From contig BLSF01000016.1 of NCBI GenBank assembly GCA_012862575.1, positions 248,001 through 312,000 of the forward strand: DNA of 64,000 nucleotides. The letters are read 5' to 3'. Below, piece by piece: positions 1 through 64,000 of the stretch. Below the pieces are notes generated by a model, which saw only the letters and a list, made by a program, of their open reading frames with translations, was not told where the DNA came from and ran no database searches. Position numbers and translations under genes: made by a program. The DNA comes from Parietichytrium sp. I65-24A (Eukaryota > Sar > Bigyra > Thraustochytrida > Thraustochytriidae). Every line of letters begins with the position of its first letter. Position 1 is the stretch's first letter.

Positions 1-114
1 AGCTTCAGCTCAGGCGGAGACGACGTTTTGTCGTTCTTCGTATCATCGCAGAAATCTGGTGCAAAGGGAACCCTCCTCGAAGTCGGCGAAGGCGAGGGCG
101 ACAGCACTTATTGA
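1..114 (+). CDS. 3' end of a tandem copy of the small secreted protein gene (partial at window edge)
   Basis: The first 114 bases read, in frame 1, as the last 37 codons and stop of a protein identical in sequence to the end of the gene at 1439-2032. Only two bases differ over this length, at 60 (GGT for GGC) and 108 (ACT for ACG), and both are synonymous. Similarity stops about seven bases after the stop codon, so the coding ends match but the 3' flanks do not. The copy runs out of the window on the left, so its start and signal peptide cannot be seen. Function unknown. Confidence 0.85.
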   Translation, partial: SFSSGGDDVLSFFVSSQKSGAKGTLLEVGEGEGDSTY

Positions 115-1438
115 GCAAAACATTGTGTATATCTCTTTATTTCGCGTGGCCTTATTTCGATTTTATCTTAAAAACAAAGCAATGAATACTTCAGCAAGTT
201 AGCAAAACGAAGATTTTGTTTCATTTTTGGAAAGTCGTGCTCCTTGCTGCACGGAATATCTCCAGCGTGACCGATTCAAAGATGCAAAAGACTTTGGCCA
301 TAGGAGTTGGATGCAATAAAGATTATCACCAAAAAACAAAAGAAAAAATAGAAGGGATTTTTCTAACAAAGTTGTATCATGTCTTTCACGTGTGAAAAAG
401 TATTCGTGCGGAGAATAGAACGAGTGGAACATTCATCTCAAGAACGTAGTTCGGCTCCAGCAAAAATATTAATGCAAATTGTGCTTTATAAGCTTGTTTA
501 ACTGATGCAGACCCAACCAGATGCCTTGCAAAGCGTCTTGAGGTACGCTTTGGGCAGTCCCGGCTGTATTTGTTGGCTCTCAGAGAGCAAGCAAAGGCTA
601 TCTTCGAAGACGGTCTCAGCGAATTGTGGTTGCAAACTGATTGTCGAAAGTGTGCGTCAATTCGATGGGAAGTTGGATGTCGTCAGCCCTCTCTTCTCTC
701 GGTGTCCAAATATCCCTGCTGACCCATATCCCTGGACAATCAATCCTCTTCGATTCCTCTTGGTCCTCCAGTGAGAACAGTTCCAACAATGGAAACATTG
801 AGTGTGCGATGGCGTTCCATCACACAAACGGGTCCCAGTGACTACTTACGCTCGTGAATAGCAGCGAGGAGCAGTAGCACTACAACTACGACTCAGATTT
901 TGCAAATTTGAGAATCGCTGAACCTCACTTCCGACCAATCCCACAGCTGAGAGTCTGATGGTGTGACACCAGCGTAAATGAGAAAGTACCGGTGACCAGA
1001 CAAGCTGCCTGGCACTCGATGATTGCTATTTCGTGCTCCAATCTTCTCATCTTCATTCACATGTGAGCTGGAAAAACTTTCATCCAAAGTGTCAATTTCG
1101 ACGATTCAGCGAGCTTCGTGAAGGTGTGCACTCGGATTTCGTGAGAACGATATTCAAGAGATTCTGGTGGGAAAGGAAAGATGAACTGACGCTTTGTTCG
1201 GTCTGAACACCAGAGGAGCGAAGGAAGTGCACAAGGAGAGCACGTATCACTGCAAGTTGCAGATTCTCACAGCGGTTTTCGAGGTCATGGAGACGATGAG
1301 GTCGAAGGCTCGACATCTTTTCAGAATGCAGCAGACCCCAAACACAGACTTAAAACATCGAACCTCAAACAAACAACAAGAACCAAACAAAAGCTCAACA
1401 CCTCAGCAAAAGCCCAACACCACAGCAAAATTTCAATT
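115..1438. other. Intergenic region between the two secreted-protein copies
   Basis: About 1.3 kb without a convincing gene. Short open frames exist on both strands but none has a signal peptide, domain or homology to the flanking genes. The last part, before 1439, is A/C-rich and is the likely 5' leader of the next gene. Confidence 0.5.
1388..1425 (+). repeat. Two-copy 19-bp tandem repeat in the 5' leader
   Basis: CAAAAGCTCAACACCTCAG is followed directly by a second copy with two changes and then by a partial third copy. It lies 13 bases before the ATG at 1439, in the A/C-rich leader. No function can be assigned. Confidence 0.6.
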
Positions 1439-2032
1439 ATGAAGTCCATCTCAGCCGTTCTCGCTATCCTCGCTGTCGGAGCAGTTCGCGCGGCGCCGGG
1501 AGGCGATGTCCCTGTGCCATCTATCAAGCCTGGCGACTTGGCGATTGCGGACAACCTGCGCGGGTCCAGAGTGCTCGACGACAGCAGCGACACATGGTGC
1601 ACGTCAGGAACCACCATGACTGTGGATGACATGACCGTGACCACCTCCAGCTCGAGCTATTACAAGAACTACGCCACTACTTGCTACACTTTCAACAGTG
1701 GAACGCACTACATGAAGTTCCAGCTCGATGACGACTCGGAGAACTACATGACCATCCTCGGAATCAAAGACCCAGAGGGAAGCAAATACTCGTGGGACGC
1801 TGCGTTCTACGGCGGCTGCACTGGTCCTTACAAGTTGGTCGTGGATGCCGATAGCGGTGACATTTCTCTCTACCTGCTCCGCCAAACGTATTCGTACAAG
1901 GCTGGAAGCACAACATTCAGCTTCAGCTCAGGCGGAGACGACGTTTTGTCGTTCTTCGTATCATCGCAGAAATCTGGCGCAAAGGGAACCCTCCTCGAAG
2001 TCGGCGAAGGCGAGGGCGACAGCACGTATTGA
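1439..2032 (+). CDS. Small secreted protein of unknown function
   Basis: Intact 197-residue frame. It starts with a typical signal peptide, MKSISAVLAILAVGAVRAA, with probable cleavage after the Ala-Arg-Ala-Ala stretch near residue 19. The mature part is acidic and rich in Ser, Thr, Gly and Tyr. It has four cysteines, including WCTSG, TTCYTF and GGCTG, so one or two disulfides are possible. The alternation of short hydrophobic and polar runs suggests a beta-rich secreted domain, somewhat like bacterial pre-peptidase C-terminal domains, but this is only an impression. There is no membrane anchor or catalytic motif that I can recognise. A near-identical 3' end at 1-114 shows the gene is tandemly duplicated in the same orientation. 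The ATG is the first in frame and is directly followed by the signal sequence. Confidence 0.8.
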   Translation: MKSISAVLAILAVGAVRAAPGGDVPVPSIKPGDLAIADNLRGSRVLDDSSDTWCTSGTTMTVDDMTVTTSSSSYYKNYATTCYTFNSGTHYMKFQLDDDSENYMTILGIKDPEGSKYSWDAAFYGGCTGPYKLVVDADSGDISLYLLRQTYSYKAGSTTFSFSSGGDDVLSFFVSSQKSGAKGTLLEVGEGEGDSTY

Positions 2033-2408
2033 GCAAAATCCTATACCCCAAGTTACATTTTGACAACTCTTATGGAACCGAGTTACAAAAAAAAAGGAAA
2101 ATACTGCAATATTTAAAATGCTAAACACTTACTGTTAGGTTTGAATTACCAATATTCTCTTTTTATGGATGTCGTGTGTGTGAAGAGCAGCAATACACCT
2201 CCAGAGCATTCGATAGAAATGAACTGTAAGTGTTAACTTACGGCTTAATTCTGAAGTATCAAAAGCTCCAACGGCCTCAAGGAATTTACGCGCCACGAAG
2301 AATCTCCATCCAATGTTTAATCTTCTTCGAAACTTAAAAAAGACAGGTCAGGTCGCATCAAGTATTCAGTCAAATAATCAATAAGTCAACAACCAACACC
2401 GAGAAGAC
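2033..2408. other. Convergent 3' intergenic spacer
   Basis: About 375 bases of A/T-rich DNA between the stop of the secreted-protein gene and the stop of the minus-strand helicase. It should hold both 3' ends. I see no gene in it. Confidence 0.5.
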
Positions 2409-5400
2409 CTAGAGTCCACGGCGCTTTTTCTTGTTTCCTTTGATGTTCCCAAAGCTGACTTTATTCATTGCTGGCCTTTCGCGCTTTGCAGCGTTGGAAG
2501 CTTCTCTTTGAGCAGCTAAAGCACGTTCGTTATCACGGTCAAGCTCAGCTTGCAGCGCCATTTCGTGGTTGACCCGCGACTCAATAGCACCTTTGATGCT
2601 GAAGAACATCGGCCCAAGTTCTGCGAGCCATTCCGCCTCGATTGCGGTGACAGTCCGCATGTACTCTTTACTTGTGAGAACCAGCTCGTGATACACCACG
2701 TAATCTGGCGTGTCGCCGCTTCCACAAATCGCGGATGAGGGGTGCAGATTTGCTGGAGTCCCATTGAGAAGATTTACGTATTGAGTGATGTTCTTGAGGC
2801 GGGCTGCATGTACGAAATAAGCTGAGCAGATCGCCTTGCGCACAAGATCCCAGCTTCCAGATCGGGTCAAAACACTGGACGCACTGCTTACGGGGCCAAC
2901 AGATGAAGCGGCCCTGCTGGTTGAGTACCCGTCGTCATGGCGCCCAGCTGACTGGACGATGTACTCCAGCTGCTCCCTGACATCCTTGGCGCGCACAAGA
3001 GCTTTGACGTGTATAAAGTGCTTTGCGCACCAGGCGGCGGAGAATTTGTGTTTCTTAACAAGATTGTACACGTTGAGAAGGGTGAGGTGATCAGACTCTG
3101 GCACGAAAAATCTTTCACGAGCCAAATCGCTCTCCTCAGCACGCTCCGCGGGACGGTAAAACACGTCGGGCACGCTCAGCATGCTGACTACGGTCAACAT
3201 GTCGCTCGTGCAGCCAAACTCCTCGGCCGCCAAGAGCATCTTGGCCAGGGGGGGGTCTAGCGGGTACTTGGACATTTTGTTACCCAGCGGAGTGAGGTCA
3301 CCACTGCCGTCGAGGGCGCCAAGAACCCAGAGTTGGTACATGGAGTTGATAATGTTGTCGCGAGGGGGCGGGTCCATAAAATCAAAAGACAATAAATCAC
3401 GAACGCCGAGGGATTTGAGAAGCAGGACCACATTGCCGAGGTGAGTCCGTTGTATCTCCGGAACTTGCGCAGCAAGTAACTCACTGACATACTGATTTTC
3501 GGTATACATGCGCCAACAAAAGCCTTCGCTGGTGCGTCCAGCGCGACCAGAGCGCTGGTTTGCGTTTGCCTGGCTCACAGGGGTAACTCTGAGGGCGTCC
3601 ATTCCAACGCGAGGGTTGTATACTTTCAGCTTGCAAAAGCCAGAATCGATGACGTACTTTATTCCGTCCACGGTAAGGGAGGTCTCTGCGATGTTTGTGG
3701 AAACGATGCACTTTCGCTGGCCGGGCTTCGCCTTTTCAAAAATGCGCGATTGGAGCTCGCTGGGGAGCTGAGAGAACATGGGAAGGAGGAGCAGGTCGGG
3801 AATGTTGTCGCCGAGCGCCTCAACCTTCTCGGCGATAAGCTGGCATGTGGCGGTGATGTCCTCCTGCCCTGTCATGAAAATTAAAATATCTCCTGGCGGG
3901 TGGGAAAGGTGGATCTCGAGCGCTTTGCGGGCAGCGGCGTCGACGTAGTCCATGACGGGAGACTTGGCGAAAAAAGTGTCCACGTTGAAGGTCCTGCCAG
4001 GAATGTGGAAAGTGGCGACGCCGCCGAAGAATTTTGAGAACTTTTCCGCGTCCATTGTAGCGCTGGTGACGATAAGCTTAAAGTCCAGGCGACGTGCGAC
4101 GACACCTTTGAGGATGCCGAAGAGAACGTCGGTAAACAGCGAGCGCTCGTGCGCTTCATCCATGACCACGCACGAGTACTTGTCCAGGTCTTTGCTGCTG
4201 AGCGTCTCGCGCATGAGCACTCCGTCGGTCATATACTTGATCTCCGTGTTTTCCGACGTGCAGTCCTCGAATCGGATGGTGTAGCCCACATCCGTGCCCA
4301 GTTCGCAGCCCACTTCCTCAGCAACGCGTTTGGCCACGCTCATGGCCGCCACCCTCCTGGGCTGCGTGCACGCGACCATCAATGTCCCGCCGCCCGCAGA
4401 GCGCGTGTACCCGTCTTCGCGCAGGTATTGCGTGAGTTGAGTGGTCTTGCCACTTCCTGTCTCGCCGACAATCACCACCACCTGGTTGCTGCGGACCACA
4501 GCCAGTAGCTCGTCTCGCACCTGGTACACCGGTAGGCTCTTCCGCACCGCCTCAATCTGCGCCCTTCCGTCGGGCCCGTTCGCGCCGTTTCTGCCACCGG
4601 ACTGCGCGTCCTGATCCTGGTCCTCGAGTACCTTGCGCACGTCCGCCTCCAGCTTGGCCTCCTGCGCTTGGCCGAACTCGGCTTCGTCCGCGTCGCCACT
4701 CACGCCCATGGCCTTGCCGATCCTGCTGCCGCCCAGCTCCCAGAACTTGTGCGTCATCTTCGTGCGCAGCGTCATCTGCCGCACGCGCGCCACGCTCGCG
4801 CAGCCCTTGCGCGCAACCTCCGCCATGCCACCTTCCTCCTCGTTCTTGTTCATGTTCATGTTCTTGTCCTGCTCCAGCCCCTCCATCGACAGCACCCTGT
4901 CCTGCGCGCGGACGAACGCCGGCCGCGGCGCGTGCACCACCACCACGCTCGCGCTTTCGTCCGCGTACCCCGCGTACCCCGCGTTGTCCTCGCCGCGTCC
5001 CGCGTTCCCCGTGTTCCTCGCGTTCCCCGCGTTCCCCGAGTGGCGGGCCAGCTGGGAAAGTTCCCAGGCGTCGTGCTCGCCCTCGCGCTGGGCGCGTACG
5101 AGCCGCGTTCCCAGTGGCACGCGACGCGCGCCGTCCTTCGGTTGGTCACGTGCTCGCGCGTCCCAGCCCAGCATGCCGTCCGCGGGCTCGTCCTCGCCAT
5201 ACAACGCGCGGCGCAGAGCCGCGCTTTCCCCTGGGTCCCGGTCCCGGTCCCTGTTTCGGTTCTGGTTCTTGTTCTGGCTCCGGTTCTGGTTGCGATTGTC
5301 GGGAGCGAGGGCGGCGAGGGCGGCGGCGCGCGCTTGGAGGAGGGAGAGAAGGTCCCGCGCAAGGGCCGGGCGGGCGGAGAACCCGCTGGAGAACCGGGCG

Positions 5401-5570
5401 GCCTGCGCGGCGAAGGCCGGTGGGTCCTCCGCGAGCCCGGCACCTACGCGCACGAGCTGCCGCGCCAGCGCGCGGTTCCCCGCAACGGCGCCGGAACGTT
5501 CCAGCGCCAGCGCCGCAGCGTCCACCAGCTCGTCATCGTCCTCCAGCTGATCGACCAGGTCGCCGTCCAT
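2409..5570 (-). CDS. DEAH-box pre-mRNA splicing ATP-dependent RNA helicase, DHX16/Prp2-like
   Basis: Single-exon frame of 1053 residues, close to the length of human DHX16. Helicase motifs are complete and in order: [10 protein letters not shown] (motif I, about residue 367), DEAH (motif II, about 470), SATMD (III, about 503), and QRSGRAGR (VI, about 675). Winged-helix, ratchet and OB-fold regions follow, and the protein ends in a basic Lys/Arg tail. Prp2/DHX16 acts on the spliceosome, driving the step that activates the first transesterification. Prp2, Prp16, Prp22 and Prp43 share the core; length and the N-terminal acidic start favour Prp2/DHX16, but a relative is possible. The first 330 residues are low complexity and GC-rich in DNA, with Asn-Arg-Gln and Asn-Ala-Gly runs that look lineage-specific. 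The ATG at 5570 is 14 bases from a heptamer repeat array. Confidence 0.9.
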
Positions 5571-5583
5571 CGCACCACCACCG

Positions 5584-5652
5584 CAGTCCTCAGTCCTCAG
5601 TCCTCAGTCCTCAGTCCTCAGTCCTCAGTCCTCAGTCCTCAGTCCTCAGTCC
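5584..5652. repeat. Heptanucleotide tandem repeat (CAGTCCT)n, about 10 copies
   Basis: Perfect 7-bp units run for 69 bases immediately upstream of the helicase start codon, probably inside its 5' untranslated leader, where they read (AGGACTG)n in the sense direction. No interruption is seen, so the array is likely to vary in length between strains. Confidence 0.95.
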
Positions 5653-6503
5653 GGTGAGAGAGTACGCGCGCAGGCCACCACCGTGTACTCGCCCGGAGCC
5701 CCGCGAAGTCGCTACGCGTTACGCTATTAGCGCAGTAGTCGCGCTCGACGTTTTCAGGCGTTTAGGCGGTTTCGCTCCTGGGTGATCCTGTGTGAGTGGG
5801 TCCGAGTTTCCTCCACAGTCCTGTCTAACCAATCTCCAGCCAATTTAGGTAATTTAGGTAATCCAGGAGTGGGAGAGAACGTCGCGGCTTGCGTAACGAG
5901 AACGCTCTGGTGACGTGACGTAGGGACCCTGCTTTTGTTTGGTGTCATAAGTGTCATTGTTTCCATACGTTTCCATGTTTCCATTGGTTTCGCAGCTAAC
6001 TTATTTCACTTTATTTCGCAGATTTCGCAGGCGAAAAAAAGCGTGAGAGGATGTGAGAAGATGAACGATGGACAGAAAGAATCACCGTTTAAATGGACGC
6101 AGTGGAAGCGAGCTTTTGAGCAAAAGCATGAAAGCATGAAGCATGAAAGCATGAGGCATGAAGCGTGTACTCATACTCATACTCTAGCTAGCAGTATCAG
6201 GAAAGCTGCCCACGTCACCAGGTCGTCGGCGTGGTGGCTCTGACTCTTGTGCCGGATCTCATTTTCACTAGCTAGTATAGCTAGTAGCGCTGACTTGTTC
6301 GCCGCTGTGTCTGCCAGCCTGAGTGTGGGGACACCACAACGGCGGTGGTACATGTACGTACACGTACGTACACTCACAGTCAGTACCGCAGTGCTCAGTG
6401 TTACTCAGTTCGAGGACACGTACGGTCCGAGTCGCTCTGGTTTCGCGACCCGCACGCCCCAAGTCCGGAGTCTGGAGTCCGACCCGTGTTTGTCGGCTAG
6501 AAT
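5653..6503. promoter_or_regulatory. Divergent promoter region between helicase and KCC cotransporter
   Basis: Head-to-head genes share this roughly 1-kb spacer, which must carry both promoters. It contains short near-repeats of GCATGAAA (about 6127-6172) and a run of overlapping GTAC palindromes at 6347-6372. Both are possible protein-binding clusters, but no known site is recognised. Confidence 0.45.
6347..6372. repeat. Cluster of overlapping GTAC palindromes
   Basis: The run contains five GTAC tetramers, arranged as GTACATGTAC, GTACGTAC and CACGTACGTAC blocks that overlap. It lies about 280 bases before the cotransporter ATG. A similar block occurs near 29665. Confidence 0.6.
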
Positions 6504-6555
6504 TAAGTGAAGCCACGAAGTGCAGCGTAAACAAACCCTATCGGAAGGTGGGGTG
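6504..6555 (-). mobile_element. Micro-element copy A (52 bp), near the cotransporter start
   Basis: One of five related 42-53 bp copies. Strand is given relative to the end reading CACCCCACC. This copy carries the shared core GCGTAAACAAACCCTATCGG and ends in GGTGGGGTG. The flanks GGCTAGAAT (6495-6503) and GGCTTGAAC (6556-6564) match at 7 of 9 positions, as an ageing 9-bp target duplication would. It lies 94 bases upstream of the cotransporter ATG, so it is probably in the promoter or 5' leader. Confidence 0.75.
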
Positions 6556-6648
6556 GGCTTGAACAAAGACATCGTCGCGGGCTCGCTGGTGGAGCGCCAG
6601 CAGGATTGGCGCGGTTTGGGGTAAGCAACGTGGGTGATAGTGGCGACC

Positions 6649-9600
6649 ATGGACGGCGCTGGCAGCTTTAGGCTGGAAGGGTCGCGGCCCACGGACAGAA
6701 TTGAGGACTATGGAGAAGGCGTGTCTGCCGGTAAGGCAATGTCGCGCCTGCGACGAGGGATTCGAGGAGTTGGAAGACGGCCGCAGACAGCCGGCGTGGA
6801 CAACGACAGTAGCGGGAAATTAGGGACCATTGATGGGGTGTACTTTCGCGTGTTGACAAATCTGTTCGGCGTGATTATGTTCCTGCGGCTGGGCTGGATG
6901 GTCGGGTATGCTGGCATTGTGGTTTCCATAATGATTATCTGCCTTTGCTCCTCTCTGACGTTCATCACGGCCTTGTCGCTGTCCGCGATTTGCACCAACG
7001 GCAAAGTGGCTGCCGGTGGGGCGTACTATTTAATCAGTAGAGCCCTTGGCCCCGAGTTTGGTGCAAGTATCGGCATTCTATTTTACATCGCAACCACAGT
7101 GAGCGTCTCGCTGTACTTGCTTGGGTTTGCGGAAACTGTTGTAAACATCATTGACGGCCCCGTTTTTAGCAGTACCTGGGACATGCCACTTATTGCCATC
7201 TTTGGACTAATATTCTGCCAGATGGTATGTCTGATCGGGGTGAAATGGGTTGTTAAAATCGAAAAGGTGATGCTTCTTGTGTTAATAGTCACCATCGCAT
7301 TCTTTGCCATCGGCGTCCTCATGGGGCCCAAGTCTTCGGACCCTTGGTTCGGCGAAGTCAATGTCCAGAGCGGAATGAACGTATGGCCTGACTTTTCAGC
7401 TCGGGCGGAGCCTGAGTTTCCGAGCAGCGATGCTGCCTCGTTCATGTACGAGCGAGGGATCGTGTCCGACCCTGGCTTTACTAGCGCATCGCAGTGTAAG
7501 TCGTCCTCGCGCCAGGTCCTCGAGAACGAATACTTTCAGGTCAATATTGGCATTACCCTTGCAGTGTTCTTTCCTGCGGTCACAGGCATTTTGGCCGGGG
7601 CGAACATTAGCGGGGACTTGAAAGATCCCAGCTCATCGATCCCCGTCGGCACGCTCTTCGCGATCGTTACCGGGGCGGCAACTTACTCGTTTCTAGCCAT
7701 CCTCTTCGGAACTGGCTTTTACAGGTCGACAATTGTGAGTGCAACCTTTGCCTCCAACCAAACAGATGCCCTCCCGCTGTTCGACTGCACGTACGGTGGT
7801 TTGTTCCATGATTCCGCACTAGTGGCTAAATCGGCACTGAATGCCCCCTTCGTATATTTTGGCATCTATGCTGCATCTATTTCGTCCGGCTTGGCTGGTC
7901 TGTTGGGCGCTCCGCGAGTTCTACAGGCCTTGGCACGCGATCGGCTTTTTACAATTTTGGACCCTCTCGCTGCTGGCTATGGCTCTAGCGATGAGCCGCT
8001 GCCAGCTTATGCGGTGACCTTTTTCCTTTCGGCTCTTTTCATTCTGGCTGGAGACATCAATACCATCGCACCTTTGATCACCACGTTCTTTTTGTCCTCG
8101 TACGCCATGGTAAATTACGCTTGTTTCTCTGCAGAGGAGTCAAAGAGCCCTGGTTGGAGGCCGACTTTTCGGTATTTTAGCAAGTGGCTGGCCTTCCTCG
8201 GCGCCATGGGTTGCGTGTCTGTAATGCTTTTCCTGTCAGCAATCTTTGGGTTCATCACATTTACCATTGGCCTCGCCCTCTACAAGTATGTTGAAGTGTA
8301 TACAAGGGAGGGCGGCTATGTAAGTAACTGGGGGCCTCACAAGGAGGCCTCGCAATATTATACTGCACTGAGCGCAGCCCTGCTCCTAGAGGAGCAGGCG
8401 ACACCTGTTGCGCGGCCGCATCGTGCGAGTAGCGCAGAGCGGGTGCATAATACGGCAACGAGGGCCCCCGTGCGATCGCAAAGTGTCGAGTCCGACCATC
8501 CCAACGGCGCCGCGGCAACGCACGTGGAGATTGAGCTGTCAGAAACGAGCGGAACTCACCGAGTTGCGCCCGGACAAATGCATGACGAAGAAGACATGGA
8601 CTATGATGCCGAGAACAGCAATGTTTTTGACCGCGAGCAATTTTCTGGGCACGAGCCTCTCTTTGACACCACCCATGTCAAGAACTATCGCCCACAGTGT
8701 TTGGTTCTATCTGGCCCCCCTCGGCGGCGCCCTGCTCTCGCCTTGCTCGTGGCTGGCTTGAGAAAGGGCAGGGGTGTAACAGTGTTTGGCGACGTTCTGG
8801 TAGGTGAACTGTCCGACCCGGACCTGCTGCGAACCAGGAACGTGCGAGCCTCCGTGTCGTACGTCGCAAAGTACGGAATCAAAGCGTTCAGTGACGTGGT
8901 CATCGCGCCTTCTTTCCGTACTGGGTGCAGATCGTTAATGCAGCTCTGCGGGCTCGGGCGTAAGATGCGGGTCAACACTGTTGTGCTCGGGTTTCTAGAC
9001 GACTGGCAGGTACCCATGAGTCAGCGCATCAATCGAGACGCTCTGCACGTGGATCCGTCCACAGTGGACCAGGATGCAGCTCGAGGCGACGATTATTTCT
9101 CTCCCCCGCCTGGTGTTGCAGACTACGTGGGTGTTATTGGGGACGCCTTTGATCTGGGCCTCGGAGTTGTCATTCTGAGAGGGGAGCTAGACCTCTTGCG
9201 TAGTGAATACCTGACGCAGACGATCCAAACCGAAATGGAGAGAGTATTGAACCTCGGTTTGGCAAGAAAGCGAAGACCAGGCAACGAGCAGAACGGCGTC
9301 TACCGAAATCCAAATGAGATGTCTGATGAGTTTAGCCCTCGCCGAATCCATACGATCACCACCCACGAGTCAGCAGAGTTTGACAATGCCCCGCCAAGCA
9401 CAGCCCCGGCACAGACAAGCCTCGACCGCGAGGAGGATGCTTCAGATCGCAAAAGCGAAAAGAGAATCGACGTGTGGTGGCTCGTCGATGACGGCGGCTT
9501 AACGATTATGATTCCGCACATTTTGCGACAGGCCAAGTCTCCTCCATGGATTGGATGTAGTTTGCGTGTGATGGCGATCGGCGCAACGACGGAGGAGGCG

Positions 9601-10089
9601 AAAAAGGAGGAGGCAGATATGATCAAGCTTTTGGAAAAATTACGAATTGAGGCGAAGGTTAGCGTTGTCTCGCTTGAAATGTTCGAGAAGCCTTCTTCCC
9701 CGAAAGGCAGCGGAGCGGCTATCGACGCCCTCTCGCCCTCCAGAGACGATTTCCAAAATGTCGCGCTAGATGACGCTGTAGGCCACGATCGTCCGGATGG
9801 CTCCCTGGCGTCCAGTAGAAACGGTCTCCAGCGTCAGTTATTTCGAGCATATTCCACCATGGACGAAACCCAGAACACTGCCCGGCGGGACACCTATGAA
9901 AAGGTCGGTTCTCTTATCGCACGATTCTCCTCGGATGCTCTTCTTGTCGTCGTTTCCTTGCCAGTGCCGCCCATGTCGCTTGACGCCGAAGAGTACATGG
10001 AGTGGCTCGATTTGCTTTCCCGGAGTTCGCAGCCGCCGGTTCTCATGGTTCGAGGAAGCCAGCGCGACGTGGTGACCATGTTTAGTTGA
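6649..10089 (+). CDS. Cation-chloride cotransporter, KCC-type (SLC12 family)
   Basis: Intact frame of 1146 residues. I chose the ATG at 6649 because it sits in a strong ACCATGG context; the open frame extends a few codons upstream without another ATG. The first helix region, GVYFRVLTNLFGVIMFLRLG, and the later GILAGANISGDLKDPSSSIP are SLC12 signatures. Helices 1-12 occupy roughly residues 65-550. The long outside loop lies between helices 5 and 6 (about 80 residues), as in KCC proteins rather than NKCC. The cytoplasmic C-terminal domain ends in LMVRGSQRDVVTMFS, matching the usual SLC12 KCC and plant CCC ending. The protein should couple K+ (and perhaps Na+) to Cl- movement for volume and ion control at the plasma membrane or an endomembrane. 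Ion choice cannot be read from sequence alone. Confidence 0.92.
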   Translation: MDGAGSFRLEGSRPTDRIEDYGEGVSAGKAMSRLRRGIRGVGRRPQTAGVDNDSSGKLGTIDGVYFRVLTNLFGVIMFLRLGWMVGYAGIVVSIMIICLCSSLTFITALSLSAICTNGKVAAGGAYYLISRALGPEFGASIGILFYIATTVSVSLYLLGFAETVVNIIDGPVFSSTWDMPLIAIFGLIFCQMVCLIGVKWVVKIEKVMLLVLIVTIAFFAIGVLMGPKSSDPWFGEVNVQSGMNVWPDFSARAEPEFPSSDAASFMYERGIVSDPGFTSASQCKSSSRQVLENEYFQVNIGITLAVFFPAVTGILAGANISGDLKDPSSSIPVGTLFAIVTGAATYSFLAILFGTGFYRSTIVSATFASNQTDALPLFDCTYGGLFHDSALVAKSALNAPFVYFGIYAASISSGLAGLLGAPRVLQALARDRLFTILDPLAAGYGSSDEPLPAYAVTFFLSALFILAGDINTIAPLITTFFLSSYAMVNYACFSAEESKSPGWRPTFRYFSKWLAFLGAMGCVSVMLFLSAIFGFITFTIGLALYKYVEVYTREGGYVSNWGPHKEASQYYTALSAALLLEEQATPVARPHRASSAERVHNTATRAPVRSQSVESDHPNGAAATHVEIELSETSGTHRVAPGQMHDEEDMDYDAENSNVFDREQFSGHEPLFDTTHVKNYRPQCLVLSGPPRRRPALALLVAGLRKGRGVTVFGDVLVGELSDPDLLRTRNVRASVSYVAKYGIKAFSDVVIAPSFRTGCRSLMQLCGLGRKMRVNTVVLGFLDDWQVPMSQRINRDALHVDPSTVDQDAARGDDYFSPPPGVADYVGVIGDAFDLGLGVVILRGELDLLRSEYLTQTIQTEMERVLNLGLARKRRPGNEQNGVYRNPNEMSDEFSPRRIHTITTHESAEFDNAPPSTAPAQTSLDREEDASDRKSEKRIDVWWLVDDGGLTIMIPHILRQAKSPPWIGCSLRVMAIGATTEEAKKEEADMIKLLEKLRIEAKVSVVSLEMFEKPSSPKGSGAAIDALSPSRDDFQNVALDDAVGHDRPDGSLASSRNGLQRQLFRAYSTMDETQNTARRDTYEKVGSLIARFSSDALLVVVSLPVPPMSLDAEEYMEWLDLLSRSSQPPVLMVRGSQRDVVTMFS

Positions 10090-10101
10090 TTAAATTAATT
10101 A

Positions 10102-10537
10102 TTCAAGGCCGTTTCCGACTTTCAAGAATACTGTTTCCATTATTTCTCACATTTCTCAAAGTCAATTCGCTGGCAAGAAGAAGATGAAGATGAAGGTGGT
10201 GATGAAAATGTTGAAGAGAAACAACAAAAACAAAATGACGAGGATGATGAAGATGGAGACAAACTTAATGCTGAAGAAGAAGAAGAACACCCCACCTTCC
10301 GATAGAGTTTGTTTACGCTGCACTTCGTGGCTTCACTTGGAAGAAGAAGAAGGAGCGGTATGCCGAGAACCCTTCGAAGAGCTGAAGACCCCAACTCGCT
10401 CGGCTAATTTCTCATGTCACCCTACCTCTTGGAAGCTTCATTCTCAGCTTCGCGAACAATTTAGGCCTACAGCCACGTGCCATTCTTCAAATCGAGCACT
10501 TGAACACCGGCGCAATTCCATCTTTCGTCGTGTATAA
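10102..10537 (+). pseudogene. Acidic reading frame interrupted by micro-element copy B
   Basis: From about 10102 one frame reads as a Glu/Asp-rich protein segment (for example QEEDEDEGGDENVEEK) up to a Glu run at 10287. There copy B of the micro-element begins, and the frame meets a stop at 10303 inside it. Beyond the element, from 10340, a second frame resumes with another Glu run and stays open to a stop at 10535-10537. Element plus 9-bp duplication is 61 bp, which gives precisely the one-base frame change seen. No ATG is present in the left part, so this may be a 3' exon or a gene remnant, and the acidic run could also be chance low complexity. Function unknown. Confidence 0.4.
10288..10339 (+). 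mobile_element. Micro-element copy B (52 bp) inside an acidic frame
   Basis: It begins CACCCCACC, ends TTCACTTG, and differs from copy A at only a few positions over 52 bases. It is flanked by GAAGAAGAA on both sides (10279-10287 and 10340-10348). That fits a 9-bp target duplication, although the flank is itself a GAA repeat, so the exact junction is ambiguous. Confidence 0.8.
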
Positions 10538-12016
10538 TTTTCCCGACAAGCTCAACTTGCGACTCCACACGGCGTGCACGCACCACACGGCGGTTATCAA
10601 TTGGAAGTAGGCGAGCTCACGATGCCCTTAGCACTCGACCTAGGTTAGGTTCAGTGCCAGATTGCGAAGTTCAGCAGCGTCCGTCCGTACGTCTGTGTCG
10701 CGTGGAGTTCCTTCAATGAATAAGCATTGTTTTTTAGTACCTACAGTTAATTGCTTCGTTCATGTCGATGTGGAGAGCTGGAATGCGCGTTCACAGATGA
10801 TCGATGTCTTGCCACGCACTCTTCCACTGTAAGAATGAACCTGAGCTGCGATAAATAAACGATCTTTTTCTCGCACTAAACATCACTGAACTATGGTAGC
10901 TAGCTGTTCGGTATGCATACCGGTACATACAATCACAAAGCGTGGAGAACATTTTTGCGAAGGAAGCAATTTGTTCTTGATTGACGATTTACACAAGATA
11001 ATGGAAATCTCTTGGTTGGTTTTATTGACTGTGAATTCTGAATTCTGAAAATTTTGTTTTGACTTTTGATCAAGTGGCATTCACAGTCATTTCAAGTTGT
11101 CGTTGTTCTTGAATGAATTCATTTGAATGAAGAATACAGAGAGCTATAGCAACTAGGCGAGCTAGACTAGACTGCTGTAGTGCTCCTTAAAGGAGAGTCA
11201 GCGAAAGTTCAGGGATTATTCTCAGTGGCCCGGTCTTCGTTAGAGCTTGCTAATAAAAATCATTAACGATTCTACCAGCTCTACCAAATTCCACTGACTC
11301 TCTGGCTCTTACAGAACGAGCCCACATGCACAAGTCAGCGTCTAGTGAATTTGCTATTCACAGCGTACAGCAGAAGCGGTCAACGACTACTGCTCGTGCC
11401 GCTATTAGCAATTTAATAGTGCTACTGTACTAAAATATTGGCTAGCAGAACCCAACCACTCGGTTGTGCCAGAGTGTGAAACTGTTGAGTGATTGAAAGT
11501 TTTTTATTGAATTGCAAAGTTGCATCATCTAAAGTGACAGTGCATGAATGACCATGAAAATGAAAAGCAGCATTCAGAAAGCGGCATAAATTCAAATCAC
11601 AAGTAAATGCAGTCGACCACGACTCCCATCCTGCTATCTATCTTCCGGGATCTCCTGCGACTTACTTCTATTTTGGTGTTTCATTAGAACGTGATGGCTC
11701 TCCCAGAGCCAGTAAGCCTGGCCACCATAAACCATAAGATGGTTGAACTGCGACTGGGGAGAGAAAGCGAAGAGACAATAGACATCATCAATCAATCAAT
11801 CAATCAATCAATGAATAGACCACCAAGTCAGTGGCTGAGCTCCAGTTTCCTTATTTTCTCTCACTGCGGCACTGTGGTACCAGGTACTGCGGTACTGCGC
11901 GGGTAAACGGCACGCAAGCAAGCAAAGCTCGCAGGAGGGCGTGTTTTCGTTGACGGTTGTCAGTCAGGTTGCAAGTGGTTTCTGGCAGTTTGGGTGGCGG
12001 ATCGGGGACACTGAAG
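10538..12016. other. Intergenic region upstream of the GPCR gene
   Basis: About 1.5 kb, A/T-rich, with no convincing gene. It contains one TACCGGTA palindrome (10918-10925), CTAG-rich stretches, and an (ATCA)n tetranucleotide run near 11789-11814. Confidence 0.5.
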
Positions 12017-14047
12017 ATGCGCGCAGGATGGTGGTGCCGCGCGGTGGGTGGGGCCGCTTTGGTGGGGCTCGCGACAGTGGGGGCGGACGGGCAATTGATT
12101 ACCCTGTCGCCGGTGGAGTCGCCGGCGACAGACTCGCCGACGATGGGAACGAACGCGGCGACGACGCCGGGACCCACTCAAGTACCTACGACGCTTAGCC
12201 CTACGACGTTTCCGTCTCGATCTCCCACAATGGCGAACACAAGTGAGCCTACTCAGCAACCAACGGTGGAACCGACGATAGAGCCTACTCAGCAACCAAC
12301 GGTGGAGCCGACGATAGAGCCTACACAACAACCAACGGTGGAGCCGACGATAGCGCCTACACAACAACCAACGATGGAGCCAACGACGGAGCCAACGATG
12401 GAGCCAACAACGGAGCCAACGATGGGACCAACAACGGAGCCAACGATGGAACCAACGATGGAACCAACGATGGAGCCTTCGTTTGTCAGACCTATTCCGC
12501 CGACGTTGGAACCAACAATGGAACCTTCGTTTGCCAAACCTATTCCGCCGACGTTGGAACCAACGATGGAGCCGTCGTTCATTAAAACTATTCCGCCGAC
12601 CACATTGCCTTCAAAGGCTCCCACGCTCGCACCGACATCGAGTGTTGCGCCATCAATCGTAGCGGGTCAAACCACTGGCGCTCCTACTCTTCGCGGCACC
12701 CCTGGGCCGACCGCTGCGACAGACAAAGCTGAGCTGAATACCACCACGGCCGCTCCGAGTGATGTTCTCACAGGCAATTCTTCAGCTGTGCAGATGGTGG
12801 CGCTCGGACTGTCGGGGCTCATTACCTTCTCGGGAATGATGGCTACGTTCTTTATCGCGTTCTTTTGGAACCGTCCGATCATCCGCCTCTCGCAAAGGGT
12901 GTTCCTGCTGATCTTCAGTGCAAGCCTCGCATTACTTGGTGCTTCTCTATTTCCTTACATTCTTGGGATATCCAGCCCGAGCAAAGCGTTTTGCCTCGCT
13001 CATGACTGGTTGTTCAACTTGTCGCTCAGTACTGCGATGGCATGCCTCTTCGTGAAGGAATTTAGAGCTTATCGCGTTGTGCACCACTCCGGCAAGGTAC
13101 ACAGCAATTGTACACTCGCTCTCTGGGTGCTGGCGTTCACGTTGCCGGTGGTCGTGTTTCAGGCGCTGAGCACGTTTGCGGGAAGTCCGAAGCCTTTTCC
13201 AAACCCGGAGAAAGAGAATCGCTGCGACAATAATATCTATGTTGGGCTTATGTTTGGATACCTTGTGCTGCTCGCAATTGCGGTCGTTTTTGTCGCAATT
13301 TTGTCGCGCACGGTGCCTTCCGTCGGAGGCGAGTCAAAGGGAATTCTTTTTACTGCAGTGTTTTTGGTATTTTCGTTCACGCTGATTGCCATCGTGTACC
13401 TCTTGGAAATCACCTCACAAGATATCGAAGCCTTGCTTTTGTGCTTTGTGATCTTTTGGTGTACGATTGTTGCTCTTGGTATGATTGTGTTCCGAAAAAT
13501 GCTCTACTTGTCGTTCACAAAAGCAGAGATTGAGGCCAAATTCCTGATTCAACTAAACACGACTCGCGGAATGTCGACTCGGGGTTTTACCGTGCCGGCC
13601 CCGGTGACGAAATTCCCTCCGAGCCCCTCGTTGGGCCAAAAGGCGAAAACCAACTCGTCGGCAACCACCTCCTATCCAGAAGACGTGGCTTTGGGCTCTC
13701 CATCTCGGGACGTGGCGCAGGTCTCAAGCCCACGCTCACCGACGTCTCCAGGATCAGCGACCTCACCTCGCTCGCAAGGTTCCCAATTTGGTCAGTCCAT
13801 GTTCTCGGTTCCCCCAGCAACAACTAGCCTCTCGTCCACAGAGGCAGAGGAAGCCGCGTACATCTCAACGCAGGCAGAGCTTATCCAGAAAAAGATCGCC
13901 ATGTCTATCCACATCGGAAATAGTGGCGATTGGGAGCAATACGTCGATCGATCCAGCGGCGACCACTTCTGGGTCAATCGCAAAACCCTCGAGATGAGTT
14001 TGGACCCATTTAGCGAGGAGTCCACCTCAGAAATTGTCATTGTGTAA
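12017..14047 (+). CDS. Class C-like G protein-coupled receptor (7tm_3, GABA-B type) with Pro-Thr-Glu stalk and WW-like tail
   Basis: A 676-residue protein starting at the ATG that opens a signal peptide (MRAGWWCRAVGGAALVG). Residues about 60-210 are an ectodomain of repeats such as QQPTVEPTIEPT and variants with TMEPT, likely heavily O-glycosylated. From about 263 to 498 there are seven hydrophobic helices with class C hallmarks: RLSQRVFLLIF at helix 2, a Cys before helix 3 (FCLAHDWLFN), and CLFVKEFRAYRV at its end. The bilobed ligand-binding Venus flytrap domain of animal GABA-B receptors is absent. The cytoplasmic tail is Ser/Pro-rich and ends in a WW-like segment (about 637-665: WEQYVDRSSGDHFWVN) in which the second Trp is replaced. 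It is likely a plasma-membrane receptor of unknown ligand. Confidence 0.82.
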   Translation: MRAGWWCRAVGGAALVGLATVGADGQLITLSPVESPATDSPTMGTNAATTPGPTQVPTTLSPTTFPSRSPTMANTSEPTQQPTVEPTIEPTQQPTVEPTIEPTQQPTVEPTIAPTQQPTMEPTTEPTMEPTTEPTMGPTTEPTMEPTMEPTMEPSFVRPIPPTLEPTMEPSFAKPIPPTLEPTMEPSFIKTIPPTTLPSKAPTLAPTSSVAPSIVAGQTTGAPTLRGTPGPTAATDKAELNTTTAAPSDVLTGNSSAVQMVALGLSGLITFSGMMATFFIAFFWNRPIIRLSQRVFLLIFSASLALLGASLFPYILGISSPSKAFCLAHDWLFNLSLSTAMACLFVKEFRAYRVVHHSGKVHSNCTLALWVLAFTLPVVVFQALSTFAGSPKPFPNPEKENRCDNNIYVGLMFGYLVLLAIAVVFVAILSRTVPSVGGESKGILFTAVFLVFSFTLIAIVYLLEITSQDIEALLLCFVIFWCTIVALGMIVFRKMLYLSFTKAEIEAKFLIQLNTTRGMSTRGFTVPAPVTKFPPSPSLGQKAKTNSSATTSYPEDVALGSPSRDVAQVSSPRSPTSPGSATSPRSQGSQFGQSMFSVPPATTSLSSTEAEEAAYISTQAELIQKKIAMSIHIGNSGDWEQYVDRSSGDHFWVNRKTLEMSLDPFSEESTSEIVIV

Positions 14048-14498
14048 CGATCAGTTGAAATAAGACACTCGCCCCACCTGCAGTCACGCTGATCATTATT
14101 TTTTTGCCATTGTAGAACGTAACATACGACTAGGAAGAATACATTTCGTTTCTTTATTTCACTCTTTTCTTTAGCAGAATTGCCATTCAGGATCACTGTC
14201 TCCAGACACTCTTTCAAGTTTGCACATGCAATGGATGGTATTTTGCAGAACCTACTCATTTGTTACTTAACTCTCCTGGGAGTGGCGAAAGGAAAGCAAT
14301 CCCCCACCACTCAACAGAAAAAAAAAAAAAAAACAGAAACGGGAAAAAAAAAAGAACGTGACGTTTTCGTTGTGGTTGTTACAACTCGCTTCTAAAATCC
14401 TCTGGTCTGCGACACAGCGGACGCTCAACTAGGTAGACATCTGCTGCGACAGGAGAGCCACAGAACGCCACTCTCCAGCACACCGTTCCGCAAGCAAC
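14048..14498. other. Convergent 3' spacer with poly-A tracts
   Basis: About 450 bases between the GPCR stop and the cytochrome c stop. It holds two long A runs near 14319-14356 and no gene. Confidence 0.5.
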
Positions 14499-15051
14499 TT
14501 ATGCGGTAGCCTCCTTGAGGTAGGCGATGAGGTCATTGCGGTCCTTCTCCTTCTTGAGTCCAGCGAAGACCATCTTGGTTCCAGGAATGTACTTCTTTGG
14601 TGCAAGGAGGTACTCGAAGAGGGTGTCCTCACTCCAGGTGATTCCACTGTTCTTGTTGGCGTCGGTGTAGCTGAAGCCCTCAGCCTGGCCTGATCATCCC
14701 CAATCACAATCAAAATCAAAATCACAATCCGCGTCAGCCCCATTCACATCCCTTGCGCACCTTTGACATGATCATGCTCTTGCCACTTACCAGACTGGCG
14801 TCCGATGAGGCCGTTCAAGTTTGGGCCCTGCTTGTGCGAGCCACCAGCCTCCACAGTGTGGCACTGGCTGCACTTGGTCTTGAAGATCTATCTCGCACCA
14901 AATAGTAACACCACACTCCGTCAGTCAGTCGCTCATTCCTCGCCCATCTCTTTCGCACTATCTATCCCCTCTCAACCTCTCTCCCATCCCGTCTCCCGTC
15001 TCCCGTCTCCGGTGCGCGCGTACGTACCTTGGCTCCGTTCTCTGCAGACAT
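14499..15051 (-). CDS. Cytochrome c, three exons
   Basis: Reconstructed on the minus strand from three exons: 15051-15028, 14887-14791 and 14689-14499. They give 103 residues starting MSAENGAK. Introns are 140 and 101 bp with GT-AG ends (GTACGT and GTAAGT donors). The heme attachment motif CSQCH is present, the axial Met lies in [10 protein letters not shown], and the protein ends with the usual C-terminal helix ([10 protein letters not shown]). The second junction restores [12 protein letters not shown], a standard cytochrome c stretch. It carries electrons between complexes III and IV in the mitochondrial intermembrane space. It is one of only two clearly spliced genes in this window. The start follows a leader of short heptamer repeats. 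Confidence 0.95.
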
Positions 15052-15054
15052 CTT

Positions 15055-15157
15055 GTGAGTGGTAAGTGGTGAGTGGTGAGTGGTTTGCTTCTTCTCCTTC
15101 TTGTCGTTTGTCGTTTGTCGTTTGTAGTTTGTTGTTTGTTGTTTGTCGTTGGTTGCT
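15055..15157. repeat. Two degenerate heptamer arrays in the cytochrome c leader
   Basis: From 15055 to 15083 there are about four units of TGGTGAG with one variant. From about 15102 to 15157 there are about eight units of GTCGTTT, drifting to GTTGTTT. Both arrays have a 7-bp period and sit just upstream of the start codon at 15051. In the sense strand the second reads as AAACGAC/AAACAAC units. Confidence 0.75.
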
Positions 15158-16543
15158 GTTTCGAGTCTGTGCAAATCCATAGATTCCATCCATACATCCA
15201 CTCCTCCACTCTTACTCACGGGGCTACCGCTGCAGCTACTCGATAGGTTAATGTCGTGGTAGGGATGGGCGTAGCCAGCCGGGGGCTACCGCGGGAGGTA
15301 GGGGGGCTAGACGGGCTGTCGGGAGGAGGGCTAGGCGGGGGAGTAGGTGCGCGGTAAGCGGTAAGGCGCGAGTGTGTCTGTCTTTGGTGATTGGCATTTT
15401 GTTTTGTAATTTGGAGTGAGGTGCTTTCTGCTTTAGCTTTTGTGTTATGAAAGTGTGGAGGGGAATGAGCAAGAGAAGTAGAGCTTAGAAGGTTTTTGTA
15501 GAGAAGGCTGAAGGCATCTGCGATGAAATGAATGAGTGAAATTGCTTCTGTCCTCTAAGAGTCTCACGCCACCTGCGCGAGTGCTACTCGGACACTGCGC
15601 TGCTTGGTAGCACGCAGAGTGGTGCAATTGATATGCGCATCTATGGGGTCGATAAGAACTCTGGTAGATGGAGATAGATGGAGTGAGTGAGTCGGTAGCC
15701 TTGGACAGCTGCTAGTGGTAGTGGTTGTGGTTGTGAGGAGGATACCAGGTTTCAGTGTGAAGTGAGTGAAGTAGTTGAGGCCACTGTGGCGCGACATGAA
15801 TGCGAGACAAACGACGCTGACTACAGATTTTTCTGACTAGTCGTACCACCTCCTTCTTTCTTCCTCCTCTTTCTTGGAACTAGAGAGGAGACTAGAAGAG
15901 GGAGATTTCTGTCAGTTGACGCTCCCTTTCTAGAGCTAGTCTTACTCAGAACTTGCATGAAAGGCGTTGCGCTTTCGTACTGCCAGTGCGTGTACTCAGT
16001 ACAGACGCGGAGGCCTATGAGATGTGATAGAGAGTCTTAGTGCGCTTGAGCTTCTTTTAACTTGAGAATTACTGAAAATGCTAACATGAAGTGAGGCAAG
16101 AGTGCAGTCCGCTTAAAGCTTCTCTATTACTGCATGCTATGCTTTAAGTTAGATGGCGAATAGGAGCCGGCGTTCCGGAATAATTCCCTGGTGTTCCCCG
16201 CGTCATCATACGTCATTCACACTTAAAGTTTGATCTATGTGTTATTAGGCATTCTACACAAATCTCCGACAGTATTGTTCCGTTAGTCCCTTGGAGTTGG
16301 GGGGTTCTTAGCTTCGCCTAAGTGATGCAATACATTGCAGTTGCGGAACGCAATTCATTGTCGCGCCTGCAGAACGTAATTGCGGAACGCATCGGTGATC
16401 ATGCGAAGAGATAGAACTGAGATGAACTGAGATGAAATCTGAGGAAAGAAAAAAAAGAAAGGAAAGATTTTGAGAAATAGCGTGCAAGCAAAAGTACACA
16501 AACGCACATGCGAGTGAGAAAAGTGAGCATAGAAATGCAGAAT
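15158..16543. other. Intergenic region upstream of cytochrome c
   Basis: About 1.4 kb with no convincing gene. It includes G-rich (15260-15350) and TC/AG-rich patches. It separates the cytochrome c promoter side from the 3' end of the Rab escort protein gene. Confidence 0.5.
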
Positions 16544-18442
16544 TCAATGCAAAATCGGCCTGACTTTGTCTATGTTCACACTGCCGCCTTGGAACAGGAA
16601 CCACGAAAGGTCGACGGGTTGTGGGATCTTGACCCTGCTAAACATGGCCATGGTCTCGTCTTCTTGGTTTGTCGGGGCAGCCGAGACCACGCGGTCCTCC
16701 TCGGAAGGCAAGAATGGCTCGTCAGGGTAGAGACTACGGAAAATCTCCTCTGCCCGCCTCATGTGCCCAACAAAATCCATACTTACTTCAACATCGCCCA
16801 CAGAAACAATCGAGTGGTTAAGCCCGTGCTGGCTCCATGCCAGCTCGTCCAGGCGACGGTGAAACTCAATCTCGTAAGAATACTCAATGTGCTGATATTC
16901 CGGGGAATCCTCCTCCTTGTCAAACGAACCCTTAACCGTGTCCCACGCAGATCTTGCCTTCGAGAGCAAGTTATCCGCAGCGGCGCGGAGTGCAGACTGC
17001 GCCTCTTGGACGTCAGTGTGCTGCATCGTCAAGTGCAGGCAGAAATACCCTGGTGGACACGCTTCGGCCCCACTATCAAGCTGCAAGGCGAAGATAGTAT
17101 TCTGCCCGTTAGCAATTCCCATATGATGGGGCGGAACCACAAGCGCAGAACGGGCTAGGTCCGGATACGCCCGCTTGCTCATTGGAAAATTCATTAGCGC
17201 AGAGCTTTGAAGGAGCGGCGCGAGTGCCTTCAGGTCACCAGCGCTATTCTGACATGCTGCCAAAGACACTACTGGAGCATTCGCGAAGAGGATCCTCCTG
17301 ACCAAAAAATGTTTGCTACCTTGACTTCTCGTGACCTCATACCGTGAGCTGGCTACGACCTTTTGAGCGCGAATCTTCTCTCCACCACCAAGCTCAACAT
17401 GTACAAGATCGCCTTCATCATTCAGTACAAGTCTCCGCGCCATCTGTCGCAGGATGAAGAGCGACCCATGCACACTAGAGAGCCTGCAGAACGCCTGCGA
17501 CACCTCTGAGGATCCATACTGGGGGCACAGGTAAGCTGTCGAGCCAAACCTGCCAAGTCCGCCCAGAAAGCGCTGGACCCTGTCCATTCCCTTCTGAATG
17601 TTGACCGTGCCAGGCTCAGGATCCTGCGGCAGGAGGGCCACCGCGTACAGAATGGAATCCCGGAGCTTGTCGCTGACTTGGCACGCGTCGTTGAGAAAGG
17701 GCGCAAAATCTCCGCTCTCGTCCACTTGATCCTCTTCAGCACTTCTATCAGCCTTGTTTTGGGGTCGCGAGAGGGACCTGCCTTGATTTAGATGGGTCTC
17801 GTTTCGAAATTTCACTGCCTTTCCCTGCTCCTGCTCCTCCGACTCTTCTCTAGTTGCTCGGTCCATCGCACGCTGGAGAAATTTCATTAGCTGCCTCTTC
17901 TCGCCCATGGTGATATCCTTTGATTTGAACACTGCTGATTTGGAGCACGGTACTCGCATGATGTTGCATTCCTCGTCTCGATTCATGACGAAAAAGTCGT
18001 CCAGAGTTTTGAACTCGAGGTATTTCGCCACGCCGGATCGTAGGAGAGCGTTCACAGTGAGCCCGCGGCAAAGCAGGAGCCGAGGCGCCAGGTCAATATT
18101 AAAATTGCGCTTTGCCATCGAGTCTTGCTCGATTCTCTGCCAGCCTGCTTCCGAAATTGGCCCGAACTTTGCACAACTAAATGTCATCTCAGAGCGCTCA
18201 GGTATCTCAACGCAGCTTTCTCCTTTACCCCCCTCCTCTACAGAGGCCCTGGCGTCCATTGCCGCCGCCCACTCTGCGACCTGGCTCAGCATGAGTGTCC
18301 CGTCGCTATCTCCATAAAAGTCATTGCCATCAAGTTGGAGCACTTTCTTGCCGATCAGAGCAAGCGCCGCGGACAGTACAGATTCCACGAGACCGGTGCC
18401 AAGGATCACCACGTCGAACTCCTCCTTCGCGAGTTCTTCCAT
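16544..18442 (-). CDS. Rab escort protein (Rab geranylgeranyltransferase component A; GDI superfamily)
   Basis: 632 residues from the ATG at 18442, which lies in a good context; the frame is open further upstream but only with non-ATG codons. The N-terminus FDVVILGTGLVESVLSAALA and LQLDGNDFYGD are the dinucleotide-fold signature of the GDI/REP family. Other family motifs include YLCPQYGSSEVSQAFCRLSS and ASSRYEV. Length is near the roughly 650 residues of animal CHM/REP and well above the roughly 450 of Rab GDI. A charged insertion of about 60 residues near 215-270 also favours REP. The protein should present newly made Rab GTPases to the prenyltransferase and deliver them to membranes. No introns are seen. 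Confidence 0.88.
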   Translation of the reverse strand: MEELAKEEFDVVILGTGLVESVLSAALALIGKKVLQLDGNDFYGDSDGTLMLSQVAEWAAAMDARASVEEGGKGESCVEIPERSEMTFSCAKFGPISEAGWQRIEQDSMAKRNFNIDLAPRLLLCRGLTVNALLRSGVAKYLEFKTLDDFFVMNRDEECNIMRVPCSKSAVFKSKDITMGEKRQLMKFLQRAMDRATREESEEQEQGKAVKFRNETHLNQGRSLSRPQNKADRSAEEDQVDESGDFAPFLNDACQVSDKLRDSILYAVALLPQDPEPGTVNIQKGMDRVQRFLGGLGRFGSTAYLCPQYGSSEVSQAFCRLSSVHGSLFILRQMARRLVLNDEGDLVHVELGGGEKIRAQKVVASSRYEVTRSQGSKHFLVRRILFANAPVVSLAACQNSAGDLKALAPLLQSSALMNFPMSKRAYPDLARSALVVPPHHMGIANGQNTIFALQLDSGAEACPPGYFCLHLTMQHTDVQEAQSALRAAADNLLSKARSAWDTVKGSFDKEEDSPEYQHIEYSYEIEFHRRLDELAWSQHGLNHSIVSVGDVEVSMDFVGHMRRAEEIFRSLYPDEPFLPSEEDRVVSAAPTNQEDETMAMFSRVKIPQPVDLSWFLFQGGSVNIDKVRPILH

Positions 18443-19864
18443 CGCAGTCGTCGCCTTTTGGTCCCTGGGAGACACTGACTATCCTCAAGAAAACCCGGTG
18501 TCCTCAACTATATTTCGCCCCCTGCGCCTCGGCCTTCGTCAATGCGCGGACCTTAGAAACTCACACAGACAGTCGGAGCACTGCGTACACTATCGCAGCG
18601 CTCTGCACCGATATCGTACTCGAGTACCCTTGCAATTACAAGCAACACAGCTCTATAAGTAGCTCTAGCTACGAGAGTGTTACACACTCGGAGCACGTTC
18701 CGAGTTCCAAGTGTTTGGTCCGAGCCTTCGAGGACATAGCCTTAGATGTGCCCGTCTCTCGGGGACCCCAAACTGTTTCGTCATTTCTGCCCATGTCAAT
18801 CGCAAAAGGAAGGCTTGTAGGAACGACGTGCACGGGCAAATTGTTTTTGTGAATAAATACTACGTAAAATGCCCGGCGCTTTTCTTATTTCTTTTGTCTG
18901 AGTTGTGGCCGTTGTCGCAGAGGATTTCTGATGCCAGCCACAAAGCCGTATGGAGCACTCTCTCTGAGCATTTATTTGCTTGTGCAGCAGAAATATGAAA
19001 GTTATTGAGGCAATTGCTTGTAGCTATACGTGCAAAACCGAGACTTGAACATGAGGAACGTCGCGTGAGCGCTTTGCGCATGCTGGACCGAAAGCGGCAG
19101 CCGCATGGAATACATCGGGAAACAATTACGTCAGTTTTCGAAGTGCTACACCAGCTGTGCTCCTCCGAGAGCCATGCAGGGTCGATGATGACCTTGCTGC
19201 TGCCAGCCTTGAGCTTGTCGCGCTTGTGCCTGGCTCTGGGGGAGACCACATATAATTTGATAAAAACCTCCCCACCGTGCGAGCAGCGGCGCGTCTTATA
19301 GACCTCTGTTCCACGACATCCTGAGGCAACCATTTGGCGAGATCCAGCCGTTTCTCAGGATGGAGCTTTGTAAATGTCACTTTCAAATGGGTGCCACTTG
19401 CGAATTCCATTCGCAAACACGGCCCATAGCACGCTTCGCACATATAAAGCGACCTCCAAGTCCATCGAAGGGTGCGCTTCGAGCACGCTTGCTGCAGCCC
19501 TCTCGAGCAAACGCTTGCTCAAGAGGCAGAACGGTTACACTACACCCGGCGCCAACTCCACGCGGATCAACGTCTTGGCAACAATCTTTACTGGCTCTTC
19601 TTCTTGCACAAATACTCTCTCTGCCCTCTCGCGGATCAACCTTTCTTTCTTTTCCGTTTCCTATCTTTTTGCGGTTTTTGCAATCTAGCTACCAGCACTT
19701 CGACCCGCGCATGAGAAACTGGACCTTGGGATCCTTGGAAGCCAGCCAGCTTGGTCACTCAATATAAAAATTTGTAGACACACAATCAGCATTCAGTCCG
19801 AACCGACCAGATACACCTCAGCGACATGCAGTTCGGGCTAGGCAGATTTGGAAGTCAAGGCGTC
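18443..19864. other. Intergenic region upstream of the Rab escort gene
   Basis: About 1.4 kb without a convincing gene. One copy of the 12-bp palindrome GTACTCGAGTAC lies at 18616-18627, in the likely promoter of the Rab escort gene. Confidence 0.5.
18616..18627. repeat. 12-bp palindrome GTACTCGAGTAC, copy 1
   Basis: Perfect self-complementary 12-mer, about 175 bases upstream of the Rab escort ATG. Three further exact copies occur in the window (49350, 58041 and 63305). Confidence 0.9.
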
Positions 19865-20208
19865 ACAATTCTGAGCTGATGATAGCTGAAGTGAAAAAAG
19901 TGCAAGGGTACTGGTACGGACTTGCGGACCTTGATTATAAGCTGGGCCAATAAAATGCGAATAAAGAATAGAAAGAAAAGAAAGTGGAAAGCAGAACAGC
20001 CAGTTCCAGCAGAAGCGAACGACAGTGACCATACTGTACCATATCTAGTGAACTGAAGCTGAGTGACAGAACATCAGAATATCAGCAGAAGCGAAGATTT
20101 GTGCCACACTTGAGTTTACGCCGAGCAGTTGCGGGGCAAGTACAGCATACATGCCAAGCAGCGTTTACTGCCTCTGCATTGACCGACATTCACCAAGCCA
20201 TTGATGCC
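19865..20208 (+). repeat. Inverted duplicate block, copy 1
   Basis: This block of about 345 bases matches the reverse complement of 22228-22576, by eye roughly 85-90% identical in most of its length. Landmarks are ACAATTCTGAGCTGATGATA at one end and GCCATTGAT at the other. Between them lie two AACATCAG-type units, where the other copy has three. A short stretch at 20098-20190 stays open in the same frame in both copies (CATLEFT, AYMPSSV, DRH). That might be an old exon, but no start or complete gene is visible. Confidence 0.8.
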
Positions 20209-20728
20209 AGGTCTACTAGTGGATCTAAGACAGTCAACAGAGTCAACAACTTCCAACTCTGTCGAGCCCGACCTGCGTGTCGCTCACGGAGATCTGGTCG
20301 GTTCGAACTGGATGCTGGTTGTGATATGTCAAAGAGTCTACCAAATCTTATGTTGAGTGGCCGAGCTGGCTTGCTTCCAAGGTACAGTTTCTGATGTCCA
20401 GTTGAATGAAGTGCTGAGAGCTAGATCGCAAAATCCACAAAATGGATTGGAAACGGGCTGAACTGCGTGAGGGGCTTGCGCTGGCGCTGGCGCTCAACTC
20501 TCATTTCGTCAACAGTGGCGTACCGGTACATACCGTGACTTGGTGCTCCAGGCCCACAACAAAGAGAAACAACGTGACGGAAGGCAAATGTGTGTTTGAG
20601 ACGTCCATCATAAGAAGAAAATCGCACTTGATGCTACTCTGGTGGAGACCCGTCCGACTGACTGCTGAAAGTTGGAAGTGAACGGAAGAAATTCGGTTTT
20701 AGCGGTAAATCTAGATTTCAGCGGTCAG
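20209..20728. other. 3' flank of surface protein gene 1, part of the inverted duplication
   Basis: No gene. About 20570-20728 matches the reverse complement of 24006-24160, the 3' flank of the second surface-protein gene. This shows that the duplication covered the 3' flanks as well as the genes. A TACCGGTA palindrome lies at 20521-20528. Confidence 0.65.
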
Positions 20729-21619
20729 TTAAAACCGCATCGACAGAAAGAGAGCGAAAAGCGATGCCAGTGGAGCAATCGCTCGGTTGGCAGGGCTCAA
20801 TGTGGGGGGGTTGGAAGGGCTCGATGTGGTGGGGGCGTAGGAAGGTCTCGATGTGACGGCGGGCATGGAATCAAGCTCTTCCCACGAGTAAACTGTATCC
20901 ATGACGAATGGATGTTTTGACTGTGAATCAGGGCCACTCATTCGAATCGTGCATTTGCTTGGACCGAGGAACGGTTGTCCTTCTTCGCACTGGGTCAAGT
21001 TGTCAAAATGAACTACGGTCCCATTCCCGTACTTTGTGGTGGTGCCGTTGTCTCGAACAAGACATTTTCCCACCTCCTCAAGTGTAAACACGCGGTTGCG
21101 GATTTGCTCGTAAATTACCTCAGATGGCTCCACGAATATAGCTTCAATTGGAGGTTCAGTTGAATATGCACAAGAAGCTGGCAGTGGCAATGTTATATCC
21201 TCTGCATATGTCTCAGTCCACACAGCTGACACTCGCGCAACCATGATAGCATTCTCAGAATCCATCGTGCTTACAGAGGTCTTTACACATCCAGAGCTTG
21301 TCGATCGAATAATATTGACCGTCCTCGTCCAAGGCATAAAATTTTCAAAGAAATCATTGTCTTTGCAATCTCCCCCATTGTAGAACCCAAGCTTTATTTC
21401 AATCTCTACTTCACTCATTCTCAAAACTTCGTATTTCACAAAAGCCTTCGCCCCCGGTTCGTAAATGCACTTCAACGGAAAGGACTTGAATTCTTCAGGA
21501 TTTCCAGAGCAATCTGACGAAATGAAAGTTTCCAGTCTAAGCACTTGAATGGGCTCTCCGTCTGTCAAGGTGGCAGAGAGAAGGCTCGCCAAAGCGAGTG
21601 GGGCGAACGCTGCTCTCAT
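20729..21619 (-). CDS. Secreted, probably GPI-anchored surface protein, member 1
   Basis: 296 residues with an N-terminal signal peptide (MRAAFAPLALASLLSATLT). A Cys-rich ectodomain spans about residues 22-245. A Ser/Thr/Pro stalk (about 250-280, SRPSYAPTTSSPSNPPT) is followed by a hydrophobic C-terminus (APLASLFALFLSMRF) with no cytoplasmic tail, as in GPI-anchor signals. Ectodomain landmarks shared with member 2 are SSDCSG, LGFYNGGDCKDNDFFE, VSTMDSEN, EEVGKCL and FLGPSKCT. Several N-X-T/S sites are present. The ATG is fixed by the exact match to the start of member 2. The family was not recognised. It is inverted relative to the homologue at 23127-24005. Confidence 0.82.
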   Translation of the reverse strand: MRAAFAPLALASLLSATLTDGEPIQVLRLETFISSDCSGNPEEFKSFPLKCIYEPGAKAFVKYEVLRMSEVEIEIKLGFYNGGDCKDNDFFENFMPWTRTVNIIRSTSSGCVKTSVSTMDSENAIMVARVSAVWTETYAEDITLPLPASCAYSTEPPIEAIFVEPSEVIYEQIRNRVFTLEEVGKCLVRDNGTTTKYGNGTVVHFDNLTQCEEGQPFLGPSKCTIRMSGPDSQSKHPFVMDTVYSWEELDSMPAVTSRPSYAPTTSSPSNPPTLSPANRAIAPLASLFALFLSMRF

Positions 21620-21731
21620 TTTCTTGCTTGCTTACTTTCTTGCTTGCCTCCTTGCTTCTCGTTTCCTGCGTTCGGAGTCTGCTCTCGCAGTCTTGTTCTT
21701 CTCGGGCTGTGCCGGCATGTCCATGTCGGTG

Positions 21732-21784
21732 CAACCCCACCCTCCGATAGGGTTTGTTTACGCTGCACTTCGTGGCTACACTTA
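21732..21784 (+). mobile_element. Micro-element copy C (about 53 bp)
   Basis: It shares the core and both ends with copies A and B, with CAACCCCACCC at its start and CTACACTTA at its end. No direct repeat is found at the flanks, so this copy may be older or its flanks rearranged. It lies about 115 bases upstream of the start of surface protein 1. The equivalent upstream region of member 2 holds copy D, farther out and with its own target duplication. Confidence 0.7.
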
Positions 21785-22002
21785 AAAACCAACATTGACT
21801 GTCGGAGTCGTCAATGATCTGAGAAAAAGAAACAGACACCTCTCCTAGCATTTGTAGTCTCCACCTCTGACGGATGTACTCTGCTGCTTTCGTATCCTTC
21901 AACGCTTTGTCTTGACTCTCTCTCTCTCTCTCTCTCTCTCTGGCCGTCCACTCAAAAGTGTTCTTTTACCTTTACACAAGTCATACACAAGCCAAAGTGC
22001 GC

Positions 22003-22055
22003 CCGCCTTCGGCGGTCTTCTTCATGCTTGAGAGTTGCGCCTGCCTCCGGCAGGC
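22003..22055. repeat. Pair of GC-rich hairpins
   Basis: CCGCCTTCGGCGG at 22003-22015 is a 5-bp stem. GCCTGCCTCCGGCAGGC at 22039-22055 is a perfect 7-bp stem with a 3-base loop. The two have related sequence (TGCGCC then GCCT, and GGC after the loop), so they look like a duplicated hairpin about 36 bases apart. Function unknown. Confidence 0.7.
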
Positions 22056-22227
22056 TTACTCATTGCGTTCACAGTTCATCCTCGCCTCGACCGCGAGATT
22101 TATTTGATTTGGCGACTTTGCTGACTTGACTGGTTTGGATCCACTGCGTCTGGCATTCGAATCTCGTGTCCAGCGAGCTAGTGACTAGAGTATCTTGTAT
22201 TCTTCTTGTGTTCTGCCAGCTCACCGA

Positions 22228-22576
22228 TCAATGGCGTCTTCGATGAATGTCGGTCAACGCAGAGGCAGCAAACGCTGCTTGGCATGTATGCTGTATTTGC
22301 CCCACAACTGCTCGACGTAAACTCAAGCGTGGCACAAATCTTCGCTTCTGCTGATGTTCTGATGTTCTGATGTTCTGTCACTCAGCTTCAGTTCACTAGA
22401 TGTGATACAGTATGGTCACTGTCGTTCGCTTCTGTTGGAACTCTTGAAGTGCGTTAAATTCAATCTTCCTTACATTTTATCAATTGGCCCAACTTACCAG
22501 CTCAAAGTCAGTACTCACTCTCAGTACCGGTACCTTTGCACTTTGTTCACATCAGCTATCATCAGCTCAGAATTGT
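22228..22576 (-). repeat. Inverted duplicate block, copy 2
   Basis: Reverse-complement partner of 19865-20208. It includes three AACATCAG units (two in the other copy) and the same conserved internal segment. It lies between the two surface-protein genes. A simple inverted duplication of gene plus block would instead have placed it beyond 24160, so at least one extra rearrangement is needed. Confidence 0.8.
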
Positions 22577-22816
22577 AATACCTCATCTTGAAAAAACAAA
22601 TCAAGGAAAATAGATTCTGAGGTTTTGGAGGTAAGCTTACCGGTAAGATGTGCACCTGAAAGGAAAGATAGTTCTGAATAATTTATCGAAGTCGAGTACG
22701 TGTGTTCACAGTTAATTAGACCAAGAGCTATGCGTGTTGGTAGTAGGCACTGGTCTTTGAATTATGATTCTGCATACGTCTGTAGCGTTCTCGGCCAGCA
22801 ACCCAGCGAACTGGAC

Positions 22817-22858
22817 CAAGTAGTGGAGCGTAAACAAACCCTATTGGAAGGTGGGGTG
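22817..22858 (-). mobile_element. Micro-element copy D (42 bp, internally shortened)
   Basis: It keeps CAAGT at one end and GGTGGGGTG at the other but lacks about ten bases around the CCACGAAGTG part. It is flanked by perfect 9-bp direct repeats, GAACTGGAC, at 22808-22816 and 22859-22867. This is one of the two clearest target duplications in the family because the flank is not low complexity. Confidence 0.85.
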
Positions 22859-23126
22859 GAACTGGACGGAACTGGATGTGAACGGAGAGAAGAGAGAGAG
22901 AGTGAGAGTGAAGACAAGGCTTTGACGGCTAGGAAACCAGCAGGGTACAGTTTGGAATGAAGGATTCATGAATTGTCTTGTTTGTGGGAATCGATCTAAT
23001 CTTTTGTGAGTGAATGAATGAAGCCTTTGTTTGAGTGGTTTTGAAACCGCTTGCAAAACCCGGGAAGGAAAAAGACTGCGAGAGCAGACCCCGAACACAG
23101 GAAACGAGAAACAAGCAAGCAAGAAA

Positions 23127-24005
23127 ATGAGAGCAGCGTTCGCCCCACTCGCCTTGGCGAGCCTTCTCTCTGCCACCTTGACAGATGGAAAAACCCTTCA
23201 AGTGTTCAAGACGGAAATGTTCGAATCGTCAGATTGCTCTGGAACTCCTCGCGCAACAAACTCCTTTCCTTTGTTCTGCGTTCGCAATCCATTTTATGAC
23301 GTTTTCATGAAAATGGAAGCTTCGGAAAGAGAAGGAGAAATTGATCTCATGTTGGGGTTCTACAATGGGGCAGATTGCAAAGACAATGACTTTTTTGAAC
23401 AAATGGAGCCTCAGGCGTGGGGGACGTTCAAGCCTATTGATTCGACAAGCTCTTCCTGCACAAAGAATGCTGTGAGCACGTTGGATTCTGAGAATGTTGT
23501 CATGGTTGCTCAAGTGTCACATGTGTGGATTGAAGATTATGCGGGAGCACTCCCACTGCCACTGCAAACTTCTTGCGCGTATGCAACTGAACCTCCAAGT
23601 GAGGCTACATTCGTGGAGCTATCTGAGTGGCTCGAAAAATATCGCACAAACGCTGTCCTTACAGTTGAGGAGGTGGGAAAATGTCTCCATAGAGATTTAT
23701 CTGAATTTAGCTGGTATCGCGGTTTGGAGGCGACAAAGTACGAGCAAACGGGGATAGTTCATTTTGATAACTTGGCCGAGTGCGAAAAAGGACAGTCATT
23801 CCTCGGTCCAAGCAAGTGCACGTTTCGAATCGGTGAATTATTTGGACCTGGTAAACAATATCCCTTCGCCATGCAAACTGTTCACTCATTGGAAGAGCTC
23901 GGTGTATCGACCGCCGATGCATCGAGCCCTGCGAACCGAGCTATTGCTCCACTGGCATCTTATGTTGCACCGCTTCTCGCTCTCTTTCTGTCGATGTGGT
24001 TTTAA
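23127..24005 (+). CDS. Secreted, probably GPI-anchored surface protein, member 2
   Basis: 292 residues from the ATG at 23127; the frame is open upstream without a better start, and the signal peptide begins exactly here. It is the homologue of 20729-21619, in the opposite orientation. Over the first 63 bases of coding DNA the two differ at only a handful of positions. The C-terminus (SPANRAIAPLAS and a hydrophobic end) is likewise nearly the same. The ectodomain between them is much more diverged and has indels, while Cys positions and motifs such as DCKDNDFFE and FLGPSKCT are kept. The Ser/Thr/Pro stalk of member 1 is almost absent here. Likely a cell-surface protein of unknown role. Confidence 0.82.
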   Translation: MRAAFAPLALASLLSATLTDGKTLQVFKTEMFESSDCSGTPRATNSFPLFCVRNPFYDVFMKMEASEREGEIDLMLGFYNGADCKDNDFFEQMEPQAWGTFKPIDSTSSSCTKNAVSTLDSENVVMVAQVSHVWIEDYAGALPLPLQTSCAYATEPPSEATFVELSEWLEKYRTNAVLTVEEVGKCLHRDLSEFSWYRGLEATKYEQTGIVHFDNLAECEKGQSFLGPSKCTFRIGELFGPGKQYPFAMQTVHSLEELGVSTADASSPANRAIAPLASYVAPLLALFLSMWF

Positions 24006-25071
24006 CTGACCGCTGAAATCTAAATCTACCACAAAACTGATTTTCTTTCGTTCACTTTCCTACTTTCAGCAGTCTGTCGGAGTGGTCTCCACCAGAGTAA
24101 CATGAAGTGTAATCTTCTTCATATGATGGGCGTCTCAAACACAACGCTTCTCCGAAACATTTCTGCCGTCACATTTGTGTCTCATTGTTGTGGCCTCCGG
24201 AGAAACAATTAATTGTGCCACAATATGTACGCTTGTTTGCCACAAGTGATGATTCTCGGGGTATGAATCTGTTATAAAGTTAGATACCATCTGAAATGCC
24301 TCGCTGATTTTGTAACGGGACCGAATCACGTGTTCACTACGCGCTGTTGTTCTTCATTGAACCCAAAAGGAAGGTAAAGGAGAGGAAAGACAAATATACT
24401 TTGGACCCAGAATGAAAGTTTGATGGACACCGTCCTCGACGAGTCTCATCACAAGCGGCACAAACGGTGTGTGTGTGTTTTTGAGTTCAGCCATTGTTTG
24501 GTCCTCGAGCCTTTTTAAAAAGAATACAAACAAGAAGAAATTGCTGGCAACTTTACTGCCCAAAGCCCACTTGCTAGATTCAGTTGGACACTCTTTGGCT
24601 CAGTTCCCTCTGTTCCCTCGCTTCGGCTGGGTTTTAGAAATGGGAGATTTGGCGAATTGGATCCTGCGAAACCTATCCTTAGACTTGGGTGTTTTATTTC
24701 ATTTGCTCGAGCCCTTTTTCCCAACTTCCTGCAGCTCTCCGCAAACTGCAAACTGCCTGTGGTCATCCGCTGATTGGTTGTGGCTAATGGGCTTAATGGG
24801 CGCAGCGAACAAAAGGAGCGTTCTTTCGGACGGATCATAGGCGTCGGCCGAGGAGAGTCTCCGTGGACTTGGTCAAAAATATAAGATGATAGAAGTCTGA
24901 AACATGGAATGATTACGAGAGGTATCCGAGTGTGTGTGGAAAGGTCGATGCGCTCGATACGTTCCCCAAGCTACGCTGCAAAGCAAGTCGTTTTCAAAGA
25001 CGGTGTTCTGAGAGCGAAGAAACAGAGATTGCAAGCCCCGTTTTGCGCTGCGGAAGGACTTGTCTAGTAGC
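24006..25071. other. Intergenic region after the surface-protein pair
   Basis: Up to about 24160 this repeats, in inverted form, the 3' flank of member 1. Beyond that the similarity ends. No convincing gene is seen in the remaining 0.9 kb. Confidence 0.5.
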
Positions 25072-25524
25072 ATGCGGGCGTGGACTCTCTTGCTTGGCGT
25101 GTTGCTCCTCGTCAGCGTCGTGGACTTTGCCCATGGGCGGCGCTCTAAAACAACTGCAAAAGCTGACGCGAAAATAAATGAGAAGCGGAGCGGGATAGAA
25201 CGTGGCGCTGGAAAGAAACGGAAGGGGGCTGTGGACGTTGGCGACGAGGACCTTGAAGCCGACGAGGATGATTGGCAGCCGGAGGATGGCGATGACAATG
25301 ACGACCGAATTGAGGAGAGTCTGGTGGTGTTGGTAACGATAATGGGGATTGCGGTTGGTTTCGCGCACTTGGTGCTGGGTCTCGGGCTGGTCCTCCCGAT
25401 CGCGATTGTGTCGGTCTTGGCTGGGCTGCTCAAGCTTGTTTTTGATGGTGTATATTTTCTTTACCGACTTGTCCGCGGCGAGAGCGCAAAGTTGTCGTTG
25501 AGTGAGACGAAAAAGAATCAGTAG
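25072..25524 (+). CDS. Small membrane protein with signal peptide and acidic loop, unknown
   Basis: 150 residues from the ATG at 25072. A clear signal peptide (MRAWTLLLGVLLLVSVVDFAHG) is followed by a basic then strongly acidic segment (about 25-85, including EADEDDWQPEDGDDND). One or two hydrophobic segments follow (about 90-130), with a short tail ending SETKKNQ. It is probably a secretory-pathway membrane protein. A long minus-strand open frame overlaps it, but that frame has no protein-like composition here. Family not recognised. Confidence 0.6.
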   Translation: MRAWTLLLGVLLLVSVVDFAHGRRSKTTAKADAKINEKRSGIERGAGKKRKGAVDVGDEDLEADEDDWQPEDGDDNDDRIEESLVVLVTIMGIAVGFAHLVLGLGLVLPIAIVSVLAGLLKLVFDGVYFLYRLVRGESAKLSLSETKKNQ

Positions 25525-25559
25525 AGGTGCGCGGAGAGGGAAGATTTGCTCGCACTTAC

Positions 25560-25641
25560 CCCACTCTCGGCCAAGAGGCTTGTAGTTTCCCATGCAAAGA
25601 TTGTGAAAGACGTCGTCCAGTGCCTCGTGTGACAGTAAAGT
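25560..25641 (-). other. Possible isolated internal exon
   Basis: On the minus strand an 82-base segment begins after TTGGTGTTCAG and ends at a GTAAGTG donor. In one frame it reads as a plausible peptide (TLLSHEALDDVFHNLC, then MGNYKPLGREWG). It lies just downstream of the acidic minus-strand gene at 25773-26285, but I could not find a donor in that gene in the matching phase, nor the next exon. It could be a 3' untranslated exon or chance. Confidence 0.25.
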
Positions 25642-25772
25642 CTGAACACCAATGATTAATTTACAGAAAGAGTACAAAAGGGGAAGGTACGAACAGGGAC
25701 CGTGTTCTTTCTCGTTGTTTTGAGTGATCTCTCCTCCGATCCACCTTCCGGCCGATTAATATTACCATGCGA

Positions 25773-26285
25773 TTATTCGTGTGAGCGTTGCTTATACTCT
25801 TTCAAATATGTTGCGAACAACACAAGTGGATTTGGCTCATTTTGTATTTGCATTTGCTCGGCATCGCTGATCTCTGCCTCCTCTTCTGAGTCGGTATCTT
25901 CCCAAGAAGAAGCGTCCTCATCTTCGCTCTTGTCCTCCTCGTGTAACGTTTTCGTTTCCTCGTCTGTCGCTTGAGACGCTTCGTTATTGCTCAATTGCTG
26001 ATCTGTTTCATGCGGCTCCTCTAAAGTAGGCTGAGCAGCTTCATCACTCTCAATACACCCCCCAGGCACCTCACTTTCTTTCCTCTCCCCCTCTTCTTCT
26101 TCTTCGGCATCGTTCGTCTCGCTATCACCTTTCACACCAGCATGCTTCTGCGTGTTTCTCGCCTTCTTCATCACCTCAGGGTGTGCGTTGGAAAATCGTT
26201 CCAAAAGTTTTACCATGGCATACTCCACCGCCATGTCAACGCCTTGCTGGCGCAGGAACACCTCTTCAGGCGTTGAAGAAGCCAT
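25773..26285 (-). CDS. Acidic hypothetical protein
   Basis: 170 residues. The first 45 are probably helical (VDMAVEYAMVKLLERFSNAHP), followed by about 100 residues dominated by Glu, Asp and Ser. A short hydrophobic C-terminal segment follows (NPLVLFATYLKEYKQ). The ATG at 26285 has an A at -3 and G at +4. The 3' end could differ if the downstream candidate exon at 25560-25641 is spliced on. No recognised family; perhaps a nuclear or chaperone-like acidic protein, which is only a guess from composition. Confidence 0.6.
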   Translation of the reverse strand: MASSTPEEVFLRQQGVDMAVEYAMVKLLERFSNAHPEVMKKARNTQKHAGVKGDSETNDAEEEEEGERKESEVPGGCIESDEAAQPTLEEPHETDQQLSNNEASQATDEETKTLHEEDKSEDEDASSWEDTDSEEEAEISDAEQMQIQNEPNPLVLFATYLKEYKQRSHE

Positions 26286-27031
26286 TTCCGCACCGTTTCT
26301 TTCCGACTCGTCCCTTTCTCACCTCAACTAGCAAATAGGAGAAGCGAGTCTGCAGAGAGGGTGGGATTCCCCCGGCGTCTGCCTCCCTGCGCCTAGACAG
26401 TAGTGCTCTTGCACGCAACTGCTCCTCGCCCGACGCCGCAGCTGCAGAGTGTCAATCCTCGCCACGTTATTTCCACTGCTCGTGCCCTCACTGCATTCCG
26501 CTTGGCGCCTATGTTTCATTCATCCTGTCATGCCGTGCCCTCAGAGGCTCAGCCTTACCCTGCCCGATAGTACCGGTAACGGTCAAGCGAACTTCCAAGT
26601 TGAACTTGCTTGCAAAACAATGTTCTGAATTCTGAAGGAGGTAGTAGTAGGTAAAAAGGGTTGCGGAGTGATTAGCTGTGGAAGTGAGTGAGTGAGTGAG
26701 TGAGTGAATGGACTGCCATTGCGCTCTTGTATCGTGAATGTGGCGGGAGATTGTGAGGGCTTCTTCTCGCTTTGCTGTTTGGCAGAGATGGGAAACGTGT
26801 TGTTCACATCATTCACAGTTCAATGTTGAATGTTCATAGATTGAAAAAGTTGGAATGAGAGAAATCTGCATTGCAGGGTTCACAGGCAGGTGATAAAGTT
26901 GCGCCCGGTGTTTGTGTGGGAGCCAGGAGTCGAGAAAACCACTGCGCCCACGGCCCATACCAGCGGCCATCGCAAGAACAGCTGCGGACGTGGATGGGTC
27001 GCGGCTCCGATTGTGCGTCGGAAGAAACGTC
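26286..27031. promoter_or_regulatory. Divergent spacer between acidic protein and EF-hand genes
   Basis: About 750 bases between two head-to-head starts. It contains a TACCGGTA palindrome (26571-26578) and a (GAGT)n run near 26685-26706. No gene is seen. Confidence 0.5.
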
Positions 27032-29326
27032 ATGGCCGACCGATACGATGCGCTGCGGAGAGAAGCAGCTGACCTATTTGGCGGCTCTCTGAGCGGCTTG
27101 CAAGACTTGTTTGATGGCGCTATGGACACAACGCATCACTCGAAAAGTGGACAGAAGAGGCGACTCGCAAAGGGCAAGCTGCCAAAATGGTGCGATGCAA
27201 AGGATGCAGAGGCCTGGGCTGAGACGGCGAGATATGCCGAGGATTCCATCCGGGAAAATGTTCGCTTGCAGCTGCAAATGCTCTTTCGAAAGCATCGCAA
27301 AGCGATGCCGGCTGAGGGCAAGGTCTCAGTAGGAAAGAGCTTCAAGGACCGAATGAAGGAAGCATCGTACAAGAGCACAATTACAAGCAAGGTGAGCGAG
27401 GTGGAGCCAGAGGATGAGACTGAAGTATCTGAGGCGGAGGATGGTTTAGGACAGTTGCAAAACTTGGGGGAACGCGGCTCGACGCGTTCCATCAATCTTC
27501 AAGAAAAACCAAAAGAGCCCCCAAAGTTTGGACGCCGGAATTCTTCAAAACTTGATACTCTGCAATCTTCCTCAAGGATTGGTTCACAAACCTCCTCAGA
27601 AAACCTCTACAGGCAGTCCACGTTGGCGTCGCTCAATTCGTCTGGCAAGTCAGCCAAAAAGCAAATGGAAAATTTCGAAGATCCGGATGAGCGCGAGGAG
27701 AGAGTCATTAAGGCGAGACAAGAAGCCCTGGTGAATTTCGTACGAGCTGGCAAGATGGATCTTCCGCATCTTTACGATTGCTTCCGCGTGCTCTCGCAGC
27801 ACTGTAATGCAAAGCAAATGGTGCATGCGCGTTGGTTCCTGTCGTGCCTCTCTACCGCATTCGTGAGCATTGCAGAGAACGGCTTTGACTCTGACTCTGA
27901 CGAAGATGACTTTGGCAAGAATGGGTTTGATTTCTCCAGCGACGAGGATTCCGAGAGTGAATTCGGGAACGACCATCATGGAGAGACTTTTGCCACTTCT
28001 GCGACTGGTCCAAATATTGGCGCCACGAAGCAGAATGCAGTCAAATCTCGGCTTGAAGAAAGCGAAGCCTCGAGCGACGAAGACAGCGAAATTGATGATC
28101 CCTTGGAGCTGGAGCGGCTGAGGAAAGTAACCAGTAAAATTCTAAACGATAATTCCTCCGGGCAGATGAAGAGAAGTGAGTGGGTGGGAGTACATCAAGA
28201 ATTAGGTGCCGATTCCGCGGCGCTCCTGAAGCGCCGGAGATCTTCTGGTTTTGTGCAGCGTCAAGAAACCCTTGGAGCTGTTTTACTTGAAAGGATACTG
28301 GAAACACAGGAGGAGTCAATACGCCAGGGACAGGCAGATACTATAGTTGTTCGAGAGCGATTGCGGTCGGGATCTCTGACGCTGTCAACCTCGTTGGAAG
28401 CAGCCCCAGTGAATACGCGGGCTCCGGAGGACAATCGGATGGTGGATTTCCGCCAGCTCCTTTTTCAAATGAGCAAAGCAAGTCTGGCAACTTCTGTGAT
28501 AGAGAGGCTAGAGTTTTTTTACACCATGTTTGGGAAGAACGGGGTGGTCTCTATTCAAGGAATTTGTGCGCTATTGTACTGGGGCGATAGTCTTGTTGCC
28601 ACTTCCCTGGATGAAGCGGAACAGTTCTTGCGCCGAATCGATGTGGACGGAGATGGTTCTGTGACCTGGGACGAGTTCCAGGGAGCAGTTGAGCGCGAGC
28701 CTTTCATTCTTGAGGTCATTCTTCGGAAACACACCCAAAGTGGGGCTGCTCACTCGAGGCTGCTTCGGACACTCGTTCATCGTCTAACCCTTTCGTGGGA
28801 ATTAATTTTAGAATTGTGGACTCGATTCGGGCAAATTGGTGTGCGAAAAAACGGAGGCGCTGCAGATGTGCTGGACTTCCTCGTGAATCGAGGAGACTTT
28901 GAGAGCGAATTGTTTGAAAGACTCATTCCGCCCCAGCCGGAGGACTCACAACTGGTGCGCGCCATCTCGGGCTTCTTCAGCAACACCTTGAGCAGTCAAG
29001 TTACGTCGCGGTCATTTGTGGTCGCTCTCGCTTGTGCACTTAGCGAGCTGAACGTGGGAATATCTGAGTCTACTGCAAAAGCACGCTTTTTTTTCGCTCT
29101 GTATAATTTTGACGGTGACAAGGTACTCTCGAGAGACGAGATCTTCACGATGCTCTTTGCAGGTAGTTCTGAGGAGTCTGCTGGTCGCATCTTGCACGCC
29201 GTCACTGTTCTTCGCACCATCGACAAGGATGGCGACGATTGGGTCTCCCTGGAGGAGTACACCGAAGCGGCACTCTCCGATCCCTCGCTCTTATCTCACT
29301 TTAAGCCTTTCAACAATAAAAAATGA
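27032..29326 (+). CDS. EF-hand calcium-binding protein, 764 residues
   Basis: The ATG at 27032 (GTCATGGCC context) opens a 764-residue frame. The first 500 residues are mostly disordered, Ser- and acid-rich, with a few helical parts. Three EF-hand loops lie in the last third: DVDGDGSVTWDE at about 536, NFDGDKVLSRDE at about 692 and DKDGDDWVSLEE at about 729. All carry the expected acidic residues at positions 1, 3, 5 and 12, except Asn at position 1 of the second. Spacing of the last two suggests a paired EF module with a more distant third. No enzyme domain was found, so it is probably a calcium sensor or scaffold. Single exon. Confidence 0.85.
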   Translation: MADRYDALRREAADLFGGSLSGLQDLFDGAMDTTHHSKSGQKRRLAKGKLPKWCDAKDAEAWAETARYAEDSIRENVRLQLQMLFRKHRKAMPAEGKVSVGKSFKDRMKEASYKSTITSKVSEVEPEDETEVSEAEDGLGQLQNLGERGSTRSINLQEKPKEPPKFGRRNSSKLDTLQSSSRIGSQTSSENLYRQSTLASLNSSGKSAKKQMENFEDPDEREERVIKARQEALVNFVRAGKMDLPHLYDCFRVLSQHCNAKQMVHARWFLSCLSTAFVSIAENGFDSDSDEDDFGKNGFDFSSDEDSESEFGNDHHGETFATSATGPNIGATKQNAVKSRLEESEASSDEDSEIDDPLELERLRKVTSKILNDNSSGQMKRSEWVGVHQELGADSAALLKRRRSSGFVQRQETLGAVLLERILETQEESIRQGQADTIVVRERLRSGSLTLSTSLEAAPVNTRAPEDNRMVDFRQLLFQMSKASLATSVIERLEFFYTMFGKNGVVSIQGICALLYWGDSLVATSLDEAEQFLRRIDVDGDGSVTWDEFQGAVEREPFILEVILRKHTQSGAAHSRLLRTLVHRLTLSWELILELWTRFGQIGVRKNGGAADVLDFLVNRGDFESELFERLIPPQPEDSQLVRAISGFFSNTLSSQVTSRSFVVALACALSELNVGISESTAKARFFFALYNFDGDKVLSRDEIFTMLFAGSSEESAGRILHAVTVLRTIDKDGDDWVSLEEYTEAALSDPSLLSHFKPFNNKK

Positions 29327-31279
29327 ATGGCCACTTGAGGAGAATTTCATTGACACCGGTTCACCTTGGTTTGCGCTTTGTCTTCATGGTCAGTGTATCC
29401 GCTCCCACACGAGACTCGAAATTCGCCAGGGAGAGCGGATATTTCTGACAAAGTCGACTCCACTTACGATTCCTTGACCACAGCCAGCATATTCCCCACA
29501 ATGCGATGCGTTTGTCAACCAAGACTTTCGAGCCAAGCTCCAGAGCGTTTCCAAGTGTAGTAGCATTCAAATCTTCAAGATTTCACCCGTGCAAAGTTGC
29601 TCAGGGTCGAATGCATCGCCGAGTACTTTCGGCTCAACTGTTCACTGATCATCAATTGGTATACGTACTGTACACGTGTACGGTACACTACACGTACACA
29701 CTATCACTGCTACTACAGGGGCGTAGAGAATATGCTGGTTGTTAGCTATCTGGTATCCATCTGACTATCATTATGGGGTAAACAAGATCTAGGCATAGTA
29801 GTACCTTATAGTAACGGTCCTACGTAATTTGTGGGGACGGATAGAAAGCGGTAGAAAGCTTCACGTTCAGTTCAGAACTGTACCATTCTTGCTACTCGCG
29901 GAAGTAGAATGCGAAATCAGTAGTAACCCAAAGCGAGCCAAATCACCACAAATATTACCGAATGCGCTAACTAGCATGGACTTATTATCCGATACATGAG
30001 GCGATAAGAGTACTTACTATAACACTGCTACGGTCGGTATATCACGGCATAACTGGCGAGCAGCTCCCTCGCCGAGGGAGGGACGTCGATAGACTCTCCT
30101 ACCCAGTACTGGTAGAACACCAATCGTGGACTTTCTGGAACCATTCTGAACATTATGATTTTATGTTTGGGATGTTTTTTTGAGGATCTTGGTCCTAACG
30201 AACACTTACTGCGACCGGTAAGTAATTAGCGAGTCTGGTAGATGATGGTTAGGACAAAAGTGGTTCAGTTCTTGGGAGCAATGGCTGCTCTCCCTCTCAT
30301 GGCACGGCCTCTCACAACAGCTCTTTGCTTATGATCTGTACTCTCGATTCCTATATAAATAACAGCCATCTACCATCCATTTTACAATTACAGGTAATGG
30401 ACCTTAAGGAGTCCATTATTCCTCTCATGCTCTCTAGGCTTTCTTTCCCTCGCCCACACTTTCCACTTGTTCCCTCTCTCATTGCCTTCCTTTTTTCCTT
30501 CCTTTCTTTCCTCTTTCGTCTCTCTCTCTTTCTTTCTCTCTCTCTCTCTGTCTCTCTCTCTCTCTACTCTACTCACTCATTCACTCGCTCTCTCACCACC
30601 GCCCTCCTAGCACCATCCTATGCGTGGACTACCGTGACCCACACCCGACGCTTACTTCTTCTCCCACCACTTCCTTTTCCCGGCGTCCCCACAGGTACCA
30701 CGTGCGCGCACGTCTCGCCGGTCCTCTCTGTCCGTGCGCGGCCCTAGCATTCTGCTGGCGCCCTCCTACAGTTTTGCCTGGCCCAGTGGGGCAGCTGCAG
30801 GAGGGACGGACGGGTGGGTGGGTCCAGGTGCGGGGTGTCCTCGTCGTAGGTGCGGGGAGGAGCAGCCAGTGGGTGCGCGGCTTCTAGGTGTCCTCGTTGG
30901 TGGGATCTTGCCGCGTGGGGCGGAGCGAAGTGGGCGAGCGGCCAGTTTTCGCTGTCAGCATTAGCAGCCGGGTTGGTTTTGTTTCCCCCCAAAGTTGTCG
31001 TGGCAACCGCCAAAGCGATTGTAAAGGACGTAGAACACTCCGGCCGGTGTACACTTGCGGGGACGTGTACGTTTTCACCCGTTGGCGGGGTCGGGCGTGC
31101 ATGGATCATACGTAAAACCCTCTCATTATCATCATCATCATCATCATCGAGCACGGCTCAATCAAGTAGACGAATATATTCAGACGATCAGACAGACAGA
31201 TAGACAGACATATACACAGGCGAACGTTTGTCCGGGCGCAAAAGTTGAATCAGACGTGCTAGTTCGCAGTATATCGAAG
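29327..31279. other. Intergenic region, microsatellites and a GTAC palindrome
   Basis: Nearly 2 kb with no convincing gene. It holds a GTAC-rich palindrome (29665-29686), a short GC hairpin near 30066, a long CT/TTTC tract (30480-30575), and (ATC)n with GACA repeats at 31124-31210 that probably lie in the next gene's 5' leader. Confidence 0.5.
29665..29686. repeat. 22-bp near-perfect palindrome rich in GTAC
   Basis: GTACTGTACACGTGTACGGTAC is self-complementary apart from one mismatched pair and is centred on ACACGTGT. It resembles the GTAC cluster at 6347-6372. Confidence 0.8.
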
Positions 31280-32599
31280 ATGGCAGGGTCGCAGCGGAAG
31301 AGCTCGTATGCGGTGTTCATGGACCATTACAAGGCAAACGGTGCAGCGGGCATGGTGAGCTACGAGTGCTTTCAAGAGTGGGTGGTAACTCGGAAGGAGC
31401 CAGCGAAGAAGCCCGAGGAGTCATTCAGACGGTCGATTACGGCACACATATGCAAGTCTTCAGGGCGCAGACCGTTTCCCGCAGACGTGGAGCGCCAGCT
31501 GCTCACCTTCATTCGGCGCAAAGAGCCATGGCCGATGGCCAAGGCCCTTGGGCTCAACATCGGGGGGAATGGGTTTCGCACCAAGGGCTTTCACGAGAGC
31601 CAGGCAGGACAGGAGAGCGAGTGCGGCACCATCTCAGAGACCACTTCCGAGGAAAGCGACGGTCCGGAAGAAGACACGCCAGTGGACGTCTCCATACCTT
31701 TCGGCCCGGTCATACCCAAGGTTCTCAGCGGTATGTTGGCGCCAGAGGACGCAGCCAGCGATCGGAGTTGGTCCGACAGCGAGGACTTTGGCGGGCCCGG
31801 CCCGACTCTGTACGACGGCGGTTATGAGCCGGTGGATATCTTGAGCGCGCGTCAGGCAGCGCTGAGTGTAGTGACTTGTAGCCCCGTAGCATCGAAAATG
31901 TCGCGCAAGAGGAGTCGGTCAAGTAAGGAGCTGTCCCGTTTGGAGAGCTGGAGTCAGCAAAGATGGGCACTGCACGCATTATGCGAATCGGTGGGTTTGA
32001 CGAAAGAGGAGGTGCTGGAAGGGCGTTCTGTGCGTGGCGCGTTCTTGCTGTCGTTTCTTCAGCACTTTTCCCCGGATGAGTTTCAGCGTTTTCGGAAGTA
32101 TTCTGGTGCAGATCCTGTGTCCCACGCATGTATGTACCTTGTAGATAACACGCTTGAGAGACATTTCATGCTTGAGACATTGAAGCGGAGCTTTCTGTGC
32201 CCTGAGAACCAGAAAGCTATACAGTTCGAGCCGTTGCCTGGGGCAAGGTCAAAGGTGGGTAAATTTCGTTTCAACTCTGTGGAAGGGAGGTACTTAGAAA
32301 CGGACCATGTTTTTCAAGAGATGATCGGCGGCGATATTACCGGGATCTCAACTCTCCGTGTGCAGCCTAGTAAACTGCACATGATGCTTACCATGCACTG
32401 GGCTGCGCTAGTTCTTTTGGAGGTCGGCGAAGTTTGGACCCACATGAGGTTTCGTAATCTCAGAACTGGTGTCTGGCAAGTTCTTCGCGTTCTCTGGCGG
32501 CCCGATCCGAACCACAAGCATGAGCTGGACGTTCGCGTTCAAGATGTTACGAATCATTTTTCTGAACTTGTCGTTGAGGAGAAGCCTTCGATATACTAG
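31280..32599 (+). CDS. Hypothetical protein, 439 residues
   Basis: The ATG at 31280 follows a leader with ATC and GACA repeats; the frame is open upstream but its composition there is that of the leader. The N-terminal about 90 residues look helical and basic (SYAVFMDHYKANGAAG, CKSSGRRPFPADVERQ). A Ser/acidic linker follows, then a folded-looking C-terminal half (about 210-430) with LESWSQQRWALHALCESVG, HFSPDEFQRFRKYSG and WAALVLLEVGEVWTHMRFRN. I do not recognise a domain; a PAS-like or regulatory fold is possible but unsupported. A nuclear regulatory role would fit the composition. Single exon, stop at 32597. Confidence 0.7.
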   Translation: MAGSQRKSSYAVFMDHYKANGAAGMVSYECFQEWVVTRKEPAKKPEESFRRSITAHICKSSGRRPFPADVERQLLTFIRRKEPWPMAKALGLNIGGNGFRTKGFHESQAGQESECGTISETTSEESDGPEEDTPVDVSIPFGPVIPKVLSGMLAPEDAASDRSWSDSEDFGGPGPTLYDGGYEPVDILSARQAALSVVTCSPVASKMSRKRSRSSKELSRLESWSQQRWALHALCESVGLTKEEVLEGRSVRGAFLLSFLQHFSPDEFQRFRKYSGADPVSHACMYLVDNTLERHFMLETLKRSFLCPENQKAIQFEPLPGARSKVGKFRFNSVEGRYLETDHVFQEMIGGDITGISTLRVQPSKLHMMLTMHWAALVLLEVGEVWTHMRFRNLRTGVWQVLRVLWRPDPNHKHELDVRVQDVTNHFSELVVEEKPSIY

Positions 32600-32890
32600 T
32601 GCCAGGTTTTTTGCCGTTGTCAATATTATTCTTTTCAAAATCACAATCATGTAGAAATGTCTTTGATATTATCCTTGCCGTTCAGCGGTTGAACCAGTAC
32701 TGACCTCTTCGATCAACGACAGAAAACAAATAAAAAGATAAGGGGTGCTCGTCAAAGGGCGTGCCAGGAGAAGGGTGGCAAGTATAGTGGATGTCTTCCA
32801 GACTTTTTATTGTACAGAGTGGGTCACGCATGCACGGCTTTGCAGCGTTCCTCTTGGCATAATAAATTAGGCAACGGACTAGTTTCAGGG

Positions 32891-33316
32891 TCAAGATTGC
32901 TGCGCTGTGGGATCTTTCGGCGCGGAGTCATTATTACCCGTCGCTCTGTCTTCCCCTTCGATTTCGTCAAATCGCTCCATGCTCACTGACGGATGTAGCA
33001 AGTAGGTCTGGGTATCCCCGATGTTGGCCGCCGCGGGCTTGAAAACCACCCCATCATTGGCCCTGAACGGAGGCGAGAACAAGCTCGATGTATCGCTCAT
33101 CGAATCACTGAGCTCCTCGCCTCCATCCTCCAAAGACGTGTACCACGGCTTACCCAGGACGTCCAGCTGCTTGCTTTGCATGTACGCCACGTACCAAGAC
33201 CGCACCAACACGCCTGCCGACGCCACGCACACCACCGCGAGCGCCACAGCCAGTCCTATCGCGGTGGTCCTCCACTTTTCAAGCTCGCGCTCCAATTCTG
33301 CACAGTGTTCATCCAT
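32891..33316 (-). CDS. Small single-pass membrane protein, unknown
   Basis: 141 residues. A short charged N-terminus (MDEHCAELERELEKW) precedes one hydrophobic segment (about residues 17-38, TAIGLAVALAVVCVASAGVL). A polar tail of about 100 residues, rich in Ser, Asp and Glu, follows. There is no signal peptide; the orientation is probably N-terminus in. It is convergent with the gene at 31280-32599. No family recognised. Confidence 0.6.
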   Translation of the reverse strand: MDEHCAELERELEKWRTTAIGLAVALAVVCVASAGVLVRSWYVAYMQSKQLDVLGKPWYTSLEDGGEELSDSMSDTSSLFSPPFRANDGVVFKPAAANIGDTQTYLLHPSVSMERFDEIEGEDRATGNNDSAPKDPTAQQS

Positions 33317-35279
33317 CTCCCGTGAGCCAGCCAGCGAACTCTTTCTTCCAACCCTCTCCCAAGCAACAGCGCCACACCGACCAGACCGCGACCAAGGCGC
33401 AGATCGAGAGCCTTTCCGAGGACTCTATCCTGTATCCTCTAGCCCGTAATCCCCGAGGAGAGCGAGAGAAGAGCGAGAGAAGAGCCTCTGCACCTGCTGT
33501 GTGGGCTGTGGGAACTGTGGGAACTGTGAGAACTGTGGGGACTGCGGGACTTGTGGCAATCCTGGGGGAAGGAAGGACGTCGGGGCACTCGCATTTCCTA
33601 CATCCTTATTAGCTTGCTACTCTTCTTGGTAGCCAACACAGCTGAGGAGTAGCTACTGACAGTTACGTTAAGGATTAGCGTAGCACAAATATCCCCCAGT
33701 ATTGTTTTGGCTATTAATTCCATGTAGTGATGCTATGATAGGGTGGAGACTGGAGGGACTATTCAAGTCTTAAAAGGGTACATTATGTAGATAGAGGAAG
33801 GGATAGGATTGTACTCGAATTTCTGTAGAACTCGTATTGCTTGCGTTGGCTTGATCATTGCACTGGAGAGAATGTAGGATTCTGTAGTTAACACCTCTGT
33901 ATTAGTCTTCATTAGCTGGGGGGTGGGAGGATCAAAAATAAATGAACAAAGCCAAAAATTCGTGATAGCAAAATTCAAAATAACAATGTAAATTCAAAAT
34001 TCAAAACTTCGAACCATAATGATTCTCGAAGGTTTCCCTGCTTCACTGTGGCTGGCTTGGCTCAAGCAGGCCAGAATGATCTATCTCTCCGCTCAAACGA
34101 AAGATGCCACATCAAAATGCAACAATGATGACAGACGCTTTTTTGTTGGCACTCTAGTCTAGCTAGTAGAGGCACTATCACCGTGACGACTCGGGTTATC
34201 ACTTTGAGCTGATCATGGATGGCATGATGTGGACATACCGGTACTCCTATATCCTCGGAGCAGAAAGGTCCGACAAGGGCGACCGTCCGGTGGGAGAGCT
34301 CGGAGATAGAACTCGGTCTTCAACAACGCCTTCGATGACTTCGATGCGTGTGCTAGTACTCCCTGTCACTCTAGCTAGCTAGAGCGATCGAGCAAATCTC
34401 GTAAGCAATGCGCCGAGTGCGAGTGCGAGTGCCGGTAACAATTGATTCTGGAGTACTACCACAGTATCAATGCTCGACACGAACTCAGGCTGTCATGTCA
34501 GCCCTGTCAGCACACACACTCTTTCCAGGAAAGACTACAAACAACAATTTGCAAACTGCAAACTGTGAGGGTACCGGTAAACTTTTAGAAGAGAACTCTG
34601 TTGGAGCAGTCAGAGATGGGGAAGCGACGGGTGCGTTTGGCGTCGAAGGCTTGTCTATGCGAGCTAGCGCATTCCATCCGAGACCGAACTTTCTTCCATA
34701 TGGAAGAGTGGCAGTCCTGTTCGACACAACGCAATGAGGCCTGCGGACGCACACGTGCTTTTGGGATTGGGGGAAAGGCACGCAAGGATAGGCAGCAGAG
34801 AAATTAGAGATTACAATGTGCAATCCCGAGTGATAAGAAAGCAAGCAAGCAAAATGAAGGGAAATAGTTATGATTAATGATCCAGACTCTGGTAGAGCGT
34901 AAAATACTCTCGTCTGCAACGCCATCGCGAGGGAAGAATGCACCCGAAGAAAAGTAAACATTTCCTCCACCCGTGTAAAAAAGCCCAAAACCAGGCCAAC
35001 TAAATCAGGAGTGCCATGTGGAGGAGCGGCAGTCCGTTCAAAGCAAGTGTACGCCGATGGGGGAGAGTAAGCATGAGAAAGCGGCGCACATCCCTGCCCG
35101 AACTGGTCGGGGGCGGCGCGGACGAAGGATGCACAGCAGCTGGCCCTTCTGCGCAAAGAAACTTGAAACCCACAAGTTTTTGCCAGCAAAGGCTTGCAAA
35201 GTTGGCCTCTCTCCTCCTCGGTATGTTTGTCTGTCTATTAAATTCCACGCGTACGCGTGTCGTGGTTGTTCAGTCGTTC
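33317..35279. other. Intergenic region with a 9-bp repeat and palindromes
   Basis: About 2 kb. There are about five units of CTGTGGGAA at 33505-33550, TACCGGTA sites at 34236 and 34572, and a CTAGCTAG run near 34369-34382. A minus-strand open frame of 234 codons (34485-35189) has no domain or protein-like pattern, so I do not call it a gene. Confidence 0.5.
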
Positions 35280-37064
35280 TCAGTCGTCCGAGGGCTTTGC
35301 AGCGTCGGGCTGTGAGCTGGTACTATAGCTCTGGTCAGCAGCGCTCCTGGCGCGCTCGTTCGCCTCGTCCTCCAGTTTCGCACGAAGTGTAGCGCGCTCG
35401 CTAGGGTCAGGAAAGTTTAAGCGCTCCGCGTCCTCGCCAAAAGCTCCTATTGCGGCATCGTCTACAGCTAGGGCGGCGTCTAACTCCGTGGGAAAAGCCC
35501 CAATGTATTTGACGCGCTTGCCGATCCAAAGTCGCGCGAGCCATTTCCTGTCCCGCCTGTGCCATGACACCCCGCGATACTTTGACGCTGTCTTGTACTT
35601 TGTGCGCTTTGGGCGACTTTGCCTGCCGCTGGATTCGTTGCCGGAGTTCCCTGTTCCGGCAAGGTTGCGGTCGAGAGTGGTGTAGGCCGGGCGGTATATG
35701 TATGGGCTCAGTTGTGGATCCATGATGGGCGCCCACAGCACCTGGGAAGGATGCAAAGGCATCATCGAATACTGACCCGACATCATTTTGTTTGCGGCGT
35801 CGGAGTCATTGTCAGAACTCGAGCCACTGGAATTCCGCGGTCTCTTTCGATCGTTCTGGACCTGAAACGCCCCAGGTTGCTGCTGCATGTATTGCTGTTG
35901 GTATTGTGCAGGAACGGGAGGAGGCCACAAGTACGCTGACTGTGCGCCAGGTTGCCATGCTGTGGGAACGGTCCACCCGTCCCGCGGCTGGCTTGTGGAT
36001 GCTCCCCCGACGGGTATCAGAGGATACATCTGCGAATAAGCATTCGGTTGTCCGAACTGCTGCTGCTGTGACACCATGCCAGGGTATTGATGTGACTGCT
36101 GGGGTGGATGTATGTGCTGCTGTTGTGGCTGCAACGGCTTCGGTTGCTCTTGCGGCTGCTGATACGCCATATGAGGTAAACCTGGACTCGCTTGTAGAGC
36201 GCCCAGATTCTGTATTCCAGGCATTTGAGGTGCTGCAGGGGGCGACTGCTGCGGGGGTAGTTGGGGATGAGGCTGCAAATTGTGCTGTGGATGCTGTGAT
36301 TGATTCTGCACAGGAGAAACGGAATAGTGCTGCTGCTGCTGCTGCGGTTGTTGATGTTGCTGCTGAAAAGAATGCCCAGGCAATTGTTGCATTACCTGGC
36401 CCATATTTTGATGCTGCTGGGGAGGGAGTTGTGGATGCAGCTGGTCTTGCCGTCCGTGCGCAGCGTACTGCTGCGATTGTCCCCCCAAATGCATCCCGAG
36501 TGCTGATTGATCGATGCTTGCCGAGGACTCCCGGGCCCCTGTCCTTGCAGACCGTTTGGTCTTGGCCGAGCTTTTCGCCGATAAAAGCTGCTCTGCTGCG
36601 GAAATGTTTCTCTGGTCGGGAGGACTTTGCAGCTTCTTGCTTGGTGCATGTACTGACTGCGACACAAATTCAGGCCCAGAAGAAGTGAAATTGATGTTAT
36701 CAGGTGGCTGGGGGTATTGTTGTTCAGAGGATTGAACAACACCTTGTGATCGCGGCTGGGACGGCGGCGAGTGACGCACTCGCTTCTTTGAGGCGGCGCT
36801 GGGATACCCAAAGGTGCCTTCGTAGTCCCTGCTGCCGTGCAGGTCGCCGAGGCTGTCGCTTGATAGTGTTGACTTGCGCGCTGTGTTTGTAGGTGCAGGC
36901 TGGTCCATTAAAAGAGAGTCGTATGAAGGCGTGTTTCCGGCTTGTTCATTGTTGAACGCAACAAAGGGGGCGGCCGGTTTTACGTATGACTGTCCGGGAG
37001 AGCTGTCGTTGGCTCCAGTTGGTCTCTGCGCTGGCGTATTGCGGCTCCTGGAGTATGGGTCCAT
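35280..37064 (-). CDS. AP2/ERF-domain transcription factor, Gln-rich
   Basis: 594 residues. One AP2 domain lies at about 488-550, containing KYRGVSWHRRDRKWLARLW and YIGAFPTELDAALAVDDAAI. These hold the YRG element and the conserved beta-strand and helix residues. N-terminal to it is a long Gln/Pro-rich region (about 200-380) with runs such as HQQPQQQQQHYSVSP, typical of activation regions. AP2 domains bind DNA in plants, apicomplexans and some stramenopiles. The single domain with a basic stretch (RPKRTKYKT) before it supports a sequence-specific DNA-binding factor. Target genes cannot be inferred. A long gene-free region lies upstream of its start. Confidence 0.88.
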   Translation of the reverse strand: MDPYSRSRNTPAQRPTGANDSSPGQSYVKPAAPFVAFNNEQAGNTPSYDSLLMDQPAPTNTARKSTLSSDSLGDLHGSRDYEGTFGYPSAASKKRVRHSPPSQPRSQGVVQSSEQQYPQPPDNINFTSSGPEFVSQSVHAPSKKLQSPPDQRNISAAEQLLSAKSSAKTKRSARTGARESSASIDQSALGMHLGGQSQQYAAHGRQDQLHPQLPPQQHQNMGQVMQQLPGHSFQQQHQQPQQQQQHYSVSPVQNQSQHPQHNLQPHPQLPPQQSPPAAPQMPGIQNLGALQASPGLPHMAYQQPQEQPKPLQPQQQHIHPPQQSHQYPGMVSQQQQFGQPNAYSQMYPLIPVGGASTSQPRDGWTVPTAWQPGAQSAYLWPPPVPAQYQQQYMQQQPGAFQVQNDRKRPRNSSGSSSDNDSDAANKMMSGQYSMMPLHPSQVLWAPIMDPQLSPYIYRPAYTTLDRNLAGTGNSGNESSGRQSRPKRTKYKTASKYRGVSWHRRDRKWLARLWIGKRVKYIGAFPTELDAALAVDDAAIGAFGEDAERLNFPDPSERATLRAKLEDEANERARSAADQSYSTSSQPDAAKPSDD

Positions 37065-40000
37065 TGGCCGTGGTACGCTGGCTGACGCGAAGCGCTGCGC
37101 AGTGCTGCGTACCAGAAGCCCTTTTTCACTGTATGATCAATTGAACGATGCGAGGAACATCCATCTATCTACTTTCTTACAACTTGTTCCGGGGCGAATA
37201 GAAAGAAAGAAAAGGATGAAGGTGAAACAAAGCGGCCCCTCTTTTCGAAAACCCTCTTTTTTTTTCCCCCCTCCAGGATTCGTACGAAAGTGTGATCGAT
37301 ATGGCTGATCAATCGCTCAGCGAGTCAGGAAGGAACAAACAGTGTATGTAAACGTTTCGCCAAAATTGGGCCTAGGGAGGTTGTCACCCAACTCTGTTCC
37401 ACTCTTGCCACACACGCTGAGAAGGAAGAGCGCAATGTCAATTTAGGACAGCCCTGAGAACAGTCGAGGAGGTATCTAAGCGATGAGTGATACCCCTACG
37501 CCCGTTTGCCCCCCCACAACAAGAATTTCACGTTCACTTGTACCGGCAGAAATGAAGACGCGTTTGGTTCAACTTGTGCTGACTGATGTTCACCGTTCAA
37601 GGATGCGTGGCCGAGTGCGGCTTTTGTTTCTTTGTTTGCTACAGCGAGAAGCAATGCACGGCGAATTCAGTAAAACACAGGTCTCTCGACCAAACCTGAT
37701 CTGCAAACCCCTTTTGTTCTGGTCCTGGTCCTGGCCCCAGGCACCACAGGCAGGCAGGCTGGCAAGTTCACGGGGCAGTCAGCAGAATGGAACGGCGAAC
37801 GACAAATTAATCAGTCCTCTTAATGCGCCAGGGAGCCTTGCGAACGGCCGGAACGAGACCTGGCGAGGCTCGCACTGTGTCAAATAGTATCGCCGAACCA
37901 CGCGAAGGAAAAGGACCGGGGGGCGAAGCTAGATCTACTCGAAGTTGATCAACTGGCAGCTAGTGAGGCGAGTCGATGGAACAACAGCAAGCAGCAAGCG
38001 CCGAGCACAGTCACTGCACAAACGCCCGTTCCCGTTGTGTCGGAAGAGGTCACCGTAGTTGTGGCGCTGTTACAAAGTCCGGCACTAAGGCTAAGGGCCA
38101 GTCACTGCTTAGGTCTGCCCGTCAGTGGCAAGGAGCAAATGTTGAACAGGTGTTTCTCCCACAACAGGAAAGCCAGAGAGTCGAAGGGTGTTTAGGTAGC
38201 TGAGCGCTTTCTGCCTTTGAGCCGATTCTAACCTCCTGCCAGCCGCCGAGCTATATCTGACTAAACTTGGAGGACACAGCACAGGAGGGACCTGCCTTGC
38301 TCTCTAGCTAGTCCGGACCTGAAAGCGATTTAAGATTTTTTTCCAAAACCGCACGCACACGAGAGACTCCAAAAAAAAAACGAGGTGGCCAAGTACGCTG
38401 TAGCCACCGCAACTAGCAATTCACAATTCACAATTGACAATTTCCACTTCGGGGCGCCGTGCACCGAGAGTTGAGAACTGGCAGAGCGTTGAGAACTGTG
38501 AAGTGAAAAGAGGAAAGAGGCAGTCGCTCACTCTCCCAGGCGCCTATCGCAGCAACTGTGGCTCAGACAGAGAACCTTTGCTGCGAGTGGCCTTCTTCTA
38601 TCTGCCGAACCAACCTGACCCCGACTCGCGTTTCAGCTGAAAGTCAAATGAACGGGCGAGTGAATGCAGCACAACAATCACCACAAGTCGCGCCGGCGAG
38701 AGAGCGTCAGGAACGGGCACACGGAGAGGGACAGTGAGTGAGTGAGAAAGAAAGAAAGAAAGAAAGAAAGAACGAGAGAGAGAGAGAGAGCGAGAGAGGG
38801 AAACAAAGTCGGCACAGGAAAGACGAAGAAAGGAAGGCTTCACAACAAGGGCAAAAAAGGAAAAAGAGCCCTGTTCGTTCGCAGGCCCGGGAGCAGATGC
38901 TAACACCCCTCGAAGCGCGCTGTGGCTCTGCCCGTTGCCGCAGACTTGTAGTGCTTGCCCCCGGGCAAACTTGTTCCTCCTCTTGCGGCACAGAGTCAGG
39001 ACCTGACGTGAGGAGCTAGGGGAGGTAAGACTCGCCGCAACAACAGCAGGAAAGTTACAACTTACACAACCCGGCCGAAAGAAGAAGTTGGCAGAGGGCG
39101 GGAAAGGGAAGGACGGCCCTAGCGTAGGGTCCCGCCTCTCATCACATTTGTTTCTCCTTTCACTTTTTAACTCGCGGCGACTGAGAGGCGGCGCCCTCTT
39201 CTCTTCTTCTTCTTTCTCCTTTCCCCCAATCACAGCGCTTCTCTTTCCTCCCGCTGGTGTCAGTGCTGCTGGAAGCCTCCTGAAAGAAAGAAAGAATGGA
39301 AGAAACAATATGGAAAGAAGGCAGGTGCACCAGTTTTCGTGTCTCCTTTGTTTCATTTGAACAATACAAGTACCGGTGAAGCCGAAGGCCTGTTTGCTCG
39401 ACTCTAGTCTCTCTCCGGAGAAATAGGCAAAGGAGAAAGAAAGGCAGTGGTTTCCAACGAATTACGAGCATAAAGAGACCGGAGAGGAAAATAGTAAGAG
39501 GGTGGGCTCTGAAGGAATGCGGAAATGGGCCGGGAGAAGGAGGAAGGGGGGAAAAGACGGGAAAGGGGGGTGGCTAGAAGAGGTGAGAGGGCAGTCAAGG
39601 GGCACGATATGAAGAATATCGAAGATCAGGGTCATCGTACTGCGGAACAGGTTTCAATTTTTAAGAGGAGGACGCGGAAATATATTCCTGTTGTGTGGGG
39701 CAACTTTCGTGATTCTGCCGGATACTTTTAGGTACACATAGTGTTTGGAATAATATAAATGATATCCTCTACTCCTCGGCATCACCCCTAGAGGAATATT
39801 AAAAGGCCATGAAAGTATTCAGCTAGTAAAAATATAAATGGTCAGAAAAAGTATAGTCACAGTTACCTGCACACTAGCTTCGAGAAGGTTGCGTTTTATT
39901 CTGTTATATATAAATCGTTATAATATTGCTATAGAAGGGGAAAGGTCCTCCTGAGAGAAGATTCCTCGATCACGACTTGTTGTGAGGGTTACAGTCCTCA

Positions 40001-43000
40001 AGAAGTGCATATGGTTCTGAGAGAACTTCAGCAGAAAGCAACGCGATTGGATAATAGTTGCTTAGTAGCATAAACAATAGGAGATGAGTGCGTTTTGTGG
40101 ACTTGCTGTTTCCCAAAACGTCTTCTGCAGATCTTGTTCCTATTTACCGGATGACTACATTAAACTGTGAGGTGTCAGCTTGGCTTCACGTGACTCCATT
40201 CTGAGAGAGTCAGTGTAATCAAGCCCTCATCCCAGCCGGTAGTACTCGGTAACACCGGTTCCATACATCTTGCTGTAAGGCCAGTATAGTGTATCTACTA
40301 GCGTGCAAGAGAGGTGAGCTCCACACACGAAGTATATGGTGAAGATTAGCAGACACAGTTGCATAGGACGATTTAATGATTTGGTTAGGTTAAATGATCT
40401 TCCGGTTGGAGTTGACCTGAGAGGAACGAGGAAAGGGTAGGGTAACACATTAACGGTAGGTGTCGACTAGTACCACGGGATGCTTGATGCTTCCTGCAAA
40501 TCAAGTTTTTCTTTCTTTCCTTCTTCTTCATTTCCGTAAAAACAGTTTTATTCGTTTGCTGTTTTTTGTTGGACGTTACTTCAATTCGTGTTGTCAAGTT
40601 AATTCCATCATGCCTTCAAGTTAATTCCATCATGCCTGACAGTCAGAGCGAGCTTTTGACCAGTGCATTCTCGTCCGAGACGCACGCCGGGGGTTGATAC
40701 TGAGTACTGATCAGAACTCTCTTTTTCTTCTATTTTCCCTTTTTTATTGAGGCAGCTCACAGACCAAGCAAGCTATACTCCCATCCCCTTTAACGAGATT
40801 GCTAGCGCTGGTACCTCCAGTGTCCGTATCCGTGTAAGAAACTAAACTGTTTCAGTACTATCTATCAGTAGGTAGTCTCAGAGCAATGACCAGAGCGATC
40901 TGCCCTGCGCAATATTAGTAGTAGGCCATCGAAAAGTGCTAGGACTGCCTACGCAAATGGAGAAGGACTAGCTCTAACACAGAATACAAGTACATAATAG
41001 TATAAAAATGGGAACAAGGCGAGAGCAAAAACTTCATCAACAACAATCTCTTTCGAAGAAGCAGAACGTAAAACCGTGCTCTCGATTCTTGGAAATCCAA
41101 AAAGCAGAAACAATCGCGATTTCCTTCTTCGTCCTTTTTCCAGTTTTGTTATAGTCATGCAAGAATTTCTGAAATTTGAATCTTGCTTGTGCAAATAGAT
41201 GCCTCCTCACAACAGGTAGTTAGGCCTCCCTGTTGATGTCGAATTTGATTTCAAAATTCAAAAAAGTGGATTTGAAAACACGCTTGATTGAGGAGGAGCG
41301 GAGAGTGTCAATTTGAAGAATGCTTATGCGGCATTCTATACAATCCTACTACAAAAGCAATAAACCCCGCCGACTTTCTACGCACTCTCCCTCACAACAG
41401 GTTGGGCTCCTTACTTTGTCCCGCACCTGGACTGAACTTGCTGAAAAAAGTGCTATCGAGAAAGATACCGCTTCTCACAGCAGGTTGAATAATTTAAAAC
41501 TTCTAGTAAAGTCCGTCGCAGTCAAGACTGCAGCTTTGTGAGGCAAGAATTCTGAGACTGGACAAGGTGTCGTCTGTCTGTCGAGATATGAGGCAAGAAG
41601 GATGAATGCGAGCACCATCACTACCATCACACGTATACAGTCAGAATTTAGAGTCTATGAACAGCAATCGATTTCTTTTGCACACTGGAAAGAATTGCTT
41701 CGCGTGTACTGACACTGAGTACCCAATTATGTTGGTGTGGAGTTCAAATTTCTATTCTAAATCCTACTTACAAAATTTGAACCTTTAATCTGATTCTGTT
41801 TCCGTCTTTTTGCCTGCTCGCGAGCTACTAGAGTTTTTGGACGTTCTAACTAGTGCTGCAAAAACCGAGTTTTGACTGCATTCTATTCTTTGCTGTTTAC
41901 GTTGTGTTCTCTCTCCTTCTCACCCTCCCTCTCCCTGTTGTTCGAACTCGAGTAGGATTTAAAAAAATGAAGAAAGAAGAAATAGAGAAAGAAAAAAGAA
42001 AAAAGAAAGGTAGCCAGTCGAATTCACAAATGCAGCAAAGTTGGCCCGTTAGCGCCATGGCTAGGTCTGCCCATGCTTGCCACTATAGGTTTTTTACTGA
42101 AAACCGCCTGTCAAGCCGCGCGTTTCCGTCGCGAACTCCACTGCTCTCAGATTATGCGAAAAAAAGTGGGAACAACTCGCGGTAGACGGTCTTCACAACC
42201 GCCTCAAAGGCGTCAACGCTCCCTCACAAAGAAATTAGAGCTCCAACATCTCGTTTCGGCGCTCTGCACTCTGCACTCGGGAGCTTCAACGCTTATCATA
42301 TCAGCGCCTACCGCTGCTCCCCCCACATCGATTTCCGCCCCCTCTCCTTGGCGGTTTCTAACTCTGCGCCTAGCTTGCCGGATACGGGCTGTTGGTAACG
42401 CTGAAGCACTGTGTAAACCTTGAGGAAAGGAATGGATGGAGGGAAGAAACAAAAGGCCACCGCGTTGGAAGGGCGCTCCTTTGGAATTTTGTGAATTCTT
42501 CTCGGGTGTGAGGACAAGAAGTTTCGGAAACCGAAGTACCCTCCTAGCCCCGTTCTGCAAGTAAATGGACTTATAAACAGTTATTTCAAAACTTACAGTC
42601 TACTTAGTACCTCAGAGACATAGTAACTGCTGATTCGACAGCCTCTTCATGTAGTTCGGCGGGGAAAGGAAGGGGACTGAAGGGAGGGAGCTTCAGCGTT
42701 CTGAACAAGACTTCAACGAAGCCGGGAAGGGGAAGGAGGAGGGAGTTGTGCGATGGTGTGTGTCTTTCCAGCATATCATTGCGCGTAACAAAATAGGTAA
42801 GGGGGGTCGCTCCACAGGAATTTGGTGAGGAAGGCAGCCTCACCGACGCGCAAGCGCATGTTTTTTGACACACGCTCACCAACATCTGCTGAGGGGCTTG
42901 ACATTGATATCCTTTTCTTGCGTCGTTTTTAACAATCAACCACACTCAGAATTTGATTCCCAACTCCTCACATGTCAAGCATGTCAATGCGAAAGGGTCC

Positions 43001-43733
43001 CGAGTGAAGATCTTTTGAAAATCGATAGACAACGGCTAATCCTATTCGTAGAGAGAAATTTGACTCCTTGACATGCGTGATGAGAACTTGACTGGCTCTG
43101 TAAGGGACATCTAATTTGCACCATCATGAGGAAACATCGCTGTCGATTGACGTCGATTTGCTGAGGTGCTCAGTGTGCTCAGCAAGTAATTCATTCACGA
43201 AACGAAATGGATTCTGAGTATTAATTACAAAAGAGGGATAGCATTGAAATGGATTGACTATTAATTCCTAACCTAGTATCCATTCTGTTGCTGTTGCGAG
43301 ATGAACATAATCGCTACGAGTTGTAAGAAAGCAAGTCCACTCCAGTGGTTGAGAAAAAATGCAGACAGTCGAGAGTCTCGAGGCTCAGATCATCTCAGAT
43401 CTCAGAAGTCAGGATCGATCACAAATGCATTTCATTTACTGCTGCTAGTGAGAGTTGTCAATTCATGCCTGCCCAAATCAAGCGAGCTAATGGACGGGGC
43501 ATGTCTAATATATTAGACAAGTTCCGGAGAGAAAAGTATGCGCAGGGTGTGGAAGGAAGTTTATTTAATTTGAATCAAAAGTCTATTGTGAAGAAGAAAT
43601 GGATACGAGTACTTGCTGATTCACGAGCGCGAAAAAGAACAACGCATGTTTCTTTATCCCTTTTTGTTTGTTTGTTTTTCTTTCTTTCTTTCTCTGTTTA
43701 GATCTATAGTCGTGCGAGAGGGCGCAACAAAGT
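37065..43733. other. 6.7-kb region without a recognisable gene
   Basis: The longest gap in the window, lying between the AP2 start and the TM9 stop. It holds AG/GAAA-type microsatellites (38736-38800), A/T-rich stretches, a 22-bp tandem duplication (40594-40637) and CT-rich patches. Many short open frames exist but none has a domain, signal or supporting splice pattern. Long 5' regulatory DNA or non-coding transcripts are possible. Confidence 0.5.
40594..40637 (+). repeat. 22-bp perfect tandem duplication
   Basis: The unit TCAAGTTAATTCCATCATGC plus two further bases is present twice, head to tail, with no differences. It looks recent. Confidence 0.9.
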
Positions 43734-45617
43734 CTAGTCTACCTTGATGGAGCCAAAGATGACCCTGACGAACCAAAAGCACGCAAGGAACCCAATGGTT
43801 CCGGTGAGCAGGAAGAAGCTCAAGGAAATTAGCCACATGTATGAAAAGTAGATGATGGCAGCAACGAATTTGAGCTCCAAGCGCGTGTAAAAGTACAAGC
43901 ACGAGTACAAGAAGAGGTACAAAGCAGAGGACCCTGAAGTCATGAAAGAGCGCCACCACCAGTTGTAGTCCTCCGAGCAGAGCTGGAAGTAGCAAAGAAC
44001 GATGGTGATCTCAGCGCAGGTGGCGATGAGGATGAGCAGAACCAGGGACAAAAAGCCAAAGACGTAGTAAACCTGGTGCAGCCAGATGGAGGTCATGATG
44101 AAGAAGAGCTCAATAAAGACAGCGCCAAAAGGCAGCACTCCACCGACCAGGCAGGAGATAATTGGATGCATGTACAAAGGCTGCTCTGGGACTTGTCGCG
44201 GGATCTGGTTGTAGCGGGCAGGATTCTTGATTTCGTCCATAGTAAAACCCTTGAATGAACCCATGGCGGCTAGAGGGAACGAGATTCCAAACCAGAGAAC
44301 CAAGAGAGCAAACATGGTGCTAAACTTGACAGCGCCGGATGAGCCGCTGTGCCACACAAAGAGATTGACGATGAAAAATACAGCAAATGTGACTCCTGGG
44401 TAGCAGACTGCCGTGAACAGAGTGCTCTTCTTCCATTGCTTACCACCAAACATCTTGTACAAGCGAGAGCTGACGTACCCAGCAAAGTAGCCCATAAAGA
44501 CAAACAACAAAAGCATTGCGGTCATGAGTCCACCGCGGTTGGCAGGGCTCAGGAATCCCAGCAGCGCAAAAACAATCAAGGTGATAGTCATGGCGAGGAT
44601 TTGCACTCCGGTTCCAACAAACACTGAGAGCATGAGAGGGGAGGTGGAGGGTGGGCGAAAGACATCCCCATGTACCAGCTTCCAGCCGGTCTCCTCGTGA
44701 GCCTCCTCGGAACTCTGCTCCTCGTTGTACTTGGCGATATCACGGTGTAGAGTGCGCATCATGATCATGGCAACCATACCGGTGAGAAAGAGGACAATCA
44801 TAAGCGAGTTGATGATGGAGAACCAGTGGATTTTGTCATCTGGGCTACCGTTCAAGTAAATGTCCCACCTAGAAGCCCACGGCACGTTGCTCTTCACCCA
44901 CTCCACATCATAGGTCCAGGAGACAACCTCGCCTTCCTTCATGATGGACTGCCAGCTTCCGTTCGGAGAGCAGTTCACGACCGAGTTTTTGCTGTCGCGC
45001 TTGTGCTTGATAGCATGCGGCTCTACAATGAAGCCAACCACGCGGAAGCCCTCGAAGGATTCTGGGTTCTCATGAACGCGAATCTTGAACTTCAAGTGGT
45101 TGTACAGGTAGTACATGGTGGAAGCCTCGTCACCCTCCTTCATCAGTGCGTAACCGAGCGGGAATCCGTCCTCGTATGCTTCGATTGGGACCCCAACCTC
45201 ATCGTGAATTTGGACTGCAAGCGGCAAGTTATCAATGATGAAGTGTGCCCTGTACTCGTCGCGGATCTTCTCCTGGAACATGGCGACTTGCTCGGCGGTG
45301 TACGTGAACGTGCACAACAGTTTACAAGACTCCTCCACCATCATCTTAAGCTCATACACACTATTCTCAATGGTGTCTCCCGCCAGCACCTCCCCCAGGT
45401 TCTCTGGTGCATCCTCGATTTGCGATGGCTTGCAAACTGGCAGGGAGTAGTATTCAAACGGCAGCTGGGTCTTCACGCTCGTCAGCTTGTTCACAGCCAC
45501 TTCCACCCGTTCGCCGTCCTTGAACTCCCTTGGCGCCACCCCAGGGATATAAAACCCTTCGCTGCCCACGGCTGCCGCCGCAGCCAAGCACAATACCAGT
45601 GCGCCTTTGCGTCCCAT
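43734..45617 (-). CDS. Transmembrane 9 superfamily protein (nonaspanin, TM9SF)
   Basis: 627 residues from the ATG at 45617, chosen because it starts the signal peptide (MGRKGALVLCLAAAAAVGSEG). An upstream in-frame ATG at 45683 would bury it. Then comes FYIPGVAPREF, the usual start of the mature family, and a luminal domain to about residue 265. Nine membrane segments follow from about 268. The family hallmark QIPRQVPEQPLYMHP with GGVLPFGAVFIELFFI is present. The C-terminus ends in KVD, matching the KxD/E signal for COPI-dependent Golgi retention. Nonaspanins act in endosomal/Golgi sorting and cell adhesion. Single exon. Confidence 0.93.
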   Translation of the reverse strand: MGRKGALVLCLAAAAAVGSEGFYIPGVAPREFKDGERVEVAVNKLTSVKTQLPFEYYSLPVCKPSQIEDAPENLGEVLAGDTIENSVYELKMMVEESCKLLCTFTYTAEQVAMFQEKIRDEYRAHFIIDNLPLAVQIHDEVGVPIEAYEDGFPLGYALMKEGDEASTMYYLYNHLKFKIRVHENPESFEGFRVVGFIVEPHAIKHKRDSKNSVVNCSPNGSWQSIMKEGEVVSWTYDVEWVKSNVPWASRWDIYLNGSPDDKIHWFSIINSLMIVLFLTGMVAMIMMRTLHRDIAKYNEEQSSEEAHEETGWKLVHGDVFRPPSTSPLMLSVFVGTGVQILAMTITLIVFALLGFLSPANRGGLMTAMLLLFVFMGYFAGYVSSRLYKMFGGKQWKKSTLFTAVCYPGVTFAVFFIVNLFVWHSGSSGAVKFSTMFALLVLWFGISFPLAAMGSFKGFTMDEIKNPARYNQIPRQVPEQPLYMHPIISCLVGGVLPFGAVFIELFFIMTSIWLHQVYYVFGFLSLVLLILIATCAEITIVLCYFQLCSEDYNWWWRSFMTSGSSALYLFLYSCLYFYTRLELKFVAAIIYFSYMWLISLSFFLLTGTIGFLACFWFVRVIFGSIKVD

Positions 45618-47105
45618 CTCGCCCCCCGCACGGACCAGGAAACCCCAACTGCACGCAAATTGCCCTGAACAGTCTTCAACCAAATTGGCAACTTTGACGA
45701 GCGCTCAGGACACTACGCAGACACAGGCACAACACGCAGCCGACTGTACACCCGCTGCGCTCTGTCTCCTTCTTCGACTCTTTCTCTCCTCGCTGGCTAC
45801 TTGCTCTAATTAGCTAAACGCTTCCTTGCTTTCCACTCAAACATTCCACCTATCCATCGATAGCTTGGCTATCTTATCTTCTGTCTCTCTATCCTTCACT
45901 CACTTTCATGCTTGAGCTTATGGGCTCCAAATATCCTACGCTATCGCATAGCCAACGCCTACCGCGTCAAATACTGTCCCCGTCGGCTGTGCCGCCCAAG
46001 TACGCGGGCGACGCCCTCGTCTCACGCCTGGACGCTGGAGTCGATCAGTTTGGTGGAGATGTGACTAAGGTTTGGCGGCGGCAGCGATAGGAGGTGCTCT
46101 GCGATGTGAATTAAGGGATTGTGGCAGTTAGGAGTATGCATTATGAACTGAGAAAGAGAGGGATCTTGATTGAGCGTTCATTCTCGGACTCTCGAACGTT
46201 TGACTGTCTGAACGGCTCCGTCTTATTATTTATTTTACTTTAAAATAATTAAATGAATCGTTGTTGAGTGTTGGCATCTGTTTATCAGTGAAGATTGAAC
46301 GGCGGAGAATGTGGAGAACCGGGTTACCATAGGAAACCGGCTTGACTTCGAGTTCAGCCAGTAGGTGTCCGATTATCGATAATAAGTGAAAATATAGCTA
46401 GAGCTAGCACTGGCAGTCCAGATGGAGGACCAGACATGACCAGACCTCGCGCTCCTCCGTCTTCTATTAACAGATCTGGAAGCTCTGTGGGACAAACATA
46501 CAAGACATCGTTTTCCTCCAGCGCTTGTGCCACTTGTGCCCCCCCGTTCCACTGTCCTGCACAAGGGCACAGGCACTGAGTTTGCTGTTAGGTATTGGAA
46601 TTGGAAAAAGACGTTAGTAGATGATAACTGAGTACCATAGTACTGTCGGAAAGGCCACGTCTGCCACGTCACAATTATAGTCAATTCAAGACGCAATTCA
46701 AGTACTAGTTCATTTACAGTTAATTCACTCTATTTTTTTAACCGTAACAAGCCAAAGTGCGCGTCCGTGAAAACATTCATTTCGCGGGTATAATAGCCAT
46801 CAACGGGAGTAGCCCACACTGTGCATGGAGCCTTTGCACCGCACTGCAATTTTTTATGCCGTCAACTGAAGCCTTGATGTGTATGCACACAACTGTTTGT
46901 TCCATATAGGAGATATCTAAGCAAGGATCTACATAGGCAAGTTAAAGTTAAATTGGACGTGCCTCAAGACTTCGCCGTACAGTTTGCACTTGCTGGGAGA
47001 TTAGCAAATGAGACCACTTTTTAACAAGTTAAAGAGCAGTTCGAGCACGCGCTCGAGTATGCCTGGTACGCGCGGGCCGAGCTATTGAAAGTGTGAAGAA
47101 GGAAG
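45618..47105. promoter_or_regulatory. Divergent spacer between TM9SF and the first glycosyltransferase
   Basis: About 1.5 kb between two head-to-head starts. No gene is seen. Short inverted and CTAG-rich pieces occur near 46389-46405. Confidence 0.45.
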
Positions 47106-48125
47106 ATGATGCGGCGACGCGGGGACGTCGAGGCGGGCGGGGACAAAGGAGAGCTGGAAGGTCTGTTCGCGCAAGGGCAGACGGGAACGCAGGGCAAAGG
47201 AGTGCTGCTCCGTGCGCGTAGGCTGTTTCGAAGGTACGGAGCTCGCGTGGTATGTGTGATTTTGCTGTTACTGCTGGGTTATGTTCTTGCGCATGTGGTG
47301 CGCCATATGAGTAGAGTACTGATGGCTGAAGATCCGTGCAAGATTGCAGCGAAATCGGAAGCCTTGAAGTTCGAGCGGCGGCAAAGGTTTGCCACAACTG
47401 CGAAGGGTGAGCTGCCAAAGATTATCCACCAGCAATGGAAAACTGACACTTTGCCCGAAGGAGATTTCCAGGCGTATCGCGCTCTGTGGAAGAAGCTCTA
47501 CCCGGAGCCCGAGTATAAGCACGTTTTGTGGACCGACGAGTCCGCAAGAGAGCTCATTCGCAAGGACTTTCCATGGTTCTTGGCAACCTATGATGGGTAC
47601 ACGATGAACATTCAACGAGCGGATTCTTCGCGGTACTTCATTTTGTACAGATACGGTGGTGTGTACGCCGATCTGGATTACGAACCTCTTGTAAACTTTT
47701 GGAAGTATCTGCCGAGCGATCGTGTTGCCGTTATTGAGAGCCCGTACAAGTCGAATGAGATGGTGCAGAACAGCCTCATGTCCAGCCCGAAGAATGACCC
47801 TTTCTGGAACCTCACCTTTTCGGTCATGTTGGAGCGCCATAGCAGCTTAAATATTCTCGGTAGCGCTGGCCCTGCAATGCTGGACGAGGCCCTCAGACGG
47901 GCCCCGCACCACACTTGGTACCACATACTGCCTTGCGAGAACTTCCAGCGTATTCCCGTCGGGAATGCCGGGAAGAATTCTCACTTCCACAGTCGACTTG
48001 CTCGGAATATATTGTATTACTCGCCTAGCTCAAAGTACTGCGGGAATGTTGACAAACTTGACGACTGCCAGTTCGGCATTCATCACAACTCAGTGTCGTA
48101 CCTCAACGGCGGAGAAAAAGGTTAA
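47106..48125 (+). CDS. Type II membrane glycosyltransferase, GT32/OCH1-like, member A
   Basis: 339 residues. The start MMRRRGDVEAG aligns with MIRRRGDVEAG of member B, which fixes the ATG at 47106. A short cytoplasmic basic part is followed by a signal anchor (about 38-60, VVCVILLLLLGYVLAHVV). The catalytic region holds IIHQQWKT, LWTDESARELI, MNIQRADSSRYFILYRYGG and the DXD motif in YADLDYEPL (about residue 188). The domain is the glycosyltransferase sugar-binding DXD type seen in OCH1 mannosyltransferase and mannosyl-phosphorylinositol ceramide synthases. It should transfer a sugar from a nucleotide donor in the Golgi lumen. Donor and acceptor are not known. Confidence 0.85.
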   Translation: MMRRRGDVEAGGDKGELEGLFAQGQTGTQGKGVLLRARRLFRRYGARVVCVILLLLLGYVLAHVVRHMSRVLMAEDPCKIAAKSEALKFERRQRFATTAKGELPKIIHQQWKTDTLPEGDFQAYRALWKKLYPEPEYKHVLWTDESARELIRKDFPWFLATYDGYTMNIQRADSSRYFILYRYGGVYADLDYEPLVNFWKYLPSDRVAVIESPYKSNEMVQNSLMSSPKNDPFWNLTFSVMLERHSSLNILGSAGPAMLDEALRRAPHHTWYHILPCENFQRIPVGNAGKNSHFHSRLARNILYYSPSSKYCGNVDKLDDCQFGIHHNSVSYLNGGEKG

Positions 48126-49485
48126 TCCAAGGACGCTGGCTTCCCTGCTGAGGGATCTACATAGGATATTATACTGCTGTTCTTCTCTACTTCTTCAGAA
48201 CATCTTTTTAGTAATGAGGAAAAATAAGCTATATGGAAACTGCTCGTGCTAGAGTTGTGATGAGTTTTGCAGACACCAATACAAAGACTTCAGTGAGCCT
48301 GAGCAAAGCCAGGAATCTGCGGCATCATTTAAAACAAATGTGCCTATTGGAGCACAAGTATTGTGCCTCGAGCCAGGACTCCTCCACACATGAGGCAGTC
48401 TTGTCCTTCCGAAGCTCGAGGCCTCCTGGGTTGAGGTCTCCTCGGCTCGGAACGTAGCGCGAATCGAACTGATGCTCATGCAACGCGTGCGTTGAATCAC
48501 CTTCTTGCGCAGAGGATTTTGGAGCTACAGAGGGATGTTTATATTCAAAGTTATGGCATTGTGATGATATTGTTTGATCAAAAAATAGAATTATTGCAAG
48601 TAAAGTGCTCGGAAGAAAGGAACCTTATCACATATTCATTGGTAGTGCAACAGAACAGATTCTATTAACGACGATCAATTTAGGAACCTGTATGTGCTTC
48701 CAATCGGCACGTTTGTCTCAGATATATTTAGTATTTGTCATTTTGGAATTCATCACTTCCTAGGTGATTGAGGAAGATGGAACTCAGGACAACCAATGTG
48801 GACTAAACCCAAAGTATTGTGGTTCAAATACGACAGTTCCAGGTATGCAAAGTGGCGGTGGATGCTTGTTCTCGACTTTCTGGTCTGGACCGAACCATGA
48901 CCTCCGATCTGGGCCGGGCTCAGCGAGGGACCTTTGCACAGTCAATCCATCTCCATCTCCATCTCCAGCGCTAGGCTAGCTAGTAAATGTGATAGATTTC
49001 CCCATATCGGCCAAAACACAGAAAATACACTCACAATTTGAGTTGCGGAATTAAGAAATCAGAATTCAGAATATTCACTCCCGACCTTGCGGTGTCAGAG
49101 AGGTTCATCGTGACAAAGCCAAGGCGGTCAAGCCCAATTGATTCAGTCAAAGCACAGCTGCGTCCATCCGACAATGAACACGCTTTGTCGGAGCATTTTC
49201 TTCAGTCACTACGGTTAGCGTTGCGTTGACACCCTGACAATCATGATCTTCCAAACTCCATAGAACTAAATGCCCAAGCCTCTACTGTTGACTGAGCTAA
49301 TTCTACACGTGAAATACATACGCTAAAACATACTCCACCTCAACAGACTGTACTCGAGTACCTCCCGCGTACTCCAACTGAGGACGACCATTGCCTGGTC
49401 CCGATATCTGGAGAAGGAGAAACAAGACGAAACAAGGAGAAAACAAGGAGGAAACAAGGAGGAAAACAGAGCGAAAGGGAGAGAG
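48126..49485. other. Intergenic spacer between glycosyltransferases A and B
   Basis: About 1.36 kb without a gene. One GTACTCGAGTAC palindrome lies at 49350-49361 near the start of member B, and the last 60 bases are a purine-rich leader (AAACAAGGAGGAAAAC type). Confidence 0.5.
49350..49361. repeat. 12-bp palindrome GTACTCGAGTAC, copy 2
   Basis: Exact copy, about 125 bases upstream of the member B start codon. Confidence 0.9.
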
Positions 49486-50556
49486 ATGATTCGACGACGC
49501 GGCGATGTGGAGGCGGGTTTGGAGAGACCCGCAGCGGAGAGCCATTTGGGTCAAGTGTCCTCGGGGAGTCCACTGGCCCAAGCAGGTAAGGGGCCGATGG
49601 GCCAGCAGCGCTTATTGCTGCGGAGGTGGTGCGGTGTGCGCGTGGCGTGGGTGATAGAGAGGGTATTGCTCGCTGCGCTGGTATTGCTGGTAGCAAACGC
49701 GGTGCACCACATGGGAAGAACCTTTTCGGCAGAGAATCCGTGCAAAGTGGCGCAGAGGACGGCTTCTTTGATGGAGAGCGAGCCGCGACAAAGGTGGTTC
49801 TCGGGCTCGAGGAGCGGGATTCCGAAGATTATTCACCAGCAGTGGAAAACTGAAAATGTGCCTGAAGGAGATTTCCAGGCGTATCGCGCTCTGTGGAAGA
49901 AGCTCTACCCAGAGCCCGAGTATGAGCACATTTTGTGGACCGACGAGTCCGCAAGAGAGCTCATTCGCGAGGACTTTCCATGGTTCTTGGCAACCTATGA
50001 CGGATTCTCGATGAACATCCAGCGTGCGGATGCCTCGCGGTACTTCATTTTGTACAGATACGGTGGTGTGTACGCTGATTTGGATTACGAACCATTTGTG
50101 AATTTTTGGGAGTATCTGCCGAGCGATCGTGTTGCCGTTATTGAGAGCCCGTACAAGTCGAATGAGATGGTGCAAAACAGCCTCATGTCCAGCCCAAAGA
50201 ATGACCCGTTCTGGAACCTAACATTTTCTATCATGATGGAGCGCCATTCGAGCCGAAAGATTCTCAGCAGTACTGGCCCGGCAATGTTGGACGAGGCTCT
50301 CAGACGGGCCCCGCATCAAACCTGGTTCCACGTGCTGCCTTGCGAGAACTTCCAGCGCATTCCCATCGGTAGTGCTGGACTGAACTCTCCTTATGTGAGC
50401 CAAATTGTCCGGACCTTTTTCTACTTTACGCCGTTCTCGAAATACTGCGGTGATGTCCGAAACCGCCACGATTGCCAGTTTGGCATTCATCACAACACAG
50501 TAACGTATCTCAACGTTGGGAAGGCTGGACTCATGGACATTGTTAATAATTTTTGA
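49486..50556 (+). CDS. Type II membrane glycosyltransferase, GT32/OCH1-like, member B
   Basis: 356 residues, same architecture as member A: a basic N-terminus, a signal anchor at about 55-78 (VLLAALVLLVANAVHHM) and a catalytic domain with the DXD motif in YADLDYEPF near residue 198. Much of the catalytic region is nearly identical to member A even at silent sites, for instance around GDFQAYRALWKKLYPEPEYE, while the N-terminal stem differs. That pattern suggests recent duplication or gene conversion. The C-terminus HHNTVTYLNVGKAGLMDIV is the family ending and served as a guide for the spliced end of member C. The leader is GA-rich, as for member C. Confidence 0.87.
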   Translation: MIRRRGDVEAGLERPAAESHLGQVSSGSPLAQAGKGPMGQQRLLLRRWCGVRVAWVIERVLLAALVLLVANAVHHMGRTFSAENPCKVAQRTASLMESEPRQRWFSGSRSGIPKIIHQQWKTENVPEGDFQAYRALWKKLYPEPEYEHILWTDESARELIREDFPWFLATYDGFSMNIQRADASRYFILYRYGGVYADLDYEPFVNFWEYLPSDRVAVIESPYKSNEMVQNSLMSSPKNDPFWNLTFSIMMERHSSRKILSSTGPAMLDEALRRAPHQTWFHVLPCENFQRIPIGSAGLNSPYVSQIVRTFFYFTPFSKYCGDVRNRHDCQFGIHHNTVTYLNVGKAGLMDIVNNF

Positions 50557-50860
50557 AATCTGCCACAATGTTTAGTCTTGCATAATGATGTAAAAGTGAA
50601 CGTTCAGTTTTTTATTAGTTTTTTTTTAAAATGAGCATCTCTTTCTTTAGGTCTTGGTGCGCAGCAGTGTATTCTTAGTTTTCAAACATTTCAAACAAGC
50701 TGGGCTGAATTTTTCGGTGGTTCGTTTTCTTAAGGGTTTCACAAATGGCTTTCAAAAAAAAAAGTACAAGCATTCAAGAGAATGCCAAGCTCCTATTAGA
50801 CAAGGCAGACATTGCAGTAGCAGATATTCTCTTCTCCACAAGAAAAAAAGAGTTGGAAAC
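50557..50860. other. Convergent 3' spacer between glycosyltransferases B and C
   Basis: About 300 bases between the stops of members B (plus) and C (minus). A/T-rich, with no gene. Confidence 0.5.
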
Positions 50861-52235
50861 CTAAAAGATGAGTTTCAAAATCCCAGTGTCACTGAGGTAC
50901 CCAGCAGTGTTGTCTACAAAAGCGAAAAACACATAACGGTTAGAAACAACGGTCCGAACGGTCCACTTACCAAGTCAATTCTGTACGCTCAAACTTACGG
51001 TGCTTGCCATATTGGCACTGGAGATTGTTGTAATCGCCACACTTTTTCATTGGATAAAAGCGGCCCAGAATTTCGCGGTGCAACAGAGTTGCGTAGGGGC
51101 TCTTATCCGTCTCGCCAAGAGGGATGCGGTGGAACAACTCGCAAGGAAGATAGTCCCACTTTTCATGAGTCTCAGCCATTGCGCTGTCCAGCAAGACTGG
51201 GCCAGTCGACTTGAGCACGCCAGCAGAAGACTTTTTGCGCAAGACGCGGAACACGTCAAACCAGAATGGAGCGCCGATAGGCGATGACATGAGCGAATTC
51301 TGCACGTATTCATTGTACTGGTAAGGGCTCTGAATGATGCCCACACGATCTTTCGGAATCAAATGCCAAAAGTTGCGAAGCGGCTCATAATCCAAATCCG
51401 CGTAGACGCCTCCGAAACGATGAAGGATAAAGTATCTGGCTGCGTCCGCGCGTTGAATGTTGAACTCATAGCCGTCGTACACATCCAAGAACCACGGGTA
51501 GTGCTCCTCAATAAGCTCGCGTGCAGTTTCGTCCGACCAAAGGATGTGCGTGTACTCCGGTTCCGGGAAGAGCTCCTTCCATTTCGCGTGCCACAGGGCA
51601 TACTTTTCAGGGACTGGACCGAGGATCTTCCACTGTTGATGAATGATCTTCGGAACCCTAGGAGACAAGGTATTATTATCACTCGTGTCCACCTCGCCCT
51701 CGTCCAAGTCGACCGGAACTTGAAGGGCTTCGGCCAGCATGTTTTTCGCGCTAATCTCTTCAGCGACTTGGCAGGCATTGCGGGGTTGCAAAAACACCAT
51801 CGAGTAACCGGTGAGCAACACAAGAAGCGACGCCGCTCCACACAGAGCGACAAGAATAAGCTTGCAGCACCCCGCGCGGCTGAATCTGCACCGCCCGGAG
51901 CTCGTCGCCGACGACGACGCTGGTTTCCTCACATTCGAAAGCCCGAACTGCGGCTGATTTTCTTGGCAAGACGCCTTGCGCAAGCATTGCATCGAGCACA
52001 CATTGAACGAGCAGCAGAACGTCAACAGTCCCATCACCAGCCTGAAGCTCGCCGTGCACCTATGCATCATCCCCAATACAATCCTCCCCACTCGTGACCT
52101 CCTCGACGCTCCGCTGGGCGAGCTGCCGGACCCTTTCTCCACGTCCACTAAATTCGAACCGAGACATTCCCCGTGGTCCGCAACGAAACCGACAGAGTCC
52201 TCCGCCGACTTGCCGCCCTTGCTCCTGTAAATCAT
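50861..52235 (-). CDS. Type II membrane glycosyltransferase, GT32/OCH1-like, member C, with a C-terminal intron
   Basis: Exon 1 is 52235-50999 and exon 2 is 50913-50861, with an 85-bp intron having a GTAAGT donor and a TTTTGTAG acceptor. Splicing gives 429 residues ending HHNTAGYLSDTGILKLIF, which aligns with the ends of members A and B. Without splicing the frame would end in an unrelated tail (RKFERTELTW). Two hydrophobic segments lie at the N-terminus (about 63-82 and 123-150), so the stem is longer than in A and B. The DXD motif in YADLDYEPL is near residue 278. This member is more diverged than A and B are from each other. It lies convergent to them. Confidence 0.85.
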
Positions 52236-53985
52236 CTCTCTCTCTCTCTCTCTTTCTCTCTCCTTCCTGACTTCCTGACTTCCTCCTCTTCTAGCCGAGC
52301 ACGCTAACTAACTCCAGCGCGGCGGGGACACTCGCGCCTCTTGCTTCTTCCCGGCTCTCCTCTCTCTATTTTGGCGCGGACTCCCACAGGTTCTCTCTCT
52401 CTCACTCACTCACATCAGTTTCGGATCTGTCTTCTTTCTTTCTTTCTTTTTCTGTTTCAAGTTTTCGTTCTGTCTCTTTCCGCCTTCTTCTTTCCTTGTC
52501 TACGCCTCCTCTATCTTCTCTCAGCCATTATGCAAAGTGCTAGACGAAGCAGTAGCATCGAGCTTCGTCGATCACAAGTAACTGCTCAGTAGGCAGGTTA
52601 CTGTGGGTTCTCGCGGCTCTGAATCCGACTAGGACGTGGTTAGATGATGGCCTATGCTCTTGAGTGGTTCTTCGCGGCTCGCTAGGGTCGCGGAATTAGC
52701 TGAATTGGGTGCCCACTCTTATGGAGAGTCATTATGGGAGCGCACTATGGGACGCTATGGCAAGACGTTGGTGAGGTTTTAAAGGGGTTGTAAGGAGTTG
52801 TGGGAGAGGACGGAGTCCTGTTATATTTAGTTATCTGTCTTGATTGTGCTTCTGTTAGGTTGGCTCGCACTGGAGGGACAGCATTCGTTACGGGACACGG
52901 TAGAGGTGCTGAAGAACAGCCAGTGAAAATGGGCTTCGGCAATAAACCTTGAAGAAATGTCTCAGTACGCATATCCTCATGCCGTTTCAGAACTCTTTTA
53001 TGTCTAGCAGATTATTTCACCATTCTCTTCCAGGTCCTCACACAATACCATGCACGAGACGTCGCTGCGCGGGTCCTGAATCTTCCTTTCTCCCAACCTC
53101 GACAACATGCGTGGCAAACAAGCCGCATAGGACCCATCTACTCCTATCCCTAGCAAACTCTCGCCAGCCCTCCAGGCGAGTAACCACTTCATTCCAACCT
53201 CAGGTGAACGACCTATCCTACCTGGTGACCCTATCCATATATATCCATATCCCTGATTCTCATCCCAGTCGAGGAGCCTTCGTGTCACTCGGGGGCCCCT
53301 GTTACGAGGGTTTTGGAAGCATTAGACCGATGATTTCGTTTATTTCGTTACAGAACTTGGGAGGAAGACGCACCATAATTCGCTTAAGAGCCGACAGTTC
53401 ACGTGCGCACTGGCCCGTGTGACAGTGAACACATAGATTAGAGAGCTTCAGTCAACAATCAAAATTTGAGAAAATCGTTCATTCATTCATTCATTCATGC
53501 ATTCTTGTTCTTGAAATCACTTCATCGATGCGTAGCGTGGTATGCGTGGATGCTTTCCGCGAACAAAGTACTTGCACGAAGTTAGTTGGAGCTGCCAGGA
53601 CTGTGAGGCGCACGAAGGTGGGTAAGTGAGTAATCTTGCGTCGTGGATTGATTGTGTCAATCTATTTGTGGCGATTGGAGATGTGTGATTGTGGCGACGA
53701 CAAGTGTGTGAGGCGACGGGGGCCAAGGTGCGGGGATGCAAAATTTCCAACTAGGCTGTGGACCTACGCCGATCGGGAGCAGTCATGATGTGACCAGAAC
53801 ATCTCCAAACCCTGGCATGGCGAAGAAGAGCGTCCTACCGCGCCTCTTACATCTCTTACCGCTGGCTGGTGATTGCACTGCAACTTGAACTTGACCGCGA
53901 GCGCGAGCCTGTGACTGGTACTGTACTGTATACTCACTGTCAGTACCAACTGAGACTTTCCGGACTTTCCGGCAGGAGAACATCC
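52236..53985. other. Intergenic region upstream of glycosyltransferase C
   Basis: About 1.75 kb without a recognised gene. (CT)n directly precedes the member C start on the plus strand, reading (GA)n in its leader. Further TTTC and CATT runs occur near 52435 and 53480. Confidence 0.5.
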
Positions 53986-54186
53986 AGCCAGCTTAGCCAG
54001 CTGGCCACTTTTCACGCTTCACATTTGTGTTTCGCGCAAACTGGCCGCGCTGGTCGCGAACAATGTTCACAAGGATAACAACGCCAATGATGACGAACTC
54101 TTGCTTCCTTGATTGGTCGTGGTGACCAGCGCCGCCAGTTCGCGCGAAACACAAATGTGAAAAGTGACCGGCTGGCTAAGCTGGCT
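53986..54186. repeat. Long inverted repeat (about 63-70 bp arms, 68-bp spacer)
   Basis: The arms are 53986-54055 and 54124-54186, read in opposite directions. They match with few substitutions, apart from a 7-base extra piece in the left arm. Landmarks are AGCCAGCTTAGCCAG at the outer ends and CACATTTGTGTTTCGCGC inside. A transcript could fold into a long stem. The structure also resembles a MITE with long terminal repeats, but I see no clear flanking duplication. Confidence 0.85.
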
Positions 54187-54974
54187 GTTTCACAAGCACG
54201 GACATTCTAGACCATGGAAGCGGCTGCAGGTTGCTCGGTAAGCCCGCAAGGTAGCACAAAGGGAGAGCCCCGAGGAAAAGGTCGTGTAGAGCACCACCGC
54301 GCGTGGTGATACTGAGATCCAGAAGGCTTGCGTTGTACAACATTGCACTGAGATATCAGTCCAACATTCCTACAATCTCCCACGTCTGCCTGACACTGAC
54401 AGACTGAGTCGACATTTGCCAACGGATCGAACTGATCGAACCCAAGAAGTGGGTTGGAAGATCGAGACGGATCCAAAGCATTTTGTATTCCTCGTATGCG
54501 TACTGGTATATTTGTGTTTGTTTAGGTTAGGTGACACAACACTCGCTATTCTAAAAGTTCCCGTTGTTCGACTCACATGTATTCTTGCTTCCAAGCAGAA
54601 AGAATTTATTTAACCCTGTTCAATTCAAGATAATTAAAAAAAAATAAAAAAAGCAAAACCAAGAACGAAGAGTGAGCGAAGAAAAAAAGTTGCAATTTTT
54701 GTCTCAAAAGAAAAGGTAGCAAAGTGGGTGAGTTGACTCGCACGCGACTCCGTTCTTTTTGCGCATCAGAGGAAACTCGGAATGCTTCAAAGAACTTGAA
54801 ATGTTTGCAAAAGCGAGCACGAGCGCAAGAGCACCCAGGAAGAATAGCATGTCAGGAACCGGCAACGGCATTAGGAGGAGGAGATAGCTCTGTCAGCGAA
54901 GCGCGCGGAAAACGTTCCGTTCTCCAACGAAGGGAACGATTTTTGCTGGCTTCAGAAGTGAATGCGGAGACTTA
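54187..54974. other. Spacer downstream of the HSF gene
   Basis: About 790 bases. A-rich near 54630-54720. No recognised gene. Confidence 0.5.
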
Positions 54975-56180
54975 TTAGTTGGCTCCGACCTCTTGCGTTG
55001 GCAAAGCGTTCTTATAGTTTAGAACAGCGTTCTGGATCTGGGGAAACGAAAGCACATCTGGGAATGCGTCTCTTAATGCAGCGTCGCTCTTTGAAGTCTC
55101 TGACTTGATCGCCTTCTTCAAGAAGGCAAGGACCTTCTGCACGGAGGCAGGGTCCAGTTGTGTGGCATCCGCAACTACCTTTGCGGTGGTAGCTGTGGAT
55201 TCAGTGTTTACAGTGCCACTGTTGGATATCGACAGCGCATTCGAGTTGGACGACTCGGACATGAACTTCACGTCGGCTTCCAACTCATCGGCAAGTTCTG
55301 TCTCGAAAAAGTTGCCGGTGTCACTCAAGTCAAAAATGTCATCGATGCACTCGAGATCAATCGGAAGTGGTTCCAAAATGCTCTCCTCCTGCGCCTGCAG
55401 AGGCTCGGAGAACTCTCCTTCTTTCTTTACAAGAGTGATCTCCACGTCTTCCTCAGTGCCCGCGCAGGAAGGAGATGAAGCAGAGCTGGATGCGGGCAGC
55501 GCCAGCTCCTCGCGATCGATACTGGACGAACCTGAGCGGCTGCACTTGTCCACTTCGTCGTCGGTGTCTTTCATCTCTTCGTCTTCGTCAGGCTCCAGAG
55601 ATGCATGATCCATGGACCGCAGGCGTTTTCGTCCAGGACTCGAAGCATCTGAACTGAGCGCCAGAGGCGAATTGGATGGAATATTCACAGGGAGTCTCAC
55701 AGAGCTGACTTTGCCGTCGGACTTCTTCATGACATCGACCACGCCGGCGTTGTCCAGAACGTTGAGCACGCTATCCAGCTGGGTGCGCAGGTCGTCCACG
55801 ACGTCCTGAAGCTTGGCCACTTGCGACCGCAGCTCCTGCACCTCCACCTGCGTCGCGGCGCCGTTCGCGTTTACGTCGGAGCGCGTCTTTCGCCTGATTT
55901 CCGTGACCAACTCAGGCTTGTCGCGCAGAAAGTTTTTATGGGCAAACGACCACCCGCCGTTGTGCGCATCCAGTTTCCGAAACCCGTAAAAGTGCAGCTG
56001 CCGTATGAACGTCTGCAGACTGCCCTTGAAGTGCTGTTTCAGCGTCTCCTCGAATCTTTCGCTGTCCTTCACCACGTACGACAGCCCGTCATCGCTCCAT
56101 CCGGCAATATCGTTCGGAATCGTCTCTGTGATCGTCTTCAGTTTCTGCAAGAAAGGTGGCAACGGCGCGTGCCGACTCAT
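54975..56180 (-). CDS. Heat shock transcription factor (HSF)-type protein
   Basis: 401 residues. The HSF DNA-binding domain occupies about residues 6-100: PPFLQKLKTITETIPNDIAG, WSDDGLSYVVKD, and the recognition helix TFIRQLHFYGFRKLD. The last replaces the commoner FVRQLNMYGFHK. A heptad-patterned region (about 112-145, VQELRSQVAKLQDVVDDLRT) is the likely trimerisation coiled coil. The rest is acidic and Ser-rich, consistent with an activation region, ending in an amphipathic segment near the C-terminus (VQKVLAFLKKAIKSE). HSFs bind nGAAn repeats. Stramenopiles usually have many HSF-like genes, not all for heat stress. Single exon. Confidence 0.9.
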   Translation of the reverse strand: MSRHAPLPPFLQKLKTITETIPNDIAGWSDDGLSYVVKDSERFEETLKQHFKGSLQTFIRQLHFYGFRKLDAHNGGWSFAHKNFLRDKPELVTEIRRKTRSDVNANGAATQVEVQELRSQVAKLQDVVDDLRTQLDSVLNVLDNAGVVDVMKKSDGKVSSVRLPVNIPSNSPLALSSDASSPGRKRLRSMDHASLEPDEDEEMKDTDDEVDKCSRSGSSSIDREELALPASSSASSPSCAGTEEDVEITLVKKEGEFSEPLQAQEESILEPLPIDLECIDDIFDLSDTGNFFETELADELEADVKFMSESSNSNALSISNSGTVNTESTATTAKVVADATQLDPASVQKVLAFLKKAIKSETSKSDAALRDAFPDVLSFPQIQNAVLNYKNALPTQEVGAN

Positions 56181-57944
56181 TCTCTTGGCCCTCTTCTTCT
56201 TCTTCTTCTTCTCACAATCCCTGTCTCAAGTTTTTCCTCTCGGCCACAACAGCTAGCTTTTCTCCAAAGCTAGCCACGCACCTGCCAAACACAGTCAACA
56301 GAGTGCGCGCTCTCCTAGCGGCTTGCGAGGACACTCGCTCTCCGACTGTCCCAGCTGTCCCAAACAACAACCCACGTCGTTACGTCGTTACGTCGTTGGC
56401 CGGTCCTCCGAGTATCCTCTGCCCCCAGGTAACCGTCTAGCGCTTGCTAGCGATCACACTCTCACTGTCCCCGTGGGCACTCGCTCGAATGAGCAAATTA
56501 CTCTCTCTCTCTCCCTCTCTCTCTCTCTCTGACGGGTGTACGCGCGTACCCTTTTTATCGTGTCCCTTACCGCTCTCTCTCTCTCTCTCTCTCTGTGTTT
56601 CTTCTCGCAATTATGGTTTCTATCTCCGCGGATTGTCTCTCGTTCTGACGTTGCTCTACTGCTACCGTTCTGACTATTCGTGCAGTACTGTGCTCCTCAG
56701 GTAAGGATACTCCTGTGCCGCCACTAGGGACGAAGCAACCTGCTGATCGTAGCGCTTCGGTAGAGTATTCCATAGATGGGAGATATGGGTAGGAGCCGTA
56801 GAATGCGGTATGCTGGAATATGTGAGGGCTAAGATCGGCATAGCTGCCCAGCTGCAAACCGCTCAACCGAGGGCTAGAGGTTTGGACTATATGGGCGTAG
56901 AGGGAGAAGGTAGGTGCAGCGCTATGAGTGATGTTCTGGATCCTTCGAATAGGAGTTCCTACACTCCCGAGTGGTCCTTAGTAGTCATTATGAACCGTTA
57001 TAGAAGTGTGGGCCAGGCTGGACAACAGGCAGTTAGAAGAGGTAATAAGCTCCTCTTAAGAGAGGAGGGTGGAGAGTGGGCAGGTAGAGTAAACTGGCTA
57101 GCGTATGGTGTAGCTGCGGTGTAGCGGGTGGGAGGATTGTTTGGGTGCTATTGGGTAGGTAAGAATGCTGGGAAAATATCTTTTTGATGACTTTGTGTTA
57201 CCATGGCTACCAGAGAGTGCACAGCTTCGAACTTTTCTTTATTTTTCTTATGAAATCAAACAAAATGTCTATCTTTTCTCCTGCCCTTTTCTTTTTCTTC
57301 CTTTTTGGTTTCTGCAATTTGATGTGATAACACTTTTCCTTTTTTAACACGCTAGCTAGCTGGATCGAGTGATCTGATCTCTCTCCCACACTGTCAAATC
57401 AATCAGTCAGTCACTCATTCAAAAGGAGCGTTCAGTTGACAGTGAACAATGAACAGTACTTAGCAGTCTCGTATCCATACCGGTACCGTGCCGTAGTACG
57501 GGCAGTACGGGCATTCATCCGTTTGGTGGCGATGATCGCGATGATCCGAGTTATCATGATCATGATGATGGATAAAATAGATCATCTTGATTCTGTCGTT
57601 ATCATGATGCATGAAACACTGACACTGACTTGTATTTAGCAGTCTATCAGTTCCCCGTCCTTGCAAACCTTTGTGACAGCTTTGTTCAATGAAATAAAAC
57701 AAAGAGCGGTCAGAAAGTCATACCTCCTCTACCTACTCCCACCTGGGGAGTGCGGACGGGGAGTGTTGGCACAGTGCGCCGAGAGACTGGTTTACCTACT
57801 TTTAGTGCTAGAAACGGAGTAAGAGCTGGCATTGGTGGGGCACTCGAGTGGGAGTTTTAGGCAAGTATTGACACTCTGAAATCCAGGTCTTGTGTGAATC
57901 TCGAGATGAATTGCGTTCCGCATCAGCCGTTCCGAAAGTTGTCA
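56181..57944. other. Intergenic region upstream of HSF
   Basis: About 1.76 kb. (CT)n runs at 56502-56531 and 56574-56594 would lie as (GA)n in an HSF leader. A TACCGGTA palindrome lies at 57478. Open frames of about 100 codons are present, without domains. Confidence 0.5.
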
Positions 57945-57990
57945 CACCCCACCTTCCGAAGGGTTTGTTTACGCTCTCACTTCGTGACTG
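57945..57990 (+). mobile_element. Micro-element copy E (46 bp)
   Basis: It begins CACCCCACCTTCCG and ends GTGACTG, sharing the GGGTTTGTTTACGC core with the others. It is flanked by perfect 9-bp direct repeats AAGTTGTCA at 57936-57944 and 57991-57999; the match runs one base further. The flank is not low complexity, so this is strong evidence of insertion. Confidence 0.85.
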
Positions 57991-58529
57991 AAGTTGTCAC
58001 GGTCTTGCGGATGGATAGAGCCATGATGCCGCTGTACCGAGTACTCGAGTACCATGGGACTTGAATGAATTATGCCTTTTCAAGTTCGTGACCTGCTCAA
58101 CCGTCCGAACGTGGCAATTGCGCTGACGGACTAGAAAACACTTTGCCAATCTTGGTTCTGTTCTTGACATGTGCTGGTTCGTGCCATAGTAATACGGCAA
58201 GATGAATCTGTTGCATTTGTTTTCGAGAGCCGCTAATGGCGCTTGGGCGAGCCTTACCAAATTGTAAGAAGCGAGGCAATTTCCCATTCTTGGTTCTCCT
58301 TTGAATATGCACACGGATTGGATTGCCTCGCAAGGGGCGGCAAGAAACCTCCTGGAAAACGTGACTTACTGAATACGAATGGGAACTCGGGGGTCGTGAC
58401 AAACACAAGGCATGGAGAGAAAAGTAAGGATGACGTGCTGGTCCTGGGTTTCTCTCCAGATTACTAGTCGACAGTCATCTTGTTGCAGCACGTATGTTCC
58501 CACCCCACTATGACAGGGGTTACAGCTGC
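57991..58529. other. Intergenic region with a palindrome
   Basis: No gene. One GTACTCGAGTAC palindrome lies at 58041-58052, about 50 bases beyond copy E of the micro-element. Confidence 0.5.
58041..58052. repeat. 12-bp palindrome GTACTCGAGTAC, copy 3
   Basis: Exact copy in non-coding DNA. Confidence 0.9.
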
Positions 58530-58835
58530 TCACTGTCGTTCAATTCCGCTTCCGCTGGTACTGGTATGTTCTGGACATTCAATCAAATCAATGATCTTGG
58601 TGCTTCTTATCAGCTCCACTTGCACTACCTCGCCAGGATTCAGTGATGAACTCTTTGTAGTTGCAGATGAAAAGCGAAAGCGAGGATTGCCAGACTCTCT
58701 TCCGAAAAACTTCGTCGCAAGCACCCATTCTGATTGGATCCTGCCCCAAGGCCCTTGGTAATCATACCATATCTCCGGAAAGCAACACATTGCTTTCGAC
58801 GCTGCAACCATTCTTCTGGCGTCATCAAGTTTCAT
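58530..58835 (-). CDS. Possible small hypothetical protein
   Basis: 101 residues from the ATG at 58835, starting MKLDDARRMVAASKAM. Composition is protein-like, with segments such as FPEIWYDYQGPWGRIQSEW and VVQVELIRSTKIIDLIE. It has no signal, membrane segment or recognised domain. It could be a real small gene, a piece of a spliced or decayed one, or chance. Confidence 0.3.
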   Translation of the reverse strand: MKLDDARRMVAASKAMCCFPEIWYDYQGPWGRIQSEWVLATKFFGRESGNPRFRFSSATTKSSSLNPGEVVQVELIRSTKIIDLIECPEHTSTSGSGIERQ

Positions 58836-59525
58836 ACCACTCGTCTGAACTACGACAAGCCCAAACCTCAAACAAGCAAACTTGCTTCATGAAAAGGTTG
58901 TAATTAAGCGAATTAGTCTCTACTTTTGAATGCAAGAGAGAGAGAGAGAGAGATTGAGAGAGACAGAACTTTGAATTCTGGTTTTACATCGTCGCAAACC
59001 TTTTCACGAGCTCCAGGCCGGCCAGGCTACACACCCAGCTGGATCACGCTGCCGCGATACGTTTGCCAGACACCTCGAATTTGGGCTCGTTCATACTCTC
59101 AAAAAAATCGACACAGCATCTTCTTCCTGTCGAGCAAAGCAAAACCCACAGCAAGACAACAACGATGAGACTACGGAAAAAGAATCATGAGTTATTTTTT
59201 GGGAAATTTTGAGTGTGAAAGATAGTTACGAAGAGTACGCGCACAGCGAAACACTAAGGTCAAACAAAAGTAAGCGCAACAGATACTTTGTCGAACAACA
59301 AACGACAAACGAGTGAGCTTGACAGGCACGACAATAGACAACAACAGAGTGCCGGCCATCGCAAGTCAGTCAGTCAGTCTTGCTGCCCGCCCGTCCACAC
59401 ACTTCATACCAATGTTTTGGCCATCAGCCCAGGAAGTGGTGACACGAAGGGGCTTTCACTGCCAAGACATTCAATGGAGTGGTGGAGATTCGCGGACAGA
59501 GGACACAAAGAGAAAGGATCTGAAC
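58836..59525. other. Spacer downstream of the tetraspanin gene
   Basis: About 690 bases including an (AG)n run at 58935-58952. No gene. Confidence 0.5.
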
Positions 59526-61502
59526 TTAGATCTGTGGAGCAGATCTGTCATTAGTCACTGTGCGATTGAGGTTTTTGCCTCTGTTGATTTCGGCAAGAAG
59601 GCCACCGCGACCACCTCCCATTGGGGGTCTAGCAGCAGGAGCTCCTCCGCGAGCACCGCCACCGCCAAACATGCCGCCGCCGCCGCCACCGCGGCCAAAC
59701 ATGCCGCCACCTCCTCCACGGCTAGGAGCTGGAGCTGGAGATGGAGCTGCACGAGCAGCAGGAGCGCCGCCAAAGCCAGAGGATGGAGCACCAAAGCCAC
59801 CACCACGAGGGGCACCTCCGAAGGATGGAGGTGGTCCGCGTGGAGCGCCGCCAAAGGATGGTGGTGGGGACTGACCAAAGGCGTTTCCAGAAGGTGATGG
59901 CGAGCTTCCACCAAAGCCTGAAGAAGGTGGCGGACCGCTAGGAGATGAGGCGCCGCCAAATCCTGGTGGAGGGCGACCAAATCCAAACATTGGCTTCATG
60001 CGCGAGCTAACGCGGTTTCCGATACCCTTCATCTTCGATCCAAAGCCGCCACCAGCACCAGCACCTGCACCAAAGTTGTTTGGAGCAGGCACGTCGTTTC
60101 CGAAGCTAGATCCTCCAGCAGGGGCACCAGAGCCGCCGCCAGGCCTGGAGCCAAAGCCAACAGCACCGGCACCACCGCTGCTACCTCCAAATCCACCGGT
60201 GGATCCACCGCCGAAACCAGAGCTACCACCACCGCCAAAACCAGAGCTACCGCCACCTCCGCCAAAGCTTGGTGGTGGGCCTGGTGGTGGTCGAGCAGCA
60301 CCAAAGCCAAATTTCATGCTGACGCGGTTAGCGGCGTTACGAACCGCCCCTCCAAAGCCCGAGTAACCAGCACCACCAGATTGCCCTCCGCCAAAGCTGT
60401 TTGGAGCAGGGACATCAGAATTGAAGCCGCCAGCGCCAGCTCCAGAAGGAGAGGAGCCAAAGCCACCAGGAGAAGAACCAAAGCCAGTGTTGTTCGCGGC
60501 ACTGCCAAAGCCACCGCCAGCACCAGCACCAGGGCCGCCAAAGCCGCCGAATCCACGGGTGGAGATGCGAGCACTGACGCGGTTGCCAAAGTTCTGCACC
60601 TTGCGGCCAAATGCGGAAGTCTGCTGGCCGCCACCAAAGCTTGGCGCGTCGCCGCCGCCGTAGGCGTTCGGACCAGGAGCAGAAAGATCAGTGACAGATC
60701 CTTTGCTAGGGGACGCCTTCGTGGGGAGGCCTCCGTCGTACCCATCGTCTCCCATGAATCCCCCTTGGCTAAATGGTACCCAGTACAAACGCATAGCAGA
60801 AATCCAGGACGTGATCTGGATGACGACCAGTACGCCAAATACGGTGGCGAGGATCGGAGTCTGATCCTGGAAGAATTGGGAGACCGCGTCCTTGCAGAAG
60901 AAGTCGTCCTCAATGTTGAGTTGTTTCTTGAGGAGGGACTCGCAAGCATCGGTGAACTCGTCGTCCGTGCAGGTCAAGTTGGACAAGTTCACATCCGCGC
61001 ACCTGCTGCCGGTGGTGATGGTGTACTTTGCTGCGTATGTGGTCTCCAGATCATAGCCGCAGCATTCAAGCATGTCCTGGGTCTCCACCCACGCATCGGC
61101 ATTTTCTGCCTGGGTAGCCCAGATGAAGAAGTTCTGCTCGGCGGTGTCCTGCGCTCCAGTGGCACTGGCATCAAGATCAGAGATGGTCTGAATGTCGTTT
61201 GCATACAGGAGGATGTACACACTTCCGGAGATGGTGATGAGAATGGTGAAGAAGCACATGATAATGAAGAAGACCAGCGCCCATTCCGCGTGCGCGCATC
61301 GCGCAAACAAGCCAGAAAGAGACACGATCACCCACAGGCCCAGGAGCCCGATGAACGCGATGTACGCCGCCTCAGGAGGCACCAGGAAGATGCCCTCCCC
61401 GCCCAGGAACGCGTACAAGACAAAGCCCAGACCGCTCAAGCTCACCATCGTCCACAGGAACGTGCTGAACAGCAGCGTCTGCCGGCTGCAGCAGATGACC
61501 AT
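59526..61502 (-). CDS. Tetraspanin-like protein with long Gly/Phe-rich tail
   Basis: 658 residues. Four membrane segments lie in the first 245 residues: about 12-33, 45-65, 74-98 and 215-240. A large loop between the third and fourth carries the CCG motif in LECCGYD (about residue 142) and further cysteines, as in tetraspanins. The remaining about 415 residues are an unusual cytoplasmic tail of Gly, Phe, Ser and Pro, with FGG and GFG repeats. Three related basic modules occur in it: FGRKVQNFGNRVSARI, VRNAANRVSMKFGFG and SKMKGIGNRVSSRMKPMFGF. Ordinary tetraspanins have tails of a few tens of residues. The tail could self-associate or bind partners. Single exon, with CT-rich DNA upstream. Confidence 0.82.
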   Translation of the reverse strand: MVICCSRQTLLFSTFLWTMVSLSGLGFVLYAFLGGEGIFLVPPEAAYIAFIGLLGLWVIVSLSGLFARCAHAEWALVFFIIMCFFTILITISGSVYILLYANDIQTISDLDASATGAQDTAEQNFFIWATQAENADAWVETQDMLECCGYDLETTYAAKYTITTGSRCADVNLSNLTCTDDEFTDACESLLKKQLNIEDDFFCKDAVSQFFQDQTPILATVFGVLVVIQITSWISAMRLYWVPFSQGGFMGDDGYDGGLPTKASPSKGSVTDLSAPGPNAYGGGDAPSFGGGQQTSAFGRKVQNFGNRVSARISTRGFGGFGGPGAGAGGGFGSAANNTGFGSSPGGFGSSPSGAGAGGFNSDVPAPNSFGGGQSGGAGYSGFGGAVRNAANRVSMKFGFGAARPPPGPPPSFGGGGGSSGFGGGGSSGFGGGSTGGFGGSSGGAGAVGFGSRPGGGSGAPAGGSSFGNDVPAPNNFGAGAGAGGGFGSKMKGIGNRVSSRMKPMFGFGRPPPGFGGASSPSGPPPSSGFGGSSPSPSGNAFGQSPPPSFGGAPRGPPPSFGGAPRGGGFGAPSSGFGGAPAARAAPSPAPAPSRGGGGGMFGRGGGGGGMFGGGGARGGAPAARPPMGGGRGGLLAEINRGKNLNRTVTNDRSAPQI

Positions 61503-61690
61503 CTTTGCTCTCGCTCACCCCCTCTCTTCCAGCGGCACTTGCTCGTCTCTGCCTGCCTGCCTGCCTACCTTCCTTTACCCTCGCGTGCCTGCTGCTTCCG
61601 AACAGACCAACGCGCTCTGCGTCTCTGCGTACACAACCTATACAACACAATGCATGCACAACAACAAACACACTACCGTGGACCTGCTCA

Positions 61691-61730
61691 CAGTTTACAG
61701 TGTTTACAGTGTTTACAGTGTTTACAGTTT
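61691..61730. repeat. 9-bp tandem repeat (ACAGTGTTT)n
   Basis: About four units upstream of the tetraspanin start, next to a (CT)n run. Confidence 0.85.
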
Positions 61731-63304
61731 CCCCTCGTTTCCCCCTCCTCTCCGTCTCTCTCTCTCTCTCTCTCTCTCTCCCCTCTCTCTCGCTCTCTCG
61801 CTCTCTCTCTCGCTCGTGTGTGCGCCAGGGAGACTACGCAGACAGCTACCGTAGGAGTAGCCGCAGAGAGGCAGAGAGGCAGAGAGGGCGTGGTGGGCTG
61901 CTTCTCTTTTTCTTGATTGTTGTCATTTTGCTGATGTTTGTTCCTTCTCTGTATGTAAGAGTATAAGAGGAAGGAAATCGGCTGGCCTTTGTCCTCTGTC
62001 CTCTCTCAGACGAGCTGGAGTGAGCTTGTGAGTTAGTGAGAGGGGAGGCAGAGAGAGGGTTGAGGTTCGAGGAGGAATGTGTCGTGTTGATTGATTGATT
62101 TCATTGATTTATTACTTGGCGAGCCCTCTTCTCTCTCACTGAATAGAGAGAGAGAGAGAGAAGGAGAGACGAGAGAGAGGGAGGGAGGGTGGCAACTTTT
62201 GATGGACTTGTAGTTGTAAATCCGAGTTTTCTTTGCCTTTGTGAAAACGTATGAGGATTTCACACAACACAACTTTTCAACCCGGTTCGATAATCCTCAC
62301 TACGCCATCGACTAGTACCCCTCTCCAACCTTCAGACTTGAAGGTAACTAGGAATACTACAGATTGGCATAGGCTCCTGCCATAATATTGGAGCTATCCC
62401 CCCGACTAGTGCACCGGCACAGATTCCACCGTAGATGGCGTAGCGATTAGTTATATCTGAGTAGTTCGGGTTAAGGGTCTGATGGGACGGGGAACTGCTA
62501 GTGATGTGCGGTAGATGGGATAGTTCTCACCTCTTTCTCTGCTCGCCAACATGCACACGTGCCCTTCCCTGCTCTCGATCTTCACTACTGTAAAGGCTAT
62601 CTGAAAGGTTAGGCGTACAGCCTTCAATAAGACCTGCTACGCACGAGCGCAAATGGCCAGTGGCTATGATAAACACTAAGGAGGGGGAGAGAGGGTCTGG
62701 TACAGTTTGTGAAGTGGGAGGTGTGTATTATTGAGGCTCATTAACGAAGTCGGTAGGTAGGCAGTAAGGAGTGGGCGACGGAGACGTATGAGTGTCCTTG
62801 GCAGTTTGGCAGCGATGAAAACGTTGAAAACTGTGAAAACGATGAAAGGTCGCCCATTCACTTCGTGGCAGGCGAGGAGCAAGAGTAATACCAGTACCAG
62901 TGGTACCGAGTACAGCGGAGATGGACGACGGAGACGACTGTTAGAGGAGAAGGCCTGGGTTCTGCGGCGGGTCCTGTCAAAAGTGACGGAGAAGTTGAAC
63001 TGCCTCGGCTTTTTTTCTGTCTTTAAAAACGCTTGGTTTGGTGTAGAAACAGAGCGCCATTCGGGTACAGTGTATAGATCCAAGTCACGAGGTGGTGATC
63101 AGTGCCTGTCAAATCAAAATGACAATCGGATGAAACGGACTTTGTGTGAACAAACGATAGCAGACGCCAGGGCGCAGCGTGTCCTTGATGTCACTTTGCC
63201 AAGACCACACTCCCGATTTCTCACACTCACGGCAATGGGAACACAAAACAGCGCCTCGATGTGCCATAGCGTCAACCAGGCCGAGCAAATCCAGGATGGA
63301 CATT

Positions 63305-63316
63305 GTACTCGAGTAC
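63305..63316. repeat. 12-bp palindrome GTACTCGAGTAC, copy 4
   Basis: Exact copy, followed at once by TAGTACT, another GTAC-containing palindrome. Confidence 0.9.
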
Positions 63317-64000
63317 TAGTACTCAAACTCGCACTGACCATGTCATCAAGTCATGACGATGAACTCGTCGTCCATCGCAGCGATGGATTCTAGCCACAGC
63401 GTGCGTGTCCGCATTCCTGTACTAAGTAGCGGTCTAAAAATGCTCACAACTGTCTCATCATGCCTCCTCGAGCAACAGTCCATCCCAGATGGCGTGATGA
63501 GCGATGTTTCTGGCCTCTGCCTTTTCTCTAACGGTAGTGAGTCTCATCGTTAGGCGATCTCGGGGTGTGTACCGGATGTGTGTACCAGATCGAGTCTGGG
63601 CAATTAGAGATGGCGGTTAATGACTGGTTAAGAGGCACGTAGCCCAGCCAGTGCGAATGTCGCCCTCCCTCGATGAACGCTGTGCAAATTTGCGCAGCTT
63701 AGGTGGCCAGTGACAACAGAATCTTGGTGATCAGGAAGAGCTCGCGAACAACGAACTGTACGAGAGCAACGTGCTGCTCTTACAGAGAGTTTGTTCGTTG
63801 TTCTGAGTGTGTTGGGTTTCGTGCTTTCGCTTTCCAAAGGCTCAGGTCTAACTGTGAATGTGAATGCTTCTGAATTCTGACAATTCTGATCATTCTGATC
63901 ATTCTGATCTCGAAGGCTCAGCTATGCTCAGCTTTCATTTTGTCCTCAACTGAGATCCATGCAGTCGACAGCAAATGTGTACAACTCCGGGTTTGAGATG

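Follow-up and report, generated by a model that had tools for sequence, protein, structure and literature searches.

We identified five copies of a very short dispersed repeat (42-53 bp) within a 64-kb stretch of Parietichytrium sp. I65-24A DNA (the window), which is the only sequence of this organism analysed. The five copies are real and occur beyond chance expectation, and the element is very probably mobile. The initial annotation had read the copies as a footprint of transposition. Mobility is indeed well supported, both by the perfect direct repeats that enclose two copies and by the non-homologous positions of two copies in paralogous promoters; the interpretation as a whole is supported in part. 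We lean towards a very short, non-autonomous mobile family that lacks terminal inverted repeats (TIRs) and is probably moved in trans.

Three of the copies are long. Copy A (6504-6555, 52 bp) has its core on the forward strand, and B (10288-10339, 52 bp, within a TTC/GAA microsatellite) and C (21732-21784, 53 bp) have it on the reverse strand. Copies D (22817-22858, 42 bp, forward strand) and E (57945-57990, 46 bp, core on the reverse strand) are shorter. Five copies at these coordinates had been reported in the initial annotation, and a core search, a blastn self-comparison of the window (which connects all five) and a profile search bear this out. Allowing up to three mismatches, the 20-bp core has four matches (A, B, C and D; E is missed), where shuffles give an expectation of 0.00. 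The profile recovers all five copies at E-values of at most 2.8e-14, a recovery that is not independent because these five copies also served to build the profile. The next profile match (28253-28275, E-value 0.026) is weak and lies inside an ORF, and we thus take the family in the window to consist of five copies. The earlier figure of thousands of copies in the genome is an extrapolation from this density. The earlier observation is confirmed in part. The common core it described is homologous in all five copies but is exact over 20 bp only in A and C; a single mismatch occurs in each of B and D, and E has one base missing. Exact or degenerate patterns of the core had no matches in viral, bacterial and archaeal contig collections, which says little about a eukaryote. 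Protein searches of the viral collection likewise yielded no related contigs. A repeat resembling this one was not found among the literature matches listed, many of them off-topic, and we do not claim its absence from print.

The 3' end, read in the sense of the core, is GGTGGGGTG exactly in four copies, and C carries GGTGGGGTTG. Of the ends previously described as common, CACCCCACC stands exactly at the end of these four copies, but C has CAACCCCACC. The odd end of C (GGGGTTG), judged by eye, could stem from a small deletion across the right junction. The other end had been given as CACTTG in most copies, which proved incorrect: only B has this hexamer, and the same position holds CACTTA in A and C, TACTTG in D and TGACTG in E. 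Copies B, D and E begin with a C, copies A and C with a T, and the family has a defined 5' end of the form (C/T)A(A/G). The 3'-end word, with two mismatches, is found at the five copies and at two further places in the window (1.26 expected by chance); the 5'-end word is found only in A, B and C. The near-absence of terminal inverted repeats was correctly noted before. The 5' 22 bp and the reverse-complemented 3' 22 bp show no more similarity than random 22-mers do (P 0.77 for A-D, 0.37 for E), and CA...TG, found in B, D and E, is the only shared terminal pairing.

The alignment suggests two subfamilies, a long one of 52-53 bp and a shorter one, as the base directly before AGCGTAAAC is G in D and E but C in the other three copies. 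Among A, B and C, only a few of the 52 positions vary. The 5' part of D is that of B minus 10 internal bases and with one substitution, and reading it as a 5' truncation needs three substitutions. E can similarly be read as lacking six internal bases, with small further changes. By parsimony over these two copies, D and E appear best read as internal deletions that keep the CA start and the GGTGGGGTG end, and the short forms thus appear to retain both termini.

Clear target-site duplications are present at two of the five copies. Copy D is flanked by GAACTGGAC, identical on both sides over 9 bp (forward-strand positions 22808-22816 and 22859-22867). Copy E is flanked by AAGTTGTCA (57936-57944 and 57991-57999, forward strand), and these 9 bp can be extended to the 10 bp of AAGTTGTCAC by counting the next C. 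The duplication length in the window is therefore 9 bp at D and 9-10 bp at E. Both repeats are perfect, as had been claimed, but not both are unique: AAGTTGTCA recurs at 20997. The 10-bp form AAGTTGTCAC is confined within the window to the two flanks of E. A further GGAACTGGA adjoins D.

Among 400,000 random intervals of matching lengths, exact 9-mer pairs occur at a rate of 8.75e-5 and pairs with at least 7 of 9 matching positions at 0.00276. A scan blind to the core (9-bp repeats around CA...TG at 36-70 bp) returned only D and E, and had no matches in eight first-order Markov simulations; these copies also supplied its CA...TG rule, so the scan is not fully independent. The repeats of D and E look less striking once boundaries are placed freely. 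For 20,000 random 20-bp cores, a non-simple word common to both sides within 40 bp reached at least 9 bp at a frequency of 0.019 and at least 10 bp at 0.012. Short-spaced direct repeats are also in excess across the window (52 rows, compared with 11, 17, 13, 17, 19 and 7 in six third-order Markov simulations); 19 of the 52 rows represent two tandem arrays and two represent D and E.

The flanks of the long copies are less informative. A repeat said to bound B does exist, but it sits in the TTC microsatellite and says little. The flanks of A (GGCTAGAAT and GGCTTGAAC) match at 7 of 9 positions, as previously reported, and a comparison of the 9-mer flanks of C revealed no recognisable duplication. 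Genome-wide copies without flank duplications had been named beforehand as evidence against transposition, and the window contains such copies in part (none at C, 7 of 9 at A). Simple decay seems to fit the missing duplications of A and C poorly, because the elements of A, B and C themselves differ at few positions.

Copies C and D are located near ORFs 20729-21619(-) and 23031-24005(+), which encode similar proteins with an identical start. The upstream regions of both ORFs have two blocks in common (21875-21940/22885-22949 and 21561-21712/23053-23185). C is between the two blocks, and the corresponding interval beside D lacks it; D itself is located upstream of its own block. Given these non-homologous positions, it is unlikely that C and D represent a single inherited promoter element. 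When C is excised, the alignment score goes up from 163.5 to 172.0, but 34 of the 221 positions tested outrank the true one, and the case for an exact empty site at C is thus not decisive. Excision of both C and D raises the score only from 165.0 to 166.0.

The element is too short to encode an enzyme. A mechanism based on a DNA transposase is, in our judgement, somewhat probable. A transposase encoded elsewhere would move the 42-53 bp elements in trans, and would make a staggered cut that leaves a 9-bp target duplication. Cut-and-paste of the DDE type, the enzyme acting in trans and its superfamily are parts of this proposal that we infer.

The family resembles MITEs in being short, non-coding and dispersed, with target duplications at some copies, but differs from them in having no inverted terminal repeats. 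At 42-53 bp, the element is no longer than the shortest usual MITEs. MULEs are described as having target duplications of 8-11 bp and in some cases no TIRs, and they are known in stramenopiles (PMC6446971). The duplications of 9-10 bp at D and E fall within this range, with B uninformative, 7 of 9 positions at A and no duplication at C, and the absence of TIRs is tolerated on the same account. Unlike MULEs, the element combines a lack of TIRs with a length of only 42-53 bp, and no related transposase and no autonomous or longer relative was seen in the 64-kb window. Assignment to Mutator specifically is compatible with the 9-bp duplication, which is the one feature that links the two, and we regard it as doubtful.

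Tentatively, we suggest that the two different ends may form a minimal asymmetric substrate, either for a transposase that makes a 9-bp stagger or for an RNA-copying enzyme that uses a 3' hairpin, and that this TIR-less family, present at high density, may be among the smallest mobile units of eukaryotic nuclear genomes. If the element is as frequent elsewhere, it would represent a natural experiment on the minimal end DNA needed by a mobilising enzyme, and a scattered source of short insertions by promoters. Programs that require inverted repeats or longer units would probably miss such a family.

Copying via RNA is the main rival to the transposase mechanism, although we consider it unlikely. 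On this view, a LINE-type enzyme would reverse-transcribe a short RNA that ends in a 3' hairpin, and the element would be a tiny retroposon whose copies share their 3' end, vary at the 5' end and carry a short target duplication. The 3' end is indeed the same in four of the five copies and the 5' parts vary by subfamily, as in SINE-like retroposons. A hairpin (stem ACCCUAUC/GGUGGGGU, loop GGAA) is present in the predicted RNA folds of B and D, whose C-to-T changes retain G-U pairs, and a MAFFT alignment shows D and E as 5'-shortened. However, D needs fewer changes as an internal deletion, and E is predicted to take a different fold from B and D. The duplications are 9 bp at D and 9-10 bp at E, and, in contrast to SINE-like retroposons, the element has no tail or tRNA relic: an A-tail or 3' simple repeat is absent at A, C, D and E, and B lies in its microsatellite.

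Folding covered copies B, D and E. The core-sense RNA folds are no better than those of shuffles (z -0.83 for B, -1.38 for D and -0.19 for E), which counts against the retroposon. A reading as a structured RNA was rejected on these values and on those of the opposite strand (z 0.50 for B, 0.28 for E). The DNA folds of the three copies are also no better than shuffles. No Rfam match at or above the gathering score was identified in the window. The regions of A and E were also searched at a lax threshold, with no match for E and a single match for A (8.8 bits, compared with a gathering score of 70). ARAGORN, run with the bacterial code, identified no tRNA genes in the window.

A conserved regulatory or RNA motif that is positioned by genes and does not move is improbable. 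Copies A, C and D each lie upstream of a long ORF in sense orientation, at about 93, 112 and 268 bp from its first ATG (for C, ORF 20729-21619(-)), as would be expected of such a motif, and in A and C the element is better preserved than the flank repeats. B and E are not positioned in this way. Such a motif would leave the perfect duplications that flank D and E unexplained, and C and D occupy non-homologous sites in paralogous promoters. Pfam names eight of the ten proteins searched from the window, including members of the SLC12, class-3 GPCR, EMP70, HSF and tetraspanin families. These families indicate a eukaryote, and the gene style and PT repeat would fit a stramenopile such as a thraustochytrid.

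It is very improbable that the element is an Introner, a mobile element spliced as an intron after landing in genes. Introners are likewise short and non-autonomous, and overlap with the element in size and duplication length (family medians of 30-654 nt, with duplications of 3-9 bp in some previously characterised families; PMC9860276). In the core sense, GT occurs within the first 10 bases of all five copies and AG within the last 10 of four. In the opposite sense, the signals would be borrowed from the flanks: four copies have GT within the 9 bp to the left, and four have AG within the 9 bp to the right. However, chance alone often yields bare GT and AG, and core-sense splicing at AG would leave the last 8 bases of the element in the exon. 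Opposite-sense introns would fall outside the transcripts beside A, C and D, since these copies are core-sense. Unlike Introners, none of the five copies interrupts an ORF of at least 250 aa in the window, which is weakly informative because long ORFs make up only about 43% of it (42.6% for a hand-picked list of 16 ORFs). Stop-to-stop frames of at least 60 codons span all five copies, the longest (147 codons) at B.

Filler DNA from the repair of double-strand breaks, or insertion between short repeats that were already present, would be in keeping with the excess of short-spaced direct repeats and with the lack of a duplication at C, but is the least probable explanation, as the occurrence of one sequence at five sites with near-identical ends calls for a recurrent template and a definition of the ends.

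We identified several other repeats in the window. A 17-bp inverted match, ATGAATTGCGTTCCGCA, is present at 16342-16358 and 57906-57922; the second site adjoins copy E, and the first is surrounded by more GCGTTCCGCA-like words. Stretches of 39-58 bp between exact, non-tandem direct repeats of 10-11 bp were found at 15220-15292, 19561-19640, 26481-26543, 30834-30897 and 41539-41599, and these could be other small insertions. A 203-bp inverted repeat (53985-54187) is MITE-like in appearance, with long arms of 31 nt (94% complementarity) and 44 nt (91%) and with CAGCC...GGCTG ends; no 9-bp flank duplication was apparent by eye. A link between this repeat and the short element was rejected, as it resembles B, E and D no more closely than it does random stretches (P 0.27, 0.27 and 0.39, respectively).

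A 120-bp direct repeat (1-120 and 1919-2038, 98% identical) apparently covers the end of an open frame, and is perhaps a partial gene duplication. Self-comparison also revealed three related ORFs in a row (47106-48125, 49486-50556 and 50967-52235). The second, which is the one of the three that was searched, matches the Pfam family Gly_transf_sug.
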